Assembly: GCA_949295025.1 (NCBI GenBank) | Contig: CASFJK010000001.1 | Coordinates: forward strand, 212,958 to 276,957 | DNA from: an uncultured Pseudomonadota bacterium | Lineage (GTDB): Bacteria; Pseudomonadota; Alphaproteobacteria; RF32; CAG-239 | Direction of reading: 5' to 3' | Length of the DNA stretch: 64,000 nt | Shown: one piece after another, positions 1 through 64,000 of the stretch | Position numbering within the stretch: the first letter of the stretch is position 1 | Layout of the letters: each line of letters opens with the position of its first letter | Program-made: the position numbers and the translations under genes | The notes under the pieces: model-generated | What the model was told of the DNA's origin: nothing | Seen by the model: only the letters and a program-made list of their open reading frames with translations | Databases searched by the model: none

Positions 1-627
1 AATTTTTTTGAATTCGGGACGATGACGGTCAACGCAAGAACAATCAGATAAGCTGAAAGCTACTTTGCGACCATGTTTGTGAGCCAATTTGCAAGCTTTT
101 ATCATAGCTTTTTGTGCGCTGTATGTATCCCATAAATAACCTTCCAAATAGATGATTTTTGCAGCTTTAATGATGTTTTCATCAATGTCGGCAGTGGAAA
201 GTTTTTTTGCGGCTCCAAGGTAGGTGAACATGCTGCGTTCAGCATCGGGAGTAACCAAAACAATACTACGTCCGGTCATTGGTCCTTCGTTTAAAGAAGG
301 CGTGTCAAAATCAACCCCGGCAGCACCAATATCTCTTTTGAAGAGTTGGCCTAATTCATCATCATGGACTTTGCCGATGAATGCCGGAGAGCCACCTAAT
401 GATGCCAAACAAGCAACAGTATTGGCTGCCGAACCACCACAAATTTCTCTTTCAGGAATCAAATCTTGATAGATTTTGCCGGCATCTTTGGCCTCAACCA
501 AAGTCATTCCGCCTTTAACCAATTGGCGTTCGCTTAAAAAGCCTTCACCAACTTTTGCTAAAACATCAACAATGGCATTGCCGATGCCAACAACGTCATA
601 ATATGTGTTATCCGATTTTGTTATCAT
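1..627 (-). CDS. PfkB-family carbohydrate/nucleoside kinase, C-terminus cut by window edge
   Basis: The reverse strand reads 209 codons without a stop from an ATG at 627 to the window edge. The protein starts MITKSDNTYYDVVGIGNAIV, the usual first strand of ribokinase-like folds, and continues with the sugar-binding GGSAANTVACLASLG block at about residues 64-78 and a GKVHDDELG segment. The whole N-terminal half agrees best with the adenosine kinase-like PfkB proteins common in alphaproteobacteria. These phosphorylate a sugar or nucleoside hydroxyl with ATP in the cytoplasm. The catalytic GAGD motif lies in the missing part, so the exact substrate cannot be argued. It is divergent from nothing on its right: the next gene, ferredoxin, is on the same strand with a terminator between. 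Confidence 0.85.
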   Translation of the reverse strand, partial: MITKSDNTYYDVVGIGNAIVDVLAKVGEGFLSERQLVKGGMTLVEAKDAGKIYQDLIPEREICGGSAANTVACLASLGGSPAFIGKVHDDELGQLFKRDIGAAGVDFDTPSLNEGPMTGRSIVLVTPDAERSMFTYLGAAKKLSTADIDENIIKAAKIIYLEGYLWDTYSAQKAMIKACKLAHKHGRKVAFSLSDCSCVDRHRPEFKKI

Positions 628-697
628 TATGAAAAATCCAAATAAATTAAACTTACTTTATTTACTTAATATAGTTTTACGGATTCTGCAAGGCAAA

Positions 698-731
698 ATA
701 AAAGCCCTGACAAAATATGCAGGGCTTTTAT
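698..731 (-). terminator. Rho-independent terminator after ferredoxin gene
   Basis: A 12-bp perfect stem (ATAAAAGCCCTG paired with CAGGGCTTTTAT) closes a 10-nt loop, 18 nt beyond the ferredoxin stop codon. The A/T-rich ends would provide U-rich tails on either strand. It separates the ferredoxin transcript from the kinase gene. Confidence 0.8.
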
Positions 732-748
732 TAAAATTTTTTTGACTA

Positions 749-988
749 TTAGTCTTTAGCAGCAGGCCATTCAGCAGCTTTTTCGGCGTTGAAGTCAATC
801 CATTTTTGATCAGCATCGGCATCGTTGCAGATTGCGCCTTGTGGGCATTCAGAGATGCAAACACCGCAGTCAATGCAGACATCAGGATTTACAACCATTT
901 GAGATTCGCCTTCGTGGAAAGCTTCTACCGGACAAACATCTACGCAAGATCTGCATTTGATGCAGGAATCATTTACTACAGATACCAT
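749..988 (-). CDS. Ferredoxin, two [4Fe-4S] clusters
   Basis: Small acidic electron carrier of 79 residues. It has two cluster motifs, CIKCRSCVDVCP and CIDCGVCISECP, each with the CxxCxxCxxxCP spacing, so two [4Fe-4S] clusters are expected. A longer reading from an ATG at 1003 is possible, but the ATG at 988 is preceded by GGAG nine bases upstream and gives the normal ferredoxin start MVSVVNDSCIKC. The C-terminal tail is acidic and Trp-containing. The gene stands alone with its own terminator, so the redox partner cannot be inferred from neighbours. Confidence 0.9.
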   Translation of the reverse strand: MVSVVNDSCIKCRSCVDVCPVEAFHEGESQMVVNPDVCIDCGVCISECPQGAICNDADADQKWIDFNAEKAAEWPAAKD

Positions 989-1073
989 ATTAAAAAACTC
1001 CATGTAATTACATTAATATCAGAAGTTACTCTAGTCTGATTGAATTTAAAATCAAGCTTTTTTCTTTTTACAG

Positions 1074-1102
1074 CTTGCGAAATATATTTTGACTTCCCAT
1101 AT
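1074..1102 (+). promoter_or_regulatory. Heat-shock (sigma-32-type) promoter of htpG
   Basis: CTTGCGA, 15-bp spacer, CCCATAT. This matches the known enterobacterial sigma-32 pattern (CTTGAAA / CCCCAT-T) well and lies 37 bp before the htpG start. Assignment is by consensus and by the nature of the gene. Confidence 0.6.
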
Positions 1103-1138
1103 ATATCAATAATCAGAAGACTTTGAGGAGTTTATAAA

Positions 1139-2977
1139 ATGTCTGAAAAAATGAATTTTCAAGCTGAAGTCAGCAAACTCTTGGATATTGTGGTCAACTC
1201 GCTTTATTCAGAAAAATATATTTTTTTGCGTGAACTTATTTCAAATGCTAGTGATGCTTGTGATAAGCTCAAATATTTGGTTTTAACAAATCCGGATATT
1301 GCTAAAAGTTCAGGTGAATTTAAAATTAAAATTACTCCAGATGCCAAAGAAAACACATTGATGATTTCTGATAACGGTATTGGTATGAATAGAGATGATT
1401 TGATTAATCATTTGGGAACAATTGCAAAATCGGGTACTGCAGATTTTGTGAATAATGCCAAAGATAATGGTTCCAGCGTTGACTTAATCGGTCAGTTCGG
1501 TGTGGGTTTTTATTCTGCTTTTATGGTTGCTTCTAAGGTAGAAATTGTTACCAAAAAAGCCGGTGAAGACAAAGCTTGGAAATGGACTTCAGACGGTATC
1601 GGCGGATTTGAAATTGAAGAAGCACAAAAAGATGTGAACGGTACCGATATTAAACTTTATTTGAAAGAAGATGATAAAAACTTTACCGATACTATTTATT
1701 TGCGCTACATTATTCGTACATATTCTGACCATATTAACTATCCAATTGTTCTTTGCTTGGGTGAAGCCGGTGAGGAAAATGTGAATACCGGTTCAGCTTT
1801 GTGGGCACGTCATAAAAGTGAAATTACCCAAGAACAATATAAAGAATTTTATCATCATCTTTCGAAAAACTTTGATGAACCGTGGATGACACTTCACTTC
1901 AAAGCAGAAGGAAATATGGAATATACCGGTTTGTTGTATATTCCAAAACAAGCACCATATGATTTGTTTCAACCAGATAAGAAAACAGGCTTAAAACTCT
2001 ATGTTAATAAGGTCTTTATTTCAGATAAAGTTGAAGAGCTTTTGCCTTCTTATTTGCGTTTTGTGGTTGGGGTTATCGACTCCTCGGATTTACCATTGAA
2101 TATTTCTCGAGAAATGTTGCAACAAAGTGCACTTTTGGAAAAAATTCGTCACGGTACGGTTTCAAGAATTTTGAAAGAGCTTAAAAAACGTTCCGAAAAT
2201 TATGATGATTATATGCTTTTTTGGAAAGATTTTGGAATTGCTTTCAAAGAAGGTATTTATGAAGACTTTAATAATCGCGAAGAAATTGCCTCTCTTTCTC
2301 GTTTTATGTCAACGCATGATACTGAAAAATATACTTCGCTTGATGATTATATTTCGCGAATCGCCGATGATAAAAAAGTTATTTACTATATTACCGGTGA
2401 TGATGAAAAAGTTTTGCGTAACAATCCGCAATTGGAAGCTTTCAAAGCCAAAAATATTGAAGTTTTGTTGCTTACCGACCCGATTGATGAATTTTGGACT
2501 CAAACTTTGCAAAATTATAAAGGCTATGCCATCAAACACATCAATCAGGCAGATATAGATTGGAAGTTAGAACGAGACTCTCAAAAAGCAGCAGATGGCG
2601 ATATGCAAAAGTTGATTGATAAGTTGACTGAAATGTTTAAGACCGAAGTAGGCAAAGTGGTTACAACCGATAAATTGACTAAATCTCCGGTTAGCTTGAC
2701 AGTTGAAAATGGTCAAATGTCTATCCATTTGGAGCGTTTGATGCGCAATCATCAGCAACAAACAGCTTTTGCCAGCACGAGAATTCTTGAACTGAATCCG
2801 TATCATCCGTTGATTATCAAGCTTTCTGAAATGGTGGGTGAGAACAAAGATATGGCAAAAGTGGAAGAAGTGGCAAAAATTTTGCTTGACCAAGCTAAAA
2901 TTGCTGAAGGTGAAGCTATTTCAGATCCGTCTTTCTATGCTGAAAAACTTTCAGAATATATTTTGAAAGCTATTTAA
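1139..2977 (+). CDS. htpG: Molecular chaperone HtpG (Hsp90)
   Basis: Full-length bacterial Hsp90 of 612 residues. The N-terminal GHKL ATPase domain shows ELISNASDACDKLKYL with the catalytic Glu, DNGIGM and GQFGVGFYSAFMVA as lid and nucleotide-binding motifs. The middle domain contains the conserved SREMLQQS segment, and a C-terminal dimerisation domain follows. It acts in the cytosol as a dimeric ATP-driven chaperone for folding clients under stress. A GAGGAG ribosome-binding site precedes the ATG, and a sigma-32-like promoter lies just upstream, which fits heat induction. It has no operon partner; the prepilin peptidase gene begins 61 bp after the stop. Confidence 0.98.
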   Translation: MSEKMNFQAEVSKLLDIVVNSLYSEKYIFLRELISNASDACDKLKYLVLTNPDIAKSSGEFKIKITPDAKENTLMISDNGIGMNRDDLINHLGTIAKSGTADFVNNAKDNGSSVDLIGQFGVGFYSAFMVASKVEIVTKKAGEDKAWKWTSDGIGGFEIEEAQKDVNGTDIKLYLKEDDKNFTDTIYLRYIIRTYSDHINYPIVLCLGEAGEENVNTGSALWARHKSEITQEQYKEFYHHLSKNFDEPWMTLHFKAEGNMEYTGLLYIPKQAPYDLFQPDKKTGLKLYVNKVFISDKVEELLPSYLRFVVGVIDSSDLPLNISREMLQQSALLEKIRHGTVSRILKELKKRSENYDDYMLFWKDFGIAFKEGIYEDFNNREEIASLSRFMSTHDTEKYTSLDDYISRIADDKKVIYYITGDDEKVLRNNPQLEAFKAKNIEVLLLTDPIDEFWTQTLQNYKGYAIKHINQADIDWKLERDSQKAADGDMQKLIDKLTEMFKTEVGKVVTTDKLTKSPVSLTVENGQMSIHLERLMRNHQQQTAFASTRILELNPYHPLIIKLSEMVGENKDMAKVEEVAKILLDQAKIAEGEAISDPSFYAEKLSEYILKAI

Positions 2978-3038
2978 TATTAATCAATTTTTATGCTTTT
3001 TAACGTACACTCCTTTATGAATGTAAAGGAGTGTACTT

Positions 3039-3716
3039 ATGTTATATGCTGTTTTAGGTTTTATATTTGGTTGTCTTATTCCTTATTTAGCGCGCCGATT
3101 TGCAAAGTTTATGCCAGCTACATTTGCTTATGCGTTGGTTGAAATTTGTCGTCCCGGTAAAAGACTCTCTGCAGCCAAAAGACAAGATATGCGGTATAAA
3201 AAACTTAAAAATAAATTTTTATGGCACTCTTTTGTTTGCGGTATTGTTACTGCTGTTTTGTCTTTGATGGCATTGCTTCATTTTGGGGAAGCGGCAATAG
3301 GTTGGTATTTGTTCTTTATTTGGTCTTTGCTTTTGATGACAGAGATTGATTATCGCATGTTCTTGTTGCCAGATATTTTAACACTTCCTCTTTTGATTGT
3401 TGGTTTTGTTTATGCTGTTTTTGTTTCCGATTGGACTTTTGCCGCTGATAGTGCGTTGGGGGCTTGTTTTGGATATTTTATGCCGGTTTTTGCCAGTTTG
3501 CTTTTGGTTTGGAAAAACAAAGATATGTTTGGCGGTGGAGATATTAAGTTGCTTGCAGCTCTTGGGGCTTGGTTTGGTCTTGAAAGACTTATTTATACAA
3601 TCTTGCTTTCTGTTGTTGTTTTTGTTTTGCAGTCAATTATTTTGCGGCAGCGTGCCGGTGCTTATGGGCCGGCAGTGGCAATATCCGCAATTGTTATTGC
3701 ATTCTATTTCTTTTAA
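3039..3716 (+). CDS. Type IV prepilin peptidase-like protein (A24 family)
   Basis: Polytopic inner-membrane aspartic protease-like protein of 225 residues. Both A24 catalytic aspartates are present: one in EIDYR near residue 103 and one in GGGDIK near residue 165. In this family they cleave the short leader of prepilins or pseudopilins on the cytoplasmic face. The zinc-binding tetracysteine loop of classical PilD/GspO is absent, as in the shorter CpaA/TadV-type members. No pilin or pilus-assembly gene occurs nearby, so this is an orphan copy in this window and its substrate is unknown. An AAAGGAG ribosome-binding site lies about 10 bp before the start. Confidence 0.8.
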   Translation: MLYAVLGFIFGCLIPYLARRFAKFMPATFAYALVEICRPGKRLSAAKRQDMRYKKLKNKFLWHSFVCGIVTAVLSLMALLHFGEAAIGWYLFFIWSLLLMTEIDYRMFLLPDILTLPLLIVGFVYAVFVSDWTFAADSALGACFGYFMPVFASLLLVWKNKDMFGGGDIKLLAALGAWFGLERLIYTILLSVVVFVLQSIILRQRAGAYGPAVAISAIVIAFYFF

Positions 3717-3754
3717 GATAAAATAAAAAAAATTAAATTTTAAGGACAAAGGTC

Positions 3755-4492
3755 ATGATGTTTGAAAAAGTAAAAAAATTGGTTGAGGAAAAGTTCTTTT
3801 ATAAACAACCAGAAGATAAAAGAAAACTGAACCGTCTTTTAGAAAGTCATAATTTTGACTTGTTTATCATCTCTGTTATTTTGGTAGATGCCTTTGTCTT
3901 AGGGCTTTTGGCTTCTGATGTCTTTGATATTTATTATAGCCATCTGCTATTTTTGCTAGATAGATTGTTTATGGGAATTTTCATTATGGAAATGCTCTTA
4001 AAGATATATGTCTATCGCAAAGCTTTTTTTAAAAATGGTTGGAATGTTTTTGATTTTATTATCGTGGCTGTTTCATCCGTACCATACGCAAGTTCTTTAA
4101 TCGTTTTGAGAACTTTTCGTATATTCAGATTGTTTAAATTTTTGGATCATTTCAAAAGTTTGGACAATTTGGTAGATACTTTTATTAAGTTGTTGCCAAA
4201 CTTTGTATCTCTATTGGCTGTTGAAGCTGTTATCTTTTATTCATTCGCGGTTATCGGTGTGAGCTTATATGGTGATGTATTTAAAGATTTTTCAACACTG
4301 GGGTCAACATTGTTTGTTTTGATGCAAGCATTTACTTTGGATGGTTGGGCAGCATCAATTGCTCGTCCGGTGATGTTGGTTTTTCCTGATGCATGGCTCT
4401 ATTTTACATCATTTATTTTATTATCATTTTTGATTTTGGTTTCTTTTTTGATGAATGCTATAACAACAGTAATGGACCATCTGAAAAAATAG
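3755..4492 (+). CDS. Voltage-gated cation channel (single-domain, bacterial Nav/Cav type)
   Basis: Single-domain six-helix ion channel of 245 residues. Segments S1-S3 lie at about residues 30-110. S4 carries regularly spaced arginines in VLRTFRIFRLFKFL, the voltage sensor. S5, a pore loop and S6 follow. The pore loop reads TLDGWAA where the well-studied bacterial sodium channels read TLESW, so the selectivity Glu is replaced by Asp and the Ser by Gly. Ion preference therefore cannot be assumed. The last residues (HLKK) are very short, without the long C-terminal coiled coil typical of NaChBac relatives. Its transcript ends at a terminator shared with the convergent gene. Confidence 0.88.
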   Translation: MMFEKVKKLVEEKFFYKQPEDKRKLNRLLESHNFDLFIISVILVDAFVLGLLASDVFDIYYSHLLFLLDRLFMGIFIMEMLLKIYVYRKAFFKNGWNVFDFIIVAVSSVPYASSLIVLRTFRIFRLFKFLDHFKSLDNLVDTFIKLLPNFVSLLAVEAVIFYSFAVIGVSLYGDVFKDFSTLGSTLFVLMQAFTLDGWAASIARPVMLVFPDAWLYFTSFILLSFLILVSFLMNAITTVMDHLKK

Positions 4493-4506
4493 GACACTAT
4501 AAAAAA

Positions 4507-4543
4507 GAAAAGGCCTTCTGTTTTTTTGCAGAAGGCTTTTTCT
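4507..4543. terminator. Bidirectional terminator between convergent genes
   Basis: The stem AAAAGGCCTTCTG / CAGAAGGCTTTT, with one G-U pair and an eight-base loop, sits between the ion channel stop and the stop of the opposing gene. It has T-rich flanks on both strands. Confidence 0.8.
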
Positions 4544-5164
4544 TTATAGTTTGATTGTACCGTTTTTACAGAGTTCAATAACTTTCTGTATATCTTCAGG
4601 ATAGAAAATATATTGTGTATACATGAACCAAACTGTAAGTAGCTGACGGTAATGTTCAACAGAAAACTCTGTTTCAACAATCGGATCACTTTCATCATGG
4701 TGTGGAAAGATTTTTCTTAATAAACTGTATTCCAGTTTTTTTAGTTCAGCGAATTTACTTTCATCAAATCCAAGCAGATAAGATCTGTGTTTGGATGCTT
4801 TTTCCATTTCCCGAAAATAGTGTTCAAGTAAAATATCTTTTTCGGGAATGTTGCTTTTTGGTCCAACTTCAGGTTCAATTTTGTAATCTTCTGAGACTTG
4901 TTTGATAATATCTGACAGAACCATGTGGCAAAAAACTTGGAAGTGTTGTTTGTATTTATAGTTTTCATCGGCTCGTAGCATTTGCACTTGAACATGCTCA
5001 TCGCAAACCAAGTCTTCAAATAACTTATAATCAGGATGTTCCTGACCAAACATAACCCCAATGATGCCGAGAAAGTGTTTTTTTGTTTTTTCGGCCATTT
5101 TAATAGAACCGATAATACGCAGGATATCATTCTGCATTTTTTCAATAGCTACTCTATTTTCCAT
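4544..5164 (-). CDS. Hypothetical cytoplasmic protein, 206 aa
   Basis: I do not recognise this protein. It is mostly helical, charged, without signal peptide or membrane segment. It has scattered aromatic residues in the C-terminal third (VWFMYTQYIFYPED) and a histidine/acid cluster FPHHDESD at about residues 156-163 that might bind metal, though this is only a suggestion. It is single-copy here and transcribed divergently from groES, with a long A/T-rich intergenic region of about 170 bp. It begins MENRVAIEKMQNDILRI. Reading frame, base composition and the shared terminator support a real gene. Confidence 0.7.
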   Translation of the reverse strand: MENRVAIEKMQNDILRIIGSIKMAEKTKKHFLGIIGVMFGQEHPDYKLFEDLVCDEHVQVQMLRADENYKYKQHFQVFCHMVLSDIIKQVSEDYKIEPEVGPKSNIPEKDILLEHYFREMEKASKHRSYLLGFDESKFAELKKLEYSLLRKIFPHHDESDPIVETEFSVEHYRQLLTVWFMYTQYIFYPEDIQKVIELCKNGTIKL

Positions 5165-5269
5165 AATTAAAAAAATTAAAATTCATACATAATTATTTTT
5201 TTGAGATTCATAAAATAGATAGTTGTATTTTTATTGTCAAAAACTTTTTTAAATTTTTTTTCTTGTTTG

Positions 5270-5298
5270 CTTGACTTTGCTCTTCTTAATACCTACTT
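5270..5298 (+). promoter_or_regulatory. Candidate heat-shock promoter of groESL
   Basis: CTTGACT, 15-bp spacer, CCTACTT, 37 bp before the groES start. It has the same geometry as the htpG promoter. No CIRCE inverted repeat (TTAGCACTC...GAGTGCTAA) is visible upstream, so HrcA control is not supported. Confidence 0.45.
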
Positions 5299-5335
5299 TC
5301 TGAATCAGAAAAATATATAATCATGGAGAAAAGTT

Positions 5336-5626
5336 ATGGCTATTAAACCGTTACAAGACAGAGTTTTGGTTAAAAGACTCGATGAAAATACTAAAACAGC
5401 CGGCGGAATTATCATTCCGGATACAGCTAAAGAAAAACCAAGTGAAGGTATTGTTGAGGCTGTTGGTCCGGGAATGGTTACTCCTGATGGAAAAACTATT
5501 CCGATGACTGTTAAAGTCGGTGATAAAGTTTTATTCGGCAAATGGTCAGGCACTGAAATCAAAGTTAAATGCGAAGATCGTTTGATTATTAAAGAGCCTG
5601 AAATTTTGGCTATTGTTACAGAATAA
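5336..5626 (+). CDS. groES: Co-chaperonin GroES
   Basis: 96-residue Cpn10. It begins [17 protein letters not shown] and carries the mobile loop [20 protein letters not shown] that docks on GroEL, followed by the [16 protein letters not shown] strand. It forms the heptameric lid of the GroEL folding chamber in the cytosol. A GGAG ribosome-binding site lies before the ATG. groEL follows after 36 bp, forming the standard two-gene operon under the presumed heat-shock promoter. Confidence 0.98.
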
Positions 5627-5644
5627 TTGATTTTGAAGTTTTAA

Positions 5645-7309
<1,665 letters not shown>

Positions 7310-7326
7310 CCAATCGTTCTTGATTA

Positions 7327-7363
7327 AAAAGCCGAAAGTGTTAATATACTTTCGGCTTTTCTT
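7327..7363 (+). terminator. Rho-independent terminator of groESL
   Basis: A perfect 13-bp stem AAAAGCCGAAAGT / ACTTTCGGCTTTT with an 8-nt loop is followed by CTTTT. It sits immediately before the ribosome-binding site of the next gene. Confidence 0.85.
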
Positions 7364-7374
7364 TTAGGAGAAAT

Positions 7375-7878
7375 ATGATGACAGATATGGTCAGTTTGGA
7401 GACCTTGAATAAACTTTTAGAAGAAGGAAAAATATCTTCAACAGAATATGAGGAACAAAAGAAAATTTTGTTTCGCCGGACTTTGCGCGAATCGGGAGAA
7501 AGAGAAAATCCCAAAAGTGGAATAATCTATATATTGTTGGCTTTCTTTCTTGGAACTCTTGGGGTGCACAATCTTTATGCCGGTTTTTGGAAAAAAGGTT
7601 TAATACAATTGTTTTTGACCCTGATGGCACCAATGTTTTTATTTTTACCCTTGATTGTTACTTCATTGTGGGCATTGGCTGAGCTTTTGTTTAAGCGTAA
7701 ATCAGCTGATGGGCATATAATGTCAGGAAATCGCAAGTTGATTTGGTGTTTGCGTTTGTTTGCAATAGTTATTTTTATATCAACTGTGCTTTCGGCAAAC
7801 TATGTCGATGTAACAATGCCTACGACCAGCGTAAGCGAAGAAGATTTATCTGCTATTTCTGAGATTGTGAATTCTTAG
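7375..7878 (+). CDS. TM2-domain membrane protein
   Basis: 167 residues. An N-terminal soluble segment with the short SHOCT-like pattern LNKLLEEGKISSTEYEEQKK is followed by a TM2 domain (two membrane helices linked by GTLGVHNLYAGFWKKGLIQL) and a further C-terminal hydrophobic helix. TM2 proteins are small inner-membrane proteins of unclear role; the HNLYAG turn is the family signature. AGGAG lies six bases before tandem ATG codons (7375/7378). The 3' end overlaps the end of the convergent glycosyltransferase by 26 bp. Confidence 0.8.
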   Translation: MMTDMVSLETLNKLLEEGKISSTEYEEQKKILFRRTLRESGERENPKSGIIYILLAFFLGTLGVHNLYAGFWKKGLIQLFLTLMAPMFLFLPLIVTSLWALAELLFKRKSADGHIMSGNRKLIWCLRLFAIVIFISTVLSANYVDVTMPTTSVSEEDLSAISEIVNS

Positions 7879-8638
7879 ATTTTTCTTTTTGGATAAATTC
7901 ATAGTATTTGGCAATTTTTAAAAATCTAAAATTGGCTAATACCAATGCTTGGATGTAGCCCTCCGTTCCAAGCAGGCAATATCTTTTACCAAAGTAATAA
8001 TGCAAAAATTGGCGTGGAAATTCAGTAAAAATACGTAGTTTAGAAATTTTGCGTTTATTCTTAGCTAAGGTTTTGACCAATTCTGAACTATGAATATTAT
8101 ATTTTGCCGTAGCTTGTTCCAAACTCAAAATGCAAAAATGATGAATCTTATTTTTTAATTGTCCGATTTTTTGACCATCATCAACCTTAATACGGTCTTT
8201 GTTCATCAAATCTTCCGGCATATGGGCAAATTGGCGATTGTATAAACGCACAACATTGAAAGTGTGTGTAAAGCGACGTGGTTTTTTATCGTTCGGAAAC
8301 ATGTTGCAGATTTTGAGTTTATAGGCATTAAACTCAGGTGTTGTTTTTTTCCAAGCTTTTAATTCTGCTACCAACTCGTTAGATAAAACTTCATCAGCGT
8401 CAAGCATCAAAACCCAATCATTTGAACATTGCTTTTCAGCAAAGGATTTTTGTTTGCAATAAGTTTCCCAATCATGATGAATGACTTTGGCGCCAAGCTT
8501 TTTTGCAATTTCCGTTGTGTTATCTTTGGAACCACTGTCAACTATAATGATTTCATCGGCAACTTTTTGAGCTTGTTTGATTGTGTTTTCGATTCTGGCT
8601 TCTTCATTCAATGTGATGATATAAACGGAAAGCTGCAT
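7853..8638 (-). CDS. Family 2 glycosyltransferase (WaaE/KdtX-like)
   Basis: 261-residue GT-A fold glycosyltransferase. Nucleotide-sugar binding is indicated by the start MQLSVYIITLNEEARIENTI, by IIVDSGSKDNTTEIAKKLGA, and by the metal-binding LMLDADEV (DxD-like) at about residues 78-85. Length and the C-terminal basic helical tail fit the LPS-core heptose/glucose transferases of the WaaE/KdtX group that work on the cytoplasmic face of the inner membrane. The acceptor is not predictable. It is a solitary gene, convergent with and overlapping the TM2 gene, with a 150-bp A-rich spacer to tRNA-Gly. Confidence 0.88.
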   Translation of the reverse strand: MQLSVYIITLNEEARIENTIKQAQKVADEIIIVDSGSKDNTTEIAKKLGAKVIHHDWETYCKQKSFAEKQCSNDWVLMLDADEVLSNELVAELKAWKKTTPEFNAYKLKICNMFPNDKKPRRFTHTFNVVRLYNRQFAHMPEDLMNKDRIKVDDGQKIGQLKNKIHHFCILSLEQATAKYNIHSSELVKTLAKNKRKISKLRIFTEFPRQFLHYYFGKRYCLLGTEGYIQALVLANFRFLKIAKYYEFIQKEKSKNSQSQK

Positions 8639-8792
8639 TTTTCTTTATCCTTTTGTTAGTTTATTGTAAAAATATGAAAAAAATTTAGGAAAAGCAAGGA
8701 AGATTGTGTCTTTATAAAAAAAAGTGAAAAAAATTAAAAAAAATGCTTGCAATATTTTTTTTATATGGTATTAAATATCTCGTTCTGATGAT

Positions 8793-8867
8793 GCGGGCGT
8801 AGCTCAGGGGTAGAGCGCAACCTTGCCAAGGTTGATGTCGAGGGTTCGAATCCCTTCACCCGCTCCA
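8793..8867 (+). tRNA. tRNA-Gly (anticodon GCC)
   Basis: Complete cloverleaf with encoded CCA: acceptor GCGGGCG/CACCCGC, D arm GCTC/GAGC, anticodon loop TTGCCAA on a CAACC/GGTTG stem, and T loop TTCGAAT on GAGGG/CCCTT. Base 6 and base 67 of the acceptor stem form a C-A mismatch, whereas the second glycine tRNA at 62,945 has a matched T-A there. A promoter-like TTGCAA box lies 41 bp upstream. Confidence 0.95.
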
Positions 8868-8955
8868 ATTTCTAAAGACCTCCACGAAAAGTGTTGAGGT
8901 CTTTTTTTTTATCTTAAGTTTTGTTTATGCGGGTGAAGGGATTGCATCCCTGTCT
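8859..8955 (+). repeat. Direct repeat copy 1: tRNA-Gly 3' end, terminator and inverted tRNA fragment
   Basis: This segment recurs at 9103-9197. The two copies differ only in the length of a T run (nine or seven) and one G/A change. It holds the last nine bases of tRNA-Gly including CCA, the terminator, and at 8929-8943 a 15-base exact reverse complement of the tRNA's own 3' arm (8849-8863). Confidence 0.9.
8874..8910 (+). terminator. Terminator of tRNA-Gly(GCC)
   Basis: Stem AAAGACCTC+CAC / GTG+GAGGTCTTT with loop GAAAA and a two-base bulge, followed by a run of T. The same terminator recurs at 9118-9152 in the second repeat copy. Confidence 0.85.
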
Positions 8956-9102
8956 GGCTAGTAAGTTCGCTTTAGCTCACTAACAGCGCTACGGTCACTT
9001 AATTTGTAACGCTTTGTCGGCGAGGCTGTCGCTTGCCTTAAAGCTAACAAATTTTCGCCTGTCGTTAGAAAATCCTCCGCCGGAGAATTTTCTTTCCTTC
9101 AG
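8953..9102 (+). repeat. tRNA-associated dispersed repeat, copy A (~150 bp)
   Basis: A non-coding block running from TCTGGCTAGTAAG to CTTTCCTTCAG. A homologous block (49,634-49,781), identical at roughly three quarters of positions by eye, lies behind tRNA-Arg(CCG). Both are CG-richer than their surroundings and both end in a hairpin (here AAAATCCTCCG / CGGAGAATTTT). Copy A lies exactly between two copies of the tRNA-Gly end/terminator segment. No open reading frame or start signal is evident in it. Confidence 0.8.
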
Positions 9103-9197
9103 CCCGCTCCAATTTCTAAAGACCTCCACGAAAAGTGTTGAGGTCTTTTTTTATCTTAAGTTTTGTTTATGCGGGTGAAGGGATTACATCCCTGTCT
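9103..9197 (+). repeat. Direct repeat copy 2 of tRNA-Gly 3' end and terminator
   Basis: Second copy of 8859-8955, beginning CCCGCTCC and ending CATCCCTGTCT. Only the last nine bases of tRNA sequence are present, so it is not a functional tRNA. It runs to 64 bp before the true start of the GtrA-like gene. Confidence 0.9.
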
Positions 9198-9261
9198 ATA
9201 TATCAACTTGAAAATATATTCCAAAAGATTATATTTATTGAAGTTGAAGGAGATAAGTACG

Positions 9262-9735
9262 ATGTTGCAAAAAATTAAAGATTGGTTTGTTAAAGAAAAA
9301 TCTTATATTGATCATTGGTTTGATATTGATGAGCGTTGGCGCTATTTGACTGTTGCTCTCACCAATGTGGTGTTTAAATATCTGGTCTTTTTTGTTTTGA
9401 CAATGATGTATCATCAAAGCTATCAGTTGAATTTATTGCTCTCATGGTTGTTGTCTTCTTTTACGGCTTTTATCGGTTATAAGATTTTGGTCTTTGCAAC
9501 TGAAGGAAACCATTTGAAAGAATATTTCAAATCAACAATGATTTTGGCTGTAGGCTATGTTGTAAATTCTTTCTTTTTATGGATTTTTGTTGAGAAGAAC
9601 GGATATAATCCATACCTTTCCCAAGCTCTTATTTTGTTTGCAATAACCTTAGCAAACTTTCTGCTTTTTAAACACTTTGCATTCAAGCAGCAAAAATTGC
9701 ATTTTTGGGAAAAAATTTATGCCGTTTTTGATTAA
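9262..9735 (+). CDS. GtrA-like membrane protein
   Basis: 157 residues with four predicted membrane helices: YLTVALTNVVFKYLVFFVLT, LLLSWLLSSFTAFIGYKILVF, MILAVGYVVNSFFLWIFV and ALILFAITLANFLLFKHFAF. The order and the ending LANFLLFKHFAF fit the GtrA family. GtrA proteins are proposed to move undecaprenyl-linked sugars across the inner membrane for surface polysaccharide modification. An in-frame ATG at 9163 would add 33 residues encoded by the repeat DNA. The ATG at 9262 is chosen because AAGGAG lies 10 bp before it. The 3' end overlaps the convergent outer-membrane gene by 3-4 bp. Confidence 0.85.
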   Translation: MLQKIKDWFVKEKSYIDHWFDIDERWRYLTVALTNVVFKYLVFFVLTMMYHQSYQLNLLLSWLLSSFTAFIGYKILVFATEGNHLKEYFKSTMILAVGYVVNSFFLWIFVEKNGYNPYLSQALILFAITLANFLLFKHFAFKQQKLHFWEKIYAVFD

Positions 9736-10253
9736 AATTTAATACGGACACCGGCGCTAATTTCGTTAACGGTTTTCAGATTATCTACTTCTTCTGTTAA
9801 AGCAGAGTAGTGATACATGGCTCGAATTGCCATATATTTGTTGAAATTGAATTGAAAACCGACGCCAAGACGCAGACCATCGCTTTCAAGATCGCGTAAT
9901 TTATTTTCAATTTTGTAGTTTACATATCCGATTGAAGTAACAAAATCTAAGTATTCTGAGGTTGGAAGTCTTAAAATAAAATCGGCACCGTATGATGTTG
10001 TTTTAGATGTGAAATTATTGCCATTGATTGTGTCATCAGAAAATTGGTAAAAACCTTCAATACCAACACCATTAAAATCAAAACCCAGAACAGCGGCAAT
10101 CATATCATAATTATCTTCCGCATAGGTATCAAACTCTTGACTGGTATCTATAAATGTTCTGTAAACATCTGCTCCTAATACCAAATCTGCTTGTGCTGGT
10201 TTGGATATACTTATCATCAAAGTCAGGGCAAATATTGTTAAAAACTTTCTCAT
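9732..10253 (-). CDS. Outer-membrane beta-barrel protein
   Basis: 173 residues. A clear signal peptide, MRKFLTIFALTLMISISKPAQA, has a likely cleavage after AQA. Alternating amphipathic strands follow, ending in the aromatic ISAGVRIKF, the usual C-terminal barrel-insertion signal. Strand pattern and length fit a small eight-stranded OmpA/OmpX-like or opacity-type barrel. Upstream in-frame ATGs up to 10,475 are rejected because GAGGAAG lies just before the ATG at 10,253 and the signal peptide begins there. The role is unknown; adhesion or envelope stability are common for such barrels. Confidence 0.8.
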   Translation of the reverse strand: MRKFLTIFALTLMISISKPAQADLVLGADVYRTFIDTSQEFDTYAEDNYDMIAAVLGFDFNGVGIEGFYQFSDDTINGNNFTSKTTSYGADFILRLPTSEYLDFVTSIGYVNYKIENKLRDLESDGLRLGVGFQFNFNKYMAIRAMYHYSALTEEVDNLKTVNEISAGVRIKF

Positions 10254-10379
10254 ATCTTCCTCGTGTTCTGGATTTAGTTTACATATAACATTATATTTTT
10301 TAATTGTCGACCCACTAAATATTTGAAAGTTGTTTTTTTTCGAGTTACTCTCATATGTATGTATAAAGGGAGACCAAAA

Positions 10380-10958
10380 ATGAAACATACAATGTATTTG
10401 ATGCGTTTTGCTTTTGATAAAATAGTAAACGGAACCAAGAGAGTAGAAGTTCGTCTTTTTGATGAAGAACATCAAAAAATAAAACTTAATGATGTTTTAG
10501 AGTTTGTTTGTCAAGAAACATCTGAACGCGTTGTCTGTTTAGTTCGAGGTATTTTAGTTTTTGAACGTTGTGATGATTTGGTTAATTTGCTTCCGGCCAA
10601 AGTTTTTGGTTATGATAATAAAGAAGAAGTTCGTTTGCGATTAAATCGACGTTTTGGTTTTGAAGAACAGCTACTTAATCATGTTGTGGGAATTTTGATT
10701 ATGCCTCTACAAGTTTCAGAGTCAGAGCATGAAGATAAGGAGTATGTTGAAGAAGGACGAAACGCGGAAAGAGAAGAACGAAAGTCTTTTAAACAAAGTT
10801 TTTCAGAAGTAAAGCAAATGCTTAAAGAAGAAAAAAATTGGCATCCTGTTAGTCAAAAAATTGTTCATAGTAATGAGGAAGGTATAGAAGCAAAAGAAAA
10901 AGCTGCTCAGATTGAAAAATTACGTCGCTGTGGATTGGAAGATGAGGGTAGAGAATAA
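10380..10958 (+). CDS. ASCH-domain protein
   Basis: 192 residues. The first ~110 residues read as an ASCH (PUA-like, RNA-binding) domain: MRFAFDKIVNGTKRVEVRLF, then DEEHQKIKLNDVLEFVC, the typical GxKxxExR start and 'DExRQKIKxGDxIxF' core. The C-terminal half is a highly charged helical tail rich in Glu/Lys, probably a coiled coil. ASCH domains are thought to bind RNA or modified nucleotides. The ATG at 10,380 with GGGAG upstream is preferred over one at 10,323. The gene lies immediately before tRNA-Ser and the island. Confidence 0.75.
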   Translation: MKHTMYLMRFAFDKIVNGTKRVEVRLFDEEHQKIKLNDVLEFVCQETSERVVCLVRGILVFERCDDLVNLLPAKVFGYDNKEEVRLRLNRRFGFEEQLLNHVVGILIMPLQVSESEHEDKEYVEEGRNAEREERKSFKQSFSEVKQMLKEEKNWHPVSQKIVHSNEEGIEAKEKAAQIEKLRRCGLEDEGRE

Positions 10959-11031
10959 GACGTTTTGTTGCGGAAGTTTAAAATAACTCTTGCCAAAAAG
11001 ACTAATAAAAATTATTAGTATCAAAGATATT

Positions 11032-11123
11032 GGAGAGATGGCAGAGTGGTCGAATGCGGTTGACTCGAAATCAATTGTGCTCGGTAACGGGTACCTAGGG
11101 TTCGAATCCCTATCTCTCCGCCA
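11032..11123 (+). tRNA. tRNA-Ser (anticodon CGA), island insertion site
   Basis: A 92-nt tRNA with a long variable arm: acceptor GGAGAGA/TCTCTCC, discriminator G, encoded CCA, anticodon loop CTCGAAA. Its last 17 bases are part of the 20-bp att repeat, so the island supplied the present 3' end and the gene stays intact. Its natural terminator appears to have been displaced to 27,287. Confidence 0.95.
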
Positions 11124-11126
11124 TAA
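11107..11126 (+). other. attL (20-bp direct repeat, in tRNA-Ser 3' end)
   Basis: TCCCTATCTCTCCGCCATAA overlaps the T arm, acceptor 3' strand, discriminator and CCA of tRNA-Ser. It is identical to attR at 27,268. Confidence 0.92.
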
Positions 11127-11197
11127 CAATTAAAGCCATTTGTTTTATCACAATTTTTAATGGTGCTAAACCTTGTTTTTTTAGGTGGTGCTATGGG

Positions 11198-13195
11198 GTG
11201 ATACAGCAGATGGCTTTTTTATATCCAAGATTGATGCTCAGAAAACACACTTATTATATTAGAGTCCAAGTCCCAAAATCTCTCATTGATATTACAAAAA
11301 AGAAAAATATAATATATTCATTGAATACTAAGAATTATCAAGAAGCTCTATATAGGGTCAGAGAAGAATCCTACAAAGTGGATTTGTTCTTGAAACATTG
11401 TGGAAGAAGCAAGATGTATGTGGAAAATGGCAAAAAAATTTTTTTCAATGATGAGGATTATAAACACTTTTTAGTCTCAAGATGGGTATTTTTATTAAAA
11501 GAATTAGAAAAAAATGAAGCCAAAATTAAAAAAGGCATTGTTACATATAAGGATTTGAGTTTCTACCAACCAGCTCAATTAGATGATGCAGATAGAGTTG
11601 AGGTTGTTGATACATATGATAATGATGGCAATCCTATTCAAATACTTAAAGAAGTTGTTGATGTGTGGGATGGCTATAAAATTAGAGAACCCAATAGTGA
11701 TGTAGCTTATAACCCATCTGAAAATCATATGGAATATCAATTGTACCAATTCATTCTGCAAGAAATTCAGAAAATGAAGAATGAAGGCAAAATAGATTCT
11801 GATGTTGTTGACATATTGGAAGATGGGGGAGAATTGCCTTTCTTCAAAAATAAAACAGATTCTATATCAGAGTTAGATGATTTTTCTTCCAATTTTATTG
11901 GATGGCATAATTTATCTGATAGAATGAGAGAGTCTGAAAAATTGTTGTATGATAAAATTGAGAACATTAAAAATAAGACACCTGTTGAAATATCAATCTA
12001 TTTTGAAAATATTTTAGCAATAGCAAGAGAAGTTATCAAGAACTCATCAATGAATAGAAAAATTGAGGCTAAACTTCCTAATTATGAGAAATTACTACAA
12101 AAATGGTATGATTATCAACTAGCAAAGGGTAGTTCAGTTAAGGATACCAAAAACCATATCTATAAAATTAATATTATTATTTCATTGTTAAATAACAAGA
12201 AAATTAAAGATATAACTAAAAAAGATATGAGAAATATTGAGCAGAAATTATTATTGTTGCCCAAAAATGCATCAGCCAAATATCCTAACCAAAAATTCAG
12301 TGATATTATTGAGAAAACAAAAAATAATAAGAATATCCCAAAAATCAAGCCCATCACTGTTAGAGACTACATCTCTATGTTCAGTTCATTTTTAAATTTT
12401 TTGGTTGATGAGGAAATTTTATTGTCAAACCCTATCAGAGACTACAAATTTAAATATGCTGTTGGGAAAAAAGAGGCCTATGAACCTTTTACAGATGAAG
12501 AATTAGCTTTAATTTTTAACCCTAAAACATTTCCTGAATATGTTGTGAAAAATGACACTAGCAAATACCCAGAGAGATTTTGGATTTTATGTCTTATCAT
12601 CTTTTTAGGGTGCAGAGAAGATGAATTGTGTCAATTAGATGTGGCAGATATACAGTGTTTTAAAGGTGTTGATTGTATAGTTATTCAGCCATCATCTGAT
12701 AAAGATAAAAAAACAAAAACTAAGCAAAAAAGGATATTACCAATCCCTCAAAAAATTTTAGATATTGGCTTCCTAGATTATGTAAATAACAGGAAAAATG
12801 ATAACTGTAAAAAGTTATTTAACCTCAAACATAATCCCCATAATGGATATGCTCAGGAATTTGGTAGGTGGTTTGCCAGTTATCTGGACAAGATTGGTAT
12901 AACTTCAGAGCAAAAAGTGTTCCATAGTTTTAGACACCTTATGAAAATGAACTATAGGAATAATGATATTTCTGATAGTGCCATTAAAATTATTGGAGGA
13001 TGGTCTGATAATAATGGGGATGGGTTCAGTTGCTATGCTCAGGGGGCAATGGATATTGTTAAATTGAAGAAAATTGTTGATTCAGTTGATTTTCCAATGA
13101 TTGATTTTGAGACTCTAAAGAATAGAACTGTTGAGGATATTGACCCTGCTTTTAGGTCTAGAAGGAGACCCAGAAAATCTATTTTGGGAAAATAA
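11198..13195 (+). CDS. int: Tyrosine recombinase (island integrase)
   Basis: 665-residue phage-type integrase. The N-terminus (YPRLMLRKHTYYIRVQVPKS) matches the DUF6538-type arm-binding start. A long core-binding region follows, and the catalytic domain lies at about residues 430-640. Visible catalytic residues are Arg in GCREDELCQLD (about 471), a basic KTKQKRILPIP strand, HSFRH (about 575-579), GGW (about 600) and the Tyr nucleophile in SCYAQG (about 611). It would insert and excise the island at the adjacent tRNA-Ser att site. It is read here from GTG 11,198 with AGGTGG nine bases upstream; ATG 11,210 is an alternative. At 665 residues it is longer than most integrases. Confidence 0.93.
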   Translation: MIQQMAFLYPRLMLRKHTYYIRVQVPKSLIDITKKKNIIYSLNTKNYQEALYRVREESYKVDLFLKHCGRSKMYVENGKKIFFNDEDYKHFLVSRWVFLLKELEKNEAKIKKGIVTYKDLSFYQPAQLDDADRVEVVDTYDNDGNPIQILKEVVDVWDGYKIREPNSDVAYNPSENHMEYQLYQFILQEIQKMKNEGKIDSDVVDILEDGGELPFFKNKTDSISELDDFSSNFIGWHNLSDRMRESEKLLYDKIENIKNKTPVEISIYFENILAIAREVIKNSSMNRKIEAKLPNYEKLLQKWYDYQLAKGSSVKDTKNHIYKINIIISLLNNKKIKDITKKDMRNIEQKLLLLPKNASAKYPNQKFSDIIEKTKNNKNIPKIKPITVRDYISMFSSFLNFLVDEEILLSNPIRDYKFKYAVGKKEAYEPFTDEELALIFNPKTFPEYVVKNDTSKYPERFWILCLIIFLGCREDELCQLDVADIQCFKGVDCIVIQPSSDKDKKTKTKQKRILPIPQKILDIGFLDYVNNRKNDNCKKLFNLKHNPHNGYAQEFGRWFASYLDKIGITSEQKVFHSFRHLMKMNYRNNDISDSAIKIIGGWSDNNGDGFSCYAQGAMDIVKLKKIVDSVDFPMIDFETLKNRTVEDIDPAFRSRRRPRKSILGK

Positions 13196-13263
13196 AATTT
13201 TTTTCATTTTATTTTTGCTTTTTGAAATATCTGTGTGGTATCTTAATATAAATAAATTTATTA

Positions 13264-13412
13264 GTATGAGGAAAGTCACACAGATAATTGTTGGTATTAT
13301 TGTCTGTGAATACCAAAAATAGAACAGGCTTGCTATTTATTTTCCTCATACCCCACAGTATGGACTGAATGCCTAATGGCTACTTTCCATTGATTTTGCA
13401 GCAAAAAAATTA
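13264..13412 (+). ncRNA. Candidate structured RNA or origin region between integrase and HUH gene
   Basis: Non-coding DNA with nested inverted repeats. An 11-bp perfect outer helix (GTATGAGGAAA 13,264-13,274 with TTTCCTCATAC 13,341-13,351) encloses two hairpins: CACAGATAAT / ATTGTCTGTG with one G-U-type change, and AATAG / CTATT. A further ATGGA / TCCAT hairpin lies just downstream. The arrangement resembles a three-way junction. It could be a transcribed structured RNA or part of a replication origin. No open frame of note lies in the 304-bp gap. Confidence 0.4.
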
Positions 13413-13420
13413 AAACAAAA

Positions 13421-13446
13421 TAGCACCTAGAATAATCTAGGTGCTA
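13421..13446 (+). repeat. Perfect 11-bp hairpin upstream of HUH gene
   Basis: TAGCACCTAGA, loop ATAA, TCTAGGTGCTA, 53 bp before the HUH-like gene. It is not followed by a T run, so a terminator role is weak. A hairpin with a short A/T loop next to an HUH protein is the typical appearance of a rolling-circle nick site. Confidence 0.6.
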
Positions 13447-13499
13447 AATCTAACCTTTTGCCAAATTATTAAAAAATTATATCAAAAAAAGGAATAATT

Positions 13500-14048
13500 A
13501 TGACTAAAATATTTAAAAACAGAATTACTCAAGAATCACCATCAACTATTAGAAAATTAAAATCTTTGTTCATTAATATGAATAAAGATAAAAAACATAA
13601 TGAAGATACACCATATGGATTATTTTCATTTACTTTATCTCCAAATAACAATATTGATGAAATAAAATTGGAAAAAGATTTTAAATCTATTTTATCACAT
13701 TTTTATAAATGGAGATATGGAACAAAATGGAAATCTATTAAGAATATTCAATATAAATTTGAAGGAATTATTGAAAAACAAGCCTGTGGCATTAATCACA
13801 TTCATTTAACAATTTATCAATTTAATGTTGAAGAATTATCTATTTTTGTAAGTTATATAACAAAAATGTTCAAAGAATTGTATTCAAAATCCTCTTTTAA
13901 AATTTCCAAAATTTATAATATAAAAGGTTGGGAAAACTATATTTCTCCTTTTAAAACCAATAAAGACAACTTTATATCCAAAATGAGAATAACTCCTCCT
14001 ATCATTATTAATGATTTACTTTTTTCTCCATCAAAAAATGATAAATAA
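13500..14048 (+). CDS. HUH-type endonuclease-like (Rep) protein, tentative
   Basis: 182 residues, basic and Lys/Ile-rich. The centre reads GINHIHLTIYQ (His100-Ile-His102), which matches the HUH metal-binding strand of rolling-circle replication and mobilisation nucleases. About 45 residues later GWENYISPFK places a conserved-looking Tyr147 with a downstream Lys, as expected of the catalytic tyrosine helix (YxxxxxK). The first part, YGLFSFTLSP, could be the first core strand. The protein is smaller than most Rep proteins and lacks a helicase. AAAGGA lies before the ATG. The upstream hairpin and nested repeats could be its nick site. Motif evidence only, so moderate confidence. Confidence 0.5.
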   Translation: MTKIFKNRITQESPSTIRKLKSLFINMNKDKKHNEDTPYGLFSFTLSPNNNIDEIKLEKDFKSILSHFYKWRYGTKWKSIKNIQYKFEGIIEKQACGINHIHLTIYQFNVEELSIFVSYITKMFKELYSKSSFKISKIYNIKGWENYISPFKTNKDNFISKMRITPPIIINDLLFSPSKNDK

Positions 14049-14070
14049 TTATATCACTAATTAAGGATTT

Positions 14071-14340
14071 ATGATGAATGAAGAATTAAAATTATTATAT
14101 GAAATAGCAGATTGTTTAATAGCTGAAAAATTTATAAAAAGTTACAGAAATTTTAGCCTAAATTATCTAAATAAATGTCCTCCATATCTAAGTGTTCTGA
14201 AGTATTTACATAAAAAACCAAGTTTAAGGACTTTGTCTTTTCTTTTATATAAGTTGAATATGCAAAAAATTTATCCAGAAGTTCAATCTCAATTACATTT
14301 AATAATTAAAAATAAATTAGCATCAAAGGACTTGATATGA
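14071..14340 (+). CDS. Small helical protein, DUF6626-like (tentative)
   Basis: 89 residues: IKSYRNFSLNYLNKCPPYLS then HKKPSLRTLSFLLYKLN. This order (Ser-x-x-x-Phe-Ser, Tyr-Leu, Pro-Ser...Leu) resembles small helix-turn-helix-like DUF6626 proteins of alphaproteobacterial plasmids and phages, but I cannot confirm it without a profile search. It starts at tandem ATGs behind AAGGA and overlaps the next gene by ATGA, so both are probably translationally coupled. Confidence 0.55.
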   Translation: MMNEELKLLYEIADCLIAEKFIKSYRNFSLNYLNKCPPYLSVLKYLHKKPSLRTLSFLLYKLNMQKIYPEVQSQLHLIIKNKLASKDLI

Positions 14341-15005
14341 GGGAAGATGTTAATTTTGACAACTTAATAAGTAAAATAGATTTGATACTAAATTCACCCA
14401 AACCAATTCCAAACTTTATTAAAAAGGATAAAGAATTAGCTCAAATGTTGGAAGATTTGCAAGAAATTTCAGAATATGAGACACTCAATCAATTTGAGGA
14501 GTTATTTGATAAAGAGCCATTTTTGATGCAATTTTTGATAGGTGCTGATTTTACAAAACTTTTGAAAATTATAGATAGAACTACTATGAAATATGAGCAT
14601 CTGGATGACTATACAGCTCTTCATATGATAGTGGTTAATCCTTGTATTGCTAATGTTGAAAAAACAGTAATTATTGATAGAATGCTGGAAATGGGTTGCA
14701 ATATTAATCAAACATCAGCAAGAGGTGAAACAGCTCTATTTTTAGCAGTGAAGAGAAATAACAGAAAAATGATTGAATATTTGCTTCAAAAAGGAGCAAA
14801 CCCAAATATTTCTAATAATTTGAGAATAACTCCAATGATGGTGGCAACATTTAATTCCCAACTCTATAATATGGCAATCCTCAAATTTTTTAATTCTCAA
14901 ATGGGTGCAACCTGTACATCCTATCAGTTTGATGTTTTTGACATAGCAGAAATAACCAAAATCTCAAATACAATGGAAGTCTTGAGGGATTTGAGAAGAA
15001 GTTAA
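14337..15005 (+). CDS. Ankyrin-repeat protein
   Basis: 222 residues. The N-terminal ~100 residues are unassigned. From about residue 95 there are ankyrin-type helices: DDYTALHMIVVNPCIANVEK, then ARGETALFLAVKRNNRKMIE followed by YLLQKGANPNI, and NLRITPMMVATFNSQLYN. The second of these is a canonical repeat (G-TALxxAxxxxxxxxxxxLLxxGAxPN). Ankyrin repeats mediate protein-protein contact. In intracellular and gut alphaproteobacteria they occur in effectors as well as in mobile-element proteins. There is no secretion signal. Start overlaps the preceding stop (ATGA); a terminator follows. Confidence 0.8.
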   Translation: MREDVNFDNLISKIDLILNSPKPIPNFIKKDKELAQMLEDLQEISEYETLNQFEELFDKEPFLMQFLIGADFTKLLKIIDRTTMKYEHLDDYTALHMIVVNPCIANVEKTVIIDRMLEMGCNINQTSARGETALFLAVKRNNRKMIEYLLQKGANPNISNNLRITPMMVATFNSQLYNMAILKFFNSQMGATCTSYQFDVFDIAEITKISNTMEVLRDLRRS

Positions 15006-15013
15006 TACTAAAT

Positions 15014-15044
15014 AAAAAAGCCAGAAATAAATCTGGCTTTTAGT
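15014..15044. terminator. Bidirectional terminator
   Basis: Stem AAAAGCCAGA / TCTGGCTTTT with loop AATAAA lies between the convergent ankyrin and serine recombinase genes and serves both strands. Confidence 0.8.
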
Positions 15045-15635
15045 TTAAATAATAAATTCTGTTACATATCTATGAAGAGTAGTCCAGGTGCACCCCATTA
15101 ATCTTGCTATTTCAGCTTTTGATACTTTTTTATCCAATAATTCTTTAATTTTATTATGTTTTTTCTTCAATTTTTTATAAGAAAACCCATAAGGTCTACC
15201 TAAATGTTTCCCCTCATTTTTCAATCTTTTTAATGATTCTTTTGTCCTCTGTGAAATTAGTTGTCTTTCAATTTCACTGGCAAGGGAAAAGGCAAATGCT
15301 AATACTTTACTCTGAATATCAGCCCCTAAATGATAGTTTTCTTTAACAGTTATAATTTCACACTCTTTTTCAAGACAAGTTTGCAAAATTCCCATAACTT
15401 CTAACATATTTCTACCAAGTCTTGAGATTTCAGTTGTGATTACTATATCTCCTTTTTTGAGCTTATTTAACAACTTTCCCAATTTTCTTTGAGCCAAAGG
15501 TTTTCTTGATGAAATAATTTCCTCAACAAATTCATTTATGCATAAATTATTTTTCTCTGAGAAATTTTTAAGTTCAAACTTCTGATTTTCACAATTTTGC
15601 AAATCAGTACTAACTCTAATATAACCATATATCAT
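15045..15635 (-). CDS. Serine recombinase (resolvase/invertase family), left copy
   Basis: 196 residues. The N-terminal catalytic domain begins MIYGYIRVSTDLQNCENQ with the active Ser at position 9, followed by TTEISRLGRNMLEVMGIL (conserved Arg pair) and a long E-helix with ASEIERQLISQRTKESL. A C-terminal helix-turn-helix reads SKAEIARLMGCTWTTLHRYV. Size and layout fit small DNA invertases and resolvases such as Hin, Gin and TnpR. It is transcribed away from the type III restriction genes; a second recombinase bounds them on the other side. Its own upstream DNA contains inverted repeats that may be target sites. Confidence 0.92.
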   Translation of the reverse strand: MIYGYIRVSTDLQNCENQKFELKNFSEKNNLCINEFVEEIISSRKPLAQRKLGKLLNKLKKGDIVITTEISRLGRNMLEVMGILQTCLEKECEIITVKENYHLGADIQSKVLAFAFSLASEIERQLISQRTKESLKRLKNEGKHLGRPYGFSYKKLKKKHNKIKELLDKKVSKAEIARLMGCTWTTLHRYVTEFII

Positions 15636-15698
15636 ATTTAATCCTTTGTTATTACATTGATATTTATCAAAAATAACTATACAAAGGTTACAAAAATA

Positions 15699-15732
15699 AT
15701 AGCTAAACTAAATGTCCATCTAGTTTAGCTAT
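15699..15732 (-). repeat. Perfect 12-bp hairpin with ATGGACATT loop
   Basis: ATAGCTAAACTA and TAGTTTAGCTAT are exact inverted repeats around a 10-base loop. On the minus strand, that is in the recombinase leader, the loop reads GATGGACATT. The same nine bases ATGGACATT form the loop of the mod leader hairpin on the plus strand. Confidence 0.75.
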
Positions 15733-15796
15733 TACAAATAATGGTATTATAAAATAATAAAAAATATATTAAAGCAAGTTATTTCCTTGTTTTTCA

Positions 15797-15802
15797 TATA
15801 AT
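15797..15802 (+). promoter_or_regulatory. Probable -10 box for the type III restriction operon
   Basis: TATAAT stands 83 bp before the mod start codon. No good -35 box is present at 16-18 bp, so the promoter may need an activator or extended contacts. Confidence 0.35.
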
Positions 15803-15844
15803 TAAGGTGTTTTAAGAGAGGTTTCCTCATTTATCATAATTTAG

Positions 15845-15872
15845 CTCTCCATAAATGGACATTTGTGGAGAG
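15845..15872 (+). promoter_or_regulatory. Mod leader hairpin hiding the ribosome-binding site
   Basis: CTCTCCATA pairs with TGTGGAGAG at eight of nine positions around a 10-base loop AATGGACATT. The right arm contains GGAGAG, the ribosome-binding site seven bases before the mod ATG at 15,880. Pairing would therefore hinder translation, so this is a plausible on/off element. Confidence 0.55.
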
Positions 15873-15879
15873 TATGTCT

Positions 15880-17553
15880 ATGTCTTTAAAAGAAGAATAT
15901 ATTGCCAAACTTGATAAGATACCAACAGTATCATTCAACAAAGAACAAAAACAAATTGCTAAAACAATTATTGAAAATACTCCTGATAAAGATTTGGATG
16001 CTGTTTATGGTTTAATCACACAAAGAGTTAAGACAGGATTTGTTTTTGATGAAGCTCCTGAGGTAAATCATAATGCTGTTGCTCTTATTAAAGAAAATAG
16101 TACTTTAGGTATAAATGTTGATTTAGTGGGAAAACTTGAACATAAGTTAATAATTGGGGAAAACTATGATGCTTTAAAAAATTTATGTGCCACTTATATA
16201 GATAAAAATGGCAAAGGTTTAATTGATGTTATCTATATTGACCCTCCATATAATACAGAAGCAACCAAAGAAGATGGAAATGATTATAAAGAAGAAGTTG
16301 AAGCTAGTAAATTTGTTTATAGAGATAAATTTACCAGAGATGGTTGGTTAAATATGATGAATGAAAGGTTAAAACTAGCCAAGAGATTATTAAGTGATTC
16401 TGGTGTCATTTTTATATCTATTGATGATAGTGAGCAGGCATATTTAAAGGTATTATGTGATGAAATTTTGGGAGAAGATAATTTTATTGCCAATTTTATT
16501 TGGGAAAAAACACAACATTTTGGAAGACAAAAATTAAATAGTTATACAAATGGTGATTATATTTTATGTTATGGGAAGAATTTAAAAAGCAATGGGTTAA
16601 AAGAACTTTTGGTTGAAAAAATAAATACTCAATTGTTAGATGCTCCACTATATAATGCCTCCAATAATACAAAAGTCCTTACATTTCCTAAAGGTTCTGT
16701 AAAATTTAATTTAAGAGATGGTATATATAATGAGACAACATCATCTGATTATATATTGAAAAATCAAGTAAATGTTGTAAATGGAGTAAATGATAATGAT
16801 TTTATGTTAGAATTTAAATCAAGATGGTCTGCAAAGACTGTAAAAGAAGAAATTGAAAAAGGAACAAAATTTTGGGTAAAGACACAGAGTTTTGCTATAA
16901 GAGCCATCTATTCTAATGATAAAGAGGCCAAAGTGTCTCCAAGACAAATAATTTTTACTAATAAGAACAATCCATACTGTACATACAGCAGATATGGAAC
17001 AAAAGTTGGTACTAATGAAGAGGCATCTAGTGAATTAGAGTGCATTTTAAAAAATAAATTATTTTCATACCCCAAACCTGTATCTTTAATAAAATATCTA
17101 TTATCTTTATTATTTGATAATAGCCAACAAAAAACTAAAATAGATGCCATTATCCTTGATTTCTTTGCTGGTAGTGGAACAACTGGGCAGGCTGTAATGG
17201 AGCTAAATGAAGAAGATGGAGGACAAAGAAAGTTTATTTTAGTTACCAATAATGAAAATGGTATTGGTGAAAAGATAACAAGAGAAAGACTTTATAGGGT
17301 CATCAATGGAGAAGGTAGTCAAGGTGAAAAGATTGATTGGATTTACACCAAAGAGAAGCCATATTTGACCAATAATAGTGTAAGGGTATTTAATATTGAA
17401 ACAGAAGAGCTGACCTTACAAGATTTAGATAAGGCAGAAAAATTAAAAGACAAAGCAAAATTAGAATTTAAGAAACTTAATGAAAATTATAATATAAATA
17501 ATGATTTTGACATCTATAATGAATTGTCAGCACTTAATCCACTAAAAAAATAG
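15880..17553 (+). CDS. mod: Type III restriction system, DNA methyltransferase subunit (Mod)
   Basis: 557-residue beta-class DNA amino-methyltransferase. Motif IV VIYIDPPYNTEA (DPPY at about 121-124) comes before motif I FFAGSGTTGQAV (about 427-436), the circular order of type III Mod proteins. The region between is the target-recognition domain. It methylates adenine in an asymmetric target and gives specificity to the Mod2Res complex. Starts at 15,865 (GTG) and 15,874 are possible, but ATG 15,880 has GGAGAG at the right distance. The restriction subunit follows after 11 bp. The target site cannot be read from sequence. Confidence 0.92.
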   Translation: MSLKEEYIAKLDKIPTVSFNKEQKQIAKTIIENTPDKDLDAVYGLITQRVKTGFVFDEAPEVNHNAVALIKENSTLGINVDLVGKLEHKLIIGENYDALKNLCATYIDKNGKGLIDVIYIDPPYNTEATKEDGNDYKEEVEASKFVYRDKFTRDGWLNMMNERLKLAKRLLSDSGVIFISIDDSEQAYLKVLCDEILGEDNFIANFIWEKTQHFGRQKLNSYTNGDYILCYGKNLKSNGLKELLVEKINTQLLDAPLYNASNNTKVLTFPKGSVKFNLRDGIYNETTSSDYILKNQVNVVNGVNDNDFMLEFKSRWSAKTVKEEIEKGTKFWVKTQSFAIRAIYSNDKEAKVSPRQIIFTNKNNPYCTYSRYGTKVGTNEEASSELECILKNKLFSYPKPVSLIKYLLSLLFDNSQQKTKIDAIILDFFAGSGTTGQAVMELNEEDGGQRKFILVTNNENGIGEKITRERLYRVINGEGSQGEKIDWIYTKEKPYLTNNSVRVFNIETEELTLQDLDKAEKLKDKAKLEFKKLNENYNINNDFDIYNELSALNPLKK

Positions 17554-17564
17554 GATAATAGATT

Positions 17565-19799
17565 ATGGAACTGACATCATTACAATTAAAGACAACAACA
17601 GATATCTTAAATTTATATAACCCAAATGAAAAGGTTATATGTGAATTTAAATCTCCAACAGGTAGTGGTAAAACTTTAATGGCATCTTATTTTATATCTG
17701 CCTTAATTGAACAGAATCCAAATGATAAGTTTATTTTTGTCATAGCAACCCCTTCTTCATCATCACTACCATACTTTTTTGAACAAAAAATAAACAAATA
17801 CAAGGTTGATTTGCCATATTCAAATTTTGAGGCAGAGTATATCCAATCTCCATCATCTGCCAAAACAGATAAAACAGAAAGCATAGAGAAAATAATACCT
17901 GAACAAAATAAGGTTTATATTTTTGGAAAAGCTTCTTTTGGAAAAGGAAGAATATTAAGTGAATATGGAATCATTGATGATTTTGTAGTGTCAGCAATAG
18001 ATAAAGGTTATAAACTCATTTATATTAGAGATGAGGCTCATATTGGTGGTGAAAAACAAACCAAAGATGAAAATTTTGAAACATTAATGAATAACAATGC
18101 TTCCTTTGTTCTGAAAATGACAGCAACACCAGATAATAACAATCCTTTTACAAAAAAAGTAATATTAAAAGAAAGCCAATTAAACAATCCTGTTCTAAAT
18201 GATGGCAAGTGGCTATTAAAAACAATCCCAGTATCATTATTAGATAAAGATTTAGAAGACACAGAAATCTTGGAAGATGCTATTAAACATTTTAAAAAAA
18301 TAAAAGAGGATTATGCCAAACTTAATATTGGTATTCATCCTGCAATGCTTATTCAAGTGGATAATGATGCTCCAACAGATAAAATTAAATCCCAAAAATT
18401 TAAAGAGGCACTGATTGAAATAAAAAAAACATTTGATGCTCATAATATTGCTTGGGTTCAATACTTTGGAAACAATGATAAGGATTCAAATAGAGTTTAT
18501 AAAAAAGATTTTACTTTGGATGAAATTACTGAAAACAATAACATCATTGATGCTATTATATTTAAAATAGGTCCTTCAACAGGTTGGGATATTCCAAGAG
18601 CAAATATGCTTATTCAATTAAGAAATGTATCTTCTTCAAGTCTTAATATTCAAACTTTAGGAAGAATTAAAAGAAATCCATATCCAAATCTTGAATGGAA
18701 TGAAACAACATCAAAATATTATATCTATTCTAATACCCAAAAAACAAATGATGATGTAAGTGAATATAATTATAAGGTTAGAGATAAATTTTCTACTGAA
18801 ACATTTTTATCTATAGATATAGAAAATAAAGCAGAAATTAAAGATTCTAAATCCAATGAGGAATTTAAAAAGAATTTTAGCTCTTGGCTATATGGGGTGG
18901 AAAATCCAATTTTACAAGAAGTAGAGAGTACATTTATTGATAATCACAAGACATATAGAAAAGTTTTAAGTACTGCAAAAGGTAATCAAATTTACACAAC
19001 AATAACAAATCCATTTATCTTTTTAAGAGACTACAAAAGGTTTATAACTGTAAATAAGCAATTGTGTGATTTAATAAAACCAATCACAGATATTTTTTGT
19101 GATAAACATAAGATTCAAAAAAAATTTCTAAATATAATATTATTGAATAGCCATAAGAAAGATATATTAAACATTATCTCAAAAACAAGAACAAGAAAGC
19201 CAAAATACAAGATTACAGAACATCCTTATAATCCTGTCTTTTACAAAGAGATTTATGAAAAAGACCAAGAAAAAAAGAAAATTTCAAAAAGAGATTATCT
19301 CTTTGGCATAAATGAAGATGATATGCTGAATGGAAATCAGCAACCACTAGATTCTACCCCAGAAAAAGTTGTATTTAATTTAATACAAAATTATACAGAA
19401 GATTATGAAGGTATACATATATGGGCAAAAAATCTAACAGCATCAAATATTTTTGGAGAATATTTAGATGATATGCTTAATGTTAAAAAAAGTTATTTTG
19501 ACTTCATATTGAAATTTGAGAATGGCTTCTATCTTTATATTGAAGTGAAAGGAATACCGGATATCAATGCTGATAAAACAGAATTATTGAAAAGTGCTTA
19601 TTCTGATTATTTTAATAAAAGAATTGATGATTTATTTTCTCCCAAATTAGCTATAGCTGTGTGGGAAGTTAATACTACAAATAATAACTATTCTATACAT
19701 TCCTCAGTGTATTATGATAAACAAACAATCACAGAAAACTTAAATAAATTCTCTGCAGAGCAATTGTTGGATAAATTAGCCAATTTAAATATAAAATAA
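17565..19799 (+). CDS. res: Type III restriction system, endonuclease/helicase subunit (Res)
   Basis: 744-residue superfamily 2 translocase with a C-terminal nuclease. Walker A reads SPTGSGKTLMA (about 30-40), the DEAH box IRDEAHIGG (about 155-163), and motif VI QTLGRIKRNPYP (about 362). Near the end, SYFDFILKFENG followed by YLYIEVKG supplies the D-(x)n-ExK signature of the PD-(D/E)XK nuclease (about 645-662). With Mod it would cleave DNA carrying two unmodified head-to-head sites. It is somewhat shorter than classical EcoP1/EcoP15 Res (about 970 residues) but has all key motifs. Arg is coded only by AGA/AGG; its one CG is at 19,558. Confidence 0.92.
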   Translation: MELTSLQLKTTTDILNLYNPNEKVICEFKSPTGSGKTLMASYFISALIEQNPNDKFIFVIATPSSSSLPYFFEQKINKYKVDLPYSNFEAEYIQSPSSAKTDKTESIEKIIPEQNKVYIFGKASFGKGRILSEYGIIDDFVVSAIDKGYKLIYIRDEAHIGGEKQTKDENFETLMNNNASFVLKMTATPDNNNPFTKKVILKESQLNNPVLNDGKWLLKTIPVSLLDKDLEDTEILEDAIKHFKKIKEDYAKLNIGIHPAMLIQVDNDAPTDKIKSQKFKEALIEIKKTFDAHNIAWVQYFGNNDKDSNRVYKKDFTLDEITENNNIIDAIIFKIGPSTGWDIPRANMLIQLRNVSSSSLNIQTLGRIKRNPYPNLEWNETTSKYYIYSNTQKTNDDVSEYNYKVRDKFSTETFLSIDIENKAEIKDSKSNEEFKKNFSSWLYGVENPILQEVESTFIDNHKTYRKVLSTAKGNQIYTTITNPFIFLRDYKRFITVNKQLCDLIKPITDIFCDKHKIQKKFLNIILLNSHKKDILNIISKTRTRKPKYKITEHPYNPVFYKEIYEKDQEKKKISKRDYLFGINEDDMLNGNQQPLDSTPEKVVFNLIQNYTEDYEGIHIWAKNLTASNIFGEYLDDMLNVKKSYFDFILKFENGFYLYIEVKGIPDINADKTELLKSAYSDYFNKRIDDLFSPKLAIAVWEVNTTNNNYSIHSSVYYDKQTITENLNKFSAEQLLDKLANLNIK

Positions 19800-19826
19800 A
19801 TTTACAGTGTTTTATTCAGATTAAGC

Positions 19827-19946
19827 TGTAAATTTAGAGTAGAGGCTGATTTAACAATTTTAAAACTGTAAAGTTGAGGTTAAAATACTTGACAATTTTA
19901 CAGTTTTTATCTATTGTAAAGCTATGTATAAGATTTTAACTTTACA
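19827..19946 (+). promoter_or_regulatory. Three-part resolution (res-like) site with embedded promoter
   Basis: Three successive inverted-repeat boxes, each opening with TGTAAA and closing with TTTACA or a close variant: 19,827-19,856 (30 bp, right end TTAACA), 19,867-19,902 (36 bp) and 19,915-19,946 (32 bp), separated by 10-12 bp. This is the layout of Tn3-type res subsites I-III. A promoter TTGACA (19,889) with 17-bp spacer and TATTGT (19,912) lies within them, so the recombinase would repress its own gene on binding. Confidence 0.65.
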
Positions 19947-19955
19947 GGTGATGAT

Positions 19956-20507
19956 ATGATTTTTAATTATAAGAGAGTATCTACAATAGAGCAAAGCACA
20001 GAAAGACAGTTATTAAATATCAAGTGTGATAGAGAATTTGAAGACAAGCTATCTGGAAAAGACAGAAATAGGCCTCAACTAGAATTATTGCTTTCTATTA
20101 TTAGAGAAGGAGACCTCATCAATGTGCATTCTATGGACAGATTGGCTAGAAATACCAGAGATTTGTTAAATTTGGTGGAAGAAATAACATCAAAAGGTGT
20201 CACTATAAAATTCCATAAGGAAAATCTGACTTTTGAAGTAGGTAAAAATGACCCATACCAAAAATTGATGATGACAATGCTTGGAGCAGTTGCTGAACTT
20301 GAGAGAAGTTTAATCCTTGAAAGACAAAGAGAAGGAATTGCTTTGGCTAAAATGAAAGGCAAATATAAGGGAGGAAAGCATAAATTATCTCCTCAAGAGG
20401 TTTCAGAACTTAAAGAGCTAGCTAATTCTCAAAAAATTTCTCTCTCAGAATTGGCAAGAAAGTATCATATATCCAGACCTACTTTGTATTTATATCTGAA
20501 AAATTAA
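19956..20507 (+). CDS. Serine recombinase (resolvase), right copy
   Basis: 183 residues of Tn3-resolvase/invertase size. It starts MIFNYKRVSTIEQSTERQ with active Ser9, then HSMDRLARNTRDLLNLVE (conserved Arg pair), the E-helix MLGAVAELERSLILERQREG, and an HTH ending ISLSELARKYHISRPTLYLY. It is transcribed away from the restriction genes, mirroring the left recombinase. A three-part res-like site directly upstream makes a cointegrate-resolution or dimer-resolution role likely. GGTGATG precedes the ATG; a longer start is not available. The two recombinases are clearly diverged from each other. Confidence 0.93.
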   Translation: MIFNYKRVSTIEQSTERQLLNIKCDREFEDKLSGKDRNRPQLELLLSIIREGDLINVHSMDRLARNTRDLLNLVEEITSKGVTIKFHKENLTFEVGKNDPYQKLMMTMLGAVAELERSLILERQREGIALAKMKGKYKGGKHKLSPQEVSELKELANSQKISLSELARKYHISRPTLYLYLKN

Positions 20508-20508
20508 A

Positions 20509-20533
20509 CTCCAACATCCTAGTGCTGTTGGAG
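20509..20533 (+). terminator. Hairpin after right recombinase
   Basis: CTCCAACA / TGTTGGAG, 8 bp with a nine-base loop, directly after the stop codon. The T tract behind is weak. Confidence 0.55.
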
Positions 20534-20698
20534 CTATTTAATGTAACATATATAATTATTGAAACAAATTCATATTTATTTATCTGAAAAGCCTACTTTT
20601 GATAAATTTTTTTCAAAAAAATAAAAAAAGAGGGCTCCTTTTTATTATTTGTTATGATAGATTTTTTATGGATGCTAAAAACTGTATAAACAGATAGG

Positions 20699-20735
20699 GT
20701 GGAGTTGGTGTTTTTGCCACTCCACTTTGTTTAAT
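20699..20735. terminator. Hairpin terminator before the convergent radical SAM gene
   Basis: GTGGAGT / ACTCCAC, extended by an imperfect GG/CC pair, is followed by TTTGTTT on the plus strand. It would end the six-gene minus-strand operon or stop read-through into it. The remaining gap 20,540-20,698 is A/T-rich with nothing else apparent. Confidence 0.6.
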
Positions 20736-20743
20736 AAAAAAAA

Positions 20744-21814
20744 TTACAGAGAACATAAATTATTACATAAGTTTAGCTTGCATTTTCCAACACATTTATT
20801 TTTTAACAGGCAAGAAGAACAGCTATCTATTTGAATGTTCCTAAACTGATTAAACACCTCTGAATCCCATACTTCTTTAATGGTTGAATTTTGCATATTA
20901 ACCTTAAAATCACCTCTATCACAATCAAAAGAACAGGGATAAGCATTTAATTCTGAATCTATGTACATAGAAAATCTGGCTGCTTCACAAAAATCTAAGG
21001 AATTTTCTAAAACAGATTGGCATTTTCTTAGCAATGCTGGTGTGCAGCAAGTATCAAACCCTATTCTGAAAGAAAAATTATTTAATTGTACTAAATCTAA
21101 AAAATGAATAAATTCCTTATTCTGCAAGGATATTTCATTAATTTTATTTCCTAATCCAGTTCCTTTGTATAATAAAAATATAATAGCATTAATTCCCTGA
21201 GGAAAAAGATTATGTTCAAGCCTATATACAGCATCTTTTATGCTATTTTTAGAAAGGACATAATGAATATTTGTTCTGCATCCAGCTTTTACCAATTTAT
21301 TAATTGCTTCTATTGTCATTGGATTAGATTCTTGACCATCTTTTAATGTAGTATAAAAAGAAACAGCTACAGCTCCACAATATGTTTTCATAGCAGATAT
21401 TTCATTATCTGACATAAAGTATCCAGTTGTAGTTAAATTAGGGACAATATTATATTTTCTAGAAAGCTTCAGAATTTCTAGAAAATCAGGATGCTTGTTG
21501 GGGTCTCCTGCTCCACCTAAGGCAATTTGAAATGTCTTGCCAGAGGCCTCTTTAACAATTCTTTGAAAATCAATTAGCTTCATATGAGGTTTATGCTTTT
21601 TTATTGCACTTTGGTAACAATCAACACCTGCTTTTTTACAAATTCCTAATGAAGCAACATGACAACTTCCCATAATTCCAACATCTATTAATTCAGGAAA
21701 AGACCTTTGTACTGGGGTGGATTGAGTTCCTTCAATATCTCCTCTATAAAGGAAGCCATTTTTGGGGTTAAAAATTTCAAAGAAATTATATTTTGTATCT
21801 TTATAAATAATCAT
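20744..21814 (-). CDS. Radical SAM/SPASM-type maturase with unusual cysteine spacing
   Basis: 356 residues, last gene of the six-gene operon. The N-terminal third has GSCHVASLGICKKAGVDCYQ: Cys51, Cys59 and Cys66 spaced Cx7Cx6C rather than the standard CxxxCxxC. It is followed by ALGGAGDPNKHPDF, a good match to the SAM-binding GGEP loop. The C-terminal ~90 residues contain a SPASM-like cluster domain (AYPCSFDCDRGDF, then KEVWDSEVFNQFR, then CSSCLLKNKCVGKC). SPASM enzymes mostly modify ribosomally made peptides or small proteins. The gene starts 3 bp after the stop of the small RNGFV protein, its most likely substrate. That pairing is inference. Confidence 0.8.
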   Translation of the reverse strand: MIIYKDTKYNFFEIFNPKNGFLYRGDIEGTQSTPVQRSFPELIDVGIMGSCHVASLGICKKAGVDCYQSAIKKHKPHMKLIDFQRIVKEASGKTFQIALGGAGDPNKHPDFLEILKLSRKYNIVPNLTTTGYFMSDNEISAMKTYCGAVAVSFYTTLKDGQESNPMTIEAINKLVKAGCRTNIHYVLSKNSIKDAVYRLEHNLFPQGINAIIFLLYKGTGLGNKINEISLQNKEFIHFLDLVQLNNFSFRIGFDTCCTPALLRKCQSVLENSLDFCEAARFSMYIDSELNAYPCSFDCDRGDFKVNMQNSTIKEVWDSEVFNQFRNIQIDSCSSCLLKNKCVGKCKLNLCNNLCSL

Positions 21815-21817
21815 GTC

Positions 21818-22198
21818 TTACCAAATACAATTTTGCCCATCTAGAAAAAAATCATCATCATCTATTATAAAAGAATCTGTTGTAAAAAAACTAGTAATGA
21901 TATTATCATCTGAATTAGTTTTTCCTACTAATATATAATATCCTGAATTTTTATAGCTTTTCCATTTGTTGGCAGTGCTTTTACCAAACATTTTCCTAAC
22001 TTTATTATATGTTAATTTCTCTTCTTGATTTATTCCTTTTAATATGCATGAAGCTAATTGAATTCCTACCTCTTTTAGAGGAGAATCTTCTAAAAATCCT
22101 AATTTTTTGTACAGATTATCAACAGTGAGTTCTTCTTTACTCATAATTATGAAATTAGTTGAAGAGCTATTTGTAACAAAACCATTTCTAATTTTCAT
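21818..22198 (-). CDS. Small protein with MKIRNGFVTNSSS N-terminus, candidate maturase substrate
   Basis: 126 residues when started at ATG 22,198, which has GGAG nine bases upstream; an ATG at 22,222 would add eight residues. The N-terminus MKIRNGFVTNSSSTNFII matches a recurrent signature (MKIRNGFVSNSSSSSF) that I recall at the start of many otherwise unrelated small bacterial and phage proteins of unknown role. The C-terminus is acidic and ends DDDDFFLDGQNCIW. No membrane helix or known domain is present. It overlaps the preceding gene by 11 bp and is followed 3 bp later by the radical SAM gene, suggesting it is modified by that enzyme. Confidence 0.7.
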   Translation of the reverse strand: MKIRNGFVTNSSSTNFIIMSKEELTVDNLYKKLGFLEDSPLKEVGIQLASCILKGINQEEKLTYNKVRKMFGKSTANKWKSYKNSGYYILVGKTNSDDNIITSFFTTDSFIIDDDDFFLDGQNCIW

Positions 22199-22601
22199 TA
22201 AAACTTTCTCCAAAAAAATCATTAAACAAATTTAGAAAAAATTCATCCTCTGTCAGAAATTGTACATTATATTCATTAACATCATTAAGATTGGTATAAT
22301 AACAATTATGTTTTTTAAAATAACAAATCTCTTTTTTAAAAAGTTTATGTCGTATTTTTAAATAGTCAGAAAAGCTATCAAATTCTTTTGAATAATACTT
22401 ATGATACTCTTTTTTTAAACTAACTGCATATTTAGCATATCTATTAAACATTTTTTCTACAATCCTAGCAGCATAAGAACCTTTTTTAACCTGAGCCATT
22501 TTTAAAAAAGAGTTTAGATTGCTATTCTTTTTAGTCTTTATGTAATATAGAAAAGCTTCATCATAATCATTTTGATTCTTGATTTTTAAATATTTATACA
22601 T
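22188..22601 (-). CDS. Unknown basic, tyrosine-rich protein in defence-like operon
   Basis: 137 residues; not recognised. Very rich in Lys, Tyr, Phe and Asn, largely helical by composition (AQVKKGSYAARIVEKMFNRY, KEYHKYYSKEFDSFSDYLKI), with an acidic C-terminus. No signal peptide, membrane segment or catalytic motif stands out. Its start lies 8 bp inside the 3' end of the NTPase gene and its end overlaps the next gene by 11 bp, so it is translationally coupled in the operon. It contains one of only two CG dinucleotides of the island (22,351). It may be a recognition or adaptor subunit; no function is claimed. Confidence 0.65.
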   Translation of the reverse strand: MYKYLKIKNQNDYDEAFLYYIKTKKNSNLNSFLKMAQVKKGSYAARIVEKMFNRYAKYAVSLKKEYHKYYSKEFDSFSDYLKIRHKLFKKEICYFKKHNCYYTNLNDVNEYNVQFLTEDEFFLNLFNDFFGESFNEN

Positions 22602-24735
22602 TTTCCTTTTTTAATTCCCTGATAAAATTCTGACATCTTTGTTTTAAAATGCTACAGCTACTTTTTTTTGTAATATTATCTAATATGATTTCAATATTTT
22701 TATATTTTTTAATCAAATCATACAAAAAATTTTTTTTATGATAATCATCTGATAAATAACAAATCAAAATCAATTGTATAAAGATATCTAAATTATCTGC
22801 TAAAAGTTTTCTATCTACTACTTCTAAAGATTTACTGCTTACTACTAATAAAGCACCTATATTTTCATAATTCATTAAGATATTATAAAATATATCCAAA
22901 GAATAACAACCATGTTGCAACTCATTAATTACTAAAAATTTAAATAATATAAATATATCATTATTTGCTAATCCAAATCCTGTATATTCTTTAAATACTG
23001 ATAATATATAAATATATTCAAAATCTAACAACTCTTTGTTACAGTTGAAAATAATGTTAAGTCCCATATTAACAAAAGTTTTGTTTTCATTATTGTTTAT
23101 GGAGAATATTCTTTCTTTCAAAAATTTGTTAATAATTTCCAGACATAGAATAGTGTTGTTCTCAGCTCTAAAATGAGCATATGAATAAGTCAGGATTCCT
23201 TCAAATGGAGAAAGATGAGATTGTTGCATTTTAGTCAATGTATCAAATAATAATTGATAGTGTTTCATATTTTCATTTTGACAATTGGATATTAAATATT
23301 TTGCTATGCAATAATCTCTTAACTCATCAAATACAAAATAAAACTCTTCATCAGCCTCTTCACTAATAAACCCTTTATGTTTTATAATTTTTCTGCTCAT
23401 TAATAAGTTTTCATCACATATTTTTCTAAATTCATTTAATTGAAAAGAGGTTAAATTTAATCTACTTCCACAAATTTTATCATAATTTTCTTGTTCAACC
23501 ATTTTTGAGATTAATCTGTTGATATATAAACATATGTCAGGAACTTTTGTTTCTAGGTTATGAATAAAATTTTTATAAATTTCATATCTATTTAAATTAA
23601 CAAAATTGTCTTTTTTATTTTTACAATATTCAAAAAAGATTCTCATTAGCAATAAAGAATTCATCAAATAATGAAAAATATTATAACTAATTTTTCCTTT
23701 AAAATTATAATAAGCCTTGTAAGTTTGATATAAAAAAGAAACTGTCCTAGGATTTATATTAGAACTTAAATAATAATTTTCCATATCATATACAAAAGGA
23801 GAAATTTCTGAATCAATAAAAATTTTATTATACCTTTCTTCAAAGTATTCACTTCTGCAAGATATTAAAATTTTTATTGTTCTAAATTTTAATAAGTTAT
23901 GTAACAATTTAGGCAAAGTATTTTTAAATTCAGAACTATCATTTTCATTAATAGCATCTATTACTATGAATAAATTAGTTCTCAATATAATATTTTTAAT
24001 ATTAAGTAAATTCAAAGAAAAATTTGGAAATATTTTAATTGGCAAGTGTAACTTTTCTAACAAATCAGCCTCTACATTAGACAAATCTCTAGAATTTACA
24101 AATACACAAGTATTTTTTAACTTTATAATTAAAGAAACTAAGTTACAAAGAATACTGGTTTTCCCATTTCCAGCACTTCCTTTCAATAATACCAGTCTCT
24201 CTGTTGCAAGGACTACTTTTCTCAAAATTTTTTCTAATTGATATTTTTTTAAGGAGCAGTTATGTGTATTATCTTTTTCTCCAACATCTAAATTTATTAA
24301 CAGCTCTTTGTTACAGGGATATTGGTTATAAAGTTCTTTATTTTTTTCTATACATTTTTTTATTTTGTTAAGAGACATAATTTTATTTAATTTAAATGAA
24401 ATAGCTTTATTCTTAATATGAGTCTTAAGGAAATTGCCATTTTCATCATTATATAAGTTATTAAAATCATTAATGATTCTAGTCTTCCACTTTCCTCCAT
24501 ATACAAAATATCTTAAAGATTCTTTTGTCTCCCCTAATTCAACATATAAATCTTCTAAATATTTTTCTTCTTTTTTAAATTTATCAATTAATTTTTGAGA
24601 GTCTTTATTAACTAGTTTTCTATTAAAAAATAGATTTATAAAGGGAAGAATCAAAATGAAAAGAAGTGTTTCAATATTAGAGAATAAATCTTTAATATCT
24701 ATTATGTTTTGTAAATAACTTGGTAATTCTATCAT
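22594..24735 (-). CDS. Membrane-anchored STAND/NACHT-like NTPase
   Basis: 713 residues. One hydrophobic helix near the N-terminus (ETLLFILILPFINLFF, residues 22-37) is followed by a charged linker. The P-loop LLKGSAGNGKTS lies at about 183-194, Walker B FIVIDAINEND at about 256-265, and a sensor ISCRSEYFEE at about 291-300, the set seen in NACHT/STAND signalling ATPases. The remaining ~400 residues are helical and leucine-rich without a recognised repeat, probably the sensing part. STAND proteins in bacteria often detect phage proteins and trigger an effector. Here no nuclease or protease domain is fused, and the partner genes downstream may act instead. It starts directly after the rloB stop. 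Confidence 0.78.
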   Translation of the reverse strand: MIELPSYLQNIIDIKDLFSNIETLLFILILPFINLFFNRKLVNKDSQKLIDKFKKEEKYLEDLYVELGETKESLRYFVYGGKWKTRIINDFNNLYNDENGNFLKTHIKNKAISFKLNKIMSLNKIKKCIEKNKELYNQYPCNKELLINLDVGEKDNTHNCSLKKYQLEKILRKVVLATERLVLLKGSAGNGKTSILCNLVSLIIKLKNTCVFVNSRDLSNVEADLLEKLHLPIKIFPNFSLNLLNIKNIILRTNLFIVIDAINENDSSEFKNTLPKLLHNLLKFRTIKILISCRSEYFEERYNKIFIDSEISPFVYDMENYYLSSNINPRTVSFLYQTYKAYYNFKGKISYNIFHYLMNSLLLMRIFFEYCKNKKDNFVNLNRYEIYKNFIHNLETKVPDICLYINRLISKMVEQENYDKICGSRLNLTSFQLNEFRKICDENLLMSRKIIKHKGFISEEADEEFYFVFDELRDYCIAKYLISNCQNENMKHYQLLFDTLTKMQQSHLSPFEGILTYSYAHFRAENNTILCLEIINKFLKERIFSINNNENKTFVNMGLNIIFNCNKELLDFEYIYILSVFKEYTGFGLANNDIFILFKFLVINELQHGCYSLDIFYNILMNYENIGALLVVSSKSLEVVDRKLLADNLDIFIQLILICYLSDDYHKKNFLYDLIKKYKNIEIILDNITKKSSCSILKQRCQNFIRELKKENV

Positions 24736-25329
24736 TTACATAGTTCCATTCTTTAATAACTCAGAAATTACTTTATGCATATTTGTATAAGGATTAGAGT
24801 TTTCATCTAAATCCAATTCTTCTGCATTTTTTATAGCAAAATCCAAACCTTCCTTTAAATCATTGAAGATATCTGATTTGGCTTTTAGCTGAGGCAATTC
24901 ATAAGCTGTTTTGAATTTTTTATTATATAAATTTCTAAAATATTCACAGCATTCTTTAGCATTTAAAAATGATTTACTGGTTTTTTGAATATGAAGTAAA
25001 AGCCAATACTCATAACAAGGAACAGAAACAGCTTCAATAAAACCTTCTGTCCTACATTCTTGTATTACCCTTTTGAATTCAACATCAGAACTATCATCCT
25101 TGTCAAAAAAACAGTAAATTTTGACAAACTCCTTATCTATAAAGGAATTATATTTTTCTTTTGCTGTTCTTAAAACATTATCAGGACTTGTGCCATAAGC
25201 ATTTTCTGCTTTAATGTTAATTCCTTTTGCTTTTCCCAATCCTTGCATATAGTATTTGGAAGATTTGCTATCTTCACAAACAAAAAGATGTAAAGGTTGT
25301 AACTGTCTATTTCTTTGAGACCTTGCCAT
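24736..25329 (-). CDS. rloB: RloB-like protein (AbiL-type second component)
   Basis: 197 residues. The N-terminal strand LHLFVCEDSKSSKYYMQGL with Glu19 and the acidic IYCFFDKDDSSD (Asp77/79/80) form the Toprim-like core described for RloB-domain proteins. YEYWLLLHIQKT and the following helices are also typical. RloB genes are found beside AAA ATPases in restriction and abortive-infection loci (RloA/RloB, AbiLi/AbiLii), as here: the ATPase gene ends 3 bp upstream. It probably is the nuclease-like effector of the pair. It also abuts the STAND gene with no spacing, so both belong to one transcript. Confidence 0.85.
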   Translation of the reverse strand: MARSQRNRQLQPLHLFVCEDSKSSKYYMQGLGKAKGINIKAENAYGTSPDNVLRTAKEKYNSFIDKEFVKIYCFFDKDDSSDVEFKRVIQECRTEGFIEAVSVPCYEYWLLLHIQKTSKSFLNAKECCEYFRNLYNKKFKTAYELPQLKAKSDIFNDLKEGLDFAIKNAEELDLDENSNPYTNMHKVISELLKNGTM

Positions 25330-25332
25330 TAT

Positions 25333-26487
25333 TTAGTCTCCATTTATATGAGGAACAGCACCAAATATACCATACATATATTCATTATAAAAAGTGCCTT
25401 TTCTTCTTTTAATCTGTTTGAAGTCACTTAATGAATACAATTCACTGGAATATCCATTTTCTTTTGATGTAAACCAAATCTGGTCTCTGGTTAAGTGTTC
25501 TCCATCCATTAAATAATGAGCATGAGAGGTAAAAATAAGTTGAGCTCCCTTAGGATTTGTTTGGGGTGAATTGAACAAATCTACCAAATACTTTACTAAA
25601 TGAGGATGAAGAGAATTATCCAACTCATCAATAAAGAGCACACTTCCTTTATCTAACACCCAGAAAATATCTTCAGACAGACACAGTAACATCTGAGTTC
25701 CATCAGATTCTTCTAACATAAAGTCAAAAGTAATCTCCTGTCCATCCTCACTTTTATGTGTTGAATACAAACCATCTCTATTTACAATTAATTTTGTAAT
25801 AGGAATATCTGCTTTTCTTAAAAATTCAGCTTTTTTCTGTAAATTAGATTTAGAAGACAATATCTTATCTTTCAAAACATCTTTATAATCAATGCTAAGA
25901 ATATCAATATCCATAATCCAATTATATATATCTAAAATATGCTGGTCTTGATTATTTCTATTGTTGACTAACTCACTGACAAGAAGTCTTGTCTTAATAG
26001 TCTGTTTTGCTATTTCTTTATCTAAACCATAAGGGCTATTAAAATCTTCAGAAGTCCTTTTAAATAAGCACTTCTCTCTTTTATCTTCTTCTAATTCTGT
26101 ATAATAAGCTTCTTCTTTTACAATTCCATTATCATTCAATTCCACAAAATATCTATATGCTGTTTGATTTTTTATGAATTCAAATTCAAAAGTTGAATTT
26201 TTATTCTGCTCACTTAACTTATAAGCAGGAACTTCCATTTGCTCATTAAATCTCTTTAAATAACTTACTTCCATTAATCCCTGAAAATAAGAAACAGCAT
26301 GAATAAAACTTGATTTTCCTGAAGCATTAGCTCCAAAAATTGCAGATGTTCTATAAACAACAGGAGATTTTTTATAACCTGTCTCTATTATATTATCTAC
26401 TTCTCCATTATTGGTTAAGGGCTCCATAGAAAATTCAACTTCATCCTTAAAACTTTTATAATTGCTAAATTTAAAACTTATCAGCAT
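25333..26487 (-). CDS. rloA: RloA-like AAA ATPase (AbiL-type first component)
   Basis: 384 residues, ABC/SMC-like single-chain ATPase of the AAA_15/AAA_21 group. It begins MLISFKFSNYKSFKDEVEF. Walker A FGANASGKSS lies at 51-60, a signature-like SDGTQMLLCL near 261, Walker B VLFIDELDNSLHP near 283-295, and the switch strand LIFTSHAHYLM near 320. Such proteins pair with RloB or OLD-type nucleases and couple ATP to phage sensing. It is the first gene of a six-gene minus-strand operon with a good promoter 44 bp upstream. Context in the island with a type III restriction system supports a defence role. Confidence 0.87.
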   Translation of the reverse strand: MLISFKFSNYKSFKDEVEFSMEPLTNNGEVDNIIETGYKKSPVVYRTSAIFGANASGKSSFIHAVSYFQGLMEVSYLKRFNEQMEVPAYKLSEQNKNSTFEFEFIKNQTAYRYFVELNDNGIVKEEAYYTELEEDKREKCLFKRTSEDFNSPYGLDKEIAKQTIKTRLLVSELVNNRNNQDQHILDIYNWIMDIDILSIDYKDVLKDKILSSKSNLQKKAEFLRKADIPITKLIVNRDGLYSTHKSEDGQEITFDFMLEESDGTQMLLCLSEDIFWVLDKGSVLFIDELDNSLHPHLVKYLVDLFNSPQTNPKGAQLIFTSHAHYLMDGEHLTRDQIWFTSKENGYSSELYSLSDFKQIKRRKGTFYNEYMYGIFGAVPHINGD

Positions 26488-26530
26488 ATAAACACCATTC
26501 TTTGCAAATTTTTAACATAGATATGCATCT

Positions 26531-26559
26531 AATATATGAAATATATATAAATAAGTCAA
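26531..26559 (-). promoter_or_regulatory. Promoter of the six-gene defence-like operon
   Basis: On the minus strand TTGACT, 17-bp A/T-rich spacer, TATATT, ending 44 bp before the rloA start. It is a near-consensus sigma-70 promoter, so constitutive expression is plausible. Confidence 0.55.
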
Positions 26560-26686
26560 GTTATTATCAAATAAGATTTTGTGTAACATATTGCTAAATC
26601 TCAACAGTTTCTAATATAGATTCATTAATTTTAAATAGAATTAAAATACTATTCTCTAAATAATAGATAAAGGAGTATAGTAAAAA

Positions 26687-27100
26687 ATGAATGAAACAGA
26701 GCTTGCTTGGATAACTTATAGTTTATGGTTTGTTATTGGACTTCTTGTATATCTTTATGAGCAAAATGAAATTATTATAAAAAACAAAACAATAAAAAAA
26801 ATCCAAATAAAAGTATCTAAAATTTATGCAAAAATGAATGTGTTATATAATGTAAAATTTATGATGCTATTATTAATTCTGTATATTTTCATTCCTCCTT
26901 TATTTATTGAGTCTTTTTTAACTTCTATATTTGGTGAAGCCTATGGAGTATGTTTTAGAGATGAAATATGTAGTTACTCTTTGGTCTCATTACTTATACA
27001 TCTTTTTATTACTGCAATTTTAGTTTGTTTATTCATAAATAAAAAGTATGTCCAACACTATAGCCATATATATAAAGCAAAAAAATACAATAGTTTTTAA
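26687..27100 (+). CDS. Small membrane protein of unknown function
   Basis: 137 residues with three to four hydrophobic segments: WITYSLWFVIGLLVYLY at the start, FMMLLLILYIFIPPLFIESF in the middle and LLIHLFITAILVCLFINK near the end. The ends are basic (Lys-rich, KAKKYNSF). It has two cysteines in a short loop (VCFRDEICSY). Not recognised. AAAGGAG lies 12 bp before the ATG. It is transcribed divergently from the defence-like operon, alone, at the right end of the island, and lacks CG dinucleotides like the rest of the element. Possibly an immunity, superinfection-exclusion or toxin-like membrane protein, but nothing in the sequence proves this. Confidence 0.6.
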   Translation: MNETELAWITYSLWFVIGLLVYLYEQNEIIIKNKTIKKIQIKVSKIYAKMNVLYNVKFMMLLLILYIFIPPLFIESFLTSIFGEAYGVCFRDEICSYSLVSLLIHLFITAILVCLFINKKYVQHYSHIYKAKKYNSF

Positions 27101-27267
27101 CTAATTATTTTTTTTGGAATTCATTATTTAAAATAAAAGAAAACCATTTATAAAAATTATTATTGCATTCAAGTGCTAAATAGTGTATATTTTGAGGAAA
27201 ATTGGAGTGATAGAAATGTCAATTTTGTGTTGTTAAAACAAATGGTTATGTGGCAAAAATTTTACAG

Positions 27268-27287
27268 TCCCTATCTCTCCGCCATAA
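27268..27287 (+). other. attR (20-bp direct repeat)
   Basis: Identical to attL: the displaced 3' end of the original tRNA-Ser gene (17 bases plus TAA), followed at once by what looks like the original tRNA terminator. The 167 bp between the last island gene and attR show nothing else. Confidence 0.9.
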
Positions 27288-27316
27288 AAAAAGCCTGCAA
27301 AAGCAGGCTTTTTTAT
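27287..27316. terminator. Displaced tRNA-Ser terminator
   Basis: AAAAAAGCCTGC, loop AAAA, GCAGGCTTTTTT. It directly follows attR, where the tRNA-Ser gene would have ended before insertion. It also serves the convergent gene at 27,320. Confidence 0.85.
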
Positions 27317-27319
27317 GAC

Positions 27320-28168
27320 TTATCGTTCATTTCCTTTTATTAATTGTTTTTTTATAGGATCTGAAAATGGACGGAAACGTTTTTTCCCCAGAACCTCAAA
27401 ATCTTTTTCTCCAGGGTAATAATTTAAATTGCTAAAAAATTCTTGTATTTTTAAATTTTGTTTTTTTATCCCGCCTGTTCTCATTTCATATAGCTTTTTT
27501 TGGTAGTACGGAAGTTGTTCTTTTGAACTAAATCGCACTACATTTCTCATTATCTCTAAACCGTTATCGCGGGCTTTGCGGTCATAATCGAACTCAGACA
27601 TAAACATTCTCATACCCATATCGAAGAAAGCTCTTTTATTTTCTGTATCTAAAGCCATAAGATTTGCTCGTCCGTTGTACTTTTCTCTATAAGTACATAA
27701 ACCGGTTTTTTTGAAGATATGCATTGCTATAATTTCAGAATTTTCTGCTGAGTAACTTACAAATCCGGTTTGAGCGGCTAACCTTGTTATGTCTGTGGAG
27801 GTAATTGATAAGCTACATCCTAAATAAAAAGAAGATTTTTGAAGCTTTTCAGGATTTTGGGCAATCTTGTTTGCTAAGTATCTGTCTTTATCAAAATCGT
27901 CATCTTGGCGGCTGTTTAGTATGGAATAATATTTTCTGGCTCGATGTGCTCTTGCGCATTCTTCTCTAAAAATATCGGCATTATAGCCATCAGGTATTTT
28001 AAAAAATAAATCTTCTGTATCATAAGGACCTTCAGTAAGGATTTTTTCTTTTTCTTTTTTTCTTTTTTTCCTTTGTTCGCTTATTTCTATGATGTCTTGG
28101 ATATTATTTTTTATGTGTTCACCTAATTTTTGTAAAAAATCAGGGTCGTTCATAAGCTTTGCATCCAT
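27320..28168 (-). CDS. Hypothetical protein, 282 aa
   Basis: I do not recognise this protein. It begins MDAKLMNDPDFLQKLGEHIK with a strongly basic/acidic helix (QRKKRKKEKEKILTEG). A mixed alpha/beta middle with small residues follows (GCSLSITSTDITRLAAQTGF), then a basic C-terminal tail. No signal peptide or membrane helix. The middle part resembles a short 'ALDTENKRAFFDMGMRMFM' helical repeat, but no family can be named. It is a host gene, not part of the island: CG dinucleotides and CGN arginine codons are normal here. AAAGGAG precedes the start. Confidence 0.65.
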   Translation of the reverse strand: MDAKLMNDPDFLQKLGEHIKNNIQDIIEISEQRKKRKKEKEKILTEGPYDTEDLFFKIPDGYNADIFREECARAHRARKYYSILNSRQDDDFDKDRYLANKIAQNPEKLQKSSFYLGCSLSITSTDITRLAAQTGFVSYSAENSEIIAMHIFKKTGLCTYREKYNGRANLMALDTENKRAFFDMGMRMFMSEFDYDRKARDNGLEIMRNVVRFSSKEQLPYYQKKLYEMRTGGIKKQNLKIQEFFSNLNYYPGEKDFEVLGKKRFRPFSDPIKKQLIKGNER

Positions 28169-28283
28169 TATAATCTCCTTTGTTTATATATTTTTATAGT
28201 TATATATCATATATCATACACAAAAAAATATTTTTGTCTATTCTTGTTGCAAATTTTGGAGAATAATGGCTGTTAGTATATTT

Positions 28284-28625
28284 CTAATCCCATTTTTTAA
28301 ACACAAAAAAGACGGCGAGTAAAATCAGAGCAAAGCCGACAAGGTAGTTCCATTTTAGGTCTTCTTTTAGATATAAAATTGAAAATACGCAAAAGATAAT
28401 GATGGTGATGGCTTCTTGCATGATTTTTAATTGAGCGGCACTGAAAAACTCATGTCCGATACGGTTTGCCGGAACTTGAAAAATATATTCAAAAAAAGCA
28501 ATACCCCAACTGGCTAAAATCACAAGCCATAATGCTGTGGATTTAAATTTGAGATGACCATACCAAGCAAAGGTCATAAAAATGTTTGATATCGTTAATA
28601 AAATTACAGGATAAAATTGTCTCAT
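28284..28625 (-). CDS. DUF486 (DMT-like) membrane protein
   Basis: 113 residues with four membrane helices. The start MRQFYPVILLTISNIFMTFA and the centre with FFEYIFQVPANRIGHEFFSA are characteristic of the DUF486 family of small drug/metabolite-transporter-like proteins, roughly half-size EamA modules. It probably works as a dimer in the inner membrane; substrate unknown. Last gene of the minus-strand run starting at rsmB, 11 bp after the stop of ogt. Confidence 0.85.
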   Translation of the reverse strand: MRQFYPVILLTISNIFMTFAWYGHLKFKSTALWLVILASWGIAFFEYIFQVPANRIGHEFFSAAQLKIMQEAITIIIFCVFSILYLKEDLKWNYLVGFALILLAVFFVFKKWD

Positions 28626-28636
28626 CTTTTTTCTCT

Positions 28637-29101
28637 TTATTTATATTGTTTTTCTAAATTTAATAGTTTTTGTTTAATATCAAGTCCGCCGGCGTATCCG
28701 ACAAGTTTTCCGTTGCTGCCAATTACACGATGACAAGGAATGAATATGGCAATGGGGTTTTTATTATTTGCTAAACCTATTGCTCGATATGCTTTGGAAT
28801 GGTTGATGCTGATAGCAACATCTTTGTAACTTGCCGTTTCTCCATAAGGAATTTTTTGTAAAGCTTGCCATACTTTTTGTTGGAATGTTGTGCCTTGTGG
28901 TTGCAAGTTGATGTCAAAATTTTGGCGTTTGCCTAAAAAATATTCTTCTAATTGTTTTTTTGCTGTTTGTAGAATGGGAATATTTGTTTCGTTTGGAAAA
29001 TTTTCGGATTTTGAAATAAAGCGGCAGCCGATTAATTGGTCTCTTTGGGCTTCTAACAATATTTTTCCAAAAGGTGAATCTAAGGATAAATGGAAAAACA
29101 T
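28637..29101 (-). CDS. ogt: Methylated-DNA--protein-cysteine methyltransferase
   Basis: 154 residues. The active-site motif IFIPCHRVIGSNGKLVGYAG carries the acceptor Cys, and QKVWQALQKIPYGETASYKD forms the DNA-binding helix-turn-helix. It removes methyl or larger alkyl groups from O6-guanine and O4-thymine in a suicide reaction. Length fits Ogt rather than Ada, since no Ada N-terminal zinc domain exists. It lies 7 bp after the TPR gene and 11 bp before DUF486, so it is co-transcribed with them. Confidence 0.95.
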   Translation of the reverse strand: MFFHLSLDSPFGKILLEAQRDQLIGCRFISKSENFPNETNIPILQTAKKQLEEYFLGKRQNFDINLQPQGTTFQQKVWQALQKIPYGETASYKDVAISINHSKAYRAIGLANNKNPIAIFIPCHRVIGSNGKLVGYAGGLDIKQKLLNLEKQYK

Positions 29102-29108
29102 TTTTCCC

Positions 29109-30476
29109 TCATAAGAAATTGAGAATATGACTGGTTTTGGCTATGTCGGTTGACACTTTTTTAGCTTCTTCTGCGAGTTCCATATTTTCATATATATAGA
29201 GAGCATCATGAAAATATTCCAAAGCTTCTTCCAACAGAGCTTTATCTTCTTTATTTTTGCCCAGGCGATAATAAATCTCTCCGATATGATTTTGAATGCG
29301 TGCCCATTCTAAAGGATCTCTTTTTTCTGTGATTACCTTCTGTCGGTTTTTAAAACAGGTGATTGCCAGTTCAGAGATATCTTCACTGTTACTAAAGTTT
29401 CCCAGCAGGGAAAGCATGTGAGCAAGTTCTCCTTGAATGTTGGCCCAAAACTCAGGAAAAAGTGCATAGGTATATATTTTTTCGGCTTCTCTTAATTGGA
29501 AGACAGCATCACGCAAAGCTTGAATATCTTCTTTTTGCCGCCAATAAGTGTAAAAAAGTTGGGACAGGCGGTATGAAATATATCCGTAATCGTAGGGATA
29601 ATTATATTTACTTAAATATTTTTGAGCTTGACGAAAATAGCTGATTGCATTTTTCAGATGGTTAATCGGACGTTTGGGAGAATATTCGCTAGAGGCATCA
29701 AAAAGTTGTCCCATGTGATTGTAGATGCAACCTAAATGAATGGGATTTTTGATTAAATCTTGATGGCTGAGAGCCGTATCAAACAAATTTTTGACAATTT
29801 TATAATCTTTTCCTTCGCCGCGATCATAAGCATAGCTCAGATAGATGATGCCTAATAAATTCATGATGTAAGGCATATATTCTATTGATAATGTTTTGGC
29901 AGAGTTGTCTTTTGATAATGAATTGATGATTTTTTTCAAAAGGAATTTCTTTTGAATTTGAGTTTCTTTGTTATGTGGGTTGATAGCGCTGATAACACCG
30001 CCATAAATCAAGTTGTTTAATGCAGACGGAAAATCTTTTTCAGAGCTGCTTAAATCTGCCGGAATATAAAAACTATCCATTAAAGAGATAAACGCATTGT
30101 CATCTTTTTCATATTGTTTGGAGTTTTGGAAGTTGATGCGAATTTTATCTCCTTCACGATAACCCCAGATCAAGACATCTGCTTTGGTGCGGTCAATGAT
30201 GTTTAAGCCGCGGTCAATTAAATCAAATAAGGTACGGCTGTCTAAGTTTAGAAAATTTTTGGGGAAAGGATCATCAAAATAGAAAACCTGCAATCCTTCC
30301 ATCTGTTCTAGTTTTTTAGCAATAATTTCGCCACTGCGACTTTCTACATTATCAGAAAATTCAATTACGCCAACTTTGAATTTGATTAAGTTGTTGGCAT
30401 CAAAAACGAATTCCGGTTCTTCTTTTTTGTGACCGGAGGAGAAAAACATTTGTTTTATTTTGTTTAATAACTGCAT
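29109..30476 (-). CDS. TPR-like repeat protein
   Basis: 455 residues. The N-terminal ~130 residues form a mixed alpha/beta domain (KFKVGVIEFSDNVESRSGEI, DRTKADVLIWGYREGDKIRI). The rest is tetratricopeptide-like: several 34-50-residue helical pairs such as GCIYNHMGQLFDASSEYSPK, YRLSQLFYTYWRQKEDIQAL and QNHIGEIYYRLGKNKEDKAL. The N-terminal part resembles TolB-/adenylate-cyclase-associated 'integral regulator' domains, but I cannot name it. Likely a cytoplasmic scaffold working with the membrane protein encoded one base upstream. Both are conserved as neighbours only within this window's evidence. Confidence 0.7.
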   Translation of the reverse strand: MQLLNKIKQMFFSSGHKKEEPEFVFDANNLIKFKVGVIEFSDNVESRSGEIIAKKLEQMEGLQVFYFDDPFPKNFLNLDSRTLFDLIDRGLNIIDRTKADVLIWGYREGDKIRINFQNSKQYEKDDNAFISLMDSFYIPADLSSSEKDFPSALNNLIYGGVISAINPHNKETQIQKKFLLKKIINSLSKDNSAKTLSIEYMPYIMNLLGIIYLSYAYDRGEGKDYKIVKNLFDTALSHQDLIKNPIHLGCIYNHMGQLFDASSEYSPKRPINHLKNAISYFRQAQKYLSKYNYPYDYGYISYRLSQLFYTYWRQKEDIQALRDAVFQLREAEKIYTYALFPEFWANIQGELAHMLSLLGNFSNSEDISELAITCFKNRQKVITEKRDPLEWARIQNHIGEIYYRLGKNKEDKALLEEALEYFHDALYIYENMELAEEAKKVSTDIAKTSHILNFL

Positions 30477-30477
30477 G

Positions 30478-31554
30478 TCAATCTCTGTTTATGGTGTTTT
30501 TGAAGTCGTTTATATTTTGGCGTAAATCATTCATAAATTCTTGATTTATTTCTTTGATATTTTGGTTCGGTTCATCCCAATGTTGAAGTTTGTTTAAAAA
30601 CCATGCAGCCAAAAATAATGATGCGATGGGCAGAGAGGTCGCATTGGGCAAATAAGCTTGGAAACAACTTAAAATTATGAAAAGTAGTTGGATTTTGATT
30701 ATGGCAAAACAAACTTGCTGAGGAGCTAAGCCTCTAATGTGGGCTTGATAATAAATTGTGTTGGAGCTTAATTTATTATAGCGATCTCGTAGGGAAAGTT
30801 TTTTCGCAAGACTTTGTAGTAATTCTAAAGCAAAGAGGGTTAGAATTATGGAAAAACATGGTGCTAAATTTTCTGAACTACCAAAGACCATTAAAGCTCC
30901 TAAAATAAAGCCGAATATTTTGCAAGAATTATCGGTTAATTTGATTTTTGCCGGACACCAATTGAAAATCATAAAGCTGCCATTGATGGTCAGTAAACTT
31001 AGTCCAGCTAAGCCATAGAACAAGGGGGCAGCATCTAAAAAGCACAAAATGACTAAGGTTAGAAGATAAGCCGAATTGAATGTTGCCAAGATGCCATCTA
31101 TGCCGTTTAAAATAAAATAAAAACAAGAAAAAACAGACCATAAAATGAAGATTAAGGTACGATCGGCCCAAAAAGGAATAATGCCGTTAAACATTAAAAA
31201 ATCTTGCGGTAAAAATGATATTGATACGGCAACGGAAAAAATGAGTGCAATATCTAAAAACTTTGCGGTTTTGGAGAACAAGCTCAGTGTGTAGCATATT
31301 CCAGCCAGTAAAAGCGGAATGAATGTTTCTGTAGCCCTAAAATCATGAATAAAGTCATCTTCAATGGGGGTGATGAGATAAAGTAGTGATAAAAACACAA
31401 CACAACATAAATAGATTGGAGCAAAAGCTAATTCTTTTTTTAATACATTTGAAGACACGGTTTTTATTTTTTTAGAATATAAATAAAAACTTACAAAGCT
31501 TAATGAAAAACCAACAAACAAGGTTATTATTGTTAAAATTAATTGATATGTCAT
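30478..31554 (-). CDS. Polytopic membrane protein of unknown function
   Basis: 358 residues with about nine to ten hydrophobic helices from residue 1 (QLILTIITLFVGFSLSFVSF) to about 300. A soluble, acidic, coiled-coil-like C-terminal tail follows (QNIKEINQEFMNDLRQNIND). No transport-family motif is recognised. It sits directly in front of the TPR gene with one base between, so the two products probably form a unit in which the TPR protein binds the cytoplasmic tail. The start is the first ATG; upstream lies an 86-bp gap to the ketopantoate-reductase-like gene. Confidence 0.65.
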   Translation of the reverse strand: MTYQLILTIITLFVGFSLSFVSFYLYSKKIKTVSSNVLKKELAFAPIYLCCVVFLSLLYLITPIEDDFIHDFRATETFIPLLLAGICYTLSLFSKTAKFLDIALIFSVAVSISFLPQDFLMFNGIIPFWADRTLIFILWSVFSCFYFILNGIDGILATFNSAYLLTLVILCFLDAAPLFYGLAGLSLLTINGSFMIFNWCPAKIKLTDNSCKIFGFILGALMVFGSSENLAPCFSIILTLFALELLQSLAKKLSLRDRYNKLSSNTIYYQAHIRGLAPQQVCFAIIKIQLLFIILSCFQAYLPNATSLPIASLFLAAWFLNKLQHWDEPNQNIKEINQEFMNDLRQNINDFKNTINRD

Positions 31555-31640
31555 GACCTGTGCCCGTTTATCTTGTTGTTGCTATGGTTATATCTTGTTT
31601 TTGTGTTTTCTTCAAGTATCAATCTATAATTATGCCTAAT

Positions 31641-32591
31641 CTATTTTTTCAAAATATAATCATAATTTTCTTTTATCAGGCGGTTTAGTTGCGGAATTTG
31701 ATATTTATAGGTTTGAGCTTTTGTTCTCAGCATGCTGTATAATTGTCCTAAGCGAGAAGCCTGTTCTGTTGGCGATTGATGATTGTTTTTATAGTAGAAA
31801 CTGCGAGGTGTTTCTAATAAGGTTCTTAAAATTTCTTCTTCTGAAATTTTTACTTTTTCAAACTTTGCTAATTGGCAAAGTTCTTTAGCTGCTGTTTTAA
31901 GCAGTTCTTTTTCTTCTTTATTATTAATTTGCTCTGAGATGTGGTGTTTGGGAGCGGAAATTAAATAACCGATAATTTGAGCCGCATTGTTCTTCCAAAA
32001 ATTGTAATTATCTTTCTCGTTAAAAGTTATTTTTAATTCGGTTGCTTTTAAAATTGCTTCAATGGGTAAAGGTTCATCCGTTTCCTGAGGAGCTGATAAA
32101 GTTATTTCAGGAAGAAGCCCGCATGCCGTCAGGTTTGAATTGTTGTTGAGAAGATAGCCATTAAAATAGGCTTGATAAAAAAACTCTCCAAACAAAGGTC
32201 GGATTAATGAAAGATTGTCAATTTGGTTAAAACATACGATAGGAACATTTTGACAATATTGCGGTGAAAGAAGGGTTAAATGAGCTCGTAACGAATTGTT
32301 GTTGCAAGAAATTAAAACAGCAGAAGGTGTTTGCGAGATATGAGAGCAAGCATTGAAAGTGTAAGAATTTTTTTGCAGGTTATATTCTTCTTTTAAAGAT
32401 ATTTCAATTCGTTGATATTCAAAAACAGGAGCTTTGGTGGTTAAAAGGATGGCTTTTTTTCCGCCGGCTTGTAATTTTGCCATTAAAAATAAAGCTAAAT
32501 CATTATCTCCAAGAACATAAACAGGGTGTTCTTCTGTTGAAATATTGTTGTTTTCAATATCCGGTTGAGTGTGATTTTTTTTGAAAAACAT
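31641..32591 (-). CDS. Divergent ketopantoate reductase-like protein
   Basis: 316 residues. A Rossmann-like start after a 25-residue extension (HPVYVLGDNDLALFLMAKLQ) is followed at about residue 190 by a helical domain. That domain starts FNEKDNYNFWKNNAAQIIGY and ends SPTEQASRLGQLYSMLRTKA, then IPQLNRLI, resembling the C-terminal domain of 2-dehydropantoate 2-reductase. However, the GxGxxG nucleotide loop is replaced by LGDNDL and the catalytic Lys/Glu pattern is poorly kept, so it is probably a degenerate or repurposed relative. It abuts rsmB (stop and start adjacent) and is co-transcribed with it. Confidence 0.5.
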   Translation of the reverse strand: MFFKKNHTQPDIENNNISTEEHPVYVLGDNDLALFLMAKLQAGGKKAILLTTKAPVFEYQRIEISLKEEYNLQKNSYTFNACSHISQTPSAVLISCNNNSLRAHLTLLSPQYCQNVPIVCFNQIDNLSLIRPLFGEFFYQAYFNGYLLNNNSNLTACGLLPEITLSAPQETDEPLPIEAILKATELKITFNEKDNYNFWKNNAAQIIGYLISAPKHHISEQINNKEEKELLKTAAKELCQLAKFEKVKISEEEILRTLLETPRSFYYKNNHQSPTEQASRLGQLYSMLRTKAQTYKYQIPQLNRLIKENYDYILKK

Positions 32592-33878
32592 TTAAGCTTC
32601 CTTTTTTAGACGAGCAACAAAAAACGAATCTGTACCACCATAGTTTGCCAAGTGTTGAGGCAACGTACGGATAAATCCTTCTTCGGTGATTATTTCAGCC
32701 AAATCGTTTGTTCCGCAAAGCTCTTGAGATGTTATTGGTACAATTTTGAAGTTTTGATTATTAGCCAGAAAAGCAGCAATTTGCTTTTCCCCTTCTAATT
32801 TGGAAATGGAGCAGGTGCAATAGATTATGATGCCGCCTTGCTTTAAAATTTTAGGTGTTTGAGATAATATCTCTTTTTGCAGTTCGGCTTGTTTTTCAAC
32901 ATCTTTTAGGCGTTTGATGTGCATCAGTTCGGGGTGGCGGCGAATCGTGCCGGTAGCAGAGCAGGGAGCATCTAACAAAACGGCATCATAACCTTCTTCT
33001 TTATAGTTCTTAATATATTCAAGTGCATCTGAGCAAACAACTTCAGCATTAAAATGTAATCTTTGCAGATTTTCTTGCAATTTTTTTAAGCGTGTGGCAG
33101 ATATATCCAAAGCCGTAACTTTAGCTTCCTTATTAATTAGTTGGGCGGTTTTACCTCCGGGGGCGGCGCACATATCCAAAACTTTTTTATCTTTGATGTT
33201 TGGCAGTGCTTTAACAGCCAAAGCAGCAGCAAAATCTTGTACCCACCAATCACCGTTTTGATATCCTTCTAAATCGGTGATTTTGCCATTATTTTCCAAA
33301 CGAATCGTATCTGAGGGTAAAAGTTTTCCCCCTAGGGTTTCTGCCCAATGTTGGGCATTGCTTTTAACGGTGATGTCGAGCTTTGGTTCAATCATGGCTG
33401 CCGATTGGATTTTTTGAATGGTCTTTTTGCCATAATCTTGATTCAAAATATGAAAAAATTCAGGCGGAAAAAACTCTCCTGTTTCTTCTTTTTTGAGTTC
33501 TTCTTTTTGTTTGCAAATGTTGCGTAAAACCGCATTAACAAAGCCGCCCACATATTTATCTGCCAAGTGTTTGGTTATTTCTACATATGAATTGATTACG
33601 GCATAATCAGGTGTGTTGAGGTATAAAATTTCGGTTGCGCCGAGAATTAAAGCATATTGTCCGTTAATGGCTGAGGCGGGGAGCTTTTTCTTTATGAATT
33701 TTTTGAGAGTTTTTTTTATGAAAACCAAATGCCGAAATGCCGTTAAAACTAACATATTGGCAAAAGCCGAATCTTGCGCAGAAAATTTGTTTTGTTCAGT
33801 TTTGACTTCACTGAAAAAACTTTTGTTTTCTAAAACTTCTTTTAGCATTTCTACCGCCGTTTGGCGAATGGTACTCAT
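32592..33878 (-). CDS. rsmB: 16S rRNA (cytosine-967-C5)-methyltransferase RsmB
   Basis: 428 residues with an N-terminal NusB-like RNA-binding domain (about 1-140) and a C-terminal SAM-dependent m5C methyltransferase. Motif I VLDMCAAPGGKTAQL, the DAPCSATGTIRRHPE block with the conserved PC cysteine, and the second catalytic Cys in YCTCSISKLEGE are all present. It methylates C967 of 16S rRNA. First gene of a six-gene minus-strand run that ends at DUF486. The homologue is called Sun or Fmu in older annotation. Confidence 0.96.
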   Translation of the reverse strand: MSTIRQTAVEMLKEVLENKSFFSEVKTEQNKFSAQDSAFANMLVLTAFRHLVFIKKTLKKFIKKKLPASAINGQYALILGATEILYLNTPDYAVINSYVEITKHLADKYVGGFVNAVLRNICKQKEELKKEETGEFFPPEFFHILNQDYGKKTIQKIQSAAMIEPKLDITVKSNAQHWAETLGGKLLPSDTIRLENNGKITDLEGYQNGDWWVQDFAAALAVKALPNIKDKKVLDMCAAPGGKTAQLINKEAKVTALDISATRLKKLQENLQRLHFNAEVVCSDALEYIKNYKEEGYDAVLLDAPCSATGTIRRHPELMHIKRLKDVEKQAELQKEILSQTPKILKQGGIIIYCTCSISKLEGEKQIAAFLANNQNFKIVPITSQELCGTNDLAEIITEEGFIRTLPQHLANYGGTDSFFVARLKKEA

Positions 33879-34009
33879 AATCTTGCGTCCTGATATATTT
33901 ATCTGATATTTTGTTGTATTCTAGTGGAAGTTTTGCATTAAGTCTATTGTGTTTTCAACAAAATTATTATAGGTTTAATTAATTTTGAAAAAAATGAAGG
34001 AAAATGACG

Positions 34010-34441
34010 ATGAAAAAGTTTGTCCCTCTGGTGATAATCGGTGCATTTCTGCTTGATGGTTGTTCCTATATGCAACAATGGAATCCATGGGCTGAAGAAA
34101 AGCCGCAAGAAGAAGTTCGCGAATCGAATGTTAATCTGTTTTTGTGGCAAGCATCTCTTGACAAATTGGGCTTTATGCCCATTCAAAGCAAAAATCAAGA
34201 AACAGGGGTGATTATAACCGATTGGTATAAAGAATCCCCAAATGCTCTGGAGCAGTTCAAACTTGAAGTACGTGTTTTATCTAAAGAATTGCGCTCCGAT
34301 GGCGTGAAAGTTAGCGGTCAAAGTCGAAGATTTGTTAATGGAAAATGGCAAACAGAAGACATGTCGTTACAAATGGAACAAGTTATCGAACTCTCAATTC
34401 TTAAAAGAGCAAGAGTTTTATATCAGAAAAGTTTTAATTAA
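34010..34441 (+). CDS. DUF3576 lipoprotein
   Basis: 143 residues. Signal peptide MKKFVPLVIIGAFLLDG is followed by Cys18 as lipidation site. The mature part NLFLWQASLDKLGFMPIQSK, then TGVIITDWYKESPNALEQFK, matches the alphaproteobacterial DUF3576 family, envelope lipoproteins of unknown role usually encoded beside leuS, lptE and holA, as here. ATG 34,010 with AAGGA nine bases upstream is preferred to the in-frame ATG at 34,004. Confidence 0.85.
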   Translation: MKKFVPLVIIGAFLLDGCSYMQQWNPWAEEKPQEEVRESNVNLFLWQASLDKLGFMPIQSKNQETGVIITDWYKESPNALEQFKLEVRVLSKELRSDGVKVSGQSRRFVNGKWQTEDMSLQMEQVIELSILKRARVLYQKSFN

Positions 34442-34468
34442 TAAAAACAAAGACAAGGTAAAGTAACT

Positions 34469-36946
34469 ATGTGTGAAAATTGTGACAGATATAATGGTAA
34501 GAGCTTTGATGAATGGTCTAAAGAATGGAAACTGGAAGACCGTTACAATTTTAAAGCAATTGAAAAAAAATGGCAGTCCATTTGGGAAAAAGAAAAAGCC
34601 TATAAAGTAGAGATTGATAAAAACAAAGAAAAATTTTATGCGTTGGTAGAATTTCCTTATCCGTCAGGTGCCGGTTTGCATGTTGGACACCCGCGCTCTT
34701 ATACCGCTTTGGATGTTATTTCTCGTAAAAAACGCATGCAAGGCTTTAATGTTTTATATCCGATGGGTTTTGATGCTTTCGGTTTGCCTGCTGAAAACTA
34801 TGCCATTAAAACCGGTGTGCACCCTGCTGTTTCTACCAAAGCCAATATTGAAAACTTTACCAGACAATTGAAGTCTTTGGGTTTCAGTTTTGACTGGGAC
34901 AGATGTATTTCTACTTGTGATCCGGAATATTATAAATGGACACAATGGATGTTCATCAAATTCTTTGAAAAAGGTTTGGCATACAAAGATAAAATCGCAA
35001 TCAACTGGTGCCCGAGTTGTAAGGTCGGTTTGGCTAACGAAGAAGTTGTTAACGGTTGTTGCGAACGTTGCGGTGCGCAAGTTGTTCGTAAAAATAAAGA
35101 ACAATGGATGATTGCCATTACTAAATATGCAGACAGACTGATTAATGACTTGAAAGATGTGGACTTTATTGACCGCGTTAAATCTCAACAAATCAACTGG
35201 ATCGGTCGTTCCGAAGGTGCCGAGCTTGACTTCGGTTTAACTGACAACAATGGCGAATCTTTGGACCGTAATTTAACCGTATTTACCACTCGTCCGGATA
35301 CGGCTTTCGGTGTGACCTATATGGTTATGGCACCGGAGCACAAATTTGTTGCCGAATTGATGGATAAGTTTGAAAATGCTGCCGAAGTTCAAGCTTATGT
35401 TGACGAAACTGCGAAAAAGTCTGATTTGCAACGTACAATGACAGATAGCAAAACCGGTGTCGAACTCAAAGGTATTAAGGCTAAAAATCCTTATACCGGT
35501 GACTTGATTCCGGTCTTTATTTCTGACTATGTTTTGACCGGTTATGGTACCGGTGCAATTATGGCGGTTCCGGCACATGACCAACGCGACTATGACTTCG
35601 CCAAAGCTTTCAATTTGCCGATTATTCAAGTTTTGGATGGCGGTGATATTTCTGAAAAAGCTTTTGAAGAAGATGGTCCACACATCAATTCCGGTTTCTT
35701 AGACGGTATGAATAAAACCGATGCTATGAAGGCTGCTACTGATTATGCGGTTAAGAACGGTTTTGGACAAGCTAAAGTAAACTTTAAGCTGCGTGACTGG
35801 GTCTTCTCTCGTCAACGCTATTGGGGTGAGCCTATTCCGATGGTTTATTGCGAAAAATGCGGTTGGCAACCCATTCCGGAATCAGAATTGCCGTTAACCT
35901 TGCCGGAAGTTCCAGATTATCATCCGAATGATGAAGGAGAATCTCCGCTTTCTAAAGCCGGCGATTGGCTTAATGCCAAATGTCCGAAATGCGGCGGTCA
36001 TGCTCGCAGAGAAACAGATACTATGCCAAACTGGGCTGGTTCTTCTTGGTATTTCTTACGTTATTGTGATCCGCACAATACAAAAGAATTTGCATCTAAA
36101 GAAGCATTAGACTACTGGATGAATGTGGATTGGTACAATGGCGGTATGGAACACACCACATTGCACTTACTCTATTCTCGTTTCTGGCACAAATTCTTAT
36201 ATGATTGCGGTTTGGTTCCAACCAATGAGCCATACAACAAACGTACTTCTCATGGTATGATTTTGGCTGAAAACGGCGAGAAAATGTCTAAATCTCGCGG
36301 TAATGTTATCAACCCAGATGATATTGTCGATGCTTATGGTGCTGATACTTTCCGTTTGTATGAAATGTTCATCGGACCATTTGATCAAGTGGCTATGTGG
36401 TCAGAAGAAAGCTTGATGGGGGTATACCGTTTTGTGAACAAAGTTTATGGCTTGTTCAAGAAGGTTGCTAAAGTTCAACCGAATGAGAAAGATTTGCGCG
36501 CTATGCACAAATGCATTTTGGAAGTGACCGAACGTATTGACCAAATGAAGTTCAATACTGCCGTTTCTTCTTTGATGGAATATGTAAATTATATGAGCTC
36601 TATGGAGAAAATTCCTGAAGAAATGTATTTGAACTTGCTCAAACTGCTTTCTCCATTTACACCGCACTTGGCTGAAGAAATGTGGGCTCGTATGGGCAAA
36701 ACAACTTTGGTTATTACTGAGGCTTGGCCGAAAGGTGATGCAAAACTCGCACAAGATAATGAAGTGACCATTGCTGTACAAATTTGCGGTAAGGTTCGTG
36801 GTACTATCACCATGCCGAAAGATGCTCCTCGTCCTGATGTCGAGGCTGCAGCTTTGGCGGTTGAAAATGTGAAACGTCAACTTGAAGGTAAAGAAATTAA
36901 AAAGATTATTGTTGTTCCGAACAAAATCTGCAATATTGTTGCCTAA
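34469..36946 (+). CDS. leuS: Leucyl-tRNA synthetase
   Basis: 825-residue class Ia synthetase. The HIGH motif reads HVGH (in PSGAGLHVGHPRSYTALD), and the zinc-ribbon insert has CPSCKVGLANEE and CCERCGAQV. The editing domain (about 225-420) contains TTRPDTAFGVTYMV and GTGAIMAVPAHDQRD, and KMSKSRGNV is near residue 605. Oddly, the N-terminus extends about 30 residues beyond the usual start with MCENCDRYNGKSFDEWSKEW, including a Cys-x2-Cys. The sequence before YNFKAIEKKWQ is not typical of bacterial LeuRS. AAGGTAAAG precedes the ATG. A terminator follows. Confidence 0.97.
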   Translation: MCENCDRYNGKSFDEWSKEWKLEDRYNFKAIEKKWQSIWEKEKAYKVEIDKNKEKFYALVEFPYPSGAGLHVGHPRSYTALDVISRKKRMQGFNVLYPMGFDAFGLPAENYAIKTGVHPAVSTKANIENFTRQLKSLGFSFDWDRCISTCDPEYYKWTQWMFIKFFEKGLAYKDKIAINWCPSCKVGLANEEVVNGCCERCGAQVVRKNKEQWMIAITKYADRLINDLKDVDFIDRVKSQQINWIGRSEGAELDFGLTDNNGESLDRNLTVFTTRPDTAFGVTYMVMAPEHKFVAELMDKFENAAEVQAYVDETAKKSDLQRTMTDSKTGVELKGIKAKNPYTGDLIPVFISDYVLTGYGTGAIMAVPAHDQRDYDFAKAFNLPIIQVLDGGDISEKAFEEDGPHINSGFLDGMNKTDAMKAATDYAVKNGFGQAKVNFKLRDWVFSRQRYWGEPIPMVYCEKCGWQPIPESELPLTLPEVPDYHPNDEGESPLSKAGDWLNAKCPKCGGHARRETDTMPNWAGSSWYFLRYCDPHNTKEFASKEALDYWMNVDWYNGGMEHTTLHLLYSRFWHKFLYDCGLVPTNEPYNKRTSHGMILAENGEKMSKSRGNVINPDDIVDAYGADTFRLYEMFIGPFDQVAMWSEESLMGVYRFVNKVYGLFKKVAKVQPNEKDLRAMHKCILEVTERIDQMKFNTAVSSLMEYVNYMSSMEKIPEEMYLNLLKLLSPFTPHLAEEMWARMGKTTLVITEAWPKGDAKLAQDNEVTIAVQICGKVRGTITMPKDAPRPDVEAAALAVENVKRQLEGKEIKKIIVVPNKICNIVA

Positions 36947-36960
36947 AGCAAATTGAAATG

Positions 36961-36998
36961 AAAAAACACGCTGAATTTTATGTTCAGCGTGTTTTTTT
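36961..36998. terminator. Terminator of leuS
   Basis: AAAAACACGCTGAA / TTCAGCGTGTTTTT with loop TTTATG; T tails on both strands, shared with the convergent gene at 37,004. Confidence 0.88.
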
Positions 36999-37003
36999 GT
37001 TTG

Positions 37004-37810
37004 TTACTTAAAAGCATTTTCCAATATTGAAAAGTCAAGACGCATAATATCGGCTTTACCAATTTCAATTCCTAGACTTTTAATAGCTTTTTCTTTTGCT
37101 TCTTTATTTCCACGGAAGATTTGAAAATATAAAAGCTTCTTTTCGCTTGTTTCTTGTGCTGCAATTAAGCCGGCGGCTCGGTTCATTGTTACCAAGTGTC
37201 TTTCTAAAAGCTTTTCATCGGTTCCCATTGCTAAAACATTAGCAAAAGGAATGTCCAATTTTCGTGATAATTTTCCGCATTCATCTGCATAATGTTTTTT
37301 CTTTAAGGCTTCTTGTCGTTCGCGTTTCAAGGCATCAACATCTACCTGAGCTGCACAATCAATCAGAAATTCGTTGTTTGATAAAACTTTACAAAAGATG
37401 TTGGTATCTTCTTGAAATTTCCAACAAATTTCTTTCAATATTTTTTTTGTGGCAGGGGTATCAAAATTGACCTTAACCATGAATTGTTTAGGCGATAAGT
37501 TTTCCTGTTCACGAAAGATGAACGGCGGTTTGAAGTAAAATCGATGCGCCTTTCCAACCTCATCAATAATATTTCTGAAATTGTTTAAAACACAGCTACT
37601 TATTTCCGGATAGACCGTGAGCCATTTTTTGTGCCATGAAATCATGTAACCAAAGTGGTACTCAATTTCAGTATTGATACTGTCTTTTTGCATAAAATTC
37701 AGGTTCTTTTCTATTTTGAAAACCCATGTTCCAGGTTGGATTGAGTTGCTGATACAGAAACTTAAACCTAAATTTTGTAAAACAGCCAGAAGTTCTTCTT
37801 TTGTTTTCAT
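37004..37810 (-). CDS. Hypothetical protein, 268 aa
   Basis: Not recognised. Cytoplasmic, mixed alpha/beta, basic. It contains a methionine-rich middle and a charged helix VDVDALKRERQEALKKKHYA followed by KLDIPFANVLAMGTDEKLLE. The start at ATG 37,810 (MKTKEELLAVLQNLG) is chosen over 37,840 because the extra ten residues would be a hydrophobic stretch with no ribosome-binding site; neither start has a strong one. It is transcribed divergently from lptE with about 150 bp between. No neighbour suggests its role. Confidence 0.6.
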   Translation of the reverse strand: MKTKEELLAVLQNLGLSFCISNSIQPGTWVFKIEKNLNFMQKDSINTEIEYHFGYMISWHKKWLTVYPEISSCVLNNFRNIIDEVGKAHRFYFKPPFIFREQENLSPKQFMVKVNFDTPATKKILKEICWKFQEDTNIFCKVLSNNEFLIDCAAQVDVDALKRERQEALKKKHYADECGKLSRKLDIPFANVLAMGTDEKLLERHLVTMNRAAGLIAAQETSEKKLLYFQIFRGNKEAKEKAIKSLGIEIGKADIMRLDFSILENAFK

Positions 37811-37959
37811 AATTATAAGTGTTAGAGTTAATATATTCAAGATAATTATTTTCTGGTTTTAAGATAAACAGATAAATGTGTTTTGGCAATAAAAAATCGT
37901 TGCCTTGCGTAGGATTTATGTTAAAGTTGGTTAAAGTTTGACAATAAGGATTTTTTATA

Positions 37960-38505
37960 ATGAAAAAATGTTGGCTTTTGTTTTTAGTGCTTTCTATTTC
38001 AGCTTGCGGCTTTGAGCCTCTTTATGTGCAGAAAAAACAGGATAGTTTGTGGTATTTTGGCGGTGAGTTCGATAGTTCTATTTCATCAGAGATGTCTAAA
38101 ATTAAAGTACAAACAATTGCCGGGCGTTTTGGTCAACAGCTTAGAAATGATTTGCTGGATATGCTAACGCCGCTTGGAACCCCAAAAAAACCAACTTATC
38201 GTTTGTTTGTTGATGTTACCCCGATTGAAATTACACAACAAGCTATGCGTGATGATATTACGGCAACACGAGAAAGAGTTCGTTATAAAGTTAAGTATCG
38301 TTTGCTTGGAGCAGAGAGTAGTGAAGTTTTGGTAAGCGGAGATAGTATTGCATATGTCAGTTATGATATTTTAGCAAATCCTTATTCAACAACTTTTGCC
38401 AAAAAGAAAACAGAGTCAAATGCAGCTTCTATTATTGCCAATGATATTACATTGCGTTTAGGTGCTTATTTTCATGCTCGTTTTAAGAAAGGAAATCAAC
38501 AGTGA
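37960..38505 (+). CDS. lptE: LPS-assembly lipoprotein LptE
   Basis: 181 residues. Lipoprotein signal MKKCWLLFLVLSISAC with lipidated Cys16, followed at once by GFEPLY, the diagnostic start of mature LptE/RlpB. The remainder is a mixed alpha/beta fold (MSKIKVQTIAGRFGQQLRND). LptE plugs the LptD barrel in the outer membrane and helps deliver LPS to the surface. The gene overlaps holA by four bases (GTGA), the standard alphaproteobacterial leuS-lptE-holA arrangement, here interrupted by one inverted gene. Confidence 0.9.
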   Translation: MKKCWLLFLVLSISACGFEPLYVQKKQDSLWYFGGEFDSSISSEMSKIKVQTIAGRFGQQLRNDLLDMLTPLGTPKKPTYRLFVDVTPIEITQQAMRDDITATRERVRYKVKYRLLGAESSEVLVSGDSIAYVSYDILANPYSTTFAKKKTESNAASIIANDITLRLGAYFHARFKKGNQQ

Positions 38506-39536
38506 TTTATAAACAGGCACAAATAGATAAGTATTTGAAAAAGCCTGATTTATCGGTAAAAGCTTTTGTTATCTATGGGTCAAATGATGGTTTGGTTAAT
38601 GAATATGTAAAAAAATTGATTCAGACCGTTTCTAAAGATTTGTATGATCCGTTTTCTGTTGTTTATTTTAATTGTGCCGATGTTTTGGCTGATATAGGTG
38701 CCTTGTTTGCGGAATATACCAGCCAATCTTTGATGGGTGGAAGACGAGTAATTGTGGTTAAAGATGCTGACAATAATCTGACTAAGCATCTTAAAACCTT
38801 GTTTGACGGAACTCCTTCAGATACGTTGATTGTTATATCATCAACTTCATTAAACAAAAAATCTTCTTTGGTTGCTTTGGCGGAAGAACGAGATGATATG
38901 GGCTTGATTGCTTGTTATGAAGACAGAGATGAAGATATTTTTGCCACGGCACGTTCGATGTTTATTGAAAATGGTTTGACCATTAATAATGAGGCTTTGC
39001 AACTGCTGTGTTCTCGTTTATCTAATGACAGAAAAACTAATCTCGGCGAGATTGAAAAACTTATTACTTATATGGGTGATAAGAAAAACGTCAGTACGGA
39101 TGATATTCAAATTTGTATTAGTGACCAATCTTCTGCAAGTGGAGAAGATGTGTGCTATTTTGCAGCAAACGGACAAACGGATAAAGCACTTAAAGCTTTT
39201 AGGCGCTTGATAAATGAAGGAAATGAACCTATTTCAATTGTGCGTTCTCTTTCTTATCATTTTAATAAAATATTGACGGTCAAAGCTTTTATGGAAAAGG
39301 GAGATACTTTAGATAAAGCTGTTTTTAAGTTGGTTCCTAAAATTATTTTCTTTAGAGAATCTAGTTTCAAAAGACAAGTCTCTATTTGGCAGAGAGAGCG
39401 TATTTTATCAGTTTTAGAGTTGCTGTTTAAAGCAGAAAAAGATTGCAAAACAACAAATATGCCGGTGGAAGAAATTGTTTCTTATACCATTATGCAAATT
39501 GCATCGGCAGCAGCTAAGCTTTCAAAATTGGCGTAA
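38502..39536 (+). CDS. holA: DNA polymerase III, delta subunit
   Basis: 344 residues: MIYKQAQIDKYLKKPDLSVK, then FVIYGSNDGLVNEYVKKLIQ, the usual nucleotide-fold start of delta. The three-domain clamp-loader architecture and the C-terminal collar (KDCKTTNMPVEEIVSYTIMQ) follow. It opens the beta clamp on DNA. Start is GTG 38,502 overlapping the lptE stop. A strong terminator follows directly. Confidence 0.95.
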   Translation: MIYKQAQIDKYLKKPDLSVKAFVIYGSNDGLVNEYVKKLIQTVSKDLYDPFSVVYFNCADVLADIGALFAEYTSQSLMGGRRVIVVKDADNNLTKHLKTLFDGTPSDTLIVISSTSLNKKSSLVALAEERDDMGLIACYEDRDEDIFATARSMFIENGLTINNEALQLLCSRLSNDRKTNLGEIEKLITYMGDKKNVSTDDIQICISDQSSASGEDVCYFAANGQTDKALKAFRRLINEGNEPISIVRSLSYHFNKILTVKAFMEKGDTLDKAVFKLVPKIIFFRESSFKRQVSIWQRERILSVLELLFKAEKDCKTTNMPVEEIVSYTIMQIASAAAKLSKLA

Positions 39537-39570
39537 AATAAAAAGGGTATAAACCCTTTTTATTTTTTTT
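39537..39570 (+). terminator. Terminator of lptE-holA
   Basis: AATAAAAAGGGT / ACCCTTTTTATT with loop ATAA, followed by a run of T, directly after the holA stop. Confidence 0.88.
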
Positions 39571-39595
39571 CGGGGGAGTTTTATAAAAATATAAA

Positions 39596-39781
39596 TTATT
39601 CTCCCTTGGGGGCAAAGATGAGCCACAAAGCAGAAATTCCAACGAGAGAGTAAATGATGTTGGCAATTAAACCAATACCAAAAATAGCGGCAACCAAATC
39701 AAATTGAGCCATGCCGACCAGGCCCCAGTTTAAAGCACCAATCAAAGTTAAAATATAGGCAATTTTTCTAATCATTTTCAT
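39596..39781 (-). CDS. DUF378 small membrane protein
   Basis: 61 residues with two membrane helices: IRKIAYILTLIGALNWGLVG and GLIANIIYSLVGISALWLIF. The motif IGALNWGLVG is the DUF378 signature. Function unknown, inner membrane. AAGGAT lies seven bases before the ATG. Confidence 0.85.
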   Translation of the reverse strand: MKMIRKIAYILTLIGALNWGLVGMAQFDLVAAIFGIGLIANIIYSLVGISALWLIFAPKGE

Positions 39782-39866
39782 GTTGTTTATCCTTATAAAA
39801 AAAGGTTGGTTGTTTGTAACATCTTTGATATATGTATGAATATGATATTTTCAATGGGATAAAAAA

Positions 39867-40565
39867 ATGTATAGTGAAAAATTTCAAAAATTTATAGATG
39901 TATGGGTAAAAGAATATGCTCAAGAACGTAGTATTGATGAAAAAATTTGTGCCGATAAAGATGGAAATCCTCTTCCTTGGTATACCTATCCTGCAATAGA
40001 ATATCTGGTGCAATTTGATTATCAAAACAAAAAAATTTTTGAATATGGTTGTGGCTATTCTTCTGCTTTTTGGGCAGAACGAGCTTTGAATGTTACTTCT
40101 ATTGAAGATAATCAGACATATTTTGAGCGCTGGAAAAAAGAATTCAATATGCAAAATTTGAATATTTGCTATAGAGAAGAGGGCGAAATTTATGAAAAAG
40201 CTATTTTTGAAGATGAAACAAAATATGATGTGATTGTGATCGATGGTAAACGTCGTGAGGAATGTGCTCAAGCTGCAGTGCAAAAATTGGCAGATGGCGG
40301 AATGATTATTTTAGATGACAGCGATAGAATTAATACTAGTCAGGAATATGTGAATGCAGCAGAAATTTTAAAACAAGCCAATCTTTTGCAGGTTGATTTT
40401 TATGGCTTTTGCCCAATGAATAATTACACCAAAACAACTACGATTTTCTTTTCCAGAAATTTTAATTTTAAATCTCTGTATAAAGTGCAACCGATTAATG
40501 GTATTGGAAATTTATGGAGTATGGGGCGTCGCGCTCGTAAAGATTTTTTCAAAAAGTTTGGATAA
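39867..40565 (+). CDS. SAM-dependent methyltransferase-like protein
   Basis: 232 residues, class I Rossmann fold: IFEYGCGYSSAFWAERALNV (SAM-binding E-x-G-x-G), the acidic SIEDN that would bind the ribose, YDVIVIDGKRREECAQAAVQ, and LADGGMIILDDSDR. The pattern is close to the O-methyltransferase/FkbM-like or 'Methyltransf_24' proteins. The aromatic substrate side is not predictable. GGGAT precedes the ATG. Convergent terminator follows. Confidence 0.75.
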   Translation: MYSEKFQKFIDVWVKEYAQERSIDEKICADKDGNPLPWYTYPAIEYLVQFDYQNKKIFEYGCGYSSAFWAERALNVTSIEDNQTYFERWKKEFNMQNLNICYREEGEIYEKAIFEDETKYDVIVIDGKRREECAQAAVQKLADGGMIILDDSDRINTSQEYVNAAEILKQANLLQVDFYGFCPMNNYTKTTTIFFSRNFNFKSLYKVQPINGIGNLWSMGRRARKDFFKKFG

Positions 40566-40566
40566 T

Positions 40567-40598
40567 AACAAAAGAAGCCTATGGGGCTTCTTTTGTTT
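40567..40598. terminator. Bidirectional terminator
   Basis: AACAAAAGAAGCC / GGCTTCTTTTGTT with a five-base loop, between convergent genes; it overlaps the 3' end of the small minus-strand gene. Confidence 0.8.
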
Positions 40599-40803
40599 GA
40601 ACTTTTGTAGCTTTTGATGATAGATACAACTCCCAAAAACCATATAGCCAGATTGTAATAATACAGGATAGCGTATATACTCTGGTGTTTGGGTTATAAA
40701 TTAGATACAAGATTCCTCCCATAAGGGAAAAGAAAATTATCCAAATGATAAAAGCAAAAAAGTTTGCTCGTGTTTTGGTGAAAGCATGTTTCTTCCTTTT
40801 CAT
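40579..40803 (-). CDS. Small membrane protein, 74 aa
   Basis: Two hydrophobic helices (FFAFIIWIIFFSLMGGILYL and LSCIITIWLYGFWELYL) between a very basic N-terminus (MKRKKHAFTKTR) and a polar tail. Not recognised. The start codon has no convincing ribosome-binding site, and the stop lies inside the convergent terminator, so it is less certain than its neighbours. Confidence 0.5.
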   Translation of the reverse strand: MKRKKHAFTKTRANFFAFIIWIIFFSLMGGILYLIYNPNTRVYTLSCIITIWLYGFWELYLSSKATKVQTKEAP

Positions 40804-40835
40804 ATTATTTTATGTGTTTTGAGTGTTCTAATCAT

Positions 40836-40886
40836 AAAATCCGCATAGAGTTTTTTTTGCAAAAATGTCTATGCGGATTTTTTTTC
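40836..40886. terminator. Hairpin terminator
   Basis: AAAATCCGCATAG / CTATGCGGATTTT, a perfect 13-bp stem with a 20-nt loop. T run on the plus strand; it closes the minus-strand 59-residue gene five bases downstream of its stop. Confidence 0.75.
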
Positions 40887-40890
40887 TTAG

Positions 40891-41070
40891 TTATGATTGA
40901 GGCTGCCTTCTGTCGATAGGAGCCTTTTTCATTTCATATAGCATAATTCCCCATGTTATGAGAATTAAGCTTATTACATAGGGTCTGGAAACTGAGTTAC
41001 ACAGGCCGTATACAACACCGGTAATACTGGCTAAGGAGCCGAGTAAAAGTAATAATACAGTTGCTTTCAT
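40891..41070 (-). CDS. Small membrane protein, 59 aa
   Basis: An ATG at 41,070 opens 59 codons: a hydrophobic N-terminal helix (ATVLLLLLGSLASITGVVYG), a second helix (YVISLILITWGIMLYE) and a basic tail KKAPIDRRQPQS. The two-helix layout is like the neighbouring 74-residue protein, though sequence similarity is not obvious. Function unknown. The reading frame is followed directly by a strong terminator, which supports it as a real gene. Confidence 0.55.
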   Translation of the reverse strand: MKATVLLLLLGSLASITGVVYGLCNSVSRPYVISLILITWGIMLYEMKKAPIDRRQPQS

Positions 41071-41149
41071 GTTTACATAAATTTAAAGGTTAATAATATT
41101 TTGCTATAGAAAATATTATGTCTTAAAATTTTATGTGGCAACAAGTTTT

Positions 41150-41794
41150 TTAGAGAGAAAGAGATTTTATTTCGTAACGCAGTTCATTTAGGCCGTTTTT
41201 CTTTTCTGAACTGGTGGCCAAAACAGTAACATAAGCTGCAGCATGTTTTTTGATAATCTTCTGGGTTTCGTTTAAAACTTTTTCTAAGGCTTTAGCGCTT
41301 ATTTTATCGGTTTTGGTTAAAACAATTTGGTAGGTTACGGCAGCTTTGTCCAACATTTCCATAATCTCCAAATCAACCTTTTTAATGCCGTGACGCGAAT
41401 CGATTAAAACAAAAACACGTTTTAAGTTTACGCGACCTTGCAGATAGGCAAAAATAAGGCTTTGCCATTGTTTTACCATGCTTTCCGGAGCTTGGGCAAA
41501 GCCATAACCGGGGAGGTCAACAATGTGGATTTTGTCGCCCAAATTAAAGTAGTTTAGCTGTTGGGTGCGTCCAGGGGTGTTAGAGGTTTTAGCTAAACCT
41601 TTTTGACCGGTCAGCGCATTGATGATGCTCGATTTGCCAACATTAGATCGTCCGGCAAAAGCTACTTCCGGAATTTCGGTTAAAGGAAGCTGCTCTAACT
41701 TAGCCACCCCGAGTACAAAGGTGCAGGGTTGCTTGAAAAAAGCTTCGGCTTCTTTTAAGGACTCTTGATTATACTCGGGGGTGGCAAATTCCAT
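41150..41794 (-). CDS. engB: Ribosome biogenesis GTPase EngB (YsxC/YihA)
   Basis: 214 residues of TRAFAC GTPase: G1 [13 protein letters not shown]3 [12 protein letters not shown]4 LTKTDK, and the [13 protein letters not shown] switch. It is required for assembly of the large ribosomal subunit. Its start overlaps the yidC stop by one base. It ends the rpmH-rnpA-yidD-yidC-engB cluster. Confidence 0.96.
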
Positions 41795-43470
41795 TAGTCT
41801 ACTCCGTTTTTGCGCATGATAGCTTTTTGTTGAAGAATTGATAAGATATTACTAAAGCTCCAGTAAATGACCAAACCAGCGGCAAAGTGACCGAGCATGA
41901 ATGTGAAGATGAGCGGCAATAACATAAACATGCGAGCTTGATCTTTGTTGGTGGGTGCCGGATTGAGCTTTTGTTGAATGTACATGGTGATACCCATGAT
42001 AATTGGCCATACACCAATATCTAAAAAGCCAGGGACGGGGAAGTGGATGATTTCGGAGATTGTCAATGGGTCTGGTGCGGACAAGTCTTTAATCCAACCA
42101 ATGAAAGGGGCATGACGAATCTCAATAGAGATATTCAAAACTTTGTACAAAGAGAAGAATACCGGAATTTGGATGAGCATCGGCAAACAACCTGCAGCCG
42201 GATTAATTTTTTCTTTGCGATAGAGCAACATAGTTTCTTGTTGCAATTTCATTTTATCATCACCATAGCGTTCTTGCAATTCTTTGATTTTTGGTTGCAA
42301 CTTCTTCATTTTAGACATGCTGTCAAAAGACTTGCTAGCGATTGGATACATAACCAAGCGGAGTAAAGCGGCAAAAAGCAAAATTGCCCAGCCCATATTG
42401 CCGATGATATGGTAGAAAAAGTCCAAAATGTAGAAGAACGGTTTGGTTAAGAAATAGTACCAACCAAAATCAACAGCCAAATCAAATTTTTCAATATCAT
42501 ATTGTTTTGTGTATTTATCTAACAATTTGATTTCTTTAGCACCGGCAAACATTTTCAAATCAACCAAGCCAACAGAACCATTGTCAATTTTTTGTTCGCT
42601 TCCAACGTAGTCAACCTGATAGCTGTTTTTACCGGTGTTGCTGAATTTGACTTTGCTTTCGCTGTTTTTATCCAAGATAAAGGCAGAGAACCAGTAGTGA
42701 TCTGAAAAACCAGCCCAGCCACCGTTGGTTTTGAATTCTTCTTTTTCACCTTTTTCTAAGTCTTTATATTTGATTTCTTCCAATGAAGAATCAACAACGC
42801 CAGTCATACCCTCATGAATAATGGCACGATTGGCATTTTTGGGGTCATATGCACGTTTAATTAAACCAAACGGATATAAGCTGATTTGTTTTCCAGAGTT
42901 GTTTTCTACGGCTTGTTCCAAGGTGAACATATAATCTTTATCAACGGAAATTTTACGAATGAAACGAATACCTTGTCCGTTATTCCATTCCAAAACAATC
43001 GGGGTTTCAGGAGTTAATTCCTTGCCTTTTACGTTCCAAATGGTGTTGCTGTTAGGCAAACGAATGCTTTTATCCATAGAAATCCAACCAAAATCGGCAT
43101 AATAAGCATTCTCGGTTTTGGCAGGAGCAAAAAGCTCAACATCTTCGCTATTGGCATCTAAAGTTTGTTTATATTTATCAAGATAAAGCTCGTCAAAACG
43201 ACCACCTTTTACGCGAATGCTACCGAGTAATGTCGGGGTTTTAATTTGGATGCGCTTGTCTTGATTTATAGCTTCTTTTTTATCAAGAGGGGTTTCATCA
43301 AAAACAACAGTGTCGGTTTTGATGTTTTCTTCAGTCTCAATACTTTCTTCAATTTGTGGAGCCGGTTGGTTTGTTTTTACCTGCTCTTTAGGAAACAACA
43401 AATTGGTTACAAAAATCACGATAATGGACGCGATAACAGCAAGGTATAAGCCTTTTACATCATCTTTCAT
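41794..43470 (-). CDS. yidC: Membrane protein insertase YidC
   Basis: 558 residues, gram-negative type. N-terminal signal anchor ([20 protein letters not shown]), a large periplasmic domain at about 60-330, and the conserved C-terminal 60KD_IMP core with five helices from about 345 ([40 protein letters not shown]). The core includes the hydrophilic-groove Arg in LLRLVMYP. It inserts inner-membrane proteins alone or with Sec. 125 bp separate it from yidD. Confidence 0.97.
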
Positions 43471-43595
43471 TCTTTTAAACTTCCTTTAATTAACGTCATG
43501 TTTCAAAAATTTTTTCTTTAATTGCTGACGCGGTCTTAAAATATTCTTATTTAATTTCTCATAATCTAGTGGATTTATTTGTGTAAAGCAAGGGT

Positions 43596-43853
43596 TTATC
43601 TTGGGTTATGCTTGCTTTTCTTTACATTTGTCGGAGGAACGGGGTCATAGCCGCTGCCACCCCATGGATGACAACGCATTAAACGTTTGCAGCCAAGCCA
43701 TACGCCTTTAAAAATTCCATGCTTTTCAATAGCTTCTATCATATATTGTGAGCATGTAGGTTGGTAGCGACAAACACCGGGACATAAGGGCGAAAGAAAT
43801 TTTTGATAAAATTTGACCAGTAAAATCAATATTTTTTTGATGATTTTGGTCAT
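43596..43853 (-). CDS. yidD: Membrane protein insertion efficiency factor YidD
   Basis: 85 residues: [20 protein letters not shown], then [20 protein letters not shown], with the conserved three cysteines and the [12 protein letters not shown] signature of YidD (UPF0161). An amphipathic helix at the N-terminus attaches it to the inner membrane near YidC. It overlaps rnpA by four bases. Confidence 0.95.
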
Positions 43854-44218
43854 TTGGAGGCTTTCTTTGCTTGCAGTTGAATATTGATTTGTTCAAGAGC
43901 GTTTTGCATATTTTGTTTGAGCTTTTGAAAATCGCAAGTGGCGGTGTTGTAGCGCCCGATTAAGACATAGTCCACACCGCTCAAGGCTGTTTGTGGAAAA
44001 ACTTCTCGAACGGCAGCGCGTAATCTTCTTTTGGTGCGGTTTCGGATATGGGCCTTGCCCAATTTTTTAGTAGCAGTGTAGCCAATCTGGCAGCAATTTT
44101 CTTGCTTAGATAAACTAAGAGCCGCCTGTAGGATTAAGCCGGATGTAACCACTTTTAATCCCTTAGAGGCGACTCTAACGAAATCTTTTCTCTTTTTTAA
44201 GATAAAAACTTCTACCAT
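43850..44218 (-). CDS. rnpA: Ribonuclease P protein component
   Basis: 122 residues. [20 protein letters not shown] and the RNR helix [20 protein letters not shown] are diagnostic of RnpA. It binds the RNase P RNA and aids 5' maturation of tRNAs. Twelve bases after the rpmH stop; overlaps yidD. Confidence 0.96.
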
Positions 44219-44230
44219 AACGGTTCCAGA

Positions 44231-44365
44231 CTAGGCTGAAAGTCTTTTACGACCTCTTGCACGACGTGCTGCCAAGACTTTACGACCACCTTTGGTTTCC
44301 ATACGAGTACGGAAGCCATGACGGCGAGCTCTAACCAATTTGCTCGGTTGATAAGTACGTTTCAT
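44231..44365 (-). CDS. rpmH: 50S ribosomal protein L34
   Basis: 44 residues: [20 protein letters not shown] and [16 protein letters not shown], a complete and typical L34. GGAGA precedes the ATG. First gene of the rpmH cluster. Confidence 0.97.
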
Positions 44366-44382
44366 TTTTTTTCTCCGGTTGA

Positions 44383-44437
44383 GGCGGATTGTTCCGCCGA
44401 TTGTTATTTATTATTTAAAGGTTCTCTAGGAGAACCT
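44383..44437 (-). promoter_or_regulatory. rpmH leader with two hairpins
   Basis: GGCGGA/TCCGCC (44,383-44,398) lies directly before the ribosome-binding site. AGGTTCTC/GAGAACCT (44,419-44,437 region) lies further up. Two stable hairpins in the untranslated leader of a ribosomal-protein gene suggest regulation, but none is a known leader type to me. Confidence 0.4.
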
Positions 44438-44473
44438 CTCGGAATTAATGTCCTGATTATCCAGAACACTCGT

Positions 44474-44502
44474 TTTATAAATTTAAAACCTGTCAAAGTC
44501 AA
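44474..44502 (-). promoter_or_regulatory. Promoter of the rpmH cluster
   Basis: Minus-strand TTGACT, 17-bp spacer, TATAAA, about 108 bp before the rpmH start and immediately after the terminator of the preceding gene. Strong match to sigma-70. Confidence 0.6.
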
Positions 44503-44503
44503 T

Positions 44504-44537
44504 AAAAAAAGGACTTAAATTTTTGATTTAAGCCCTT
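44504..44537 (-). terminator. Terminator of the Bax-inhibitor-1 gene
   Basis: Minus strand AAGGGCTTAAAT / ATTTAAGTCCTT, one G-T pair, loop CAAAA, followed by a run of T. Confidence 0.8.
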
Positions 44538-44560
44538 GTTTTTATTTTTTTATGATTTTA

Positions 44561-45277
44561 TTAACGGCGATCACCCATCAATCTTAAGAGATAGATGAAC
44601 ATGTTAATGAAATCCATATAGAGATTCAAAGCACCGGCAATGGCTTTGCGAGCTATTGTGTCTTCATTGTCTGAACCGTAATAAATTTGACGAACGGCTT
44701 GAGTATCATAAGCGGTTAAGCCTGTGAAGATTAAAACACCGATAACAGATACGGCATAGCTCAAACCAGGGCTTTGGAAAAAGAGGTTAATGAGGGAAGC
44801 AACAATTAAGCCCCAAACACCCATAATTAAGAAAGAGCCCATTGCGCTCAAATCTTTTTTAGTGGTGTATCCATACAAGCTCATACCACCAAACATGGCT
44901 GCTGTAATTAAGAATACGCGTGTGACGCTAGCGCCTGTATAAGCCATCAAAATCGGAGTTAATGAAATGCCCATAACGGCAGAAAATCCCCAAAACATGG
45001 CTTGAACTTGTTGTAAAGTTCCGCGTTGCAATACCCAACCAAAGGCAAAAACCATAATGAGCGGGGCAAACAAGAATAACCAGCCTAAGCCGCTCATGCT
45101 GGCGCCTTGCGGAGTTATGTTAAAAAATAAACGAATCAAAGAAGTGTTGGCAACAAGATATGCCGCCAGGGCGGTTAAGCAGAGACCCCCGGTCATATAG
45201 TTGTACACTTTGAGCATGTATTGACGCAAGCCTTCATCAACATAAGTTTTGGCTTGTGCATTTACTTTAGTTTCCAT
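44561..45277 (-). CDS. Bax inhibitor-1/YccA family membrane protein
   Basis: 238 residues with seven membrane helices, beginning METKVNAQAKTYVDEGLRQY and containing YMTGGLCLTALAAYLVAN, LTAYDTQAVRQIYY and the C-terminal NLYMDFINMFIYLLRLMG, the BI-1 signature with the acidic pair that gates calcium leak in homologues. Bacterial members interact with FtsH. ATG 45,277 with AGGAG upstream is preferred; an ATG at 45,340 would add 21 residues from the leader. Confidence 0.9.
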   Translation of the reverse strand: METKVNAQAKTYVDEGLRQYMLKVYNYMTGGLCLTALAAYLVANTSLIRLFFNITPQGASMSGLGWLFLFAPLIMVFAFGWVLQRGTLQQVQAMFWGFSAVMGISLTPILMAYTGASVTRVFLITAAMFGGMSLYGYTTKKDLSAMGSFLIMGVWGLIVASLINLFFQSPGLSYAVSVIGVLIFTGLTAYDTQAVRQIYYGSDNEDTIARKAIAGALNLYMDFINMFIYLLRLMGDRR

Positions 45278-45346
45278 AGATATTTTCTCCTGTTTAATTG
45301 TTCTAAAAAATAATATAGGTAAAGTTTTTGCAAAAATCAACCGCTC

Positions 45347-46057
45347 TTATTCGTACATGTATAATTCTTTGCCGTGGTTTTTGAGCCATAGTCTGCCTTT
45401 GGAAGCATTTGGGCAAAGTTTTTTTACGCATTGCCAAAACTCTCTCGAATGATCTTGATGCAGAAGGTGAGAGACTTCATGGGCAACCAAATAATCTATA
45501 ACATATTTGGGAGCCATACTGATGCGCCAGTTATAATTGATGTTTTCTAAACTTGAACAGCTTCCCCAACGAGATTTTGTATCTTTGATACTGACAGAGT
45601 TGACATGACAACCGATTTTGGCAGCTAGAATTTTAGATTTTTTGAATAGCTCATCTTTGGCATTTTTCTTAATAAAATCACAAATGCGACGATGCATAAA
45701 TTCTTTGGCTCCCGAAACAATCAGATTATCTTCATCAATCAAAACACCGCAGCGTTTTTGCGGACAATGATTTATTATATATTCTTTGCCCATGATGGAA
45801 ATTGTTTCTCCATTTTCAAAGCGTTTGGCAACGGGTATTTTTTGTAGATTTTCTTCCAGCCAAGCACGATGCATTTCAACAAATTCTATAGCTCTTTTAG
45901 CACTGCAACGTTTGGGAAGAGTTAAAATAGGCAGACGTTCTTTGGCATCAATCCGCAGTGTCAAGCGTTTGGCTTGAGCGGATTTGATAATTTTGATATC
46001 CATATTCAGAGCGGCTTGAATATCAAAGGTCTTGCCAGTCAATAACGTAATTTTCAT
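45347..46057 (-). CDS. YgjP-like metallopeptidase (DUF45, M48-related)
   Basis: 236 residues. Zinc site VAHEVSHLLHQDHSREFW (HExxH, third ligand further on), preceded by RWGSCSSLENINYNWRISMA, the RWGSC motif of the YgjP/WssP family. Likely a cytoplasmic zinc protease. The first ATG at 46,057 overlaps the upstream gene; a start at 46,003 (MDIKIIKSAQAK) would avoid the overlap but lacks a ribosome-binding site, so the N-terminus is uncertain. Confidence 0.88.
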   Translation of the reverse strand: MKITLLTGKTFDIQAALNMDIKIIKSAQAKRLTLRIDAKERLPILTLPKRCSAKRAIEFVEMHRAWLEENLQKIPVAKRFENGETISIMGKEYIINHCPQKRCGVLIDEDNLIVSGAKEFMHRRICDFIKKNAKDELFKKSKILAAKIGCHVNSVSIKDTKSRWGSCSSLENINYNWRISMAPKYVIDYLVAHEVSHLLHQDHSREFWQCVKKLCPNASKGRLWLKNHGKELYMYE

Positions 46058-46532
46058 AGTCTTCTATTCCCGTTTCAGATACGGTTTCGCGTCCTTGTAA
46101 GGACATTTTAGCTTCGTGTACACTCTTGGCTTTTCCGGTGATTAAGGGGTGCCAAGATGGCAAATCATAGCCATTGTCTAAGAGCCAGTATGCGCAGGTT
46201 TTGGGCAACCAACGCGGTTTTTCCCTGATGGCAGCCAAATCGATGTCGCGGCAATCGGAAACTTTTTCAAAACGATGTTCATAAATGCGGCATAAACAAC
46301 TTTTGCAATCTAAGAATCGGCAACGCGTATTGGTGAATTTTATCTTGCCTTTAATCTCAATTTTGTTCAGGCAACATTTACCGCAACCATCGCAAAGCAA
46401 TTCCCATTCTTCTTTGCTCATTTCTTCCAGTTTTTTCTTTTTCCAAAACTCCGGCTCGAATCGGTCAAGGTGGTCAAAGCGGCTTTGCGGATCATATTCT
46501 TCTGAGGCAAAATTTTTATTGTCTGAACTCAT
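46023..46532 (-). CDS. UPF0260 (YcgN-like) Cys-cluster protein, second of a tandem pair
   Basis: 169 residues. CDGCGKCCLNKIEIKGK, then CRFLDCKSCLCRIYEHR, gives the CxxCxxCC plus Cys-rich pattern of the YcgN/UPF0260 (CxxCxxCC) family, thought to bind an iron-sulphur or zinc centre. The tail has LPSWHPLITGKAKSVHEAKM. ATG 46,532 overlaps the stop of the upstream paralogue as ATGA, so an ATG at 46,565 is not needed. Confidence 0.85.
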   Translation of the reverse strand: MSSDNKNFASEEYDPQSRFDHLDRFEPEFWKKKKLEEMSKEEWELLCDGCGKCCLNKIEIKGKIKFTNTRCRFLDCKSCLCRIYEHRFEKVSDCRDIDLAAIREKPRWLPKTCAYWLLDNGYDLPSWHPLITGKAKSVHEAKMSLQGRETVSETGIEDYENYVIDWQDL

Positions 46533-46963
46533 GGTTCTTCGTCCTCCAAAATGTGATCTTCCCATTCTTCCTCGGGAACAAAAGTTTCGGAAATACAGCG
46601 GTTTTTGATGCTATGCTGTTCTTCTAACGGTTTGCCCGTTATCAGAGGATGCCATGGCGGCAAGATGCCTTTTTCTACTAGCCAGCGATAAGCGCAGTTT
46701 TGGGGCATCCAGCTGATTTTATCGACATTGTCTTTATCAAGCTTCAAACATTCCGGCACCAGTTTGCAGCGGTTTTGATACTCTGTACAAGTGCAGTTCT
46801 CATGATTGAAATAGCGACAAACCAAGTCGGTATAATAGACTTCATCACTATCCTCATCTTGCAATTTTATCAGGCAGCAACGACCACAGCGGCAGCAAAT
46901 GCTTTCCCATTCGGCTTTCGTAAAATCGGATAATTTTTTGTGTTGCCAAAAATCTTTTGTCAC
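46529..46963 (-). CDS. UPF0260 (YcgN-like) Cys-cluster protein, first of a tandem pair
   Basis: 144 residues: CCRCGRCCLIKLQDEDSDEV and CRYFNHENCTCTEYQNRCKL, followed by LPPWHPLITGKPLEEQHSIK. It is the same family as the downstream gene, with the shared PxWHPLITGK block, but clearly diverged, so it is an old tandem duplication. The pair is translationally coupled. Function unknown. The start, MTKDFWQHKKLSDF, is the normal N-terminus of the family. Confidence 0.85.
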   Translation of the reverse strand: MTKDFWQHKKLSDFTKAEWESICCRCGRCCLIKLQDEDSDEVYYTDLVCRYFNHENCTCTEYQNRCKLVPECLKLDKDNVDKISWMPQNCAYRWLVEKGILPPWHPLITGKPLEEQHSIKNRCISETFVPEEEWEDHILEDEEP

Positions 46964-47029
46964 TCTTTTTTCCTTATGTTAAGAATTGTTATGCTACTAT
47001 ACAGCAAACAAAGTTTAAGGAGAATTAAA

Positions 47030-47290
47030 ATGTTTGCTTGGTTAAAAAATTTATTGTTAAGCACTCCGGTTCAAAATACTTGTTCTTGTTGTTCAAAAAA
47101 ATGTGAACAGTTAGAAAAAATGCGACAACAGATAGAACAAGGACACCTTGATGATGAGCCTGAAAAACATCCAGAGGCTTATATCATAAGTTGCAATACA
47201 CCGGAACATGAATATACAGGCAAAATTTTTGGTTCTGTTTTTTCTTACAATGAGGTGATTGTTAATGGGCAAAAACAAAACAAAGAATAA
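47030..47290 (+). CDS. Hypothetical small protein, 86 aa
   Basis: 86 residues from ATG 47,030 behind AAGGAG. An earlier in-frame ATG at 46,940 would overlap the start of the divergent UPF0260 gene and has no ribosome-binding site. It contains TCSCCSKKCEQLEKM, a CxCCxxxC cluster that could bind metal, and a C-terminal ISCNTPEHEYTGKIFGSVF. Not recognised. Its stop directly abuts that of dnaB on the other strand. Confidence 0.6.
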   Translation: MFAWLKNLLLSTPVQNTCSCCSKKCEQLEKMRQQIEQGHLDDEPEKHPEAYIISCNTPEHEYTGKIFGSVFSYNEVIVNGQKQNKE

Positions 47291-48772
47291 TTATTCTCCG
47301 CCGATTTGGTCTGGCAAATATTCTTCTTTTGCCAAGTTTCCGAATTGGGTAAATTCGCCATTCCAGAAGAGTTGAATGGTACCGGTTGAGCCATGACGGT
47401 TTTTACCGATAATAACTTCAGAAATGTTTTGTGTGGCTCTGACACGGGCTTCCCATTCTTCATGGCGTTTTTGAAGGTGTTCAGGTGTTTCAGAGGCTTT
47501 TTGTTGAGGCTCTTCATTTTGAAGATAGTAGTTTTCTCGATAAATGAACATAACACTATCGGCATCTTGTTCGATAGAACCGGATTCACGCAAGTCGGAC
47601 ATTAACGGACGTTTGTCATCTCTTTGTTCTACACCACGGTTTAATTGGGAGAGGGCAATTACCGGCAAGTTTAATTCTTTTGCCAAAATTTTTAAGCCAC
47701 GAGAGATTTCAGACAATTCTTGCACACGGTTGCCTTCGGTTTTTTTGCTGCCGCTACCCATAATCAATTGAATATAGTCAATAATGATTAAGCCCAAGCC
47801 TTTGTTTCTTTTTAATCGGCGAGCGCGAGTACGAATGGAGTTGATGTTCAAACCCGGAGTATCATCAATGTAGAGTGGAATATTTTCCAACTCACGAACA
47901 GCAGCGGCAATGCGTGTGAATTCGGCATTGTCCAACTCGCCGGTACGCATTTTATGAGCGTTGGTTTGAGTAACGGTGGAAAGAATACGGCTGGCTAATT
48001 GGTCAGCAGACATTTCCAAAGAAAAGAAAGCAACACCCTTTTTGCTGGGGTCTAAGTTTTTGTTGTGATACATGTAATCGGCAACATTATAAGCGATATT
48101 TGTTGCTAATGCAGTTTTTCCCATAGCCGGACGGGCAGCGATAATAATCAAGTCAGAGTTATTCAGACCACCGGTTTTATTATCCAGAGCATCTAAGGCT
48201 GTTGGTAAACCAGATATTTTTCCTTCTTTTTGATATGCTTCTTCAATATTGCTTAGAGATATGCTTAAAGCTTCGCCAAAGTCAACAAAACCGCCTTGAT
48301 GTTCACCTTGGTTGGCAAGTTCAAATAATTTTTTTTCAGCCGACTCGATTTGTTCCATGGCATCCGAATCGATGTCTTCTTTGCTGGCTTCGTTCACAAT
48401 ATCAAAACCAGTAGCAATTAATTCGCGGCGCAGATATTTGTCATAAATAAATTGTGCATAATATTCGGCATTGGTTAAAGGTGTGGCACTATCTGCCAGT
48501 TTAACCAAATATTTATGACCACCAACTTCATTTAAAGTGCCTTCTTGTTCAAAGTAGTTTTTTAGCGTGATAACATCGGCAACATGACCACGGGTGATGA
48601 GCTTGGAGATAACTTCAAAAATTTTGGCATGAGTCGAATCGGCAAAATGTTGTGGCTTTAAAAATTCCGATACTTTTTCATAAGCTTTGTTGTTGGCTAA
48701 AATAGCACCTAACAAGGCTTGTTCAGCTTCTATATTTTGTGGAAGTTTACTGACATCAATAGAGGTATCCAT
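47291..48772 (-). CDS. dnaB: Replicative DNA helicase DnaB
   Basis: 493 residues. N-terminal collar domain (PQNIEAEQALLGAILANNKA), linker, then the RecA-like C-terminal motor with Walker A ARPAMGKTALA, Walker B GLIIIDYIQLI and an arginine finger (IYRENYY). The hexamer unwinds DNA at the fork. No intein is present. Divergent or convergent partners do not share its transcript: rpmB lies 157 bp upstream on the same strand behind its own terminator. Confidence 0.97.
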   Translation of the reverse strand: MDTSIDVSKLPQNIEAEQALLGAILANNKAYEKVSEFLKPQHFADSTHAKIFEVISKLITRGHVADVITLKNYFEQEGTLNEVGGHKYLVKLADSATPLTNAEYYAQFIYDKYLRRELIATGFDIVNEASKEDIDSDAMEQIESAEKKLFELANQGEHQGGFVDFGEALSISLSNIEEAYQKEGKISGLPTALDALDNKTGGLNNSDLIIIAARPAMGKTALATNIAYNVADYMYHNKNLDPSKKGVAFFSLEMSADQLASRILSTVTQTNAHKMRTGELDNAEFTRIAAAVRELENIPLYIDDTPGLNINSIRTRARRLKRNKGLGLIIIDYIQLIMGSGSKKTEGNRVQELSEISRGLKILAKELNLPVIALSQLNRGVEQRDDKRPLMSDLRESGSIEQDADSVMFIYRENYYLQNEEPQQKASETPEHLQKRHEEWEARVRATQNISEVIIGKNRHGSTGTIQLFWNGEFTQFGNLAKEEYLPDQIGGE

Positions 48773-48875
48773 GGTCTTCTTTCAATTAAGTTATTTGCTG
48801 CAGATTTTATAAACAAAAAAAATGATAATGACAATCTAAATTCTACATAGAGGTTTGTGAATATTGGGGATAAAA

Positions 48876-48903
48876 AAATACCTTCTCAAAAGAGAAGGTA
48901 TTT
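48876..48903 (-). terminator. Terminator of rpmB
   Basis: AAATACCTTCTC / GAGAAGGTATTT, loop TTTT on the minus strand, followed there by a T run. Confidence 0.85.
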
Positions 48904-48928
48904 AGAACTTTTTTCTGAAGCCAGATAA

Positions 48929-49207
48929 TTATTTTGCTTTTGCAATTGTTTTTTTGATTTTGATAGCTTCATCGCTCAATTTGTTGTTAGATGTAGATTC
49001 CAAGTAAGCATCTAAACCGCCATTGTGTTCAATAGAACGCAAAGTTTTTGAGCAAACTTTCAATTTGAAAATTCGGTTAAGTTTTTCACTCAAGAGTGAA
49101 ACAACTTGTAAGTTAGGCAAGAAACGACGACGGGTTCTATTGTTAGCGTGGCTGACATTGTTGCCGCTCATAACGCCGGTGCCTGAAATATCACACTTTT
49201 TAGCCAT
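48929..49207 (-). CDS. rpmB: 50S ribosomal protein L28
   Basis: 92 residues: MAKKCDISGTGVMSGNNVSH, NNRTRRRFLPNLQ, KLKVCSKTLRSIEHNGGLDA. A full L28 of the alphaproteobacterial length. AAGGAAAATA precedes the ATG. Monocistronic with its own terminator. Confidence 0.96.
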   Translation of the reverse strand: MAKKCDISGTGVMSGNNVSHANNRTRRRFLPNLQVVSLLSEKLNRIFKLKVCSKTLRSIEHNGGLDAYLESTSNNKLSDEAIKIKKTIAKAK

Positions 49208-49381
49208 TGTTATTTTCCTTAAAATTTATCTTTTGAACAGAACTTGTTGCTTGTTAATACATAGATTTAGACAAATAGTCAAGTGAAATTTTGTAAAATG
49301 GGGGGTAAAGGTGCTAAAAAGTGCAAAATTTTGCTGGAAAAGTGTGCTGAAGCGGTGTATGAGTATGAATGTTTGTTTGAT

Positions 49382-49458
49382 GTACCCGTAGCTCAGTTGG
49401 ATAGAGTATCGGCCTCCGACGCCGAGGGTCGTGGGTTCGAATCCCTCCGGGTACGCCA
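49382..49458 (+). tRNA. tRNA-Arg (anticodon CCG)
   Basis: Complete cloverleaf with CCA: acceptor GTACCCG/CGGGTAC, D arm GCTC/GAGT, anticodon loop CTCCGAC on TCGGC/GCCGA, T loop TTCGAAT. The T stem GTGGG/CCCTC holds a T-T mismatch at 50-64, unusual for a functional tRNA. The mismatch is inside the duplicated 3' segment. Confidence 0.93.
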
Positions 49459-49491
49459 TAAAACAAAAGAGGCTGTTTATCGGCCTCTTTT
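49443..49491 (+). repeat. Direct repeat copy 1 of tRNA-Arg 3' end and terminator
   Basis: A 49-bp segment (CCCTCCGGG... to ...CCTCTTTT), exactly repeated at 49,782-49,830. It holds the last 16 bases of tRNA-Arg plus its terminator stem. Confidence 0.93.
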
Positions 49492-49498
49492 GTTTTAT
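49459..49498 (+). terminator. Terminator of tRNA-Arg
   Basis: TAAAACAAAAGAGGC / GCCTCTTTTGTTTTA with a nine-base loop. Confidence 0.85.
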
Positions 49499-49633
49499 GT
49501 TGAGTAGCCGTCGGATTTGAGCCCACGAGAAAGTGGTTCGACTAGGAGGAGAGGCAGACGGGAGTATGCCGGTGAGGGCAAAGCCCGAGCGACGACGAAG
49601 CGGCGCCGCAGGAGCCCATCCCTCCGGGTTCGT

Positions 49634-49781
49634 TCTGGCTTGTAAGTTTGCAAGCTCACTAACTGCGCTGCGGTCACTTGATTTGTAACGTTTTGTCGGT
49701 GGCGTTATCACTTACCTCAAAACTAACAAATCTGCGCCTTTCGTTGAAATAATCTCCACCGGAGATTATTTTTTCCTCAAG
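49634..49781 (+). repeat. tRNA-associated dispersed repeat, copy B
   Basis: Homologue of 8953-9102. Shared blocks include AGCTCACTAAC, CGGTCACTT, ATTTGTAACG and CTAACAAAT, and it ends with ATAATCTCC/GGAGATTAT, a perfect hairpin in place of copy A's different but equally paired stem. Upstream, 49,499-49,633 is an unusually GC-rich stretch with an extra ATCCCTCCGGGT tRNA fragment at 49,618. I see no gene in 49,499-49,842. Confidence 0.8.
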
Positions 49782-49830
49782 CCCTCCGGGTACGCCATAA
49801 AACAAAAGAGGCTGTTTATCGGCCTCTTTT
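49782..49830 (+). repeat. Direct repeat copy 2 of tRNA-Arg 3' end and terminator
   Basis: Exact 49-bp copy of 49,443-49,491. It has only 16 bases of tRNA, so it cannot form a tRNA. Confidence 0.93.
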
Positions 49831-49842
49831 CAAAATTGAATT

Positions 49843-50190
49843 TTACTCTTTTATAAATGGCTTTACAAAGCGGTCAAATTTGCGTTCGTTGTTTTTGGAC
49901 CAGCCCATAATATATTTATCGCCCATGCAAAATAGCGGGGTGCCGATGCTTTCTAAGTTAAACTTATCTCCACAGGCTTCAAAAAGTTTGTAGCCTTCGG
50001 CTTGATAAACATCAACTTTGGTCATATCTAAATCAGGATATTTTTTATTGATGTATTCCATTGCATAGTGACAGTAAGGACATCCGTCATAAAAGAAAAA
50101 ATAAATTTTGTTGTTATCAATTTTAGCTTGATTATCACAACCACAGAGAATTCCAATTATCATAAAAAGGGCAACGATGTGTTTTTTCAT
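49843..50190 (-). CDS. Glutaredoxin-/thioredoxin-like lipoprotein with CPYC motif
   Basis: 115 residues. Signal peptide MKKHIVALFMIIGILCG is followed by the lipobox cysteine (Cys18). The thioredoxin-like active site FFYDGCPYCHYAMEYINKKY lies at about 33-52 with the CPYC of glutaredoxins. The conserved cis-Pro is in SIGTPLFCM. A periplasm-facing thiol-disulphide oxidoreductase is likely. No partner is adjacent. Confidence 0.78.
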   Translation of the reverse strand: MKKHIVALFMIIGILCGCDNQAKIDNNKIYFFFYDGCPYCHYAMEYINKKYPDLDMTKVDVYQAEGYKLFEACGDKFNLESIGTPLFCMGDKYIMGWSKNNERKFDRFVKPFIKE

Positions 50191-50227
50191 AATTTTTTTC
50201 CTTAAATGGCTTTAATTAGTATATAAT

Positions 50228-50260
50228 AAAAAGGGCTTTGATTTTGTCAAAGCCTTTTTT
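50228..50260 (-). terminator. Terminator of the small lipoprotein gene
   Basis: AAAAAGGGCTTTG / CAAAGCCTTTTTT, one G-T, directly after the stop of the gene at 50,262; T tail on the minus strand. Confidence 0.8.
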
Positions 50261-50261
50261 A

Positions 50262-50534
50262 TTAGTCTCCTATTAAAGGTTCGGGTGTTTTACGAGAAGA
50301 TTTTCCTTTTGTAAAAACATTGTCGCTTTCAGCTTTGCCTTCTACTTGCAATTGAGGATTTACAAAGTTCATATTACCTCGTTCGTAAAAATAAAAGTCG
50401 CGGCGAATGGCTGCTTTATCTTTAATTGAAAGTTCGCTCCATTCTTTTTCACTCATTCCGTAAGGATAGGTTTCCGGTGTGCTCGAACAAGCCGAAATCA
50501 AAGCAAACATTGCTAAAAGTAATAACTTTTTCAT
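50262..50534 (-). CDS. Small lipoprotein, 90 aa
   Basis: Signal peptide MKKLLLLAMFALISA with lipidated Cys16 (CSSTPE), and a mature part EKEWSELSIKDKAAIRRDFY that is helical and charged. Unknown function. ATG 50,534 has AGGAGGAAT ideally placed; the ATG at 50,555 is rejected. Confidence 0.72.
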   Translation of the reverse strand: MKKLLLLAMFALISACSSTPETYPYGMSEKEWSELSIKDKAAIRRDFYFYERGNMNFVNPQLQVEGKAESDNVFTKGKSSRKTPEPLIGD

Positions 50535-50666
50535 CTTATTCCTCCTCACATACAAATTTAAGTATAGCTTATTTTTATTCGTTTGAACAGATTTTTTTTG
50601 ATTATATTAAATTTATTTATAACGCAATAATTAATTGAATCTTTAGAATCTCGACGTAACATCTTA

Positions 50667-50716
50667 CCATAACGAAAACGAATCTGAGTCAGACTTTGAC
50701 GCAAATTTCGTTATGG
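50667..50716 (+). promoter_or_regulatory. Inverted repeat in the leader of the pyrophosphatase gene
   Basis: CCATAACGAAA (50,667) and TTTCGTTATGG (50,706-50,716) are perfect 11-bp inverted repeats around 28 bases that contain a further TCTGA/TCAGA hairpin. It is 31 bp before the start codon, so it can act as an operator or as a leader RNA structure. Confidence 0.45.
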
Positions 50717-50747
50717 AAAATGTATTAATTATATAAGGACAAGTTAT

Positions 50748-53174
50748 ATGTTGAGTTTGAAAAAAATTGGTGCTTTTGCTGCGAGCATTGCTATGCTTCT
50801 GACAGCTTTTGCCGGTTCAGCTCAGGCTTCGGAAATTGATTTAAATATTCCAATGCTTGATGTTGACTATAATATTTTCGGCTATGCAATAACTGGTTCC
50901 CAAATCTTGTTCTATGGTTTGGGAATTTGTTTATTGGGCTTTTTGTTTGGTCTTTATGAATTTATCAAAATTAAAAAACTTCCGGCTCATAAATCTATGC
51001 TCGATGTTTCTAATTTGATTTATTCTACCTGCAAAACCTATATGAAACAACAAGCCAAACTCTTGGTGGTTCTAGAAATCTTTATTGCGGCTTGTATTTT
51101 CTATTATTTCTATGGTTTGCAAGAAACACCGCTTTCCAAAGTATTTACCATTTTAGGTTGGTCAATTTTGGGTATTTTGGGCTCTTTCTGTGTGGCTTGG
51201 TTCGGTATGAGAATCAATACTTATGCAAACTCCCGTACCGCATTTGACTCTCTTAAAGGTCAAGCTTACTCCGTCATGAGTTTGCCTCTTCGCTCCGGTA
51301 TGTCTATCGGTGTGATGCTCATTTGCGTTGAACTCGTCATGATGATTGCCATTTTGCTCTTTGTTTCTCGCGAGAGTGCAGGTGCTTGCTTTATCGGTTT
51401 TGCTATTGGTGAATCTTTGGGGGCTTCCGCTTTGCGTATTTGTGGTGGTATCTTCACCAAAATTGCCGATATCGGTGCTGATTTGATGAAAATTATTTTC
51501 AAAATTGACGAAGATGATGCGCGCAACCCAGGTGTGATTGCCGATTGTACCGGAGATAATGCCGGTGACTCCGTTGGCCCAACTGCCGATGGTTTTGAAA
51601 CCTATGGTGTGACCGGTGTGGCTCTTATCAGCTTTATCGTGCTTGGTGCCGGTATGATGTATATGCCAAACGGCGAACTTGCCATGATGCAAAATGGTAT
51701 TGATATTCAAGCTCGTCTCATAGTTTGGATTTTTGCTATGCGCTTACTTATGATTTTGACCTCTATGGTTTCTTATTGGTTGAACTCTAAAGTCAGCAAA
51801 GCCATTTTCGGTAACAAAAAATCTTTCAACTTTGAAACACCTCTTACCTCTTTGGTTTGGTTTACTTCCATTATTTCCATTTTGGTAACCTTCGGTGTTT
51901 CTTATGTGATGATTGGCAATATGGGTGAAGATTTGTGGTGGAAGCTTTCCATTATCATTTCTTGCGGTACTTTGGCTGCAGCTTTGATTCCGGAATTTAC
52001 TAAAGCTTTCACTTCTTCAAAATCTAAACATGTTCAAGAGATTGTTAATGCTAGCCGTGAAGCCGGTGCTTCCTTGAACATTATCTCCGGTATTGTTGCC
52101 GGTAACTTCTCCGCTTTCTGGAATGGTTTGGTTATTGTTGGCTTGATGGCTATTGCTTACATGACCTCTATTGAAGGCTTAGATGCATACATGGTTTATC
52201 CGACCGTATTTGCCTTTGGTTTGGTGGCTTTTGGTATGCTCGGCATGGGGCCTGTTACCATTGCCGTTGACAGCTATGGTCCGGTTACCGATAATGCTCA
52301 ATCTGTTTTTGAACTTTCACAAATTGAAGACATTAAAGGTATTAAAAAAGAAATTGAAAAAGATTATGGTTTTACTCCTGACTTTGAGCAAGGTAAACAA
52401 CTCTTGGAAGAAAATGATTCTGCCGGTAATACCTTCAAAGCTACAGCTAAACCGGTGCTCATTGGTACGGCTGTTATCGGTGCAACAACCATGATTTTCT
52501 CAATCATCTTATTGTTGAACCTCAAATTGATGCTTCTTGATCCAAATGTACTCTTTGGTATGATTTTGGGTGGTGCGGTTATTTACTGGTTCTCCGGCGC
52601 ATCTATGCAAGCTGTGTCTACCGGTGCTTATCGTGCTGTAAACTTCATCAAGAAGCATATTAAACTTGATGGTAAAACTGCTGCTTCTGAAGAAGATACC
52701 AAAAAAGTGGTTAAAATCTGCACACAATATGCGCAAAAAGGTATGTTCAATATCTTTATTGTGATTTTCTCTTTCACAATTGCATTTGCTTGCTTTGATG
52801 CTAACCTCTTTGCAAGTTACCTCATCTCTATTGCTATCTTTGGTTTGTTCCAAGCTCTCTTTATGGCTAATGCCGGCGGTGCGTGGGATAATGCTAAAAA
52901 GGTAGTTGAAGTTGACTTGCATGAAAAAGGTACTGATTTGCATGCAGCTACCGTGGTCGGTGATACGGTTGGTGACCCATACAAAGACACTTCATCTGTG
53001 GCTTTGAACCCGATTATTAAGTTCACAACATTGTTTGGTTTGCTCGCGGTTGAAATGGCCGTGGCTGCTCCGCGTTGTGTTTCTTTGGGCTTGGGTATTG
53101 CCTTCTTTATCATTGGATTGATTTTTGTATTGAAATCTTTCTATGGTATGAGAATCGAATCTACCAAAGACTAG
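50748..53174 (+). CDS. hppA: Membrane-bound ion-pumping pyrophosphatase
   Basis: 808 residues, about 16 helices. N-terminal signal-like helix, then DDARNPGVIADCTGDNAGDS (about 256-275), the substrate-binding acid cluster, EIVNASREAGASLNIISG, and ANAGGAWDNAKKVVE near the end. It hydrolyses pyrophosphate and exports protons (or sodium). At the site that decides potassium dependence, the sequence GNTFKATAK has Lys rather than Ala, which indicates a potassium-independent enzyme. CTGDNAGDSVGPTADGFETYG differs from the common NVGDNVGDCAGMAADLFE, marking a divergent subgroup. A terminator follows. Confidence 0.93.
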   Translation: MLSLKKIGAFAASIAMLLTAFAGSAQASEIDLNIPMLDVDYNIFGYAITGSQILFYGLGICLLGFLFGLYEFIKIKKLPAHKSMLDVSNLIYSTCKTYMKQQAKLLVVLEIFIAACIFYYFYGLQETPLSKVFTILGWSILGILGSFCVAWFGMRINTYANSRTAFDSLKGQAYSVMSLPLRSGMSIGVMLICVELVMMIAILLFVSRESAGACFIGFAIGESLGASALRICGGIFTKIADIGADLMKIIFKIDEDDARNPGVIADCTGDNAGDSVGPTADGFETYGVTGVALISFIVLGAGMMYMPNGELAMMQNGIDIQARLIVWIFAMRLLMILTSMVSYWLNSKVSKAIFGNKKSFNFETPLTSLVWFTSIISILVTFGVSYVMIGNMGEDLWWKLSIIISCGTLAAALIPEFTKAFTSSKSKHVQEIVNASREAGASLNIISGIVAGNFSAFWNGLVIVGLMAIAYMTSIEGLDAYMVYPTVFAFGLVAFGMLGMGPVTIAVDSYGPVTDNAQSVFELSQIEDIKGIKKEIEKDYGFTPDFEQGKQLLEENDSAGNTFKATAKPVLIGTAVIGATTMIFSIILLLNLKLMLLDPNVLFGMILGGAVIYWFSGASMQAVSTGAYRAVNFIKKHIKLDGKTAASEEDTKKVVKICTQYAQKGMFNIFIVIFSFTIAFACFDANLFASYLISIAIFGLFQALFMANAGGAWDNAKKVVEVDLHEKGTDLHAATVVGDTVGDPYKDTSSVALNPIIKFTTLFGLLAVEMAVAAPRCVSLGLGIAFFIIGLIFVLKSFYGMRIESTKD

Positions 53175-53198
53175 AAAATATTAAATATTAAAAGAATG

Positions 53199-53235
53199 AA
53201 GGTCTTGGATCCAGACTCTGAGACCTTTATTTTTG
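53199..53235 (+). terminator. Terminator of the pyrophosphatase gene
   Basis: AAGGTCT / AGACCTT around a 15-nt partly paired loop, followed by TATTTTTGC. Confidence 0.7.
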
Positions 53236-53310
53236 CTTGACAAAACAAGCATTTCATGGCTACTTAGAGTCCGATTAAAAATTATGATGTTTAATTAAAT
53301 TATTAAAGCT

Positions 53311-53943
53311 ATGGTTACAAAAAATTTGTTAAGACTGCAAATGTTTAATGTTTTACATGAAAATGTCTTATCTTCCGAAACAATTGAGTATTTAAAAAAG
53401 AATCTCAGTGAAGACGAGTTGGGCGCGTTGGTATCTATGTTTATGGATAATTCAGATACGTGGAATTCTGATTTGAAATCACAACGAAAATTTGATGACC
53501 GTAATTGGTTGATTGATATTGCTCAAAAGTATAATCAAGTTTTGATGTCATTGGATGTTAGCTTTATAACCCAAGGTTCATATGTCGTTCTTTTGGATGA
53601 TGTTTTGCTCTATCTTAAATTTAGGTTAGAAAACAGCGATGTTAGTACCAGAGAGGTTTTTGACGCAGTATATGAATATGTAAGAATCTTGCGTTGTCGT
53701 TGTGATGTGCAGGCAATTCCGGTTTTAGATTCAGAAAACAAACTTCTTTCAAAAATCGTTGAAAATTCTGAGCCGGAGTTGAATCTGCTTGTTATGTCTC
53801 TGCTTTGTTGTTTTTCTTTTGATGACAAAAATATCCCTTTGGTTCAAGAGTTTTTGAATAATAAGAAGCATTTGATTCTGTATTATTTGAAAATATTCAA
53901 TGTGGTCGGAAAAATAATTTTATTTAAAAAGAAAAGGTCTTAG
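53311..53943 (+). CDS. Hypothetical protein, 210 aa
   Basis: Not recognised. Helical, soluble, with LSEDELGALVSMFMDNSDTW and a Cys-rich stretch (ILRCRCDVQAIPVLD), basic C-terminus. Start at ATG 53,311 or 53,341; no strong ribosome-binding site in front of either. Convergent terminator behind. Confidence 0.6.
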   Translation: MVTKNLLRLQMFNVLHENVLSSETIEYLKKNLSEDELGALVSMFMDNSDTWNSDLKSQRKFDDRNWLIDIAQKYNQVLMSLDVSFITQGSYVVLLDDVLLYLKFRLENSDVSTREVFDAVYEYVRILRCRCDVQAIPVLDSENKLLSKIVENSEPELNLLVMSLLCCFSFDDKNIPLVQEFLNNKKHLILYYLKIFNVVGKIILFKKKRS

Positions 53944-53970
53944 GTTTAGCCTAAGACTTTTTCTTTTTTT
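53932..53970. terminator. Bidirectional terminator
   Basis: AAAAGGTCTTAGG / CCTAAGACTTTTT, loop TTTAG, overlapping the 3' end of the plus-strand gene. Confidence 0.85.
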
Positions 53971-54904
53971 GATGTGTTTTCTTTAGTTTTGTATCTAGTC
54001 GATCTTCTTCAATGCCAACCGGATCTTGATGGATGATGATGACGGCGTTAGGGTAAACTTCCCAGATGTTGTCTTCAACCATTTCGGTCATGTCATGAGC
54101 GGCAGAAAGAGGCAAATCACCATCTAGTTCCAGATGAAATTCAAACATATATTTGCCACCTAAATCATGTGTTCTTAAATCATGTATGCCTTTGGCAAAA
54201 GGAGATGAAAGAACAATCCTTTTAATGTCTTTGCGAATCTCGGGAGAAAGTTCGGCATCCATAAGTGTTTTTATTGATTCAGCAGCGATTTTATAAGCAT
54301 TATAGAGTAAATAGCCAGAAATTCCGATGGCGGTTACACTATCAAACCAAGAGATGCCAAACCAAGAAACAATGCACAAAGAAAGGATAATTGAAAGATT
54401 GGTCATCACATCAACCATGTAATGTGCACTATCTGCCTCAATGGCTTTAGAATCGGTCAGCTTTGTAACATAGCGCTGGAAGGCTATAAGTCCGAGTGTG
54501 GAAACCAGAGCAATAATCATAATCAGAATACCAACGGTGGTTTGTTCTATGGGGCGAGGATAAATTAAACGGTTGATGCCATCATACATTACAAAAATGC
54601 CTGAACCGGCAATGAATGCAGCTTGTACCAAAGCAGATATGGATTCCGCCTTGCCATAACCATAGCGGAAAGAATAGCTTTCTTCTTGGGAAGAAAAACG
54701 AACCGCAATAACGGTGATGAGCGAAGCCCCAATATCGGTTAAAGAATCTATCATAGAAGATAAAACCGCCAAAGAACCGGTATAAAATGCACCGAATGTT
54801 TTTAACAAACATAGGCTTATTGCCAGAGTTAGGCTGGCTGTTGTGGCAGATTTTTTCAAACGATTAATTTGTTCTGCCGTCAGATATTTTTGTTTCATAG
54901 ACAT
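53951..54904 (-). CDS. Cation diffusion facilitator (CDF) transporter
   Basis: 317 residues with six membrane helices and a cytoplasmic metal-binding C-terminal domain. The transport site shows SSMIDSLTDIGASL (DxxxD) and ADSAHYMVDVMTNL (HxxxD), the CDF tetrad; DLRTHDLGGKYMFEFHLELD begins the C-terminal domain. It exports zinc, iron or manganese in exchange for protons. The start overlaps the 3' end of the GldFG-type gene by 41 bp (or 35 bp from ATG 54,898), so coupling with it is possible. Confidence 0.93.
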   Translation of the reverse strand: MSMKQKYLTAEQINRLKKSATTASLTLAISLCLLKTFGAFYTGSLAVLSSMIDSLTDIGASLITVIAVRFSSQEESYSFRYGYGKAESISALVQAAFIAGSGIFVMYDGINRLIYPRPIEQTTVGILIMIIALVSTLGLIAFQRYVTKLTDSKAIEADSAHYMVDVMTNLSIILSLCIVSWFGISWFDSVTAIGISGYLLYNAYKIAAESIKTLMDAELSPEIRKDIKRIVLSSPFAKGIHDLRTHDLGGKYMFEFHLELDGDLPLSAAHDMTEMVEDNIWEVYPNAVIIIHQDPVGIEEDRLDTKLKKTHQKKKKS

Positions 54905-57900
54905 GTTTTATTTTTTCCATATTCTTTTGTTCTATCTCATAGAAGTTACCTTGCATATAGGTGGCAAATTTATTTAAGGTTGCATCTTTAGGAAAGGTAA
55001 TAAATTGATAAGATACATAATATTTATTTTCTTTTTTCCAGAAAGACAAATCAATTTTTTCATTACCCTCTACAGCCAGTTTAAGTGTGAACATAAGCTG
55101 CGGATTTTCCAAATTTTCTGTACTGTTAATAATTTGGGTATTGAGTAAATATTTAGCCAAAGCGGCGAGAGTATCAATGTTGTTGATATCGTTGCAACTC
55201 AACAACCGTCCAAAACGCAAATCCCATAAACGACTTAAGGTCCATTCGTTGGCATTGGTTGAAATATCTATCAATTCGATAGCGGCAAGCCATACTTGAA
55301 ATTGGTTGTCAAACTTGATGTAAGCAGCTCTTGTTCCTCTGCCAATTTCAATGTCATATTTACCAACTTCAAAAGACAAAATATTTTCATTTTTATCATT
55401 GTCCAATTCTATTCTGATGTTGGGAGAACCCTTTATGCTTATGGGTTGCAAACCAAAATGAGCAAGATTTTCTGCTTTATCTGATTTTTTTTCATAATAG
55501 CGAGCCTCAATTAACGCACTCAGAAAACTGCGCATTCTATCTTGCATTACCATAAGATGAGATTCTCCTTGCAGTTTCCATTCATTATCTTGTTTATAGA
55601 ATGTTAGAGTCTTATCATGGCTTTGTAGTGTGACGGTTTTTACATCGTTAATTTCTTCTGCCAAATTGGGGAAGAGGGGCTTATTTTCATAAGTGTTAAT
55701 GTTGTTATTTTCTGTTAAATAAATGGAAGCAATTCCGGCTAAAAGCAAAATGAGAGAAACAGCAGCCAAATATCCTAACTGTTTGTTGGGTAAGAATGTT
55801 GACATATTTTGTTTGTTTTGCTTGAGTCTTGCTCTTAAGAGCCAAAAGCTCCAGAATAAAAAGATGATGAGCGGAACGGCATAGATATTGGTGAATTTGA
55901 CGTAAGCATCAATTTTATCTATTTGGTTGTTCAAGTTAAGACGGATATCTCTTAAATCCAAACGTAACGAATCTAATTGTTTGCGAATATTGGCTATGAT
56001 AGAAAGTTCGTCAGGAGTAAAAGTTTCTCTGCCTTCAAATTTTTTCTTGTTCCATATTTCGGCAAGACCGGCTTTGGTTTTATCCATCTTCTCTAAAATT
56101 TCTTGCTCTTTGATGGTGAAATCTTGTCTGGCTTGGCGGCGAATTTTTTCAACAGAAGCAAATTTTCTCGGTTGAGCTGATTTTCCACGTAGTTCTATAA
56201 GGTTTTCTTTGCCGATAAGTACTTCTAAGGCATTGAGCACAAAGTTAACATTGTCAAAGACGGGAACAATGATATTACCATCTTGAGTATTGATTGTGCG
56301 AGACCAAAACGTGTCATAAAGAAAATCGGTATCGGCAACAGCAATAATTTGGAACGGATGTTCTTTTGATTTGCTGATTATGTGAGCTGCAATAATTTTG
56401 GCATATTTATCTTTTTTGAAGTTGCGTAATAGTACGTTGGGATCTTGTGCCGTTTGGGCCCAATCGGCAGATACGGCAGCTGAGTTTTCACTTGATTTAA
56501 GCAAAGGGATGAAAATTGTATCAGCGCTTTCTAACGGACTGATTGTGGCAGCAGAACTAACCAATAGTTTTTTTAGATTATATGTTTCCGGAATTTCGTG
56601 GTTGATTCCATCTTCTAAAATATAAAATTGTAAAATATCTTGAGTATAGTTAGGTGTATTATTTTCATTGCCTACTTGAACCGTTAGTGAATTGTCAAAA
56701 TCGGCAACAGCCATATCTCCATTGAAGCGGAAGCCCCAACTTAAATCTAAGCCGCCGAGATCAGAAGATATAAATTTTTCAGTGACAGGGGCAAAAATGC
56801 GTTCAGAATCAGTTGCAACATCTAAAAAAGCTAAAATTTTTCCACCATTATCAGTATATTTCCGAATCGCAGAAATCATGTCTTTGTTTAAATCTCGCGG
56901 ATGAATTAAAATCAGGGCCTCTAAGTCTGAATTAATGTCTTGAGGTGTAGAGATGGATTTTATGTTATAGAATTTTTCCAGTTGGTTTATTATCTCCCAT
57001 CTGGGGGAAGCAACATTGGCTATAACGGTATCAAAAACAGGTAAGGTGCTCAGAATGCCAATCTTCTTTTTAGAAATGTATAACCGATAAATGGCTTCGG
57101 TTAAATCTTGTTCCAAAAACTGTTGGCGTTCAATGGCAAAGAAGGGTATATTAACTTCTTCATCCAAGCTGTTGCTTAGAGTTAAGCCGAAATAAGCGGC
57201 TTCATTACTATCAATTAAAGGAATTGCTTTCAGACCACCGGTGATTGCATGATCTTCAGCATTGCTAAATGGTTCCGGATTGTAAATTTGATAATTGAAT
57301 TTGTTGTTAGAATATTCGGTATATTGTTTTAACAACATGCAGGTCTTGTCAAACATCAAACGGTATTCGGCATTGCGTTTTCCCAATTCTGGACTGTAGT
57401 ATAATTTAGCCGTTATCGGTTCGGGAAGATTTTTTAATATTTGTTTTGTGGTATTTGTTAAAGCAAAGATTTTTTCTTGAGTGAAATCATATTGCCAAGA
57501 ACGTGCTAGATTGTTGGCTAAGAGGTTGATGCCAACAAACCCCAAAAGCATCAGGATAAAACTTATAATATAGTAAAAACGGTTGGTCGAGGCAAAAATG
57601 CCGGCAGATCCTGAGGTGCGGAAATTGATGATGATGATGGTTGTTAAGTTGAATAATATCATGATGGATAAAAAGAATATGATATCTCTCAATTCAAACA
57701 ACCCTTGTGTGATGTTGAAAAAATGAGTTTCAAAACTGAAAGAAGCAATCATATCAATGATGGCTACAGGAGCAAAAAGTCTGAAAAAGGATAAAATGTA
57801 TTCTAAGCCGCAGAGCATGAATACTAAATTGGCGACAACGGCTAATACCAGAGCTGTAACCTGATTTTTGGTTAATGCTGACATTGTTTGAGAAATGGAT

Positions 57901-58340
57901 AACATACAGCCGGCAATCAGAAAACTTCCGATATAACTGATGAAAATAACTAAATTGTCCGGATTGCCTAATATATTTACCGTTATCCAAAAGGGAAAGG
58001 TTAAGACAAGAGCAATGCCGCAAAATATCCAGGATGCAAAAAATTTTCCTGTAACAAGAGAGAAAGTTGAAACAGGCATTGTCATAATTTGCACAATGGT
58101 TTTGGTGCGAAATTCTTCAGCCCAAAGACGCATAGAAATGCCCGGAATAAATAAAAGGTATAACCACGGTTGGTATGAAAACATGGATACTAAGTTGGCC
58201 AATCCTCGGTCAAAGAAGTGTCCAAAGTATAGAGCAAAAGAGCCGTTTAAGATAAGAAAAGCTATTAGATAAACATATGCAAGAGGTGAGGTGAAATAGC
58301 GTATTAATTCGTTTTTGCAAACTATCCAAAGATTTTTCAT
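54864..58340 (-). CDS. GldF-GldG-DUF4340 fusion protein (ABC-2 permease with auxiliary domain)
   Basis: 1158 residues. The first ~245 form an ABC-2 permease of the GldF type (LWIVCKNELIRYFTSPLAYV; six helices). Then a helix and a GldG-like (ABC_transp_aux) extracytoplasmic domain follow from about 260 (YDFTQEKIFALTNTTKQILK). A coiled coil and a membrane helix lie near 800. Finally, DUF4340 begins near 870 (NDVKTVTLQSHDKTLTFYKQ). Three proteins that are separate in most organisms are one chain. Start at ATG 58,340, seven bases after AAGGAG and overlapping the ATPase stop (ATGA). Substrate unknown. Confidence 0.88.
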   Translation of the reverse strand: MKNLWIVCKNELIRYFTSPLAYVYLIAFLILNGSFALYFGHFFDRGLANLVSMFSYQPWLYLLFIPGISMRLWAEEFRTKTIVQIMTMPVSTFSLVTGKFFASWIFCGIALVLTFPFWITVNILGNPDNLVIFISYIGSFLIAGCMLSISQTMSALTKNQVTALVLAVVANLVFMLCGLEYILSFFRLFAPVAIIDMIASFSFETHFFNITQGLFELRDIIFFLSIMILFNLTTIIIINFRTSGSAGIFASTNRFYYIISFILMLLGFVGINLLANNLARSWQYDFTQEKIFALTNTTKQILKNLPEPITAKLYYSPELGKRNAEYRLMFDKTCMLLKQYTEYSNNKFNYQIYNPEPFSNAEDHAITGGLKAIPLIDSNEAAYFGLTLSNSLDEEVNIPFFAIERQQFLEQDLTEAIYRLYISKKKIGILSTLPVFDTVIANVASPRWEIINQLEKFYNIKSISTPQDINSDLEALILIHPRDLNKDMISAIRKYTDNGGKILAFLDVATDSERIFAPVTEKFISSDLGGLDLSWGFRFNGDMAVADFDNSLTVQVGNENNTPNYTQDILQFYILEDGINHEIPETYNLKKLLVSSAATISPLESADTIFIPLLKSSENSAAVSADWAQTAQDPNVLLRNFKKDKYAKIIAAHIISKSKEHPFQIIAVADTDFLYDTFWSRTINTQDGNIIVPVFDNVNFVLNALEVLIGKENLIELRGKSAQPRKFASVEKIRRQARQDFTIKEQEILEKMDKTKAGLAEIWNKKKFEGRETFTPDELSIIANIRKQLDSLRLDLRDIRLNLNNQIDKIDAYVKFTNIYAVPLIIFLFWSFWLLRARLKQNKQNMSTFLPNKQLGYLAAVSLILLLAGIASIYLTENNNINTYENKPLFPNLAEEINDVKTVTLQSHDKTLTFYKQDNEWKLQGESHLMVMQDRMRSFLSALIEARYYEKKSDKAENLAHFGLQPISIKGSPNIRIELDNDKNENILSFEVGKYDIEIGRGTRAAYIKFDNQFQVWLAAIELIDISTNANEWTLSRLWDLRFGRLLSCNDINNIDTLAALAKYLLNTQIINSTENLENPQLMFTLKLAVEGNEKIDLSFWKKENKYYVSYQFITFPKDATLNKFATYMQGNFYEIEQKNMEKIKHVYETKISDGRTN

Positions 58341-59068
58341 TCGCATACTCCTTGCGTTAGCTTTTTAAAGGCAGTTTCTAAATCGGTACAATCTGCTTTA
58401 AACAGAATGTCTTTCAGCGTGCCGTCGGCAATAATTTTTCCTTTATTGATTAAAATGATACGAGTGGCAATGCTTTGCGCTTCTTCCAGTAAATGAGTGG
58501 AAATTAAAAAAGTTTTGTTTTGGCCCAAAGCTTTTATCAAATTGCGCATATGTTCTTTTTGGTTGGGATCAAGACCATCGGTTGGTTCATCAAGAAGCAA
58601 AATTTCAGGGTTGGAAATAATACTTTGTGCAAAACCAACACGTCGTAAATAACCTTTAGAAAGAGTTTCTATTTTTTGAGCAAAAATTTCTTTGATTTTA
58701 GCGGTTTCAAGAACTTCTTCTATACGTTGTTTTTTTTGAGCTCCAGAAAAACCTCTTAATTCTGCCATATAGTTTAAAAATTCACGGACAGTTAAGTCCG
58801 GATATAATGGAGAACCTTCAGGCAGAAAGCCAATGTGCTTTTTAGCTTCAATCGGAGAAGAAGAAATATCTTTTTCCAAAACAAAAATTTTTCCCGAGCT
58901 GGGTGCAATAAAACCGGAAATCATGTTCATCAAAGTAGATTTTCCGGCTCCGTTTGGACCCAAAATAGCAATTACTTCGCCTATTTGAGTTTTAAAACTT
59001 ATATTATCAACGGCTTTGTTATTACCAAATGTTTTGCTTATGTTTTGTATGTTTAGCGTGAAAGTCAT
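58337..59068 (-). CDS. ABC transporter ATP-binding protein (GldA-like)
   Basis: 243 residues: Walker A LGPNGAGKSTLMNMISGF, signature LSKGYLRRVGFAQ (LSxG), Walker B ILLLDEPTDGLDPNQ, and the H-loop STHLLEEAQ. It energises the GldF-GldG fusion encoded next (four-base overlap). In Gld-like systems of non-gliding bacteria the transported material is unknown. Confidence 0.93.
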   Translation of the reverse strand: MTFTLNIQNISKTFGNNKAVDNISFKTQIGEVIAILGPNGAGKSTLMNMISGFIAPSSGKIFVLEKDISSSPIEAKKHIGFLPEGSPLYPDLTVREFLNYMAELRGFSGAQKKQRIEEVLETAKIKEIFAQKIETLSKGYLRRVGFAQSIISNPEILLLDEPTDGLDPNQKEHMRNLIKALGQNKTFLISTHLLEEAQSIATRIILINKGKIIADGTLKDILFKADCTDLETAFKKLTQGVCE

Positions 59069-59071
59069 AGA

Positions 59072-60034
59072 TTATTCTTTCAATTTAGATATTTTTCCTT
59101 CAGCAATATGTTTTATTTCAGCTTTAATGTTGATTGTATTCTCGGGAGCCTTATTTTGTCGTAAAGTCTGAGCAACAAGATTTAGGCTTGGTAACAAATC
59201 TTTCTTAAAGTTTTTTTCATAACTGTCAATAAGGGCTAAGATGGCAGCAGCAGACAAACCTCCATCGTATATTCCTGCTTCTGAACCAATGTAAAGAATA
59301 TCATTATATAATTCCGGTTGAGATGTTAAATCAGGGGTATACAAAGCACTGATGCGGTAGTTGCTGATGCCTTTTTCATGCAATGTTTGCATGAGCTTAT
59401 CACTTTCTTGCGGAGAGCCAATCAAAACATAAAAATCAGTGTCATTATTGATAAGCATGTTTAAGATAATATTAAAATTATCTTGTCCTTTTTGATAAAC
59501 AGCTCCTCGGATGGTGTATTGGTCTGATAATTTTTGGTTGATCATTTGAGCCAGTTGTCGATAATTTCCTTCAGCCAAAATGATTAGACCAATATTTTTA
59601 ATGTTTTTTCCTTTTAAAATTTTATCCAGCAAATTTATTGCTTCTTCATATGATGTGTGGACAGAGAAGGTGTCTCTTGTTTCATTATTTAAGGTTAATA
59701 AAACTTTGGGTTCGGGCGCTATTTGAAAACTTAATACAGCTTTTGTCTCCGGTGGTAATGAAACCGGATTGGCAATGTCGATATATGTCACTTCATACTT
59801 ATATCCGGCGCTGGCATCGGCCTGGCGTAAAGAATTTTGAATGGCTTGCTGTGCGGCTAATCCCAAATGACTTTCCGTGCCGGAGAGAGGTAATTCGGCT
59901 GCTATTTTAATAACAGGGCGGACAATGGTGTTGCTTCTTTTAGGTTTATATGTCGCTGCAAATACTGTGGCTAAAGCCGTAATTACAGCAATGGCTAAAA
60001 GAATGATTTTGGTTCTTGTTGTCATGATTGACAT
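59072..60034 (-). CDS. Periplasmic binding-protein-like protein (ligand-binding fold type I)
   Basis: 320 residues. N-terminal signal anchor (KIILLAIAVITALATVFA) and two lobes of Peripla_BP_6 type: KIAAELPLSGTESHLGLAAQ, IKNIGLIILAEGNYRQLAQM, TDFYVLIGSPQESDKLMQTL. It resembles branched-chain amino-acid binding proteins but lacks clear ligand residues, and the permease of that family is absent. It starts three bases before the ABC ATPase gene and so belongs to the GldFG-like operon, possibly as its sensor. Confidence 0.65.
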   Translation of the reverse strand: MSIMTTRTKIILLAIAVITALATVFAATYKPKRSNTIVRPVIKIAAELPLSGTESHLGLAAQQAIQNSLRQADASAGYKYEVTYIDIANPVSLPPETKAVLSFQIAPEPKVLLTLNNETRDTFSVHTSYEEAINLLDKILKGKNIKNIGLIILAEGNYRQLAQMINQKLSDQYTIRGAVYQKGQDNFNIILNMLINNDTDFYVLIGSPQESDKLMQTLHEKGISNYRISALYTPDLTSQPELYNDILYIGSEAGIYDGGLSAAAILALIDSYEKNFKKDLLPSLNLVAQTLRQNKAPENTINIKAEIKHIAEGKISKLKE

Positions 60035-60043
60035 GTCTTTATC

Positions 60044-60808
60044 CTACTTTTTATTGATTTCATATAGTGTGATAGCGGCCGCTGTAGATACATTTAAGCT
60101 TTCAACAGTGGGAGATATGGGGAGTTTTACGGTTGTGTCGCAATTTTCTTCAACCAGACGACGCATACCTTTGCCTTCAGATCCCATAACAATGGCGATT
60201 TTTCCTGTTTTATTTATCTCTGAAATATAAGTTGTGGCATAACCATCCATTCCTATAACCCAAAAACCACAATCTTTTAATTGGCTGATTGCTCTTGATA
60301 AATTGGTTACTCTGCAGATTGGCAATTGCTCTATCATACCGGCAGAGGCTTTTGCCATGGTTCCTGTTTCAGTGGGAGAGTTTTTATCTTGGACAATCAG
60401 AGCCAGTGTATCAAAGGCCACGCAAGAACGAATAATGGCGCCGATGTTTTGAGGGTCGGTCACTTGGTCCAGAATTAAAATGTGACAATTTTGTTTATCT
60501 TCTGCCAGCTGGCAAATTTCATCTAAAGTGTAGTTTTCCAGCTCTTGACACTGCATGGCAAATCCTTGATGCACAGCATCTCTGGGGAGCATTTTATCAA
60601 GTTCTTTGCGGTCAATGACAGAAATAAGACCTGTTGATACGTTGTTTTTTAAGCAAGCGCCACGCAGTTCTTCAAGATTTTCTTTACAGCAAAAAATTTT
60701 ATGAATTTTTCTTTTTTTGTTGTTTATTGCAGATAAAATTGCATGGCGTCCATACAATAAGACTCCGGCTTTGGGAGCAGGTGCGGAAGTGTTGAATTTC
60801 TTTGACAT
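60044..60808 (-). CDS. rlmB: 23S rRNA (guanosine-2'-O)-methyltransferase RlmB-like (TrmH/SpoU)
   Basis: 254 residues of SPOUT fold: N-terminal L30e-like substrate-binding domain (GVLLYGRHAILSAINNKKRK), then motif 1 DPQNIGAIIRSC, motif 2 IAIVMGSEGKGMRRL and motif 3 ISPTVESLNVSTAAAITLYE with the knot. It methylates a guanosine ribose, G2251 in E. coli. Ten bases separate it from the binding-protein gene. Confidence 0.93.
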   Translation of the reverse strand: MSKKFNTSAPAPKAGVLLYGRHAILSAINNKKRKIHKIFCCKENLEELRGACLKNNVSTGLISVIDRKELDKMLPRDAVHQGFAMQCQELENYTLDEICQLAEDKQNCHILILDQVTDPQNIGAIIRSCVAFDTLALIVQDKNSPTETGTMAKASAGMIEQLPICRVTNLSRAISQLKDCGFWVIGMDGYATTYISEINKTGKIAIVMGSEGKGMRRLVEENCDTTVKLPISPTVESLNVSTAAAITLYEINKK

Positions 60809-60890
60809 TACTTTTTACTCTGTATGTTTTTATTTAAAATAAAAAGTAAAGGACTTCTATTAAATTTGCAACAGAAAATAAAGTTTATTT

Positions 60891-61682
60891 TTATTCCTTA
60901 CTTTTTCTTTTTAATAAAGAAGATAATATATTGCTGATTGGAATTCCAAGTCTATTGTCATTTTCGGAATCAATGATACCAATTGCTTGCGTTAATTTTT
61001 CAATTCCGTTTGGTTGAGATGCATCTATACGGATACATTTACAACCGATATTGTCGGCTAATTTTTGATCAGCGCTTCCATCACCAATCACCAAACATTC
61101 ATTCGCTGGAGGAGGGTTGCCGTCAAACATGGCAACGAAAGCACCAAGATTGGGTTTCTCTCTGGCTTTGAGGCTGGCAATATCTTCATTGGGGTTGATT
61201 TTAGGAGAACCATATATTTTATCAAAAAATGATTCCAATCCCAAATGTTTGACTTCTTCTTTTAAATATTCAGGGCTTTTACTTGAAATAATATGAAGTT
61301 TTACATTGTTATTACGACAATAACTCAACAAGTTTACGGTGCCTTCTATGATTGATGCATCTTTAATATGATTTTTTTCTATATAATCATAAAATGTGAA
61401 GTGGGCTCGTTCTATTATTTTTTCCATCTCTTTTTGGGAGTATTGTTTGGGACCATCTTTTGTTTGGAGAGTGTATGGTTCTCCTTTGGCAAAAGATTCT
61501 CCGCATAGCATATAGCCAAAAATTTCACTCTTAGGTTTACCTCCAGTTAGTTTTTTTATTTCTGAAGGTTCTTTGTGAGCCATGTTAAATGTATCAAAAA
61601 CGTTATCGTAAGCGTTTTTTGTGGTTGTTAACGTGTGAGCTAAAGTTTCATCCCAATCGCAAAGCAAATGTTTTATAGCCAT
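60891..61682 (-). CDS. HAD-superfamily hydrolase
   Basis: 263 residues. Catalytic DWDETLAHT (DxDxT) near the start, ISSKSPE (motif II Ser), the conserved Lys in YLKEEVKHLG, and motif IV VIGDGSADQKLADNIG. A phosphatase or phosphoglycolate-phosphatase-like role is likely; the substrate is unknown. ATG 61,682 has AAGGA upstream, so the ATG at 61,736, which lies within murQ, is rejected. Confidence 0.88.
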   Translation of the reverse strand: MAIKHLLCDWDETLAHTLTTTKNAYDNVFDTFNMAHKEPSEIKKLTGGKPKSEIFGYMLCGESFAKGEPYTLQTKDGPKQYSQKEMEKIIERAHFTFYDYIEKNHIKDASIIEGTVNLLSYCRNNNVKLHIISSKSPEYLKEEVKHLGLESFFDKIYGSPKINPNEDIASLKAREKPNLGAFVAMFDGNPPPANECLVIGDGSADQKLADNIGCKCIRIDASQPNGIEKLTQAIGIIDSENDNRLGIPISNILSSLLKRKSKE

Positions 61683-61728
61683 TTTATTGTCCTTAATTTT
61701 TTCTCTTATTGTATCCTTTTTATGGAGG

Positions 61729-62616
61729 TTAAGCAATAACTTTTCTTAAAATGCCATCTGCTTGAGCTAAAAGTTGTTCCGCTTCTTCTTTTGAAATGTT
61801 TTTTATAGCCATAACACAAGCTGTTTTGACTTTTTTGCCACTGGCTTCCAAAATTTTAGAAGCTTCATCATAGGAAATGTGAGCTATTTCCGAAACAATT
61901 CTGGTGCCTCGATCAACCAGTTTTTCGTTCATCATGCGTAAATCTATCATATAGTTTTCATAGGTTTTTCCGATACGAATCATGGCGCCGGTAGAGAGCA
62001 TATTTAAAATCATTTTTTGAGCTGTTCCTGATTTCATGCGAGAGGAGCCGGTGATAGGTTCTTCTCCGACGACAGGATTGATAAAGATGGAGGAAAATTG
62101 TTTTAACTTTGCTTCCGGATTAGATGAAATTCCAATTGTTGTACATCCGAGTTTTTGAGCTTCTTGCAATATGGTCAATACGTAGCGAGGTCCCCCATTA
62201 GCAGAAATTCCGACAATTACATCTTTTTCGGTTGGAGCAAAATTTTTTAAATCAGCTATAGCTAATTCGGCACTGTCTTCAGAGTTTTCTATAGAAAAAC
62301 GTAAAGCTCGATCACCACCGGCAATGTAGCCGCAAACCATGCCATGCTCAACACCAAAAGTTGGCCAGCATTCAGAAGCATCTAAAACGCCTAAACGTCC
62401 ACTGGTGCCAGCTCCAAAATAGGCTAATCTTCCACCACGGCGGAATGCTTGAGCAATTATTTCAATGGCTTCTGCAATTTGTGGCAATGTCTTTTCAACA
62501 GCTAATGCTACTTTTTTATCTTCATTATTTAATGTTTTGGCAATTTGAGACGCGTCCATTAAATCAATATTTGTGGTATCAGGGTTTCTTTTTTCTGTCA
62601 GTGCAGTTTGGGACAT
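61729..62616 (-). CDS. murQ: N-acetylmuramic acid 6-phosphate etherase
   Basis: 295 residues, SIS-domain lyase: FGAGTSGRLGVLDASECWPT (phosphosugar binding), ISANGGPRYVLTILQEAQKL, and the MurQ signature IGISSNPEAKLKQFSSIFIN with EEPITGSSRMKSGTAQKMIL. It cleaves the lactyl ether of MurNAc-6-P to GlcNAc-6-P in cell-wall recycling. AAGGAG precedes the ATG. The HAD phosphatase gene follows by 46 bp. Confidence 0.96.
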   Translation of the reverse strand: MSQTALTEKRNPDTTNIDLMDASQIAKTLNNEDKKVALAVEKTLPQIAEAIEIIAQAFRRGGRLAYFGAGTSGRLGVLDASECWPTFGVEHGMVCGYIAGGDRALRFSIENSEDSAELAIADLKNFAPTEKDVIVGISANGGPRYVLTILQEAQKLGCTTIGISSNPEAKLKQFSSIFINPVVGEEPITGSSRMKSGTAQKMILNMLSTGAMIRIGKTYENYMIDLRMMNEKLVDRGTRIVSEIAHISYDEASKILEASGKKVKTACVMAIKNISKEEAEQLLAQADGILRKVIA

Positions 62617-62735
62617 ATAAATACTCCTTGTCTTTTTTTTAGTTATTTTTCGTTTTTAAAGGTAAAAAAAATTCTAATCTTGTAAGAATTTTATTAACAG
62701 AGAAAAATAATTTTTAAGTTAAAGTAAAAAATGTG

Positions 62736-62764
62736 TTGACAAATGCTGCAAAATAAGGTTAGTT
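62736..62764 (+). promoter_or_regulatory. Promoter of tRNA-Tyr/tRNA-Gly/tuf transcript
   Basis: TTGACA with 17-bp spacer and TTAGTT, 59 bp before tRNA-Tyr. The -35 box is perfect; the -10 is weak. Confidence 0.4.
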
Positions 62765-62822
62765 GCGTATCAGTGATTATCTCTGAGGAGTGTTCCTCAC
62801 TACCTGATGTTTTTTATAGAAT

Positions 62823-62908
62823 GGAGGGGTGGCAGAGCGGTCAAATGCAACGGACTGTAAATCCGTCGACTTTCGTCTACGATGGTTCGAATCCATCCCC
62901 CTCCACCA
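62823..62908 (+). tRNA. tRNA-Tyr (anticodon GTA)
   Basis: A class II tRNA with a long variable arm, acceptor GGAGGGG/CCCCTCC, anticodon loop CTGTAAA, T loop TTCGAAT and encoded CCA. Confidence 0.95.
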
Positions 62909-62944
62909 TTAATTCAGGTTAACTCTCGATAAGAGGCGGATAAA

Positions 62945-63018
62945 GCGGGTGTAGCTCAATGGTAGAGCAGAAGCCTTCCAAGCTTATGACGGGGGTTCGA
63001 TTCCCCTCACCCGCTCCA
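62945..63018 (+). tRNA. tRNA-Gly (anticodon TCC)
   Basis: Acceptor GCGGGTG/CACCCGC fully paired, anticodon loop CTTCCAA, T loop TTCGATT, encoded CCA. It lies between tRNA-Tyr and tuf, the common bacterial order. Confidence 0.95.
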
Positions 63019-63079
63019 TTTTCTTTCTCCCCTTCTTACCGAATCGTATTAACAACAAAAACAATTAGGATCTTTAAAT

Positions 63080-64000
63080 ATGGCAAAAGAGAAATTTGAG
63101 CGCAATAAGCCTCACTGCAACATTGGAACCATCGGTCACGTAGACCACGGTAAAACAACCTTGACAGCTGCAATTACAAAAGTATTGGCAGAAGAAGGTG
63201 GTGCAAGCTTCACAGCATATGATCAAATCGATAAAGCTCCTGAAGAGAAAGCACGCGGTATTACCATTTCTACCTCACACGTAGAATATGAAACAGCAAA
63301 CCGTCACTATGCACACGTAGACTGCCCGGGTCACGCTGACTATGTTAAAAACATGATTACCGGTGCAGCTCAAATGGATGGTGCAATCTTGGTAGTATCA
63401 GCAGCAGATGGTCCGATGCCGCAAACACGTGAACACATCTTGCTTGCACGTCAAGTAGGTGTACCGGCATTGGTAGTATACATGAACAAAGTAGACCAAG
63501 TAGACGATCCAGAATTGTTGGACTTGGTTGAAATGGAAATCAGAGATTTGTTGAGCTCATATGACTTCCCAGGTGACGAAATCCCAATCATCAAAGGTTC
63601 AGCTTTGGCAGTATTGGAAAACGGCGATCCGAAAATTGGTCATGATTCCATCATTGAATTGATGAAAGCAGTAGACAGCTACATTCCGCAACCGGAACGT
63701 CCGAAAGATCAACCGTTCTTGATGCCGATTGAAGACGTATTCTCAATCTCTGGTCGTGGTACCGTAGTAACCGGCCGTGTAGAAAGAGGTGTATTGCACG
63801 TAGGTGATGATATTGAAATCGTAGGTATTAAACCGACACAAAAAACCACATGTACCGGTATCGAAATGTTCCGCAAATTGTTGGATGAAGGTGAAGCCGG
63901 CGATAACATCGGTGTATTGCTCCGTGGTACAAAGAGAGAAGAAGTTGAACGTGGACAAGTATTGGCAGCTCCTGGCACCATTACTCCGCACACAGACTTC
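63080..64000 (+). CDS. tuf: Elongation factor Tu, 3' end cut by window edge
   Basis: 307 codons to the edge. GTP-binding [29 protein letters not shown] and NKVDQVDD; domain 2 begins [17 protein letters not shown]. It delivers aminoacyl-tRNA to the ribosome. Codon choice is odd for this genome: valine is mainly GTA and alanine GCA, whereas the equally highly expressed groEL uses GTT and GCT. Confidence 0.98.

Follow-up and report, generated by a model that had tools for sequence, protein, structure and literature searches.

The DNA between positions 11127 and 27267 of the window (the whole stretch of 64,000 nucleotides that was analysed) is an island almost completely devoid of the dinucleotide CG, and it is one of a group of related mobile, integrative elements that move among kindred Alphaproteobacteria with small genomes, often with defence cargo. 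The loss of CG is best explained as restriction avoidance in an extreme form. More specifically, we favour, with a probability of roughly 0.6, selection during transfer through a barrier, its agent putative, that cleaves DNA and effectively targets CG.

An island without CG between its att repeats

An exhaustive count finds two CG in the island, at 19558 and 22351, against approximately 288 expected (o/e 0.01), exactly the two reported by a sequence-only reading of this DNA. The GC, CC and GG steps occur at or above their expected frequency (o/e 1.20, 1.34 and 1.29), and CG is ordinary both in the window flanks (o/e 0.97 on the left, 0.93 on the right), again as that reading had it, and in sampled host DNA (o/e 0.95); stretches of the host's own DNA seemingly with zero CG proved to be runs of N and were dropped as evidence. 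The G+C content is about 27% in the island versus 36–37% in the host flanks. The absence of GATC, previously noticed in passing, holds on a full count: there is none in the island versus 49 in the flanks, the expectation for the island from trinucleotides being about 40 (80 when both strands are counted). CATG is also depleted (six versus about 44 expected).

The depletion had been attributed to the DNA rather than to codon choice, and the data bear this out. CG is missing whatever the codon phase (1, 1 and 0 versus 57, 85 and 100 expected), and the 1428 bp of intergenic DNA contain no CG and 34 GC; with the depletion just as deep between genes and across codon junctions, codon choice is ruled out as the cause. 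The accompanying statement that all arginines are AGA or AGG and that NCG codons are absent is nearly correct, the exceptions being one CGA and one CCG.

The edges of the CG-free stretch coincide with the att sites, as had also been claimed, since the nearest CG on either side lies inside the 20-bp direct repeat TCCCTATCTCTCCGCCATAA (table 1). Neither a few dozen CG in the interior nor a break in CG frequency away from the repeats was seen when looked for. Integrative defence islands targeted to tRNA genes typically carry a tyrosine integrase beside the tRNA, att repeats, serine recombinases and variable cargo of restriction-modification and abortive-infection genes. The present island has these features, including an integrase adjoining the target gene and direct att repeats, and differs in being CG-free end to end.

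Table 1. Features of the CG-free island and its integration site (positions in the window).
Feature	Position	Strand	Basis or remark
tRNA-Ser (cga), integration target	11032..11123	+	ARAGORN
attL, 20-bp direct repeat	11107..11126	+	contains last CG (11119) before CG-free stretch
CG-free island	11127..27267		16,141 bp; 2 CG, 0 GATC, 6 CATG; G+C 26.7%
Tyrosine recombinase (integrase), DUF6538 N-terminus	11198..13195	+	Pfam PF20172 + PF00589
Rep-like core gene, invariant H-x-H motif	13500..14048	+	without Pfam match; alignment of relatives
DUF6626 core gene	14071..14340	+	Pfam PF20331
Ankyrin-repeat core protein	14337..15005	+	relatives at 59–93% identity
Mpi-like serine recombinase	15045..15635	-	protein 100% identical to that of CG-free element L120
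Type III restriction-modification Mod (cargo)	15865..17553	+	PADLOC MTase_III
Type III restriction-modification Res (cargo)	17565..19799	+	PADLOC REase_III; contains residual CG 19558
Second serine recombinase	19956..20507	+	93–95% identical in CG-free stretches L078, L120, L123
Radical SAM/SPASM protein (cargo)	20744..21814	-
Small protein, no assigned function	21818..22222	-	without Pfam match
Small protein, no assigned function	22188..22601	-	without Pfam match; contains residual CG 22351
NACHT/STAND NTPase, weakly Avs2-like (cargo)	22594..24735	-	NACHT 24.6 bits, under its cut-off
RloB/AbiLii-like (cargo)	24736..25329	-
AAA ATPase, AbiLi-like (cargo)	25333..26487	-
Small, apparently hydrophobic protein, no assigned function	26687..27100	+	without Pfam match
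attR, 20-bp direct repeat	27268..27287	+	contains first CG (27280) past CG-free stretch

Among the 15 island genes, Pfam recognised none for transfer or packaging. The Rep-like core gene may encode a rolling-circle (HUH) initiator; at its position in another CG-free element, L078, lies a gene (2222–2896) with a REP_ORF2-G2P match of 25 bits, under the model cut-off of 27.8, and comparing profiles of the two types of Rep gives no better than E 0.06. The Rep-like protein had no match in the plasmid records, where the two best-ranked matches of the island's Mod among those searched are from Mollicutes. No relative of the element was found in the viral collection scanned, and phage records gave three distant integrase matches and one ankyrin match in a Wolbachia phage.

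CG-free elements across the order

The suggestion to look for other islands of this composition proved fruitful, as a search of 154 genomes of the order revealed seven further CG-free stretches, located at tRNA-Gln, tRNA-Arg and (by our reading) rpsI; one relative, L129, contains a CG-free gene for the very tRNA it splits. Wherever both ends are known (five islands), the CG-free stretch stops 0–60 bp from a direct repeat of 17–28 bp, and in three of the five the repeat itself retains a CG. The eight stretches pooled (72.9 kb) hold 4 CG versus 1370 expected (o/e about 0.003), CG being zero or nearly so in every sequence context, together with no GATC (204 expected) and 18 CATG (211 expected). 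By z-score the next non-CG tetranucleotide is CCAG (159 versus 262), and other listed palindromes include GGCC (10 versus 38) and GTAC (42 versus 76). When expectations are derived from base composition, the CG-free elements have GATC at 0/179 and CATG at 18/179 (observed/expected), and their hosts' own DNA, sampled over 237 kb, has 250/783 and 649/783; palindromic targets are thus depleted in the elements beyond the level of the host, as expected under restriction avoidance.

The elements share core genes and vary in integrase and cargo, the latter often being restriction systems. An all-against-all comparison showed no gene that marks the CG-free elements; integrase type, second resolvase and cargo all vary. 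None of the loci retrieved in two additional integrase searches held a new CG-free island. A class-wide search for core relatives matched one of 385 genomes, namely the window's own, and the seven named core loci (on the same contigs as the loci numbered here with a G) are all from uncultured Alphaproteobacteria. Going by the one sample source seen, the hosts are gut dwellers. A small resolvase tree spoke against an origin in one clade, the CG-free label taking two changes in 95% of bootstrap trees; a single origin of the CG-free state is compatible with this tree, as its starred branches force only one change and the outgroup is long.

Core relatives that do carry CG act as an internal control. 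Searching with the DUF6626 alignment detects 36 loci in 30 of the 154 genomes, and CG was measured in windows of at most 1.5 kb centred on this gene: seven loci are without any CG, one lies at 0.125 (G115), and the other 28 range from 0.295 (G161) to 1.125. Both kinds coexist in single genomes (G059, G071 and G086). An intermediate stretch beside another integrase in G008 has CG at 0.30–0.59, the adjoining host DNA being at 1.3–1.8. For an NgoPII-type system, the methylase gene contains 45 CG in one CG-normal locus, 23 in another and none in a CG-free one (L076). The four nearest CG-bearing relatives (28.8 kb) lack GATC (0/89) and CATG (0/93) and are poor in TCGA (6/96, all six in L130), CCGG (3/26), GCGC (3/31) and ACGT (13/46), a shortage that the host shares in part (window flanks, measured likewise: TCGA 0.44, GCGC 0.59, ACGT 0.68), and they hold non-palindromic NCGN at 0.63–1.05 (ACGA 0.91, ACGG 1.05, CCGA 0.80). 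This pattern, poor in palindromes and tolerant of other CG, is what restriction avoidance predicts and is a mark of restriction. More distant core loci do contain some GATC or CATG.

The CG taboo has been upheld during divergence

CG-free copies from several genera differ by 4–16% in DNA, and in the genes compared their 1055 substitutions have created no CG at all. The expectation of 69 is probably an overestimate by about half: in CG-bearing control copies gains also fell short (18 versus 33), which suggests a value nearer 37. The taboo has thus held while the copies diverged. One element, L128, hints that broken copies may regain CG. At 120 sites with CG common to the CG-bearing relatives, the CG-free genes retain none, versus 35% for GC (169 sites) and 30–56% for six other dinucleotides; one relative, L179, contributed no more than a 138-nt fragment to this comparison. 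Transitions make up 31% of the single-step changes at these polarised sites versus 40% at the GC control, and the commonest replacement is AG (43%); in a smaller, unpolarised set, TG and CA together account for 19%. All gene families compared have CG-bearing relatives within the same bacterial family.

What removed CG?

Under the explanation we favour, an element entering a new cell would meet a barrier that recognises the dinucleotide CG and cleaves the DNA, either an endonuclease acting on CG directly or a methylation-dependent one attacking CG in DNA that arrives from CG-methylating donors. Copies would be destroyed in proportion to their number of CG, and selection would strip the elements of CG down to none, sparing it only where it is functionally required, namely in the att core, or where a mutation postdates integration. 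An agent acting on double-stranded DNA is suggested by the fact that the strongest depletions are palindromic and the targets strand-symmetric. We advance only tentatively the idea that the elements were driven to this state by a putative DNA-interference system of these Alphaproteobacteria or their neighbours that targets bare (or methylated) CG. The sequence-only reading had also considered passage through a CG-specific defence, and CG-directed attack is indeed the best explanation; a relic of a single past passage is unlikely, given that no CG was gained over the 1055 substitutions.

To our knowledge, no restriction enzyme has a 2-bp target. C5-methylases occur in 70 of the 154 genomes of the order, and neither a nuclease nor a methylase specific for CG came to light; for all seven C5-methylases compared with the PDB, out of 30 extracted, the best-scoring solved relative is HhaI or HaeIII. 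A phage origin of the taboo was rejected using one terminase family (PF03237; 36 matches in 32 of the 154 genomes), as CG is normal (o/e 0.56–1.53) and GATC present in all 30 loci retrieved; the phage-like DNA of the order being CG-normal by this measure, the barrier would not mark all mobile DNA. Further points against the favoured explanation are the coexistence of CG-free and CG-normal core loci in single genomes, the intermediate CG levels of G115, G161 and the G008 stretch, the host's partial share in the palindrome shortage, the GATC or CATG held by more distant core loci, the replacement of C by T at fourfold sites (below) and the shortfall of CG gains in the control copies.

Of the other explanations, joint action of several ordinary restriction enzymes, whose CG-containing targets of 4–6 bp would together cover all NCGN contexts, is the least improbable, and we still deem it unlikely. 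It would fit the shortage of every CG-containing 4-bp palindrome in the four nearest CG-bearing relatives, the intermediate CG levels at some core loci and the abundance of C5-methylases, seven of them nearest HhaI or HaeIII. However, ACGA, ACGG and CCGA are hardly depleted in those relatives and CG is near zero in all contexts of the CG-free set, and a mixture of enzymes should give a graded pattern, not seven of 36 core loci at exactly zero and one between 0 and 0.29. A mutational origin, in which hosts methylate CG and deamination of 5-methylcytosine turns it into TG or CA until none is left, seems to us rather less likely still. According to the part of PMC9465063 relied on here, a CG shortage is known in Mollicutes, the only prokaryotes for which CpG methylases are described, and the plasmid matches of the island's Mod point to that group. 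In addition, third-position C before G is seemingly replaced by T; at fourfold sites the missing C appears as T at 0.51 before G, 0.36–0.40 before A or T and 0.52 before C, an ambiguous excess that deamination or plain transition bias would equally produce. Several findings speak against deamination. Neither transitions nor TG plus CA are in excess among the replacements, and by our estimate an o/e of about 0.003 would imply a mutation rate at CG hundreds of times that of other sites. CG is ordinary in the present host and in the host flanks retrieved, the complete disappearance of GATC is left unexplained, and a Mollicute region checked has a CG o/e of 0.63 and 32 GATC in 11.5 kb. The earlier proposal of long residence in a CG-methylating host as a mutational cause is thus unsupported, there being no transition excess and the depletion being more than 100 times deeper than in Mycoplasma agalactiae (o/e 0.46–0.5, with an active CG methylase in one strain, as given in the same part of PMC9465063).

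Recent entry from a donor lineage with a wholly CG-free genome would account for the sharp boundaries and the G+C difference. We regard it as improbable, since the elements occupy tRNA genes and rpsI of these very hosts, their core relatives turned up solely within this family among the genomes and named loci searched, the gene families compared all have CG-bearing relatives there, and copies that have diverged gained no CG in the genes compared. Pressure at the level of RNA or CRISPR, with CG forming part of a PAM or being cut by an mRNA interferase, is very improbable: self-complementary CG would serve on either strand, but intergenic DNA is equally CG-free, the palindromes GATC and CATG are lost alongside CG, and a PAM would presumably not demand total removal without matching spacers.

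Relation to known systems and significance

Mobile DNA holds fewer restriction targets than host core genes, the more so in smaller plasmids and those of broader host range; in the part of PMC10359461 cited here, avoidance in plasmid genes concerns 6-bp palindromes, whereas for 4-bp palindromes plasmid and core genes do not differ significantly. Our elements, by contrast, lack a 2-bp step whatever its context over their whole length, and the 4-bp GATC stands at zero. The suppression of CpG in Mollicutes, which have SssI/MpeI-type methylases and also GATC-specific enzymes (PMC9465063, same part), is similar in that CG is depleted in AT-rich DNA. It differs in being genome-wide and far weaker, the loss described here being confined to elements and free of a transition excess. 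Among the matches listed in literature searches for CG-free elements, CG-specific restriction and 2-bp targets, no counterpart was apparent by title or abstract.

No dinucleotide loss in natural cellular DNA known to us is more complete. The elements come with built-in controls in their CG-bearing relatives and homologous genes, and they demonstrate that many gene families (methylases, integrases, ATPases, even a tRNA) are able to evolve without any CG. A single-enzyme barrier would mean a nuclease or methylation-dependent system with a 2-bp target, which would offer a new tool and set a new limit for restriction; otherwise, the elements would allow measuring how strongly combined restriction shapes mobile DNA.

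The island and its host DNA

An exhaustive count across the 16,141 bp of the island yields only 2 CG dinucleotides, compared with about 288 expected from base composition. GATC is absent and CATG occurs six times. The depletion of CG is equal across the three codon phases and the intergenic DNA. The observed/expected ratio (o/e) of CG is 0.93–0.97 in the host flanks and 0.95 over 14 stretches sampled from the island's own genome. The same host DNA (flanks and sampled stretches) is poor, relative to base composition, in CTAG (0.15), GATC (0.32), TCGA (0.36) and GTAC (0.38), with CCGG over-represented (2.88).

A direct repeat lies at both island ends, and our own reading of open reading frames gives 15 genes. 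These include a tyrosine integrase with a DUF6538 N-terminus, a DUF6626 protein, an ankyrin protein, two serine recombinases and a small protein whose H-x-H motif, invariant in the alignment, suggests a Rep of the rolling-circle type. The cargo comprises a type III restriction-modification pair, a radical SAM/SPASM protein, a NACHT-like ATPase, an AbiL-like pair and small proteins; no transfer or packaging genes were recognised among the 15. The radical SAM/SPASM protein has two small proteins as neighbours, one of which carries RNGFVTNSSSTNF in its N-terminal part; the three possibly make up a defence unit that modifies peptides or is viperin-like. A Mod of Mycoplasmopsis cynos aligns in pieces with 62% of the island's type III Mod, at 52% identity over those pieces; its region has a CG o/e of 0.63 and plentiful GATC, and the Mollicute copy is thus not CG-free.

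Further CG-free elements in the order

The integrase and ankyrin protein of the island, together with the integrase from one CG-free relative, were searched against 154 genomes of the order, and the surroundings fetched for the matches revealed seven additional CG-free stretches (see the table; L denotes fetched loci), two of which (L123 and L124) come from a common genome and may therefore be the two ends of one island. Two more integrase queries gave no further CG-free stretch among the loci fetched; as islands were located by homology, CG-free DNA devoid of these genes would be missed. The genomes concerned are all drafts, the nameable ones being metagenome assemblies. Named records cover seven relatives (the same contigs as in our genome set), all from uncultured Alphaproteobacteria and one from water deer cecum, a single record title on which the habitat "gut" is based.

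Locations of the island, the further CG-free stretches and associated features (coordinates within the window or the respective locus)
Sequence	Position	Feature	Site or remark
Window	11127–27267	Island	CG-free
Window	11107–11126	20-bp direct repeat	tRNA-Ser 3' end
Window	27268–27287	20-bp direct repeat	
Window	15865–19799	Type III Mod and Res	
Window	20744–22601 (−)	Radical SAM/SPASM and small proteins	
L045	~1000–7000	Partly depleted element	beside another integrase and tRNA-Met
L076	1753–8759	CG-free stretch	tRNA-Gln
L076	3223–5110	NgoPII-type restriction enzyme and methylase	CG-free
L078	1–1797	Integrase	CG-normal
L078	1798–11063	CG-free stretch	tRNA-Gln
L120	7183–18377	CG-free stretch	3' end of gene read as rpsI
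L122	1–3500	CG-free stretch	3' end of gene read as rpsI; runs off contig end
L123	1–7894	CG-free stretch	3' end of gene read as rpsI; runs off contig end
L124	8895–13268	CG-free stretch	tRNA-Gln; runs off contig end
L126	2473–2549	tRNA-Arg(CCT)	CG-bearing relative
L128	7512–11500	Relative	beside integrase frame with a stop
L129	947–14490	CG-free stretch	within a tRNA-Arg
L129	12141–12217	Complete tRNA-Arg(CCT) gene	no CG

Together with the island, the CG-free set spans 72,921 bp and contains four CG, all single sites (1370 expected), no GATC (204 expected) and 18 CATG (211 expected). By our own grouping of sequences it includes four integrase types, and the five islands with both ends have direct repeats of 17–28 bp within 0–60 bp of the end of the CG-free stretch. 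Cargo varies: the restriction enzyme and methylase of L076 (methylase relatives in L151 and L153 are CG-normal), a fused restriction-modification protein in L078, AAA/KAP ATPases in L120, and a type ISP enzyme and a Fic protein in L129. The L129 element interrupts the tRNA-Arg(CCT) gene of its host in the anticodon region and brings its own complete copy; this tRNA gene also occurs in a CG-bearing relative. The CG-normal integrase directly upstream of the L078 element suggests that two elements of opposite CG state were inserted in tandem.

The DUF6626 core gene marks 36 loci in 30 of the 154 genomes. Within 1.5 kb centred on it (1.0 kb in one locus), seven loci have zero CG, one (genome G115) has a CG o/e of 0.125 and 28 have 0.295–1.125. 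CG-free and CG-normal loci coexist in three genomes (G059, G071 and G086), so the CG-free state is a property of the element and not of its present host. Among 385 genomes sampled across the class, the ankyrin core gene turned up in a single one, that of the window.

Selection versus mutation

Deamination of methylated CG would yield mainly TG and CA. At 120 aligned positions where CG is common to two or more CG-bearing relatives and to no fewer than half of them, the CG-free genes keep it at none, while they retain 35% of GC at the 169 positions that served as control and 30–56% of six further dinucleotides. Transitions account for 31% of single-step CG replacements (40% in the GC control, 27–69% in the others), and the commonest replacement is AG (arginine CGN to AGN), which argues against deamination as the sole cause; third-position C before G apparently becomes T, as either deamination or selection could bring about.

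The formation of new CG provides the stronger test. Across spanning pairs of CG-free copies from seven gene families, no CG was gained in the target sequences in 1055 substitutions (the L120 copy, used as a starting sequence, has one CG), against 69 expected from shuffling that preserved base change and codon position. CG-bearing control pairs gained 18 in 474 substitutions against 33 expected; shuffling thus overshoots, and about 37 may be a fairer expectation. The observed zero lies far outside even this corrected value, and the absence of CG has hence been maintained while the elements spread among genera and is not a one-time past event. The residual CG fits maintained selection: a CG persists in the att repeats of three islands out of five, repeats that have to match the host target. 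L128 (from G115), beside an integrase frame with a stop, has about 0.1 of the CG expected (4 where 54 would be normal; eight over a slightly longer stretch), as would follow if selection acts only during movement; on this one case, the element may have regained CG once it was no longer moving.

The putative barrier

Selection during transfer, exerted by a barrier to double-strand DNA with CG as its effective target, is the account with most support. The agent of such a barrier could be either a nuclease that recognises 2 bp or a methylation-dependent one that attacks DNA arriving from CG-methylating donors. C5-methylases occur in 70 of the 154 genomes. Of 30 extracted, seven were compared with solved structures, where HhaI or HaeIII ranked nearest each time; no CG-directed agent was found. 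According to PMC9465063, CpG methylases of prokaryotes have been described from Mollicutes alone. All 30 terminase loci fetched from the order have normal CG, and CG is intermediate in some core loci and in the L045 element of genome G008 (o/e 0.30–0.59, adjoining host DNA 1.3–1.8), which speaks against a barrier met by all mobile DNA.

Four CG-bearing core relatives (L125, L126, L127 and L130; 28.8 kb in all, with approximate element borders) have a CG o/e of 0.63 and lack GATC (89 expected) and CATG (93 expected). Also low are TCGA (6 against 96), CCGG (3 against 26), GCGC (3 against 31), ACGT (13 against 46) and CGCG (4 against 19 from base composition), with non-palindromic CG contexts at 0.63–1.05. 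This palindrome-specific shortage is the expected mark of 4-bp restriction targets. It is milder in the window's host flanks (TCGA 0.44, GCGC 0.59, ACGT 0.68), which show an excess of CCGG (2.47), and some GATC or CATG is present in more distant core loci. The CG-free set goes beyond these four relatives, lacking CG in every context. Its members differ in other palindromes, AGCT being observed at 0 of 18 expected sites in L076 and 8 of 34 in L129, and GTAC at 0 of 34 in L129, as unequal exposure to enzymes would explain.

Restriction-site avoidance in mobile DNA is already known; PMC10359461 reports stronger avoidance of 6-bp palindromes in plasmid genes than in core genes, the two not differing significantly for 4-bp palindromes, whereas here a dinucleotide is lost totally across whole elements. 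No description of such loss was found by title or abstract among the top literature matches. The CG-free elements probably extend known restriction avoidance, and there is an unproved chance that the agent itself is of a new kind.
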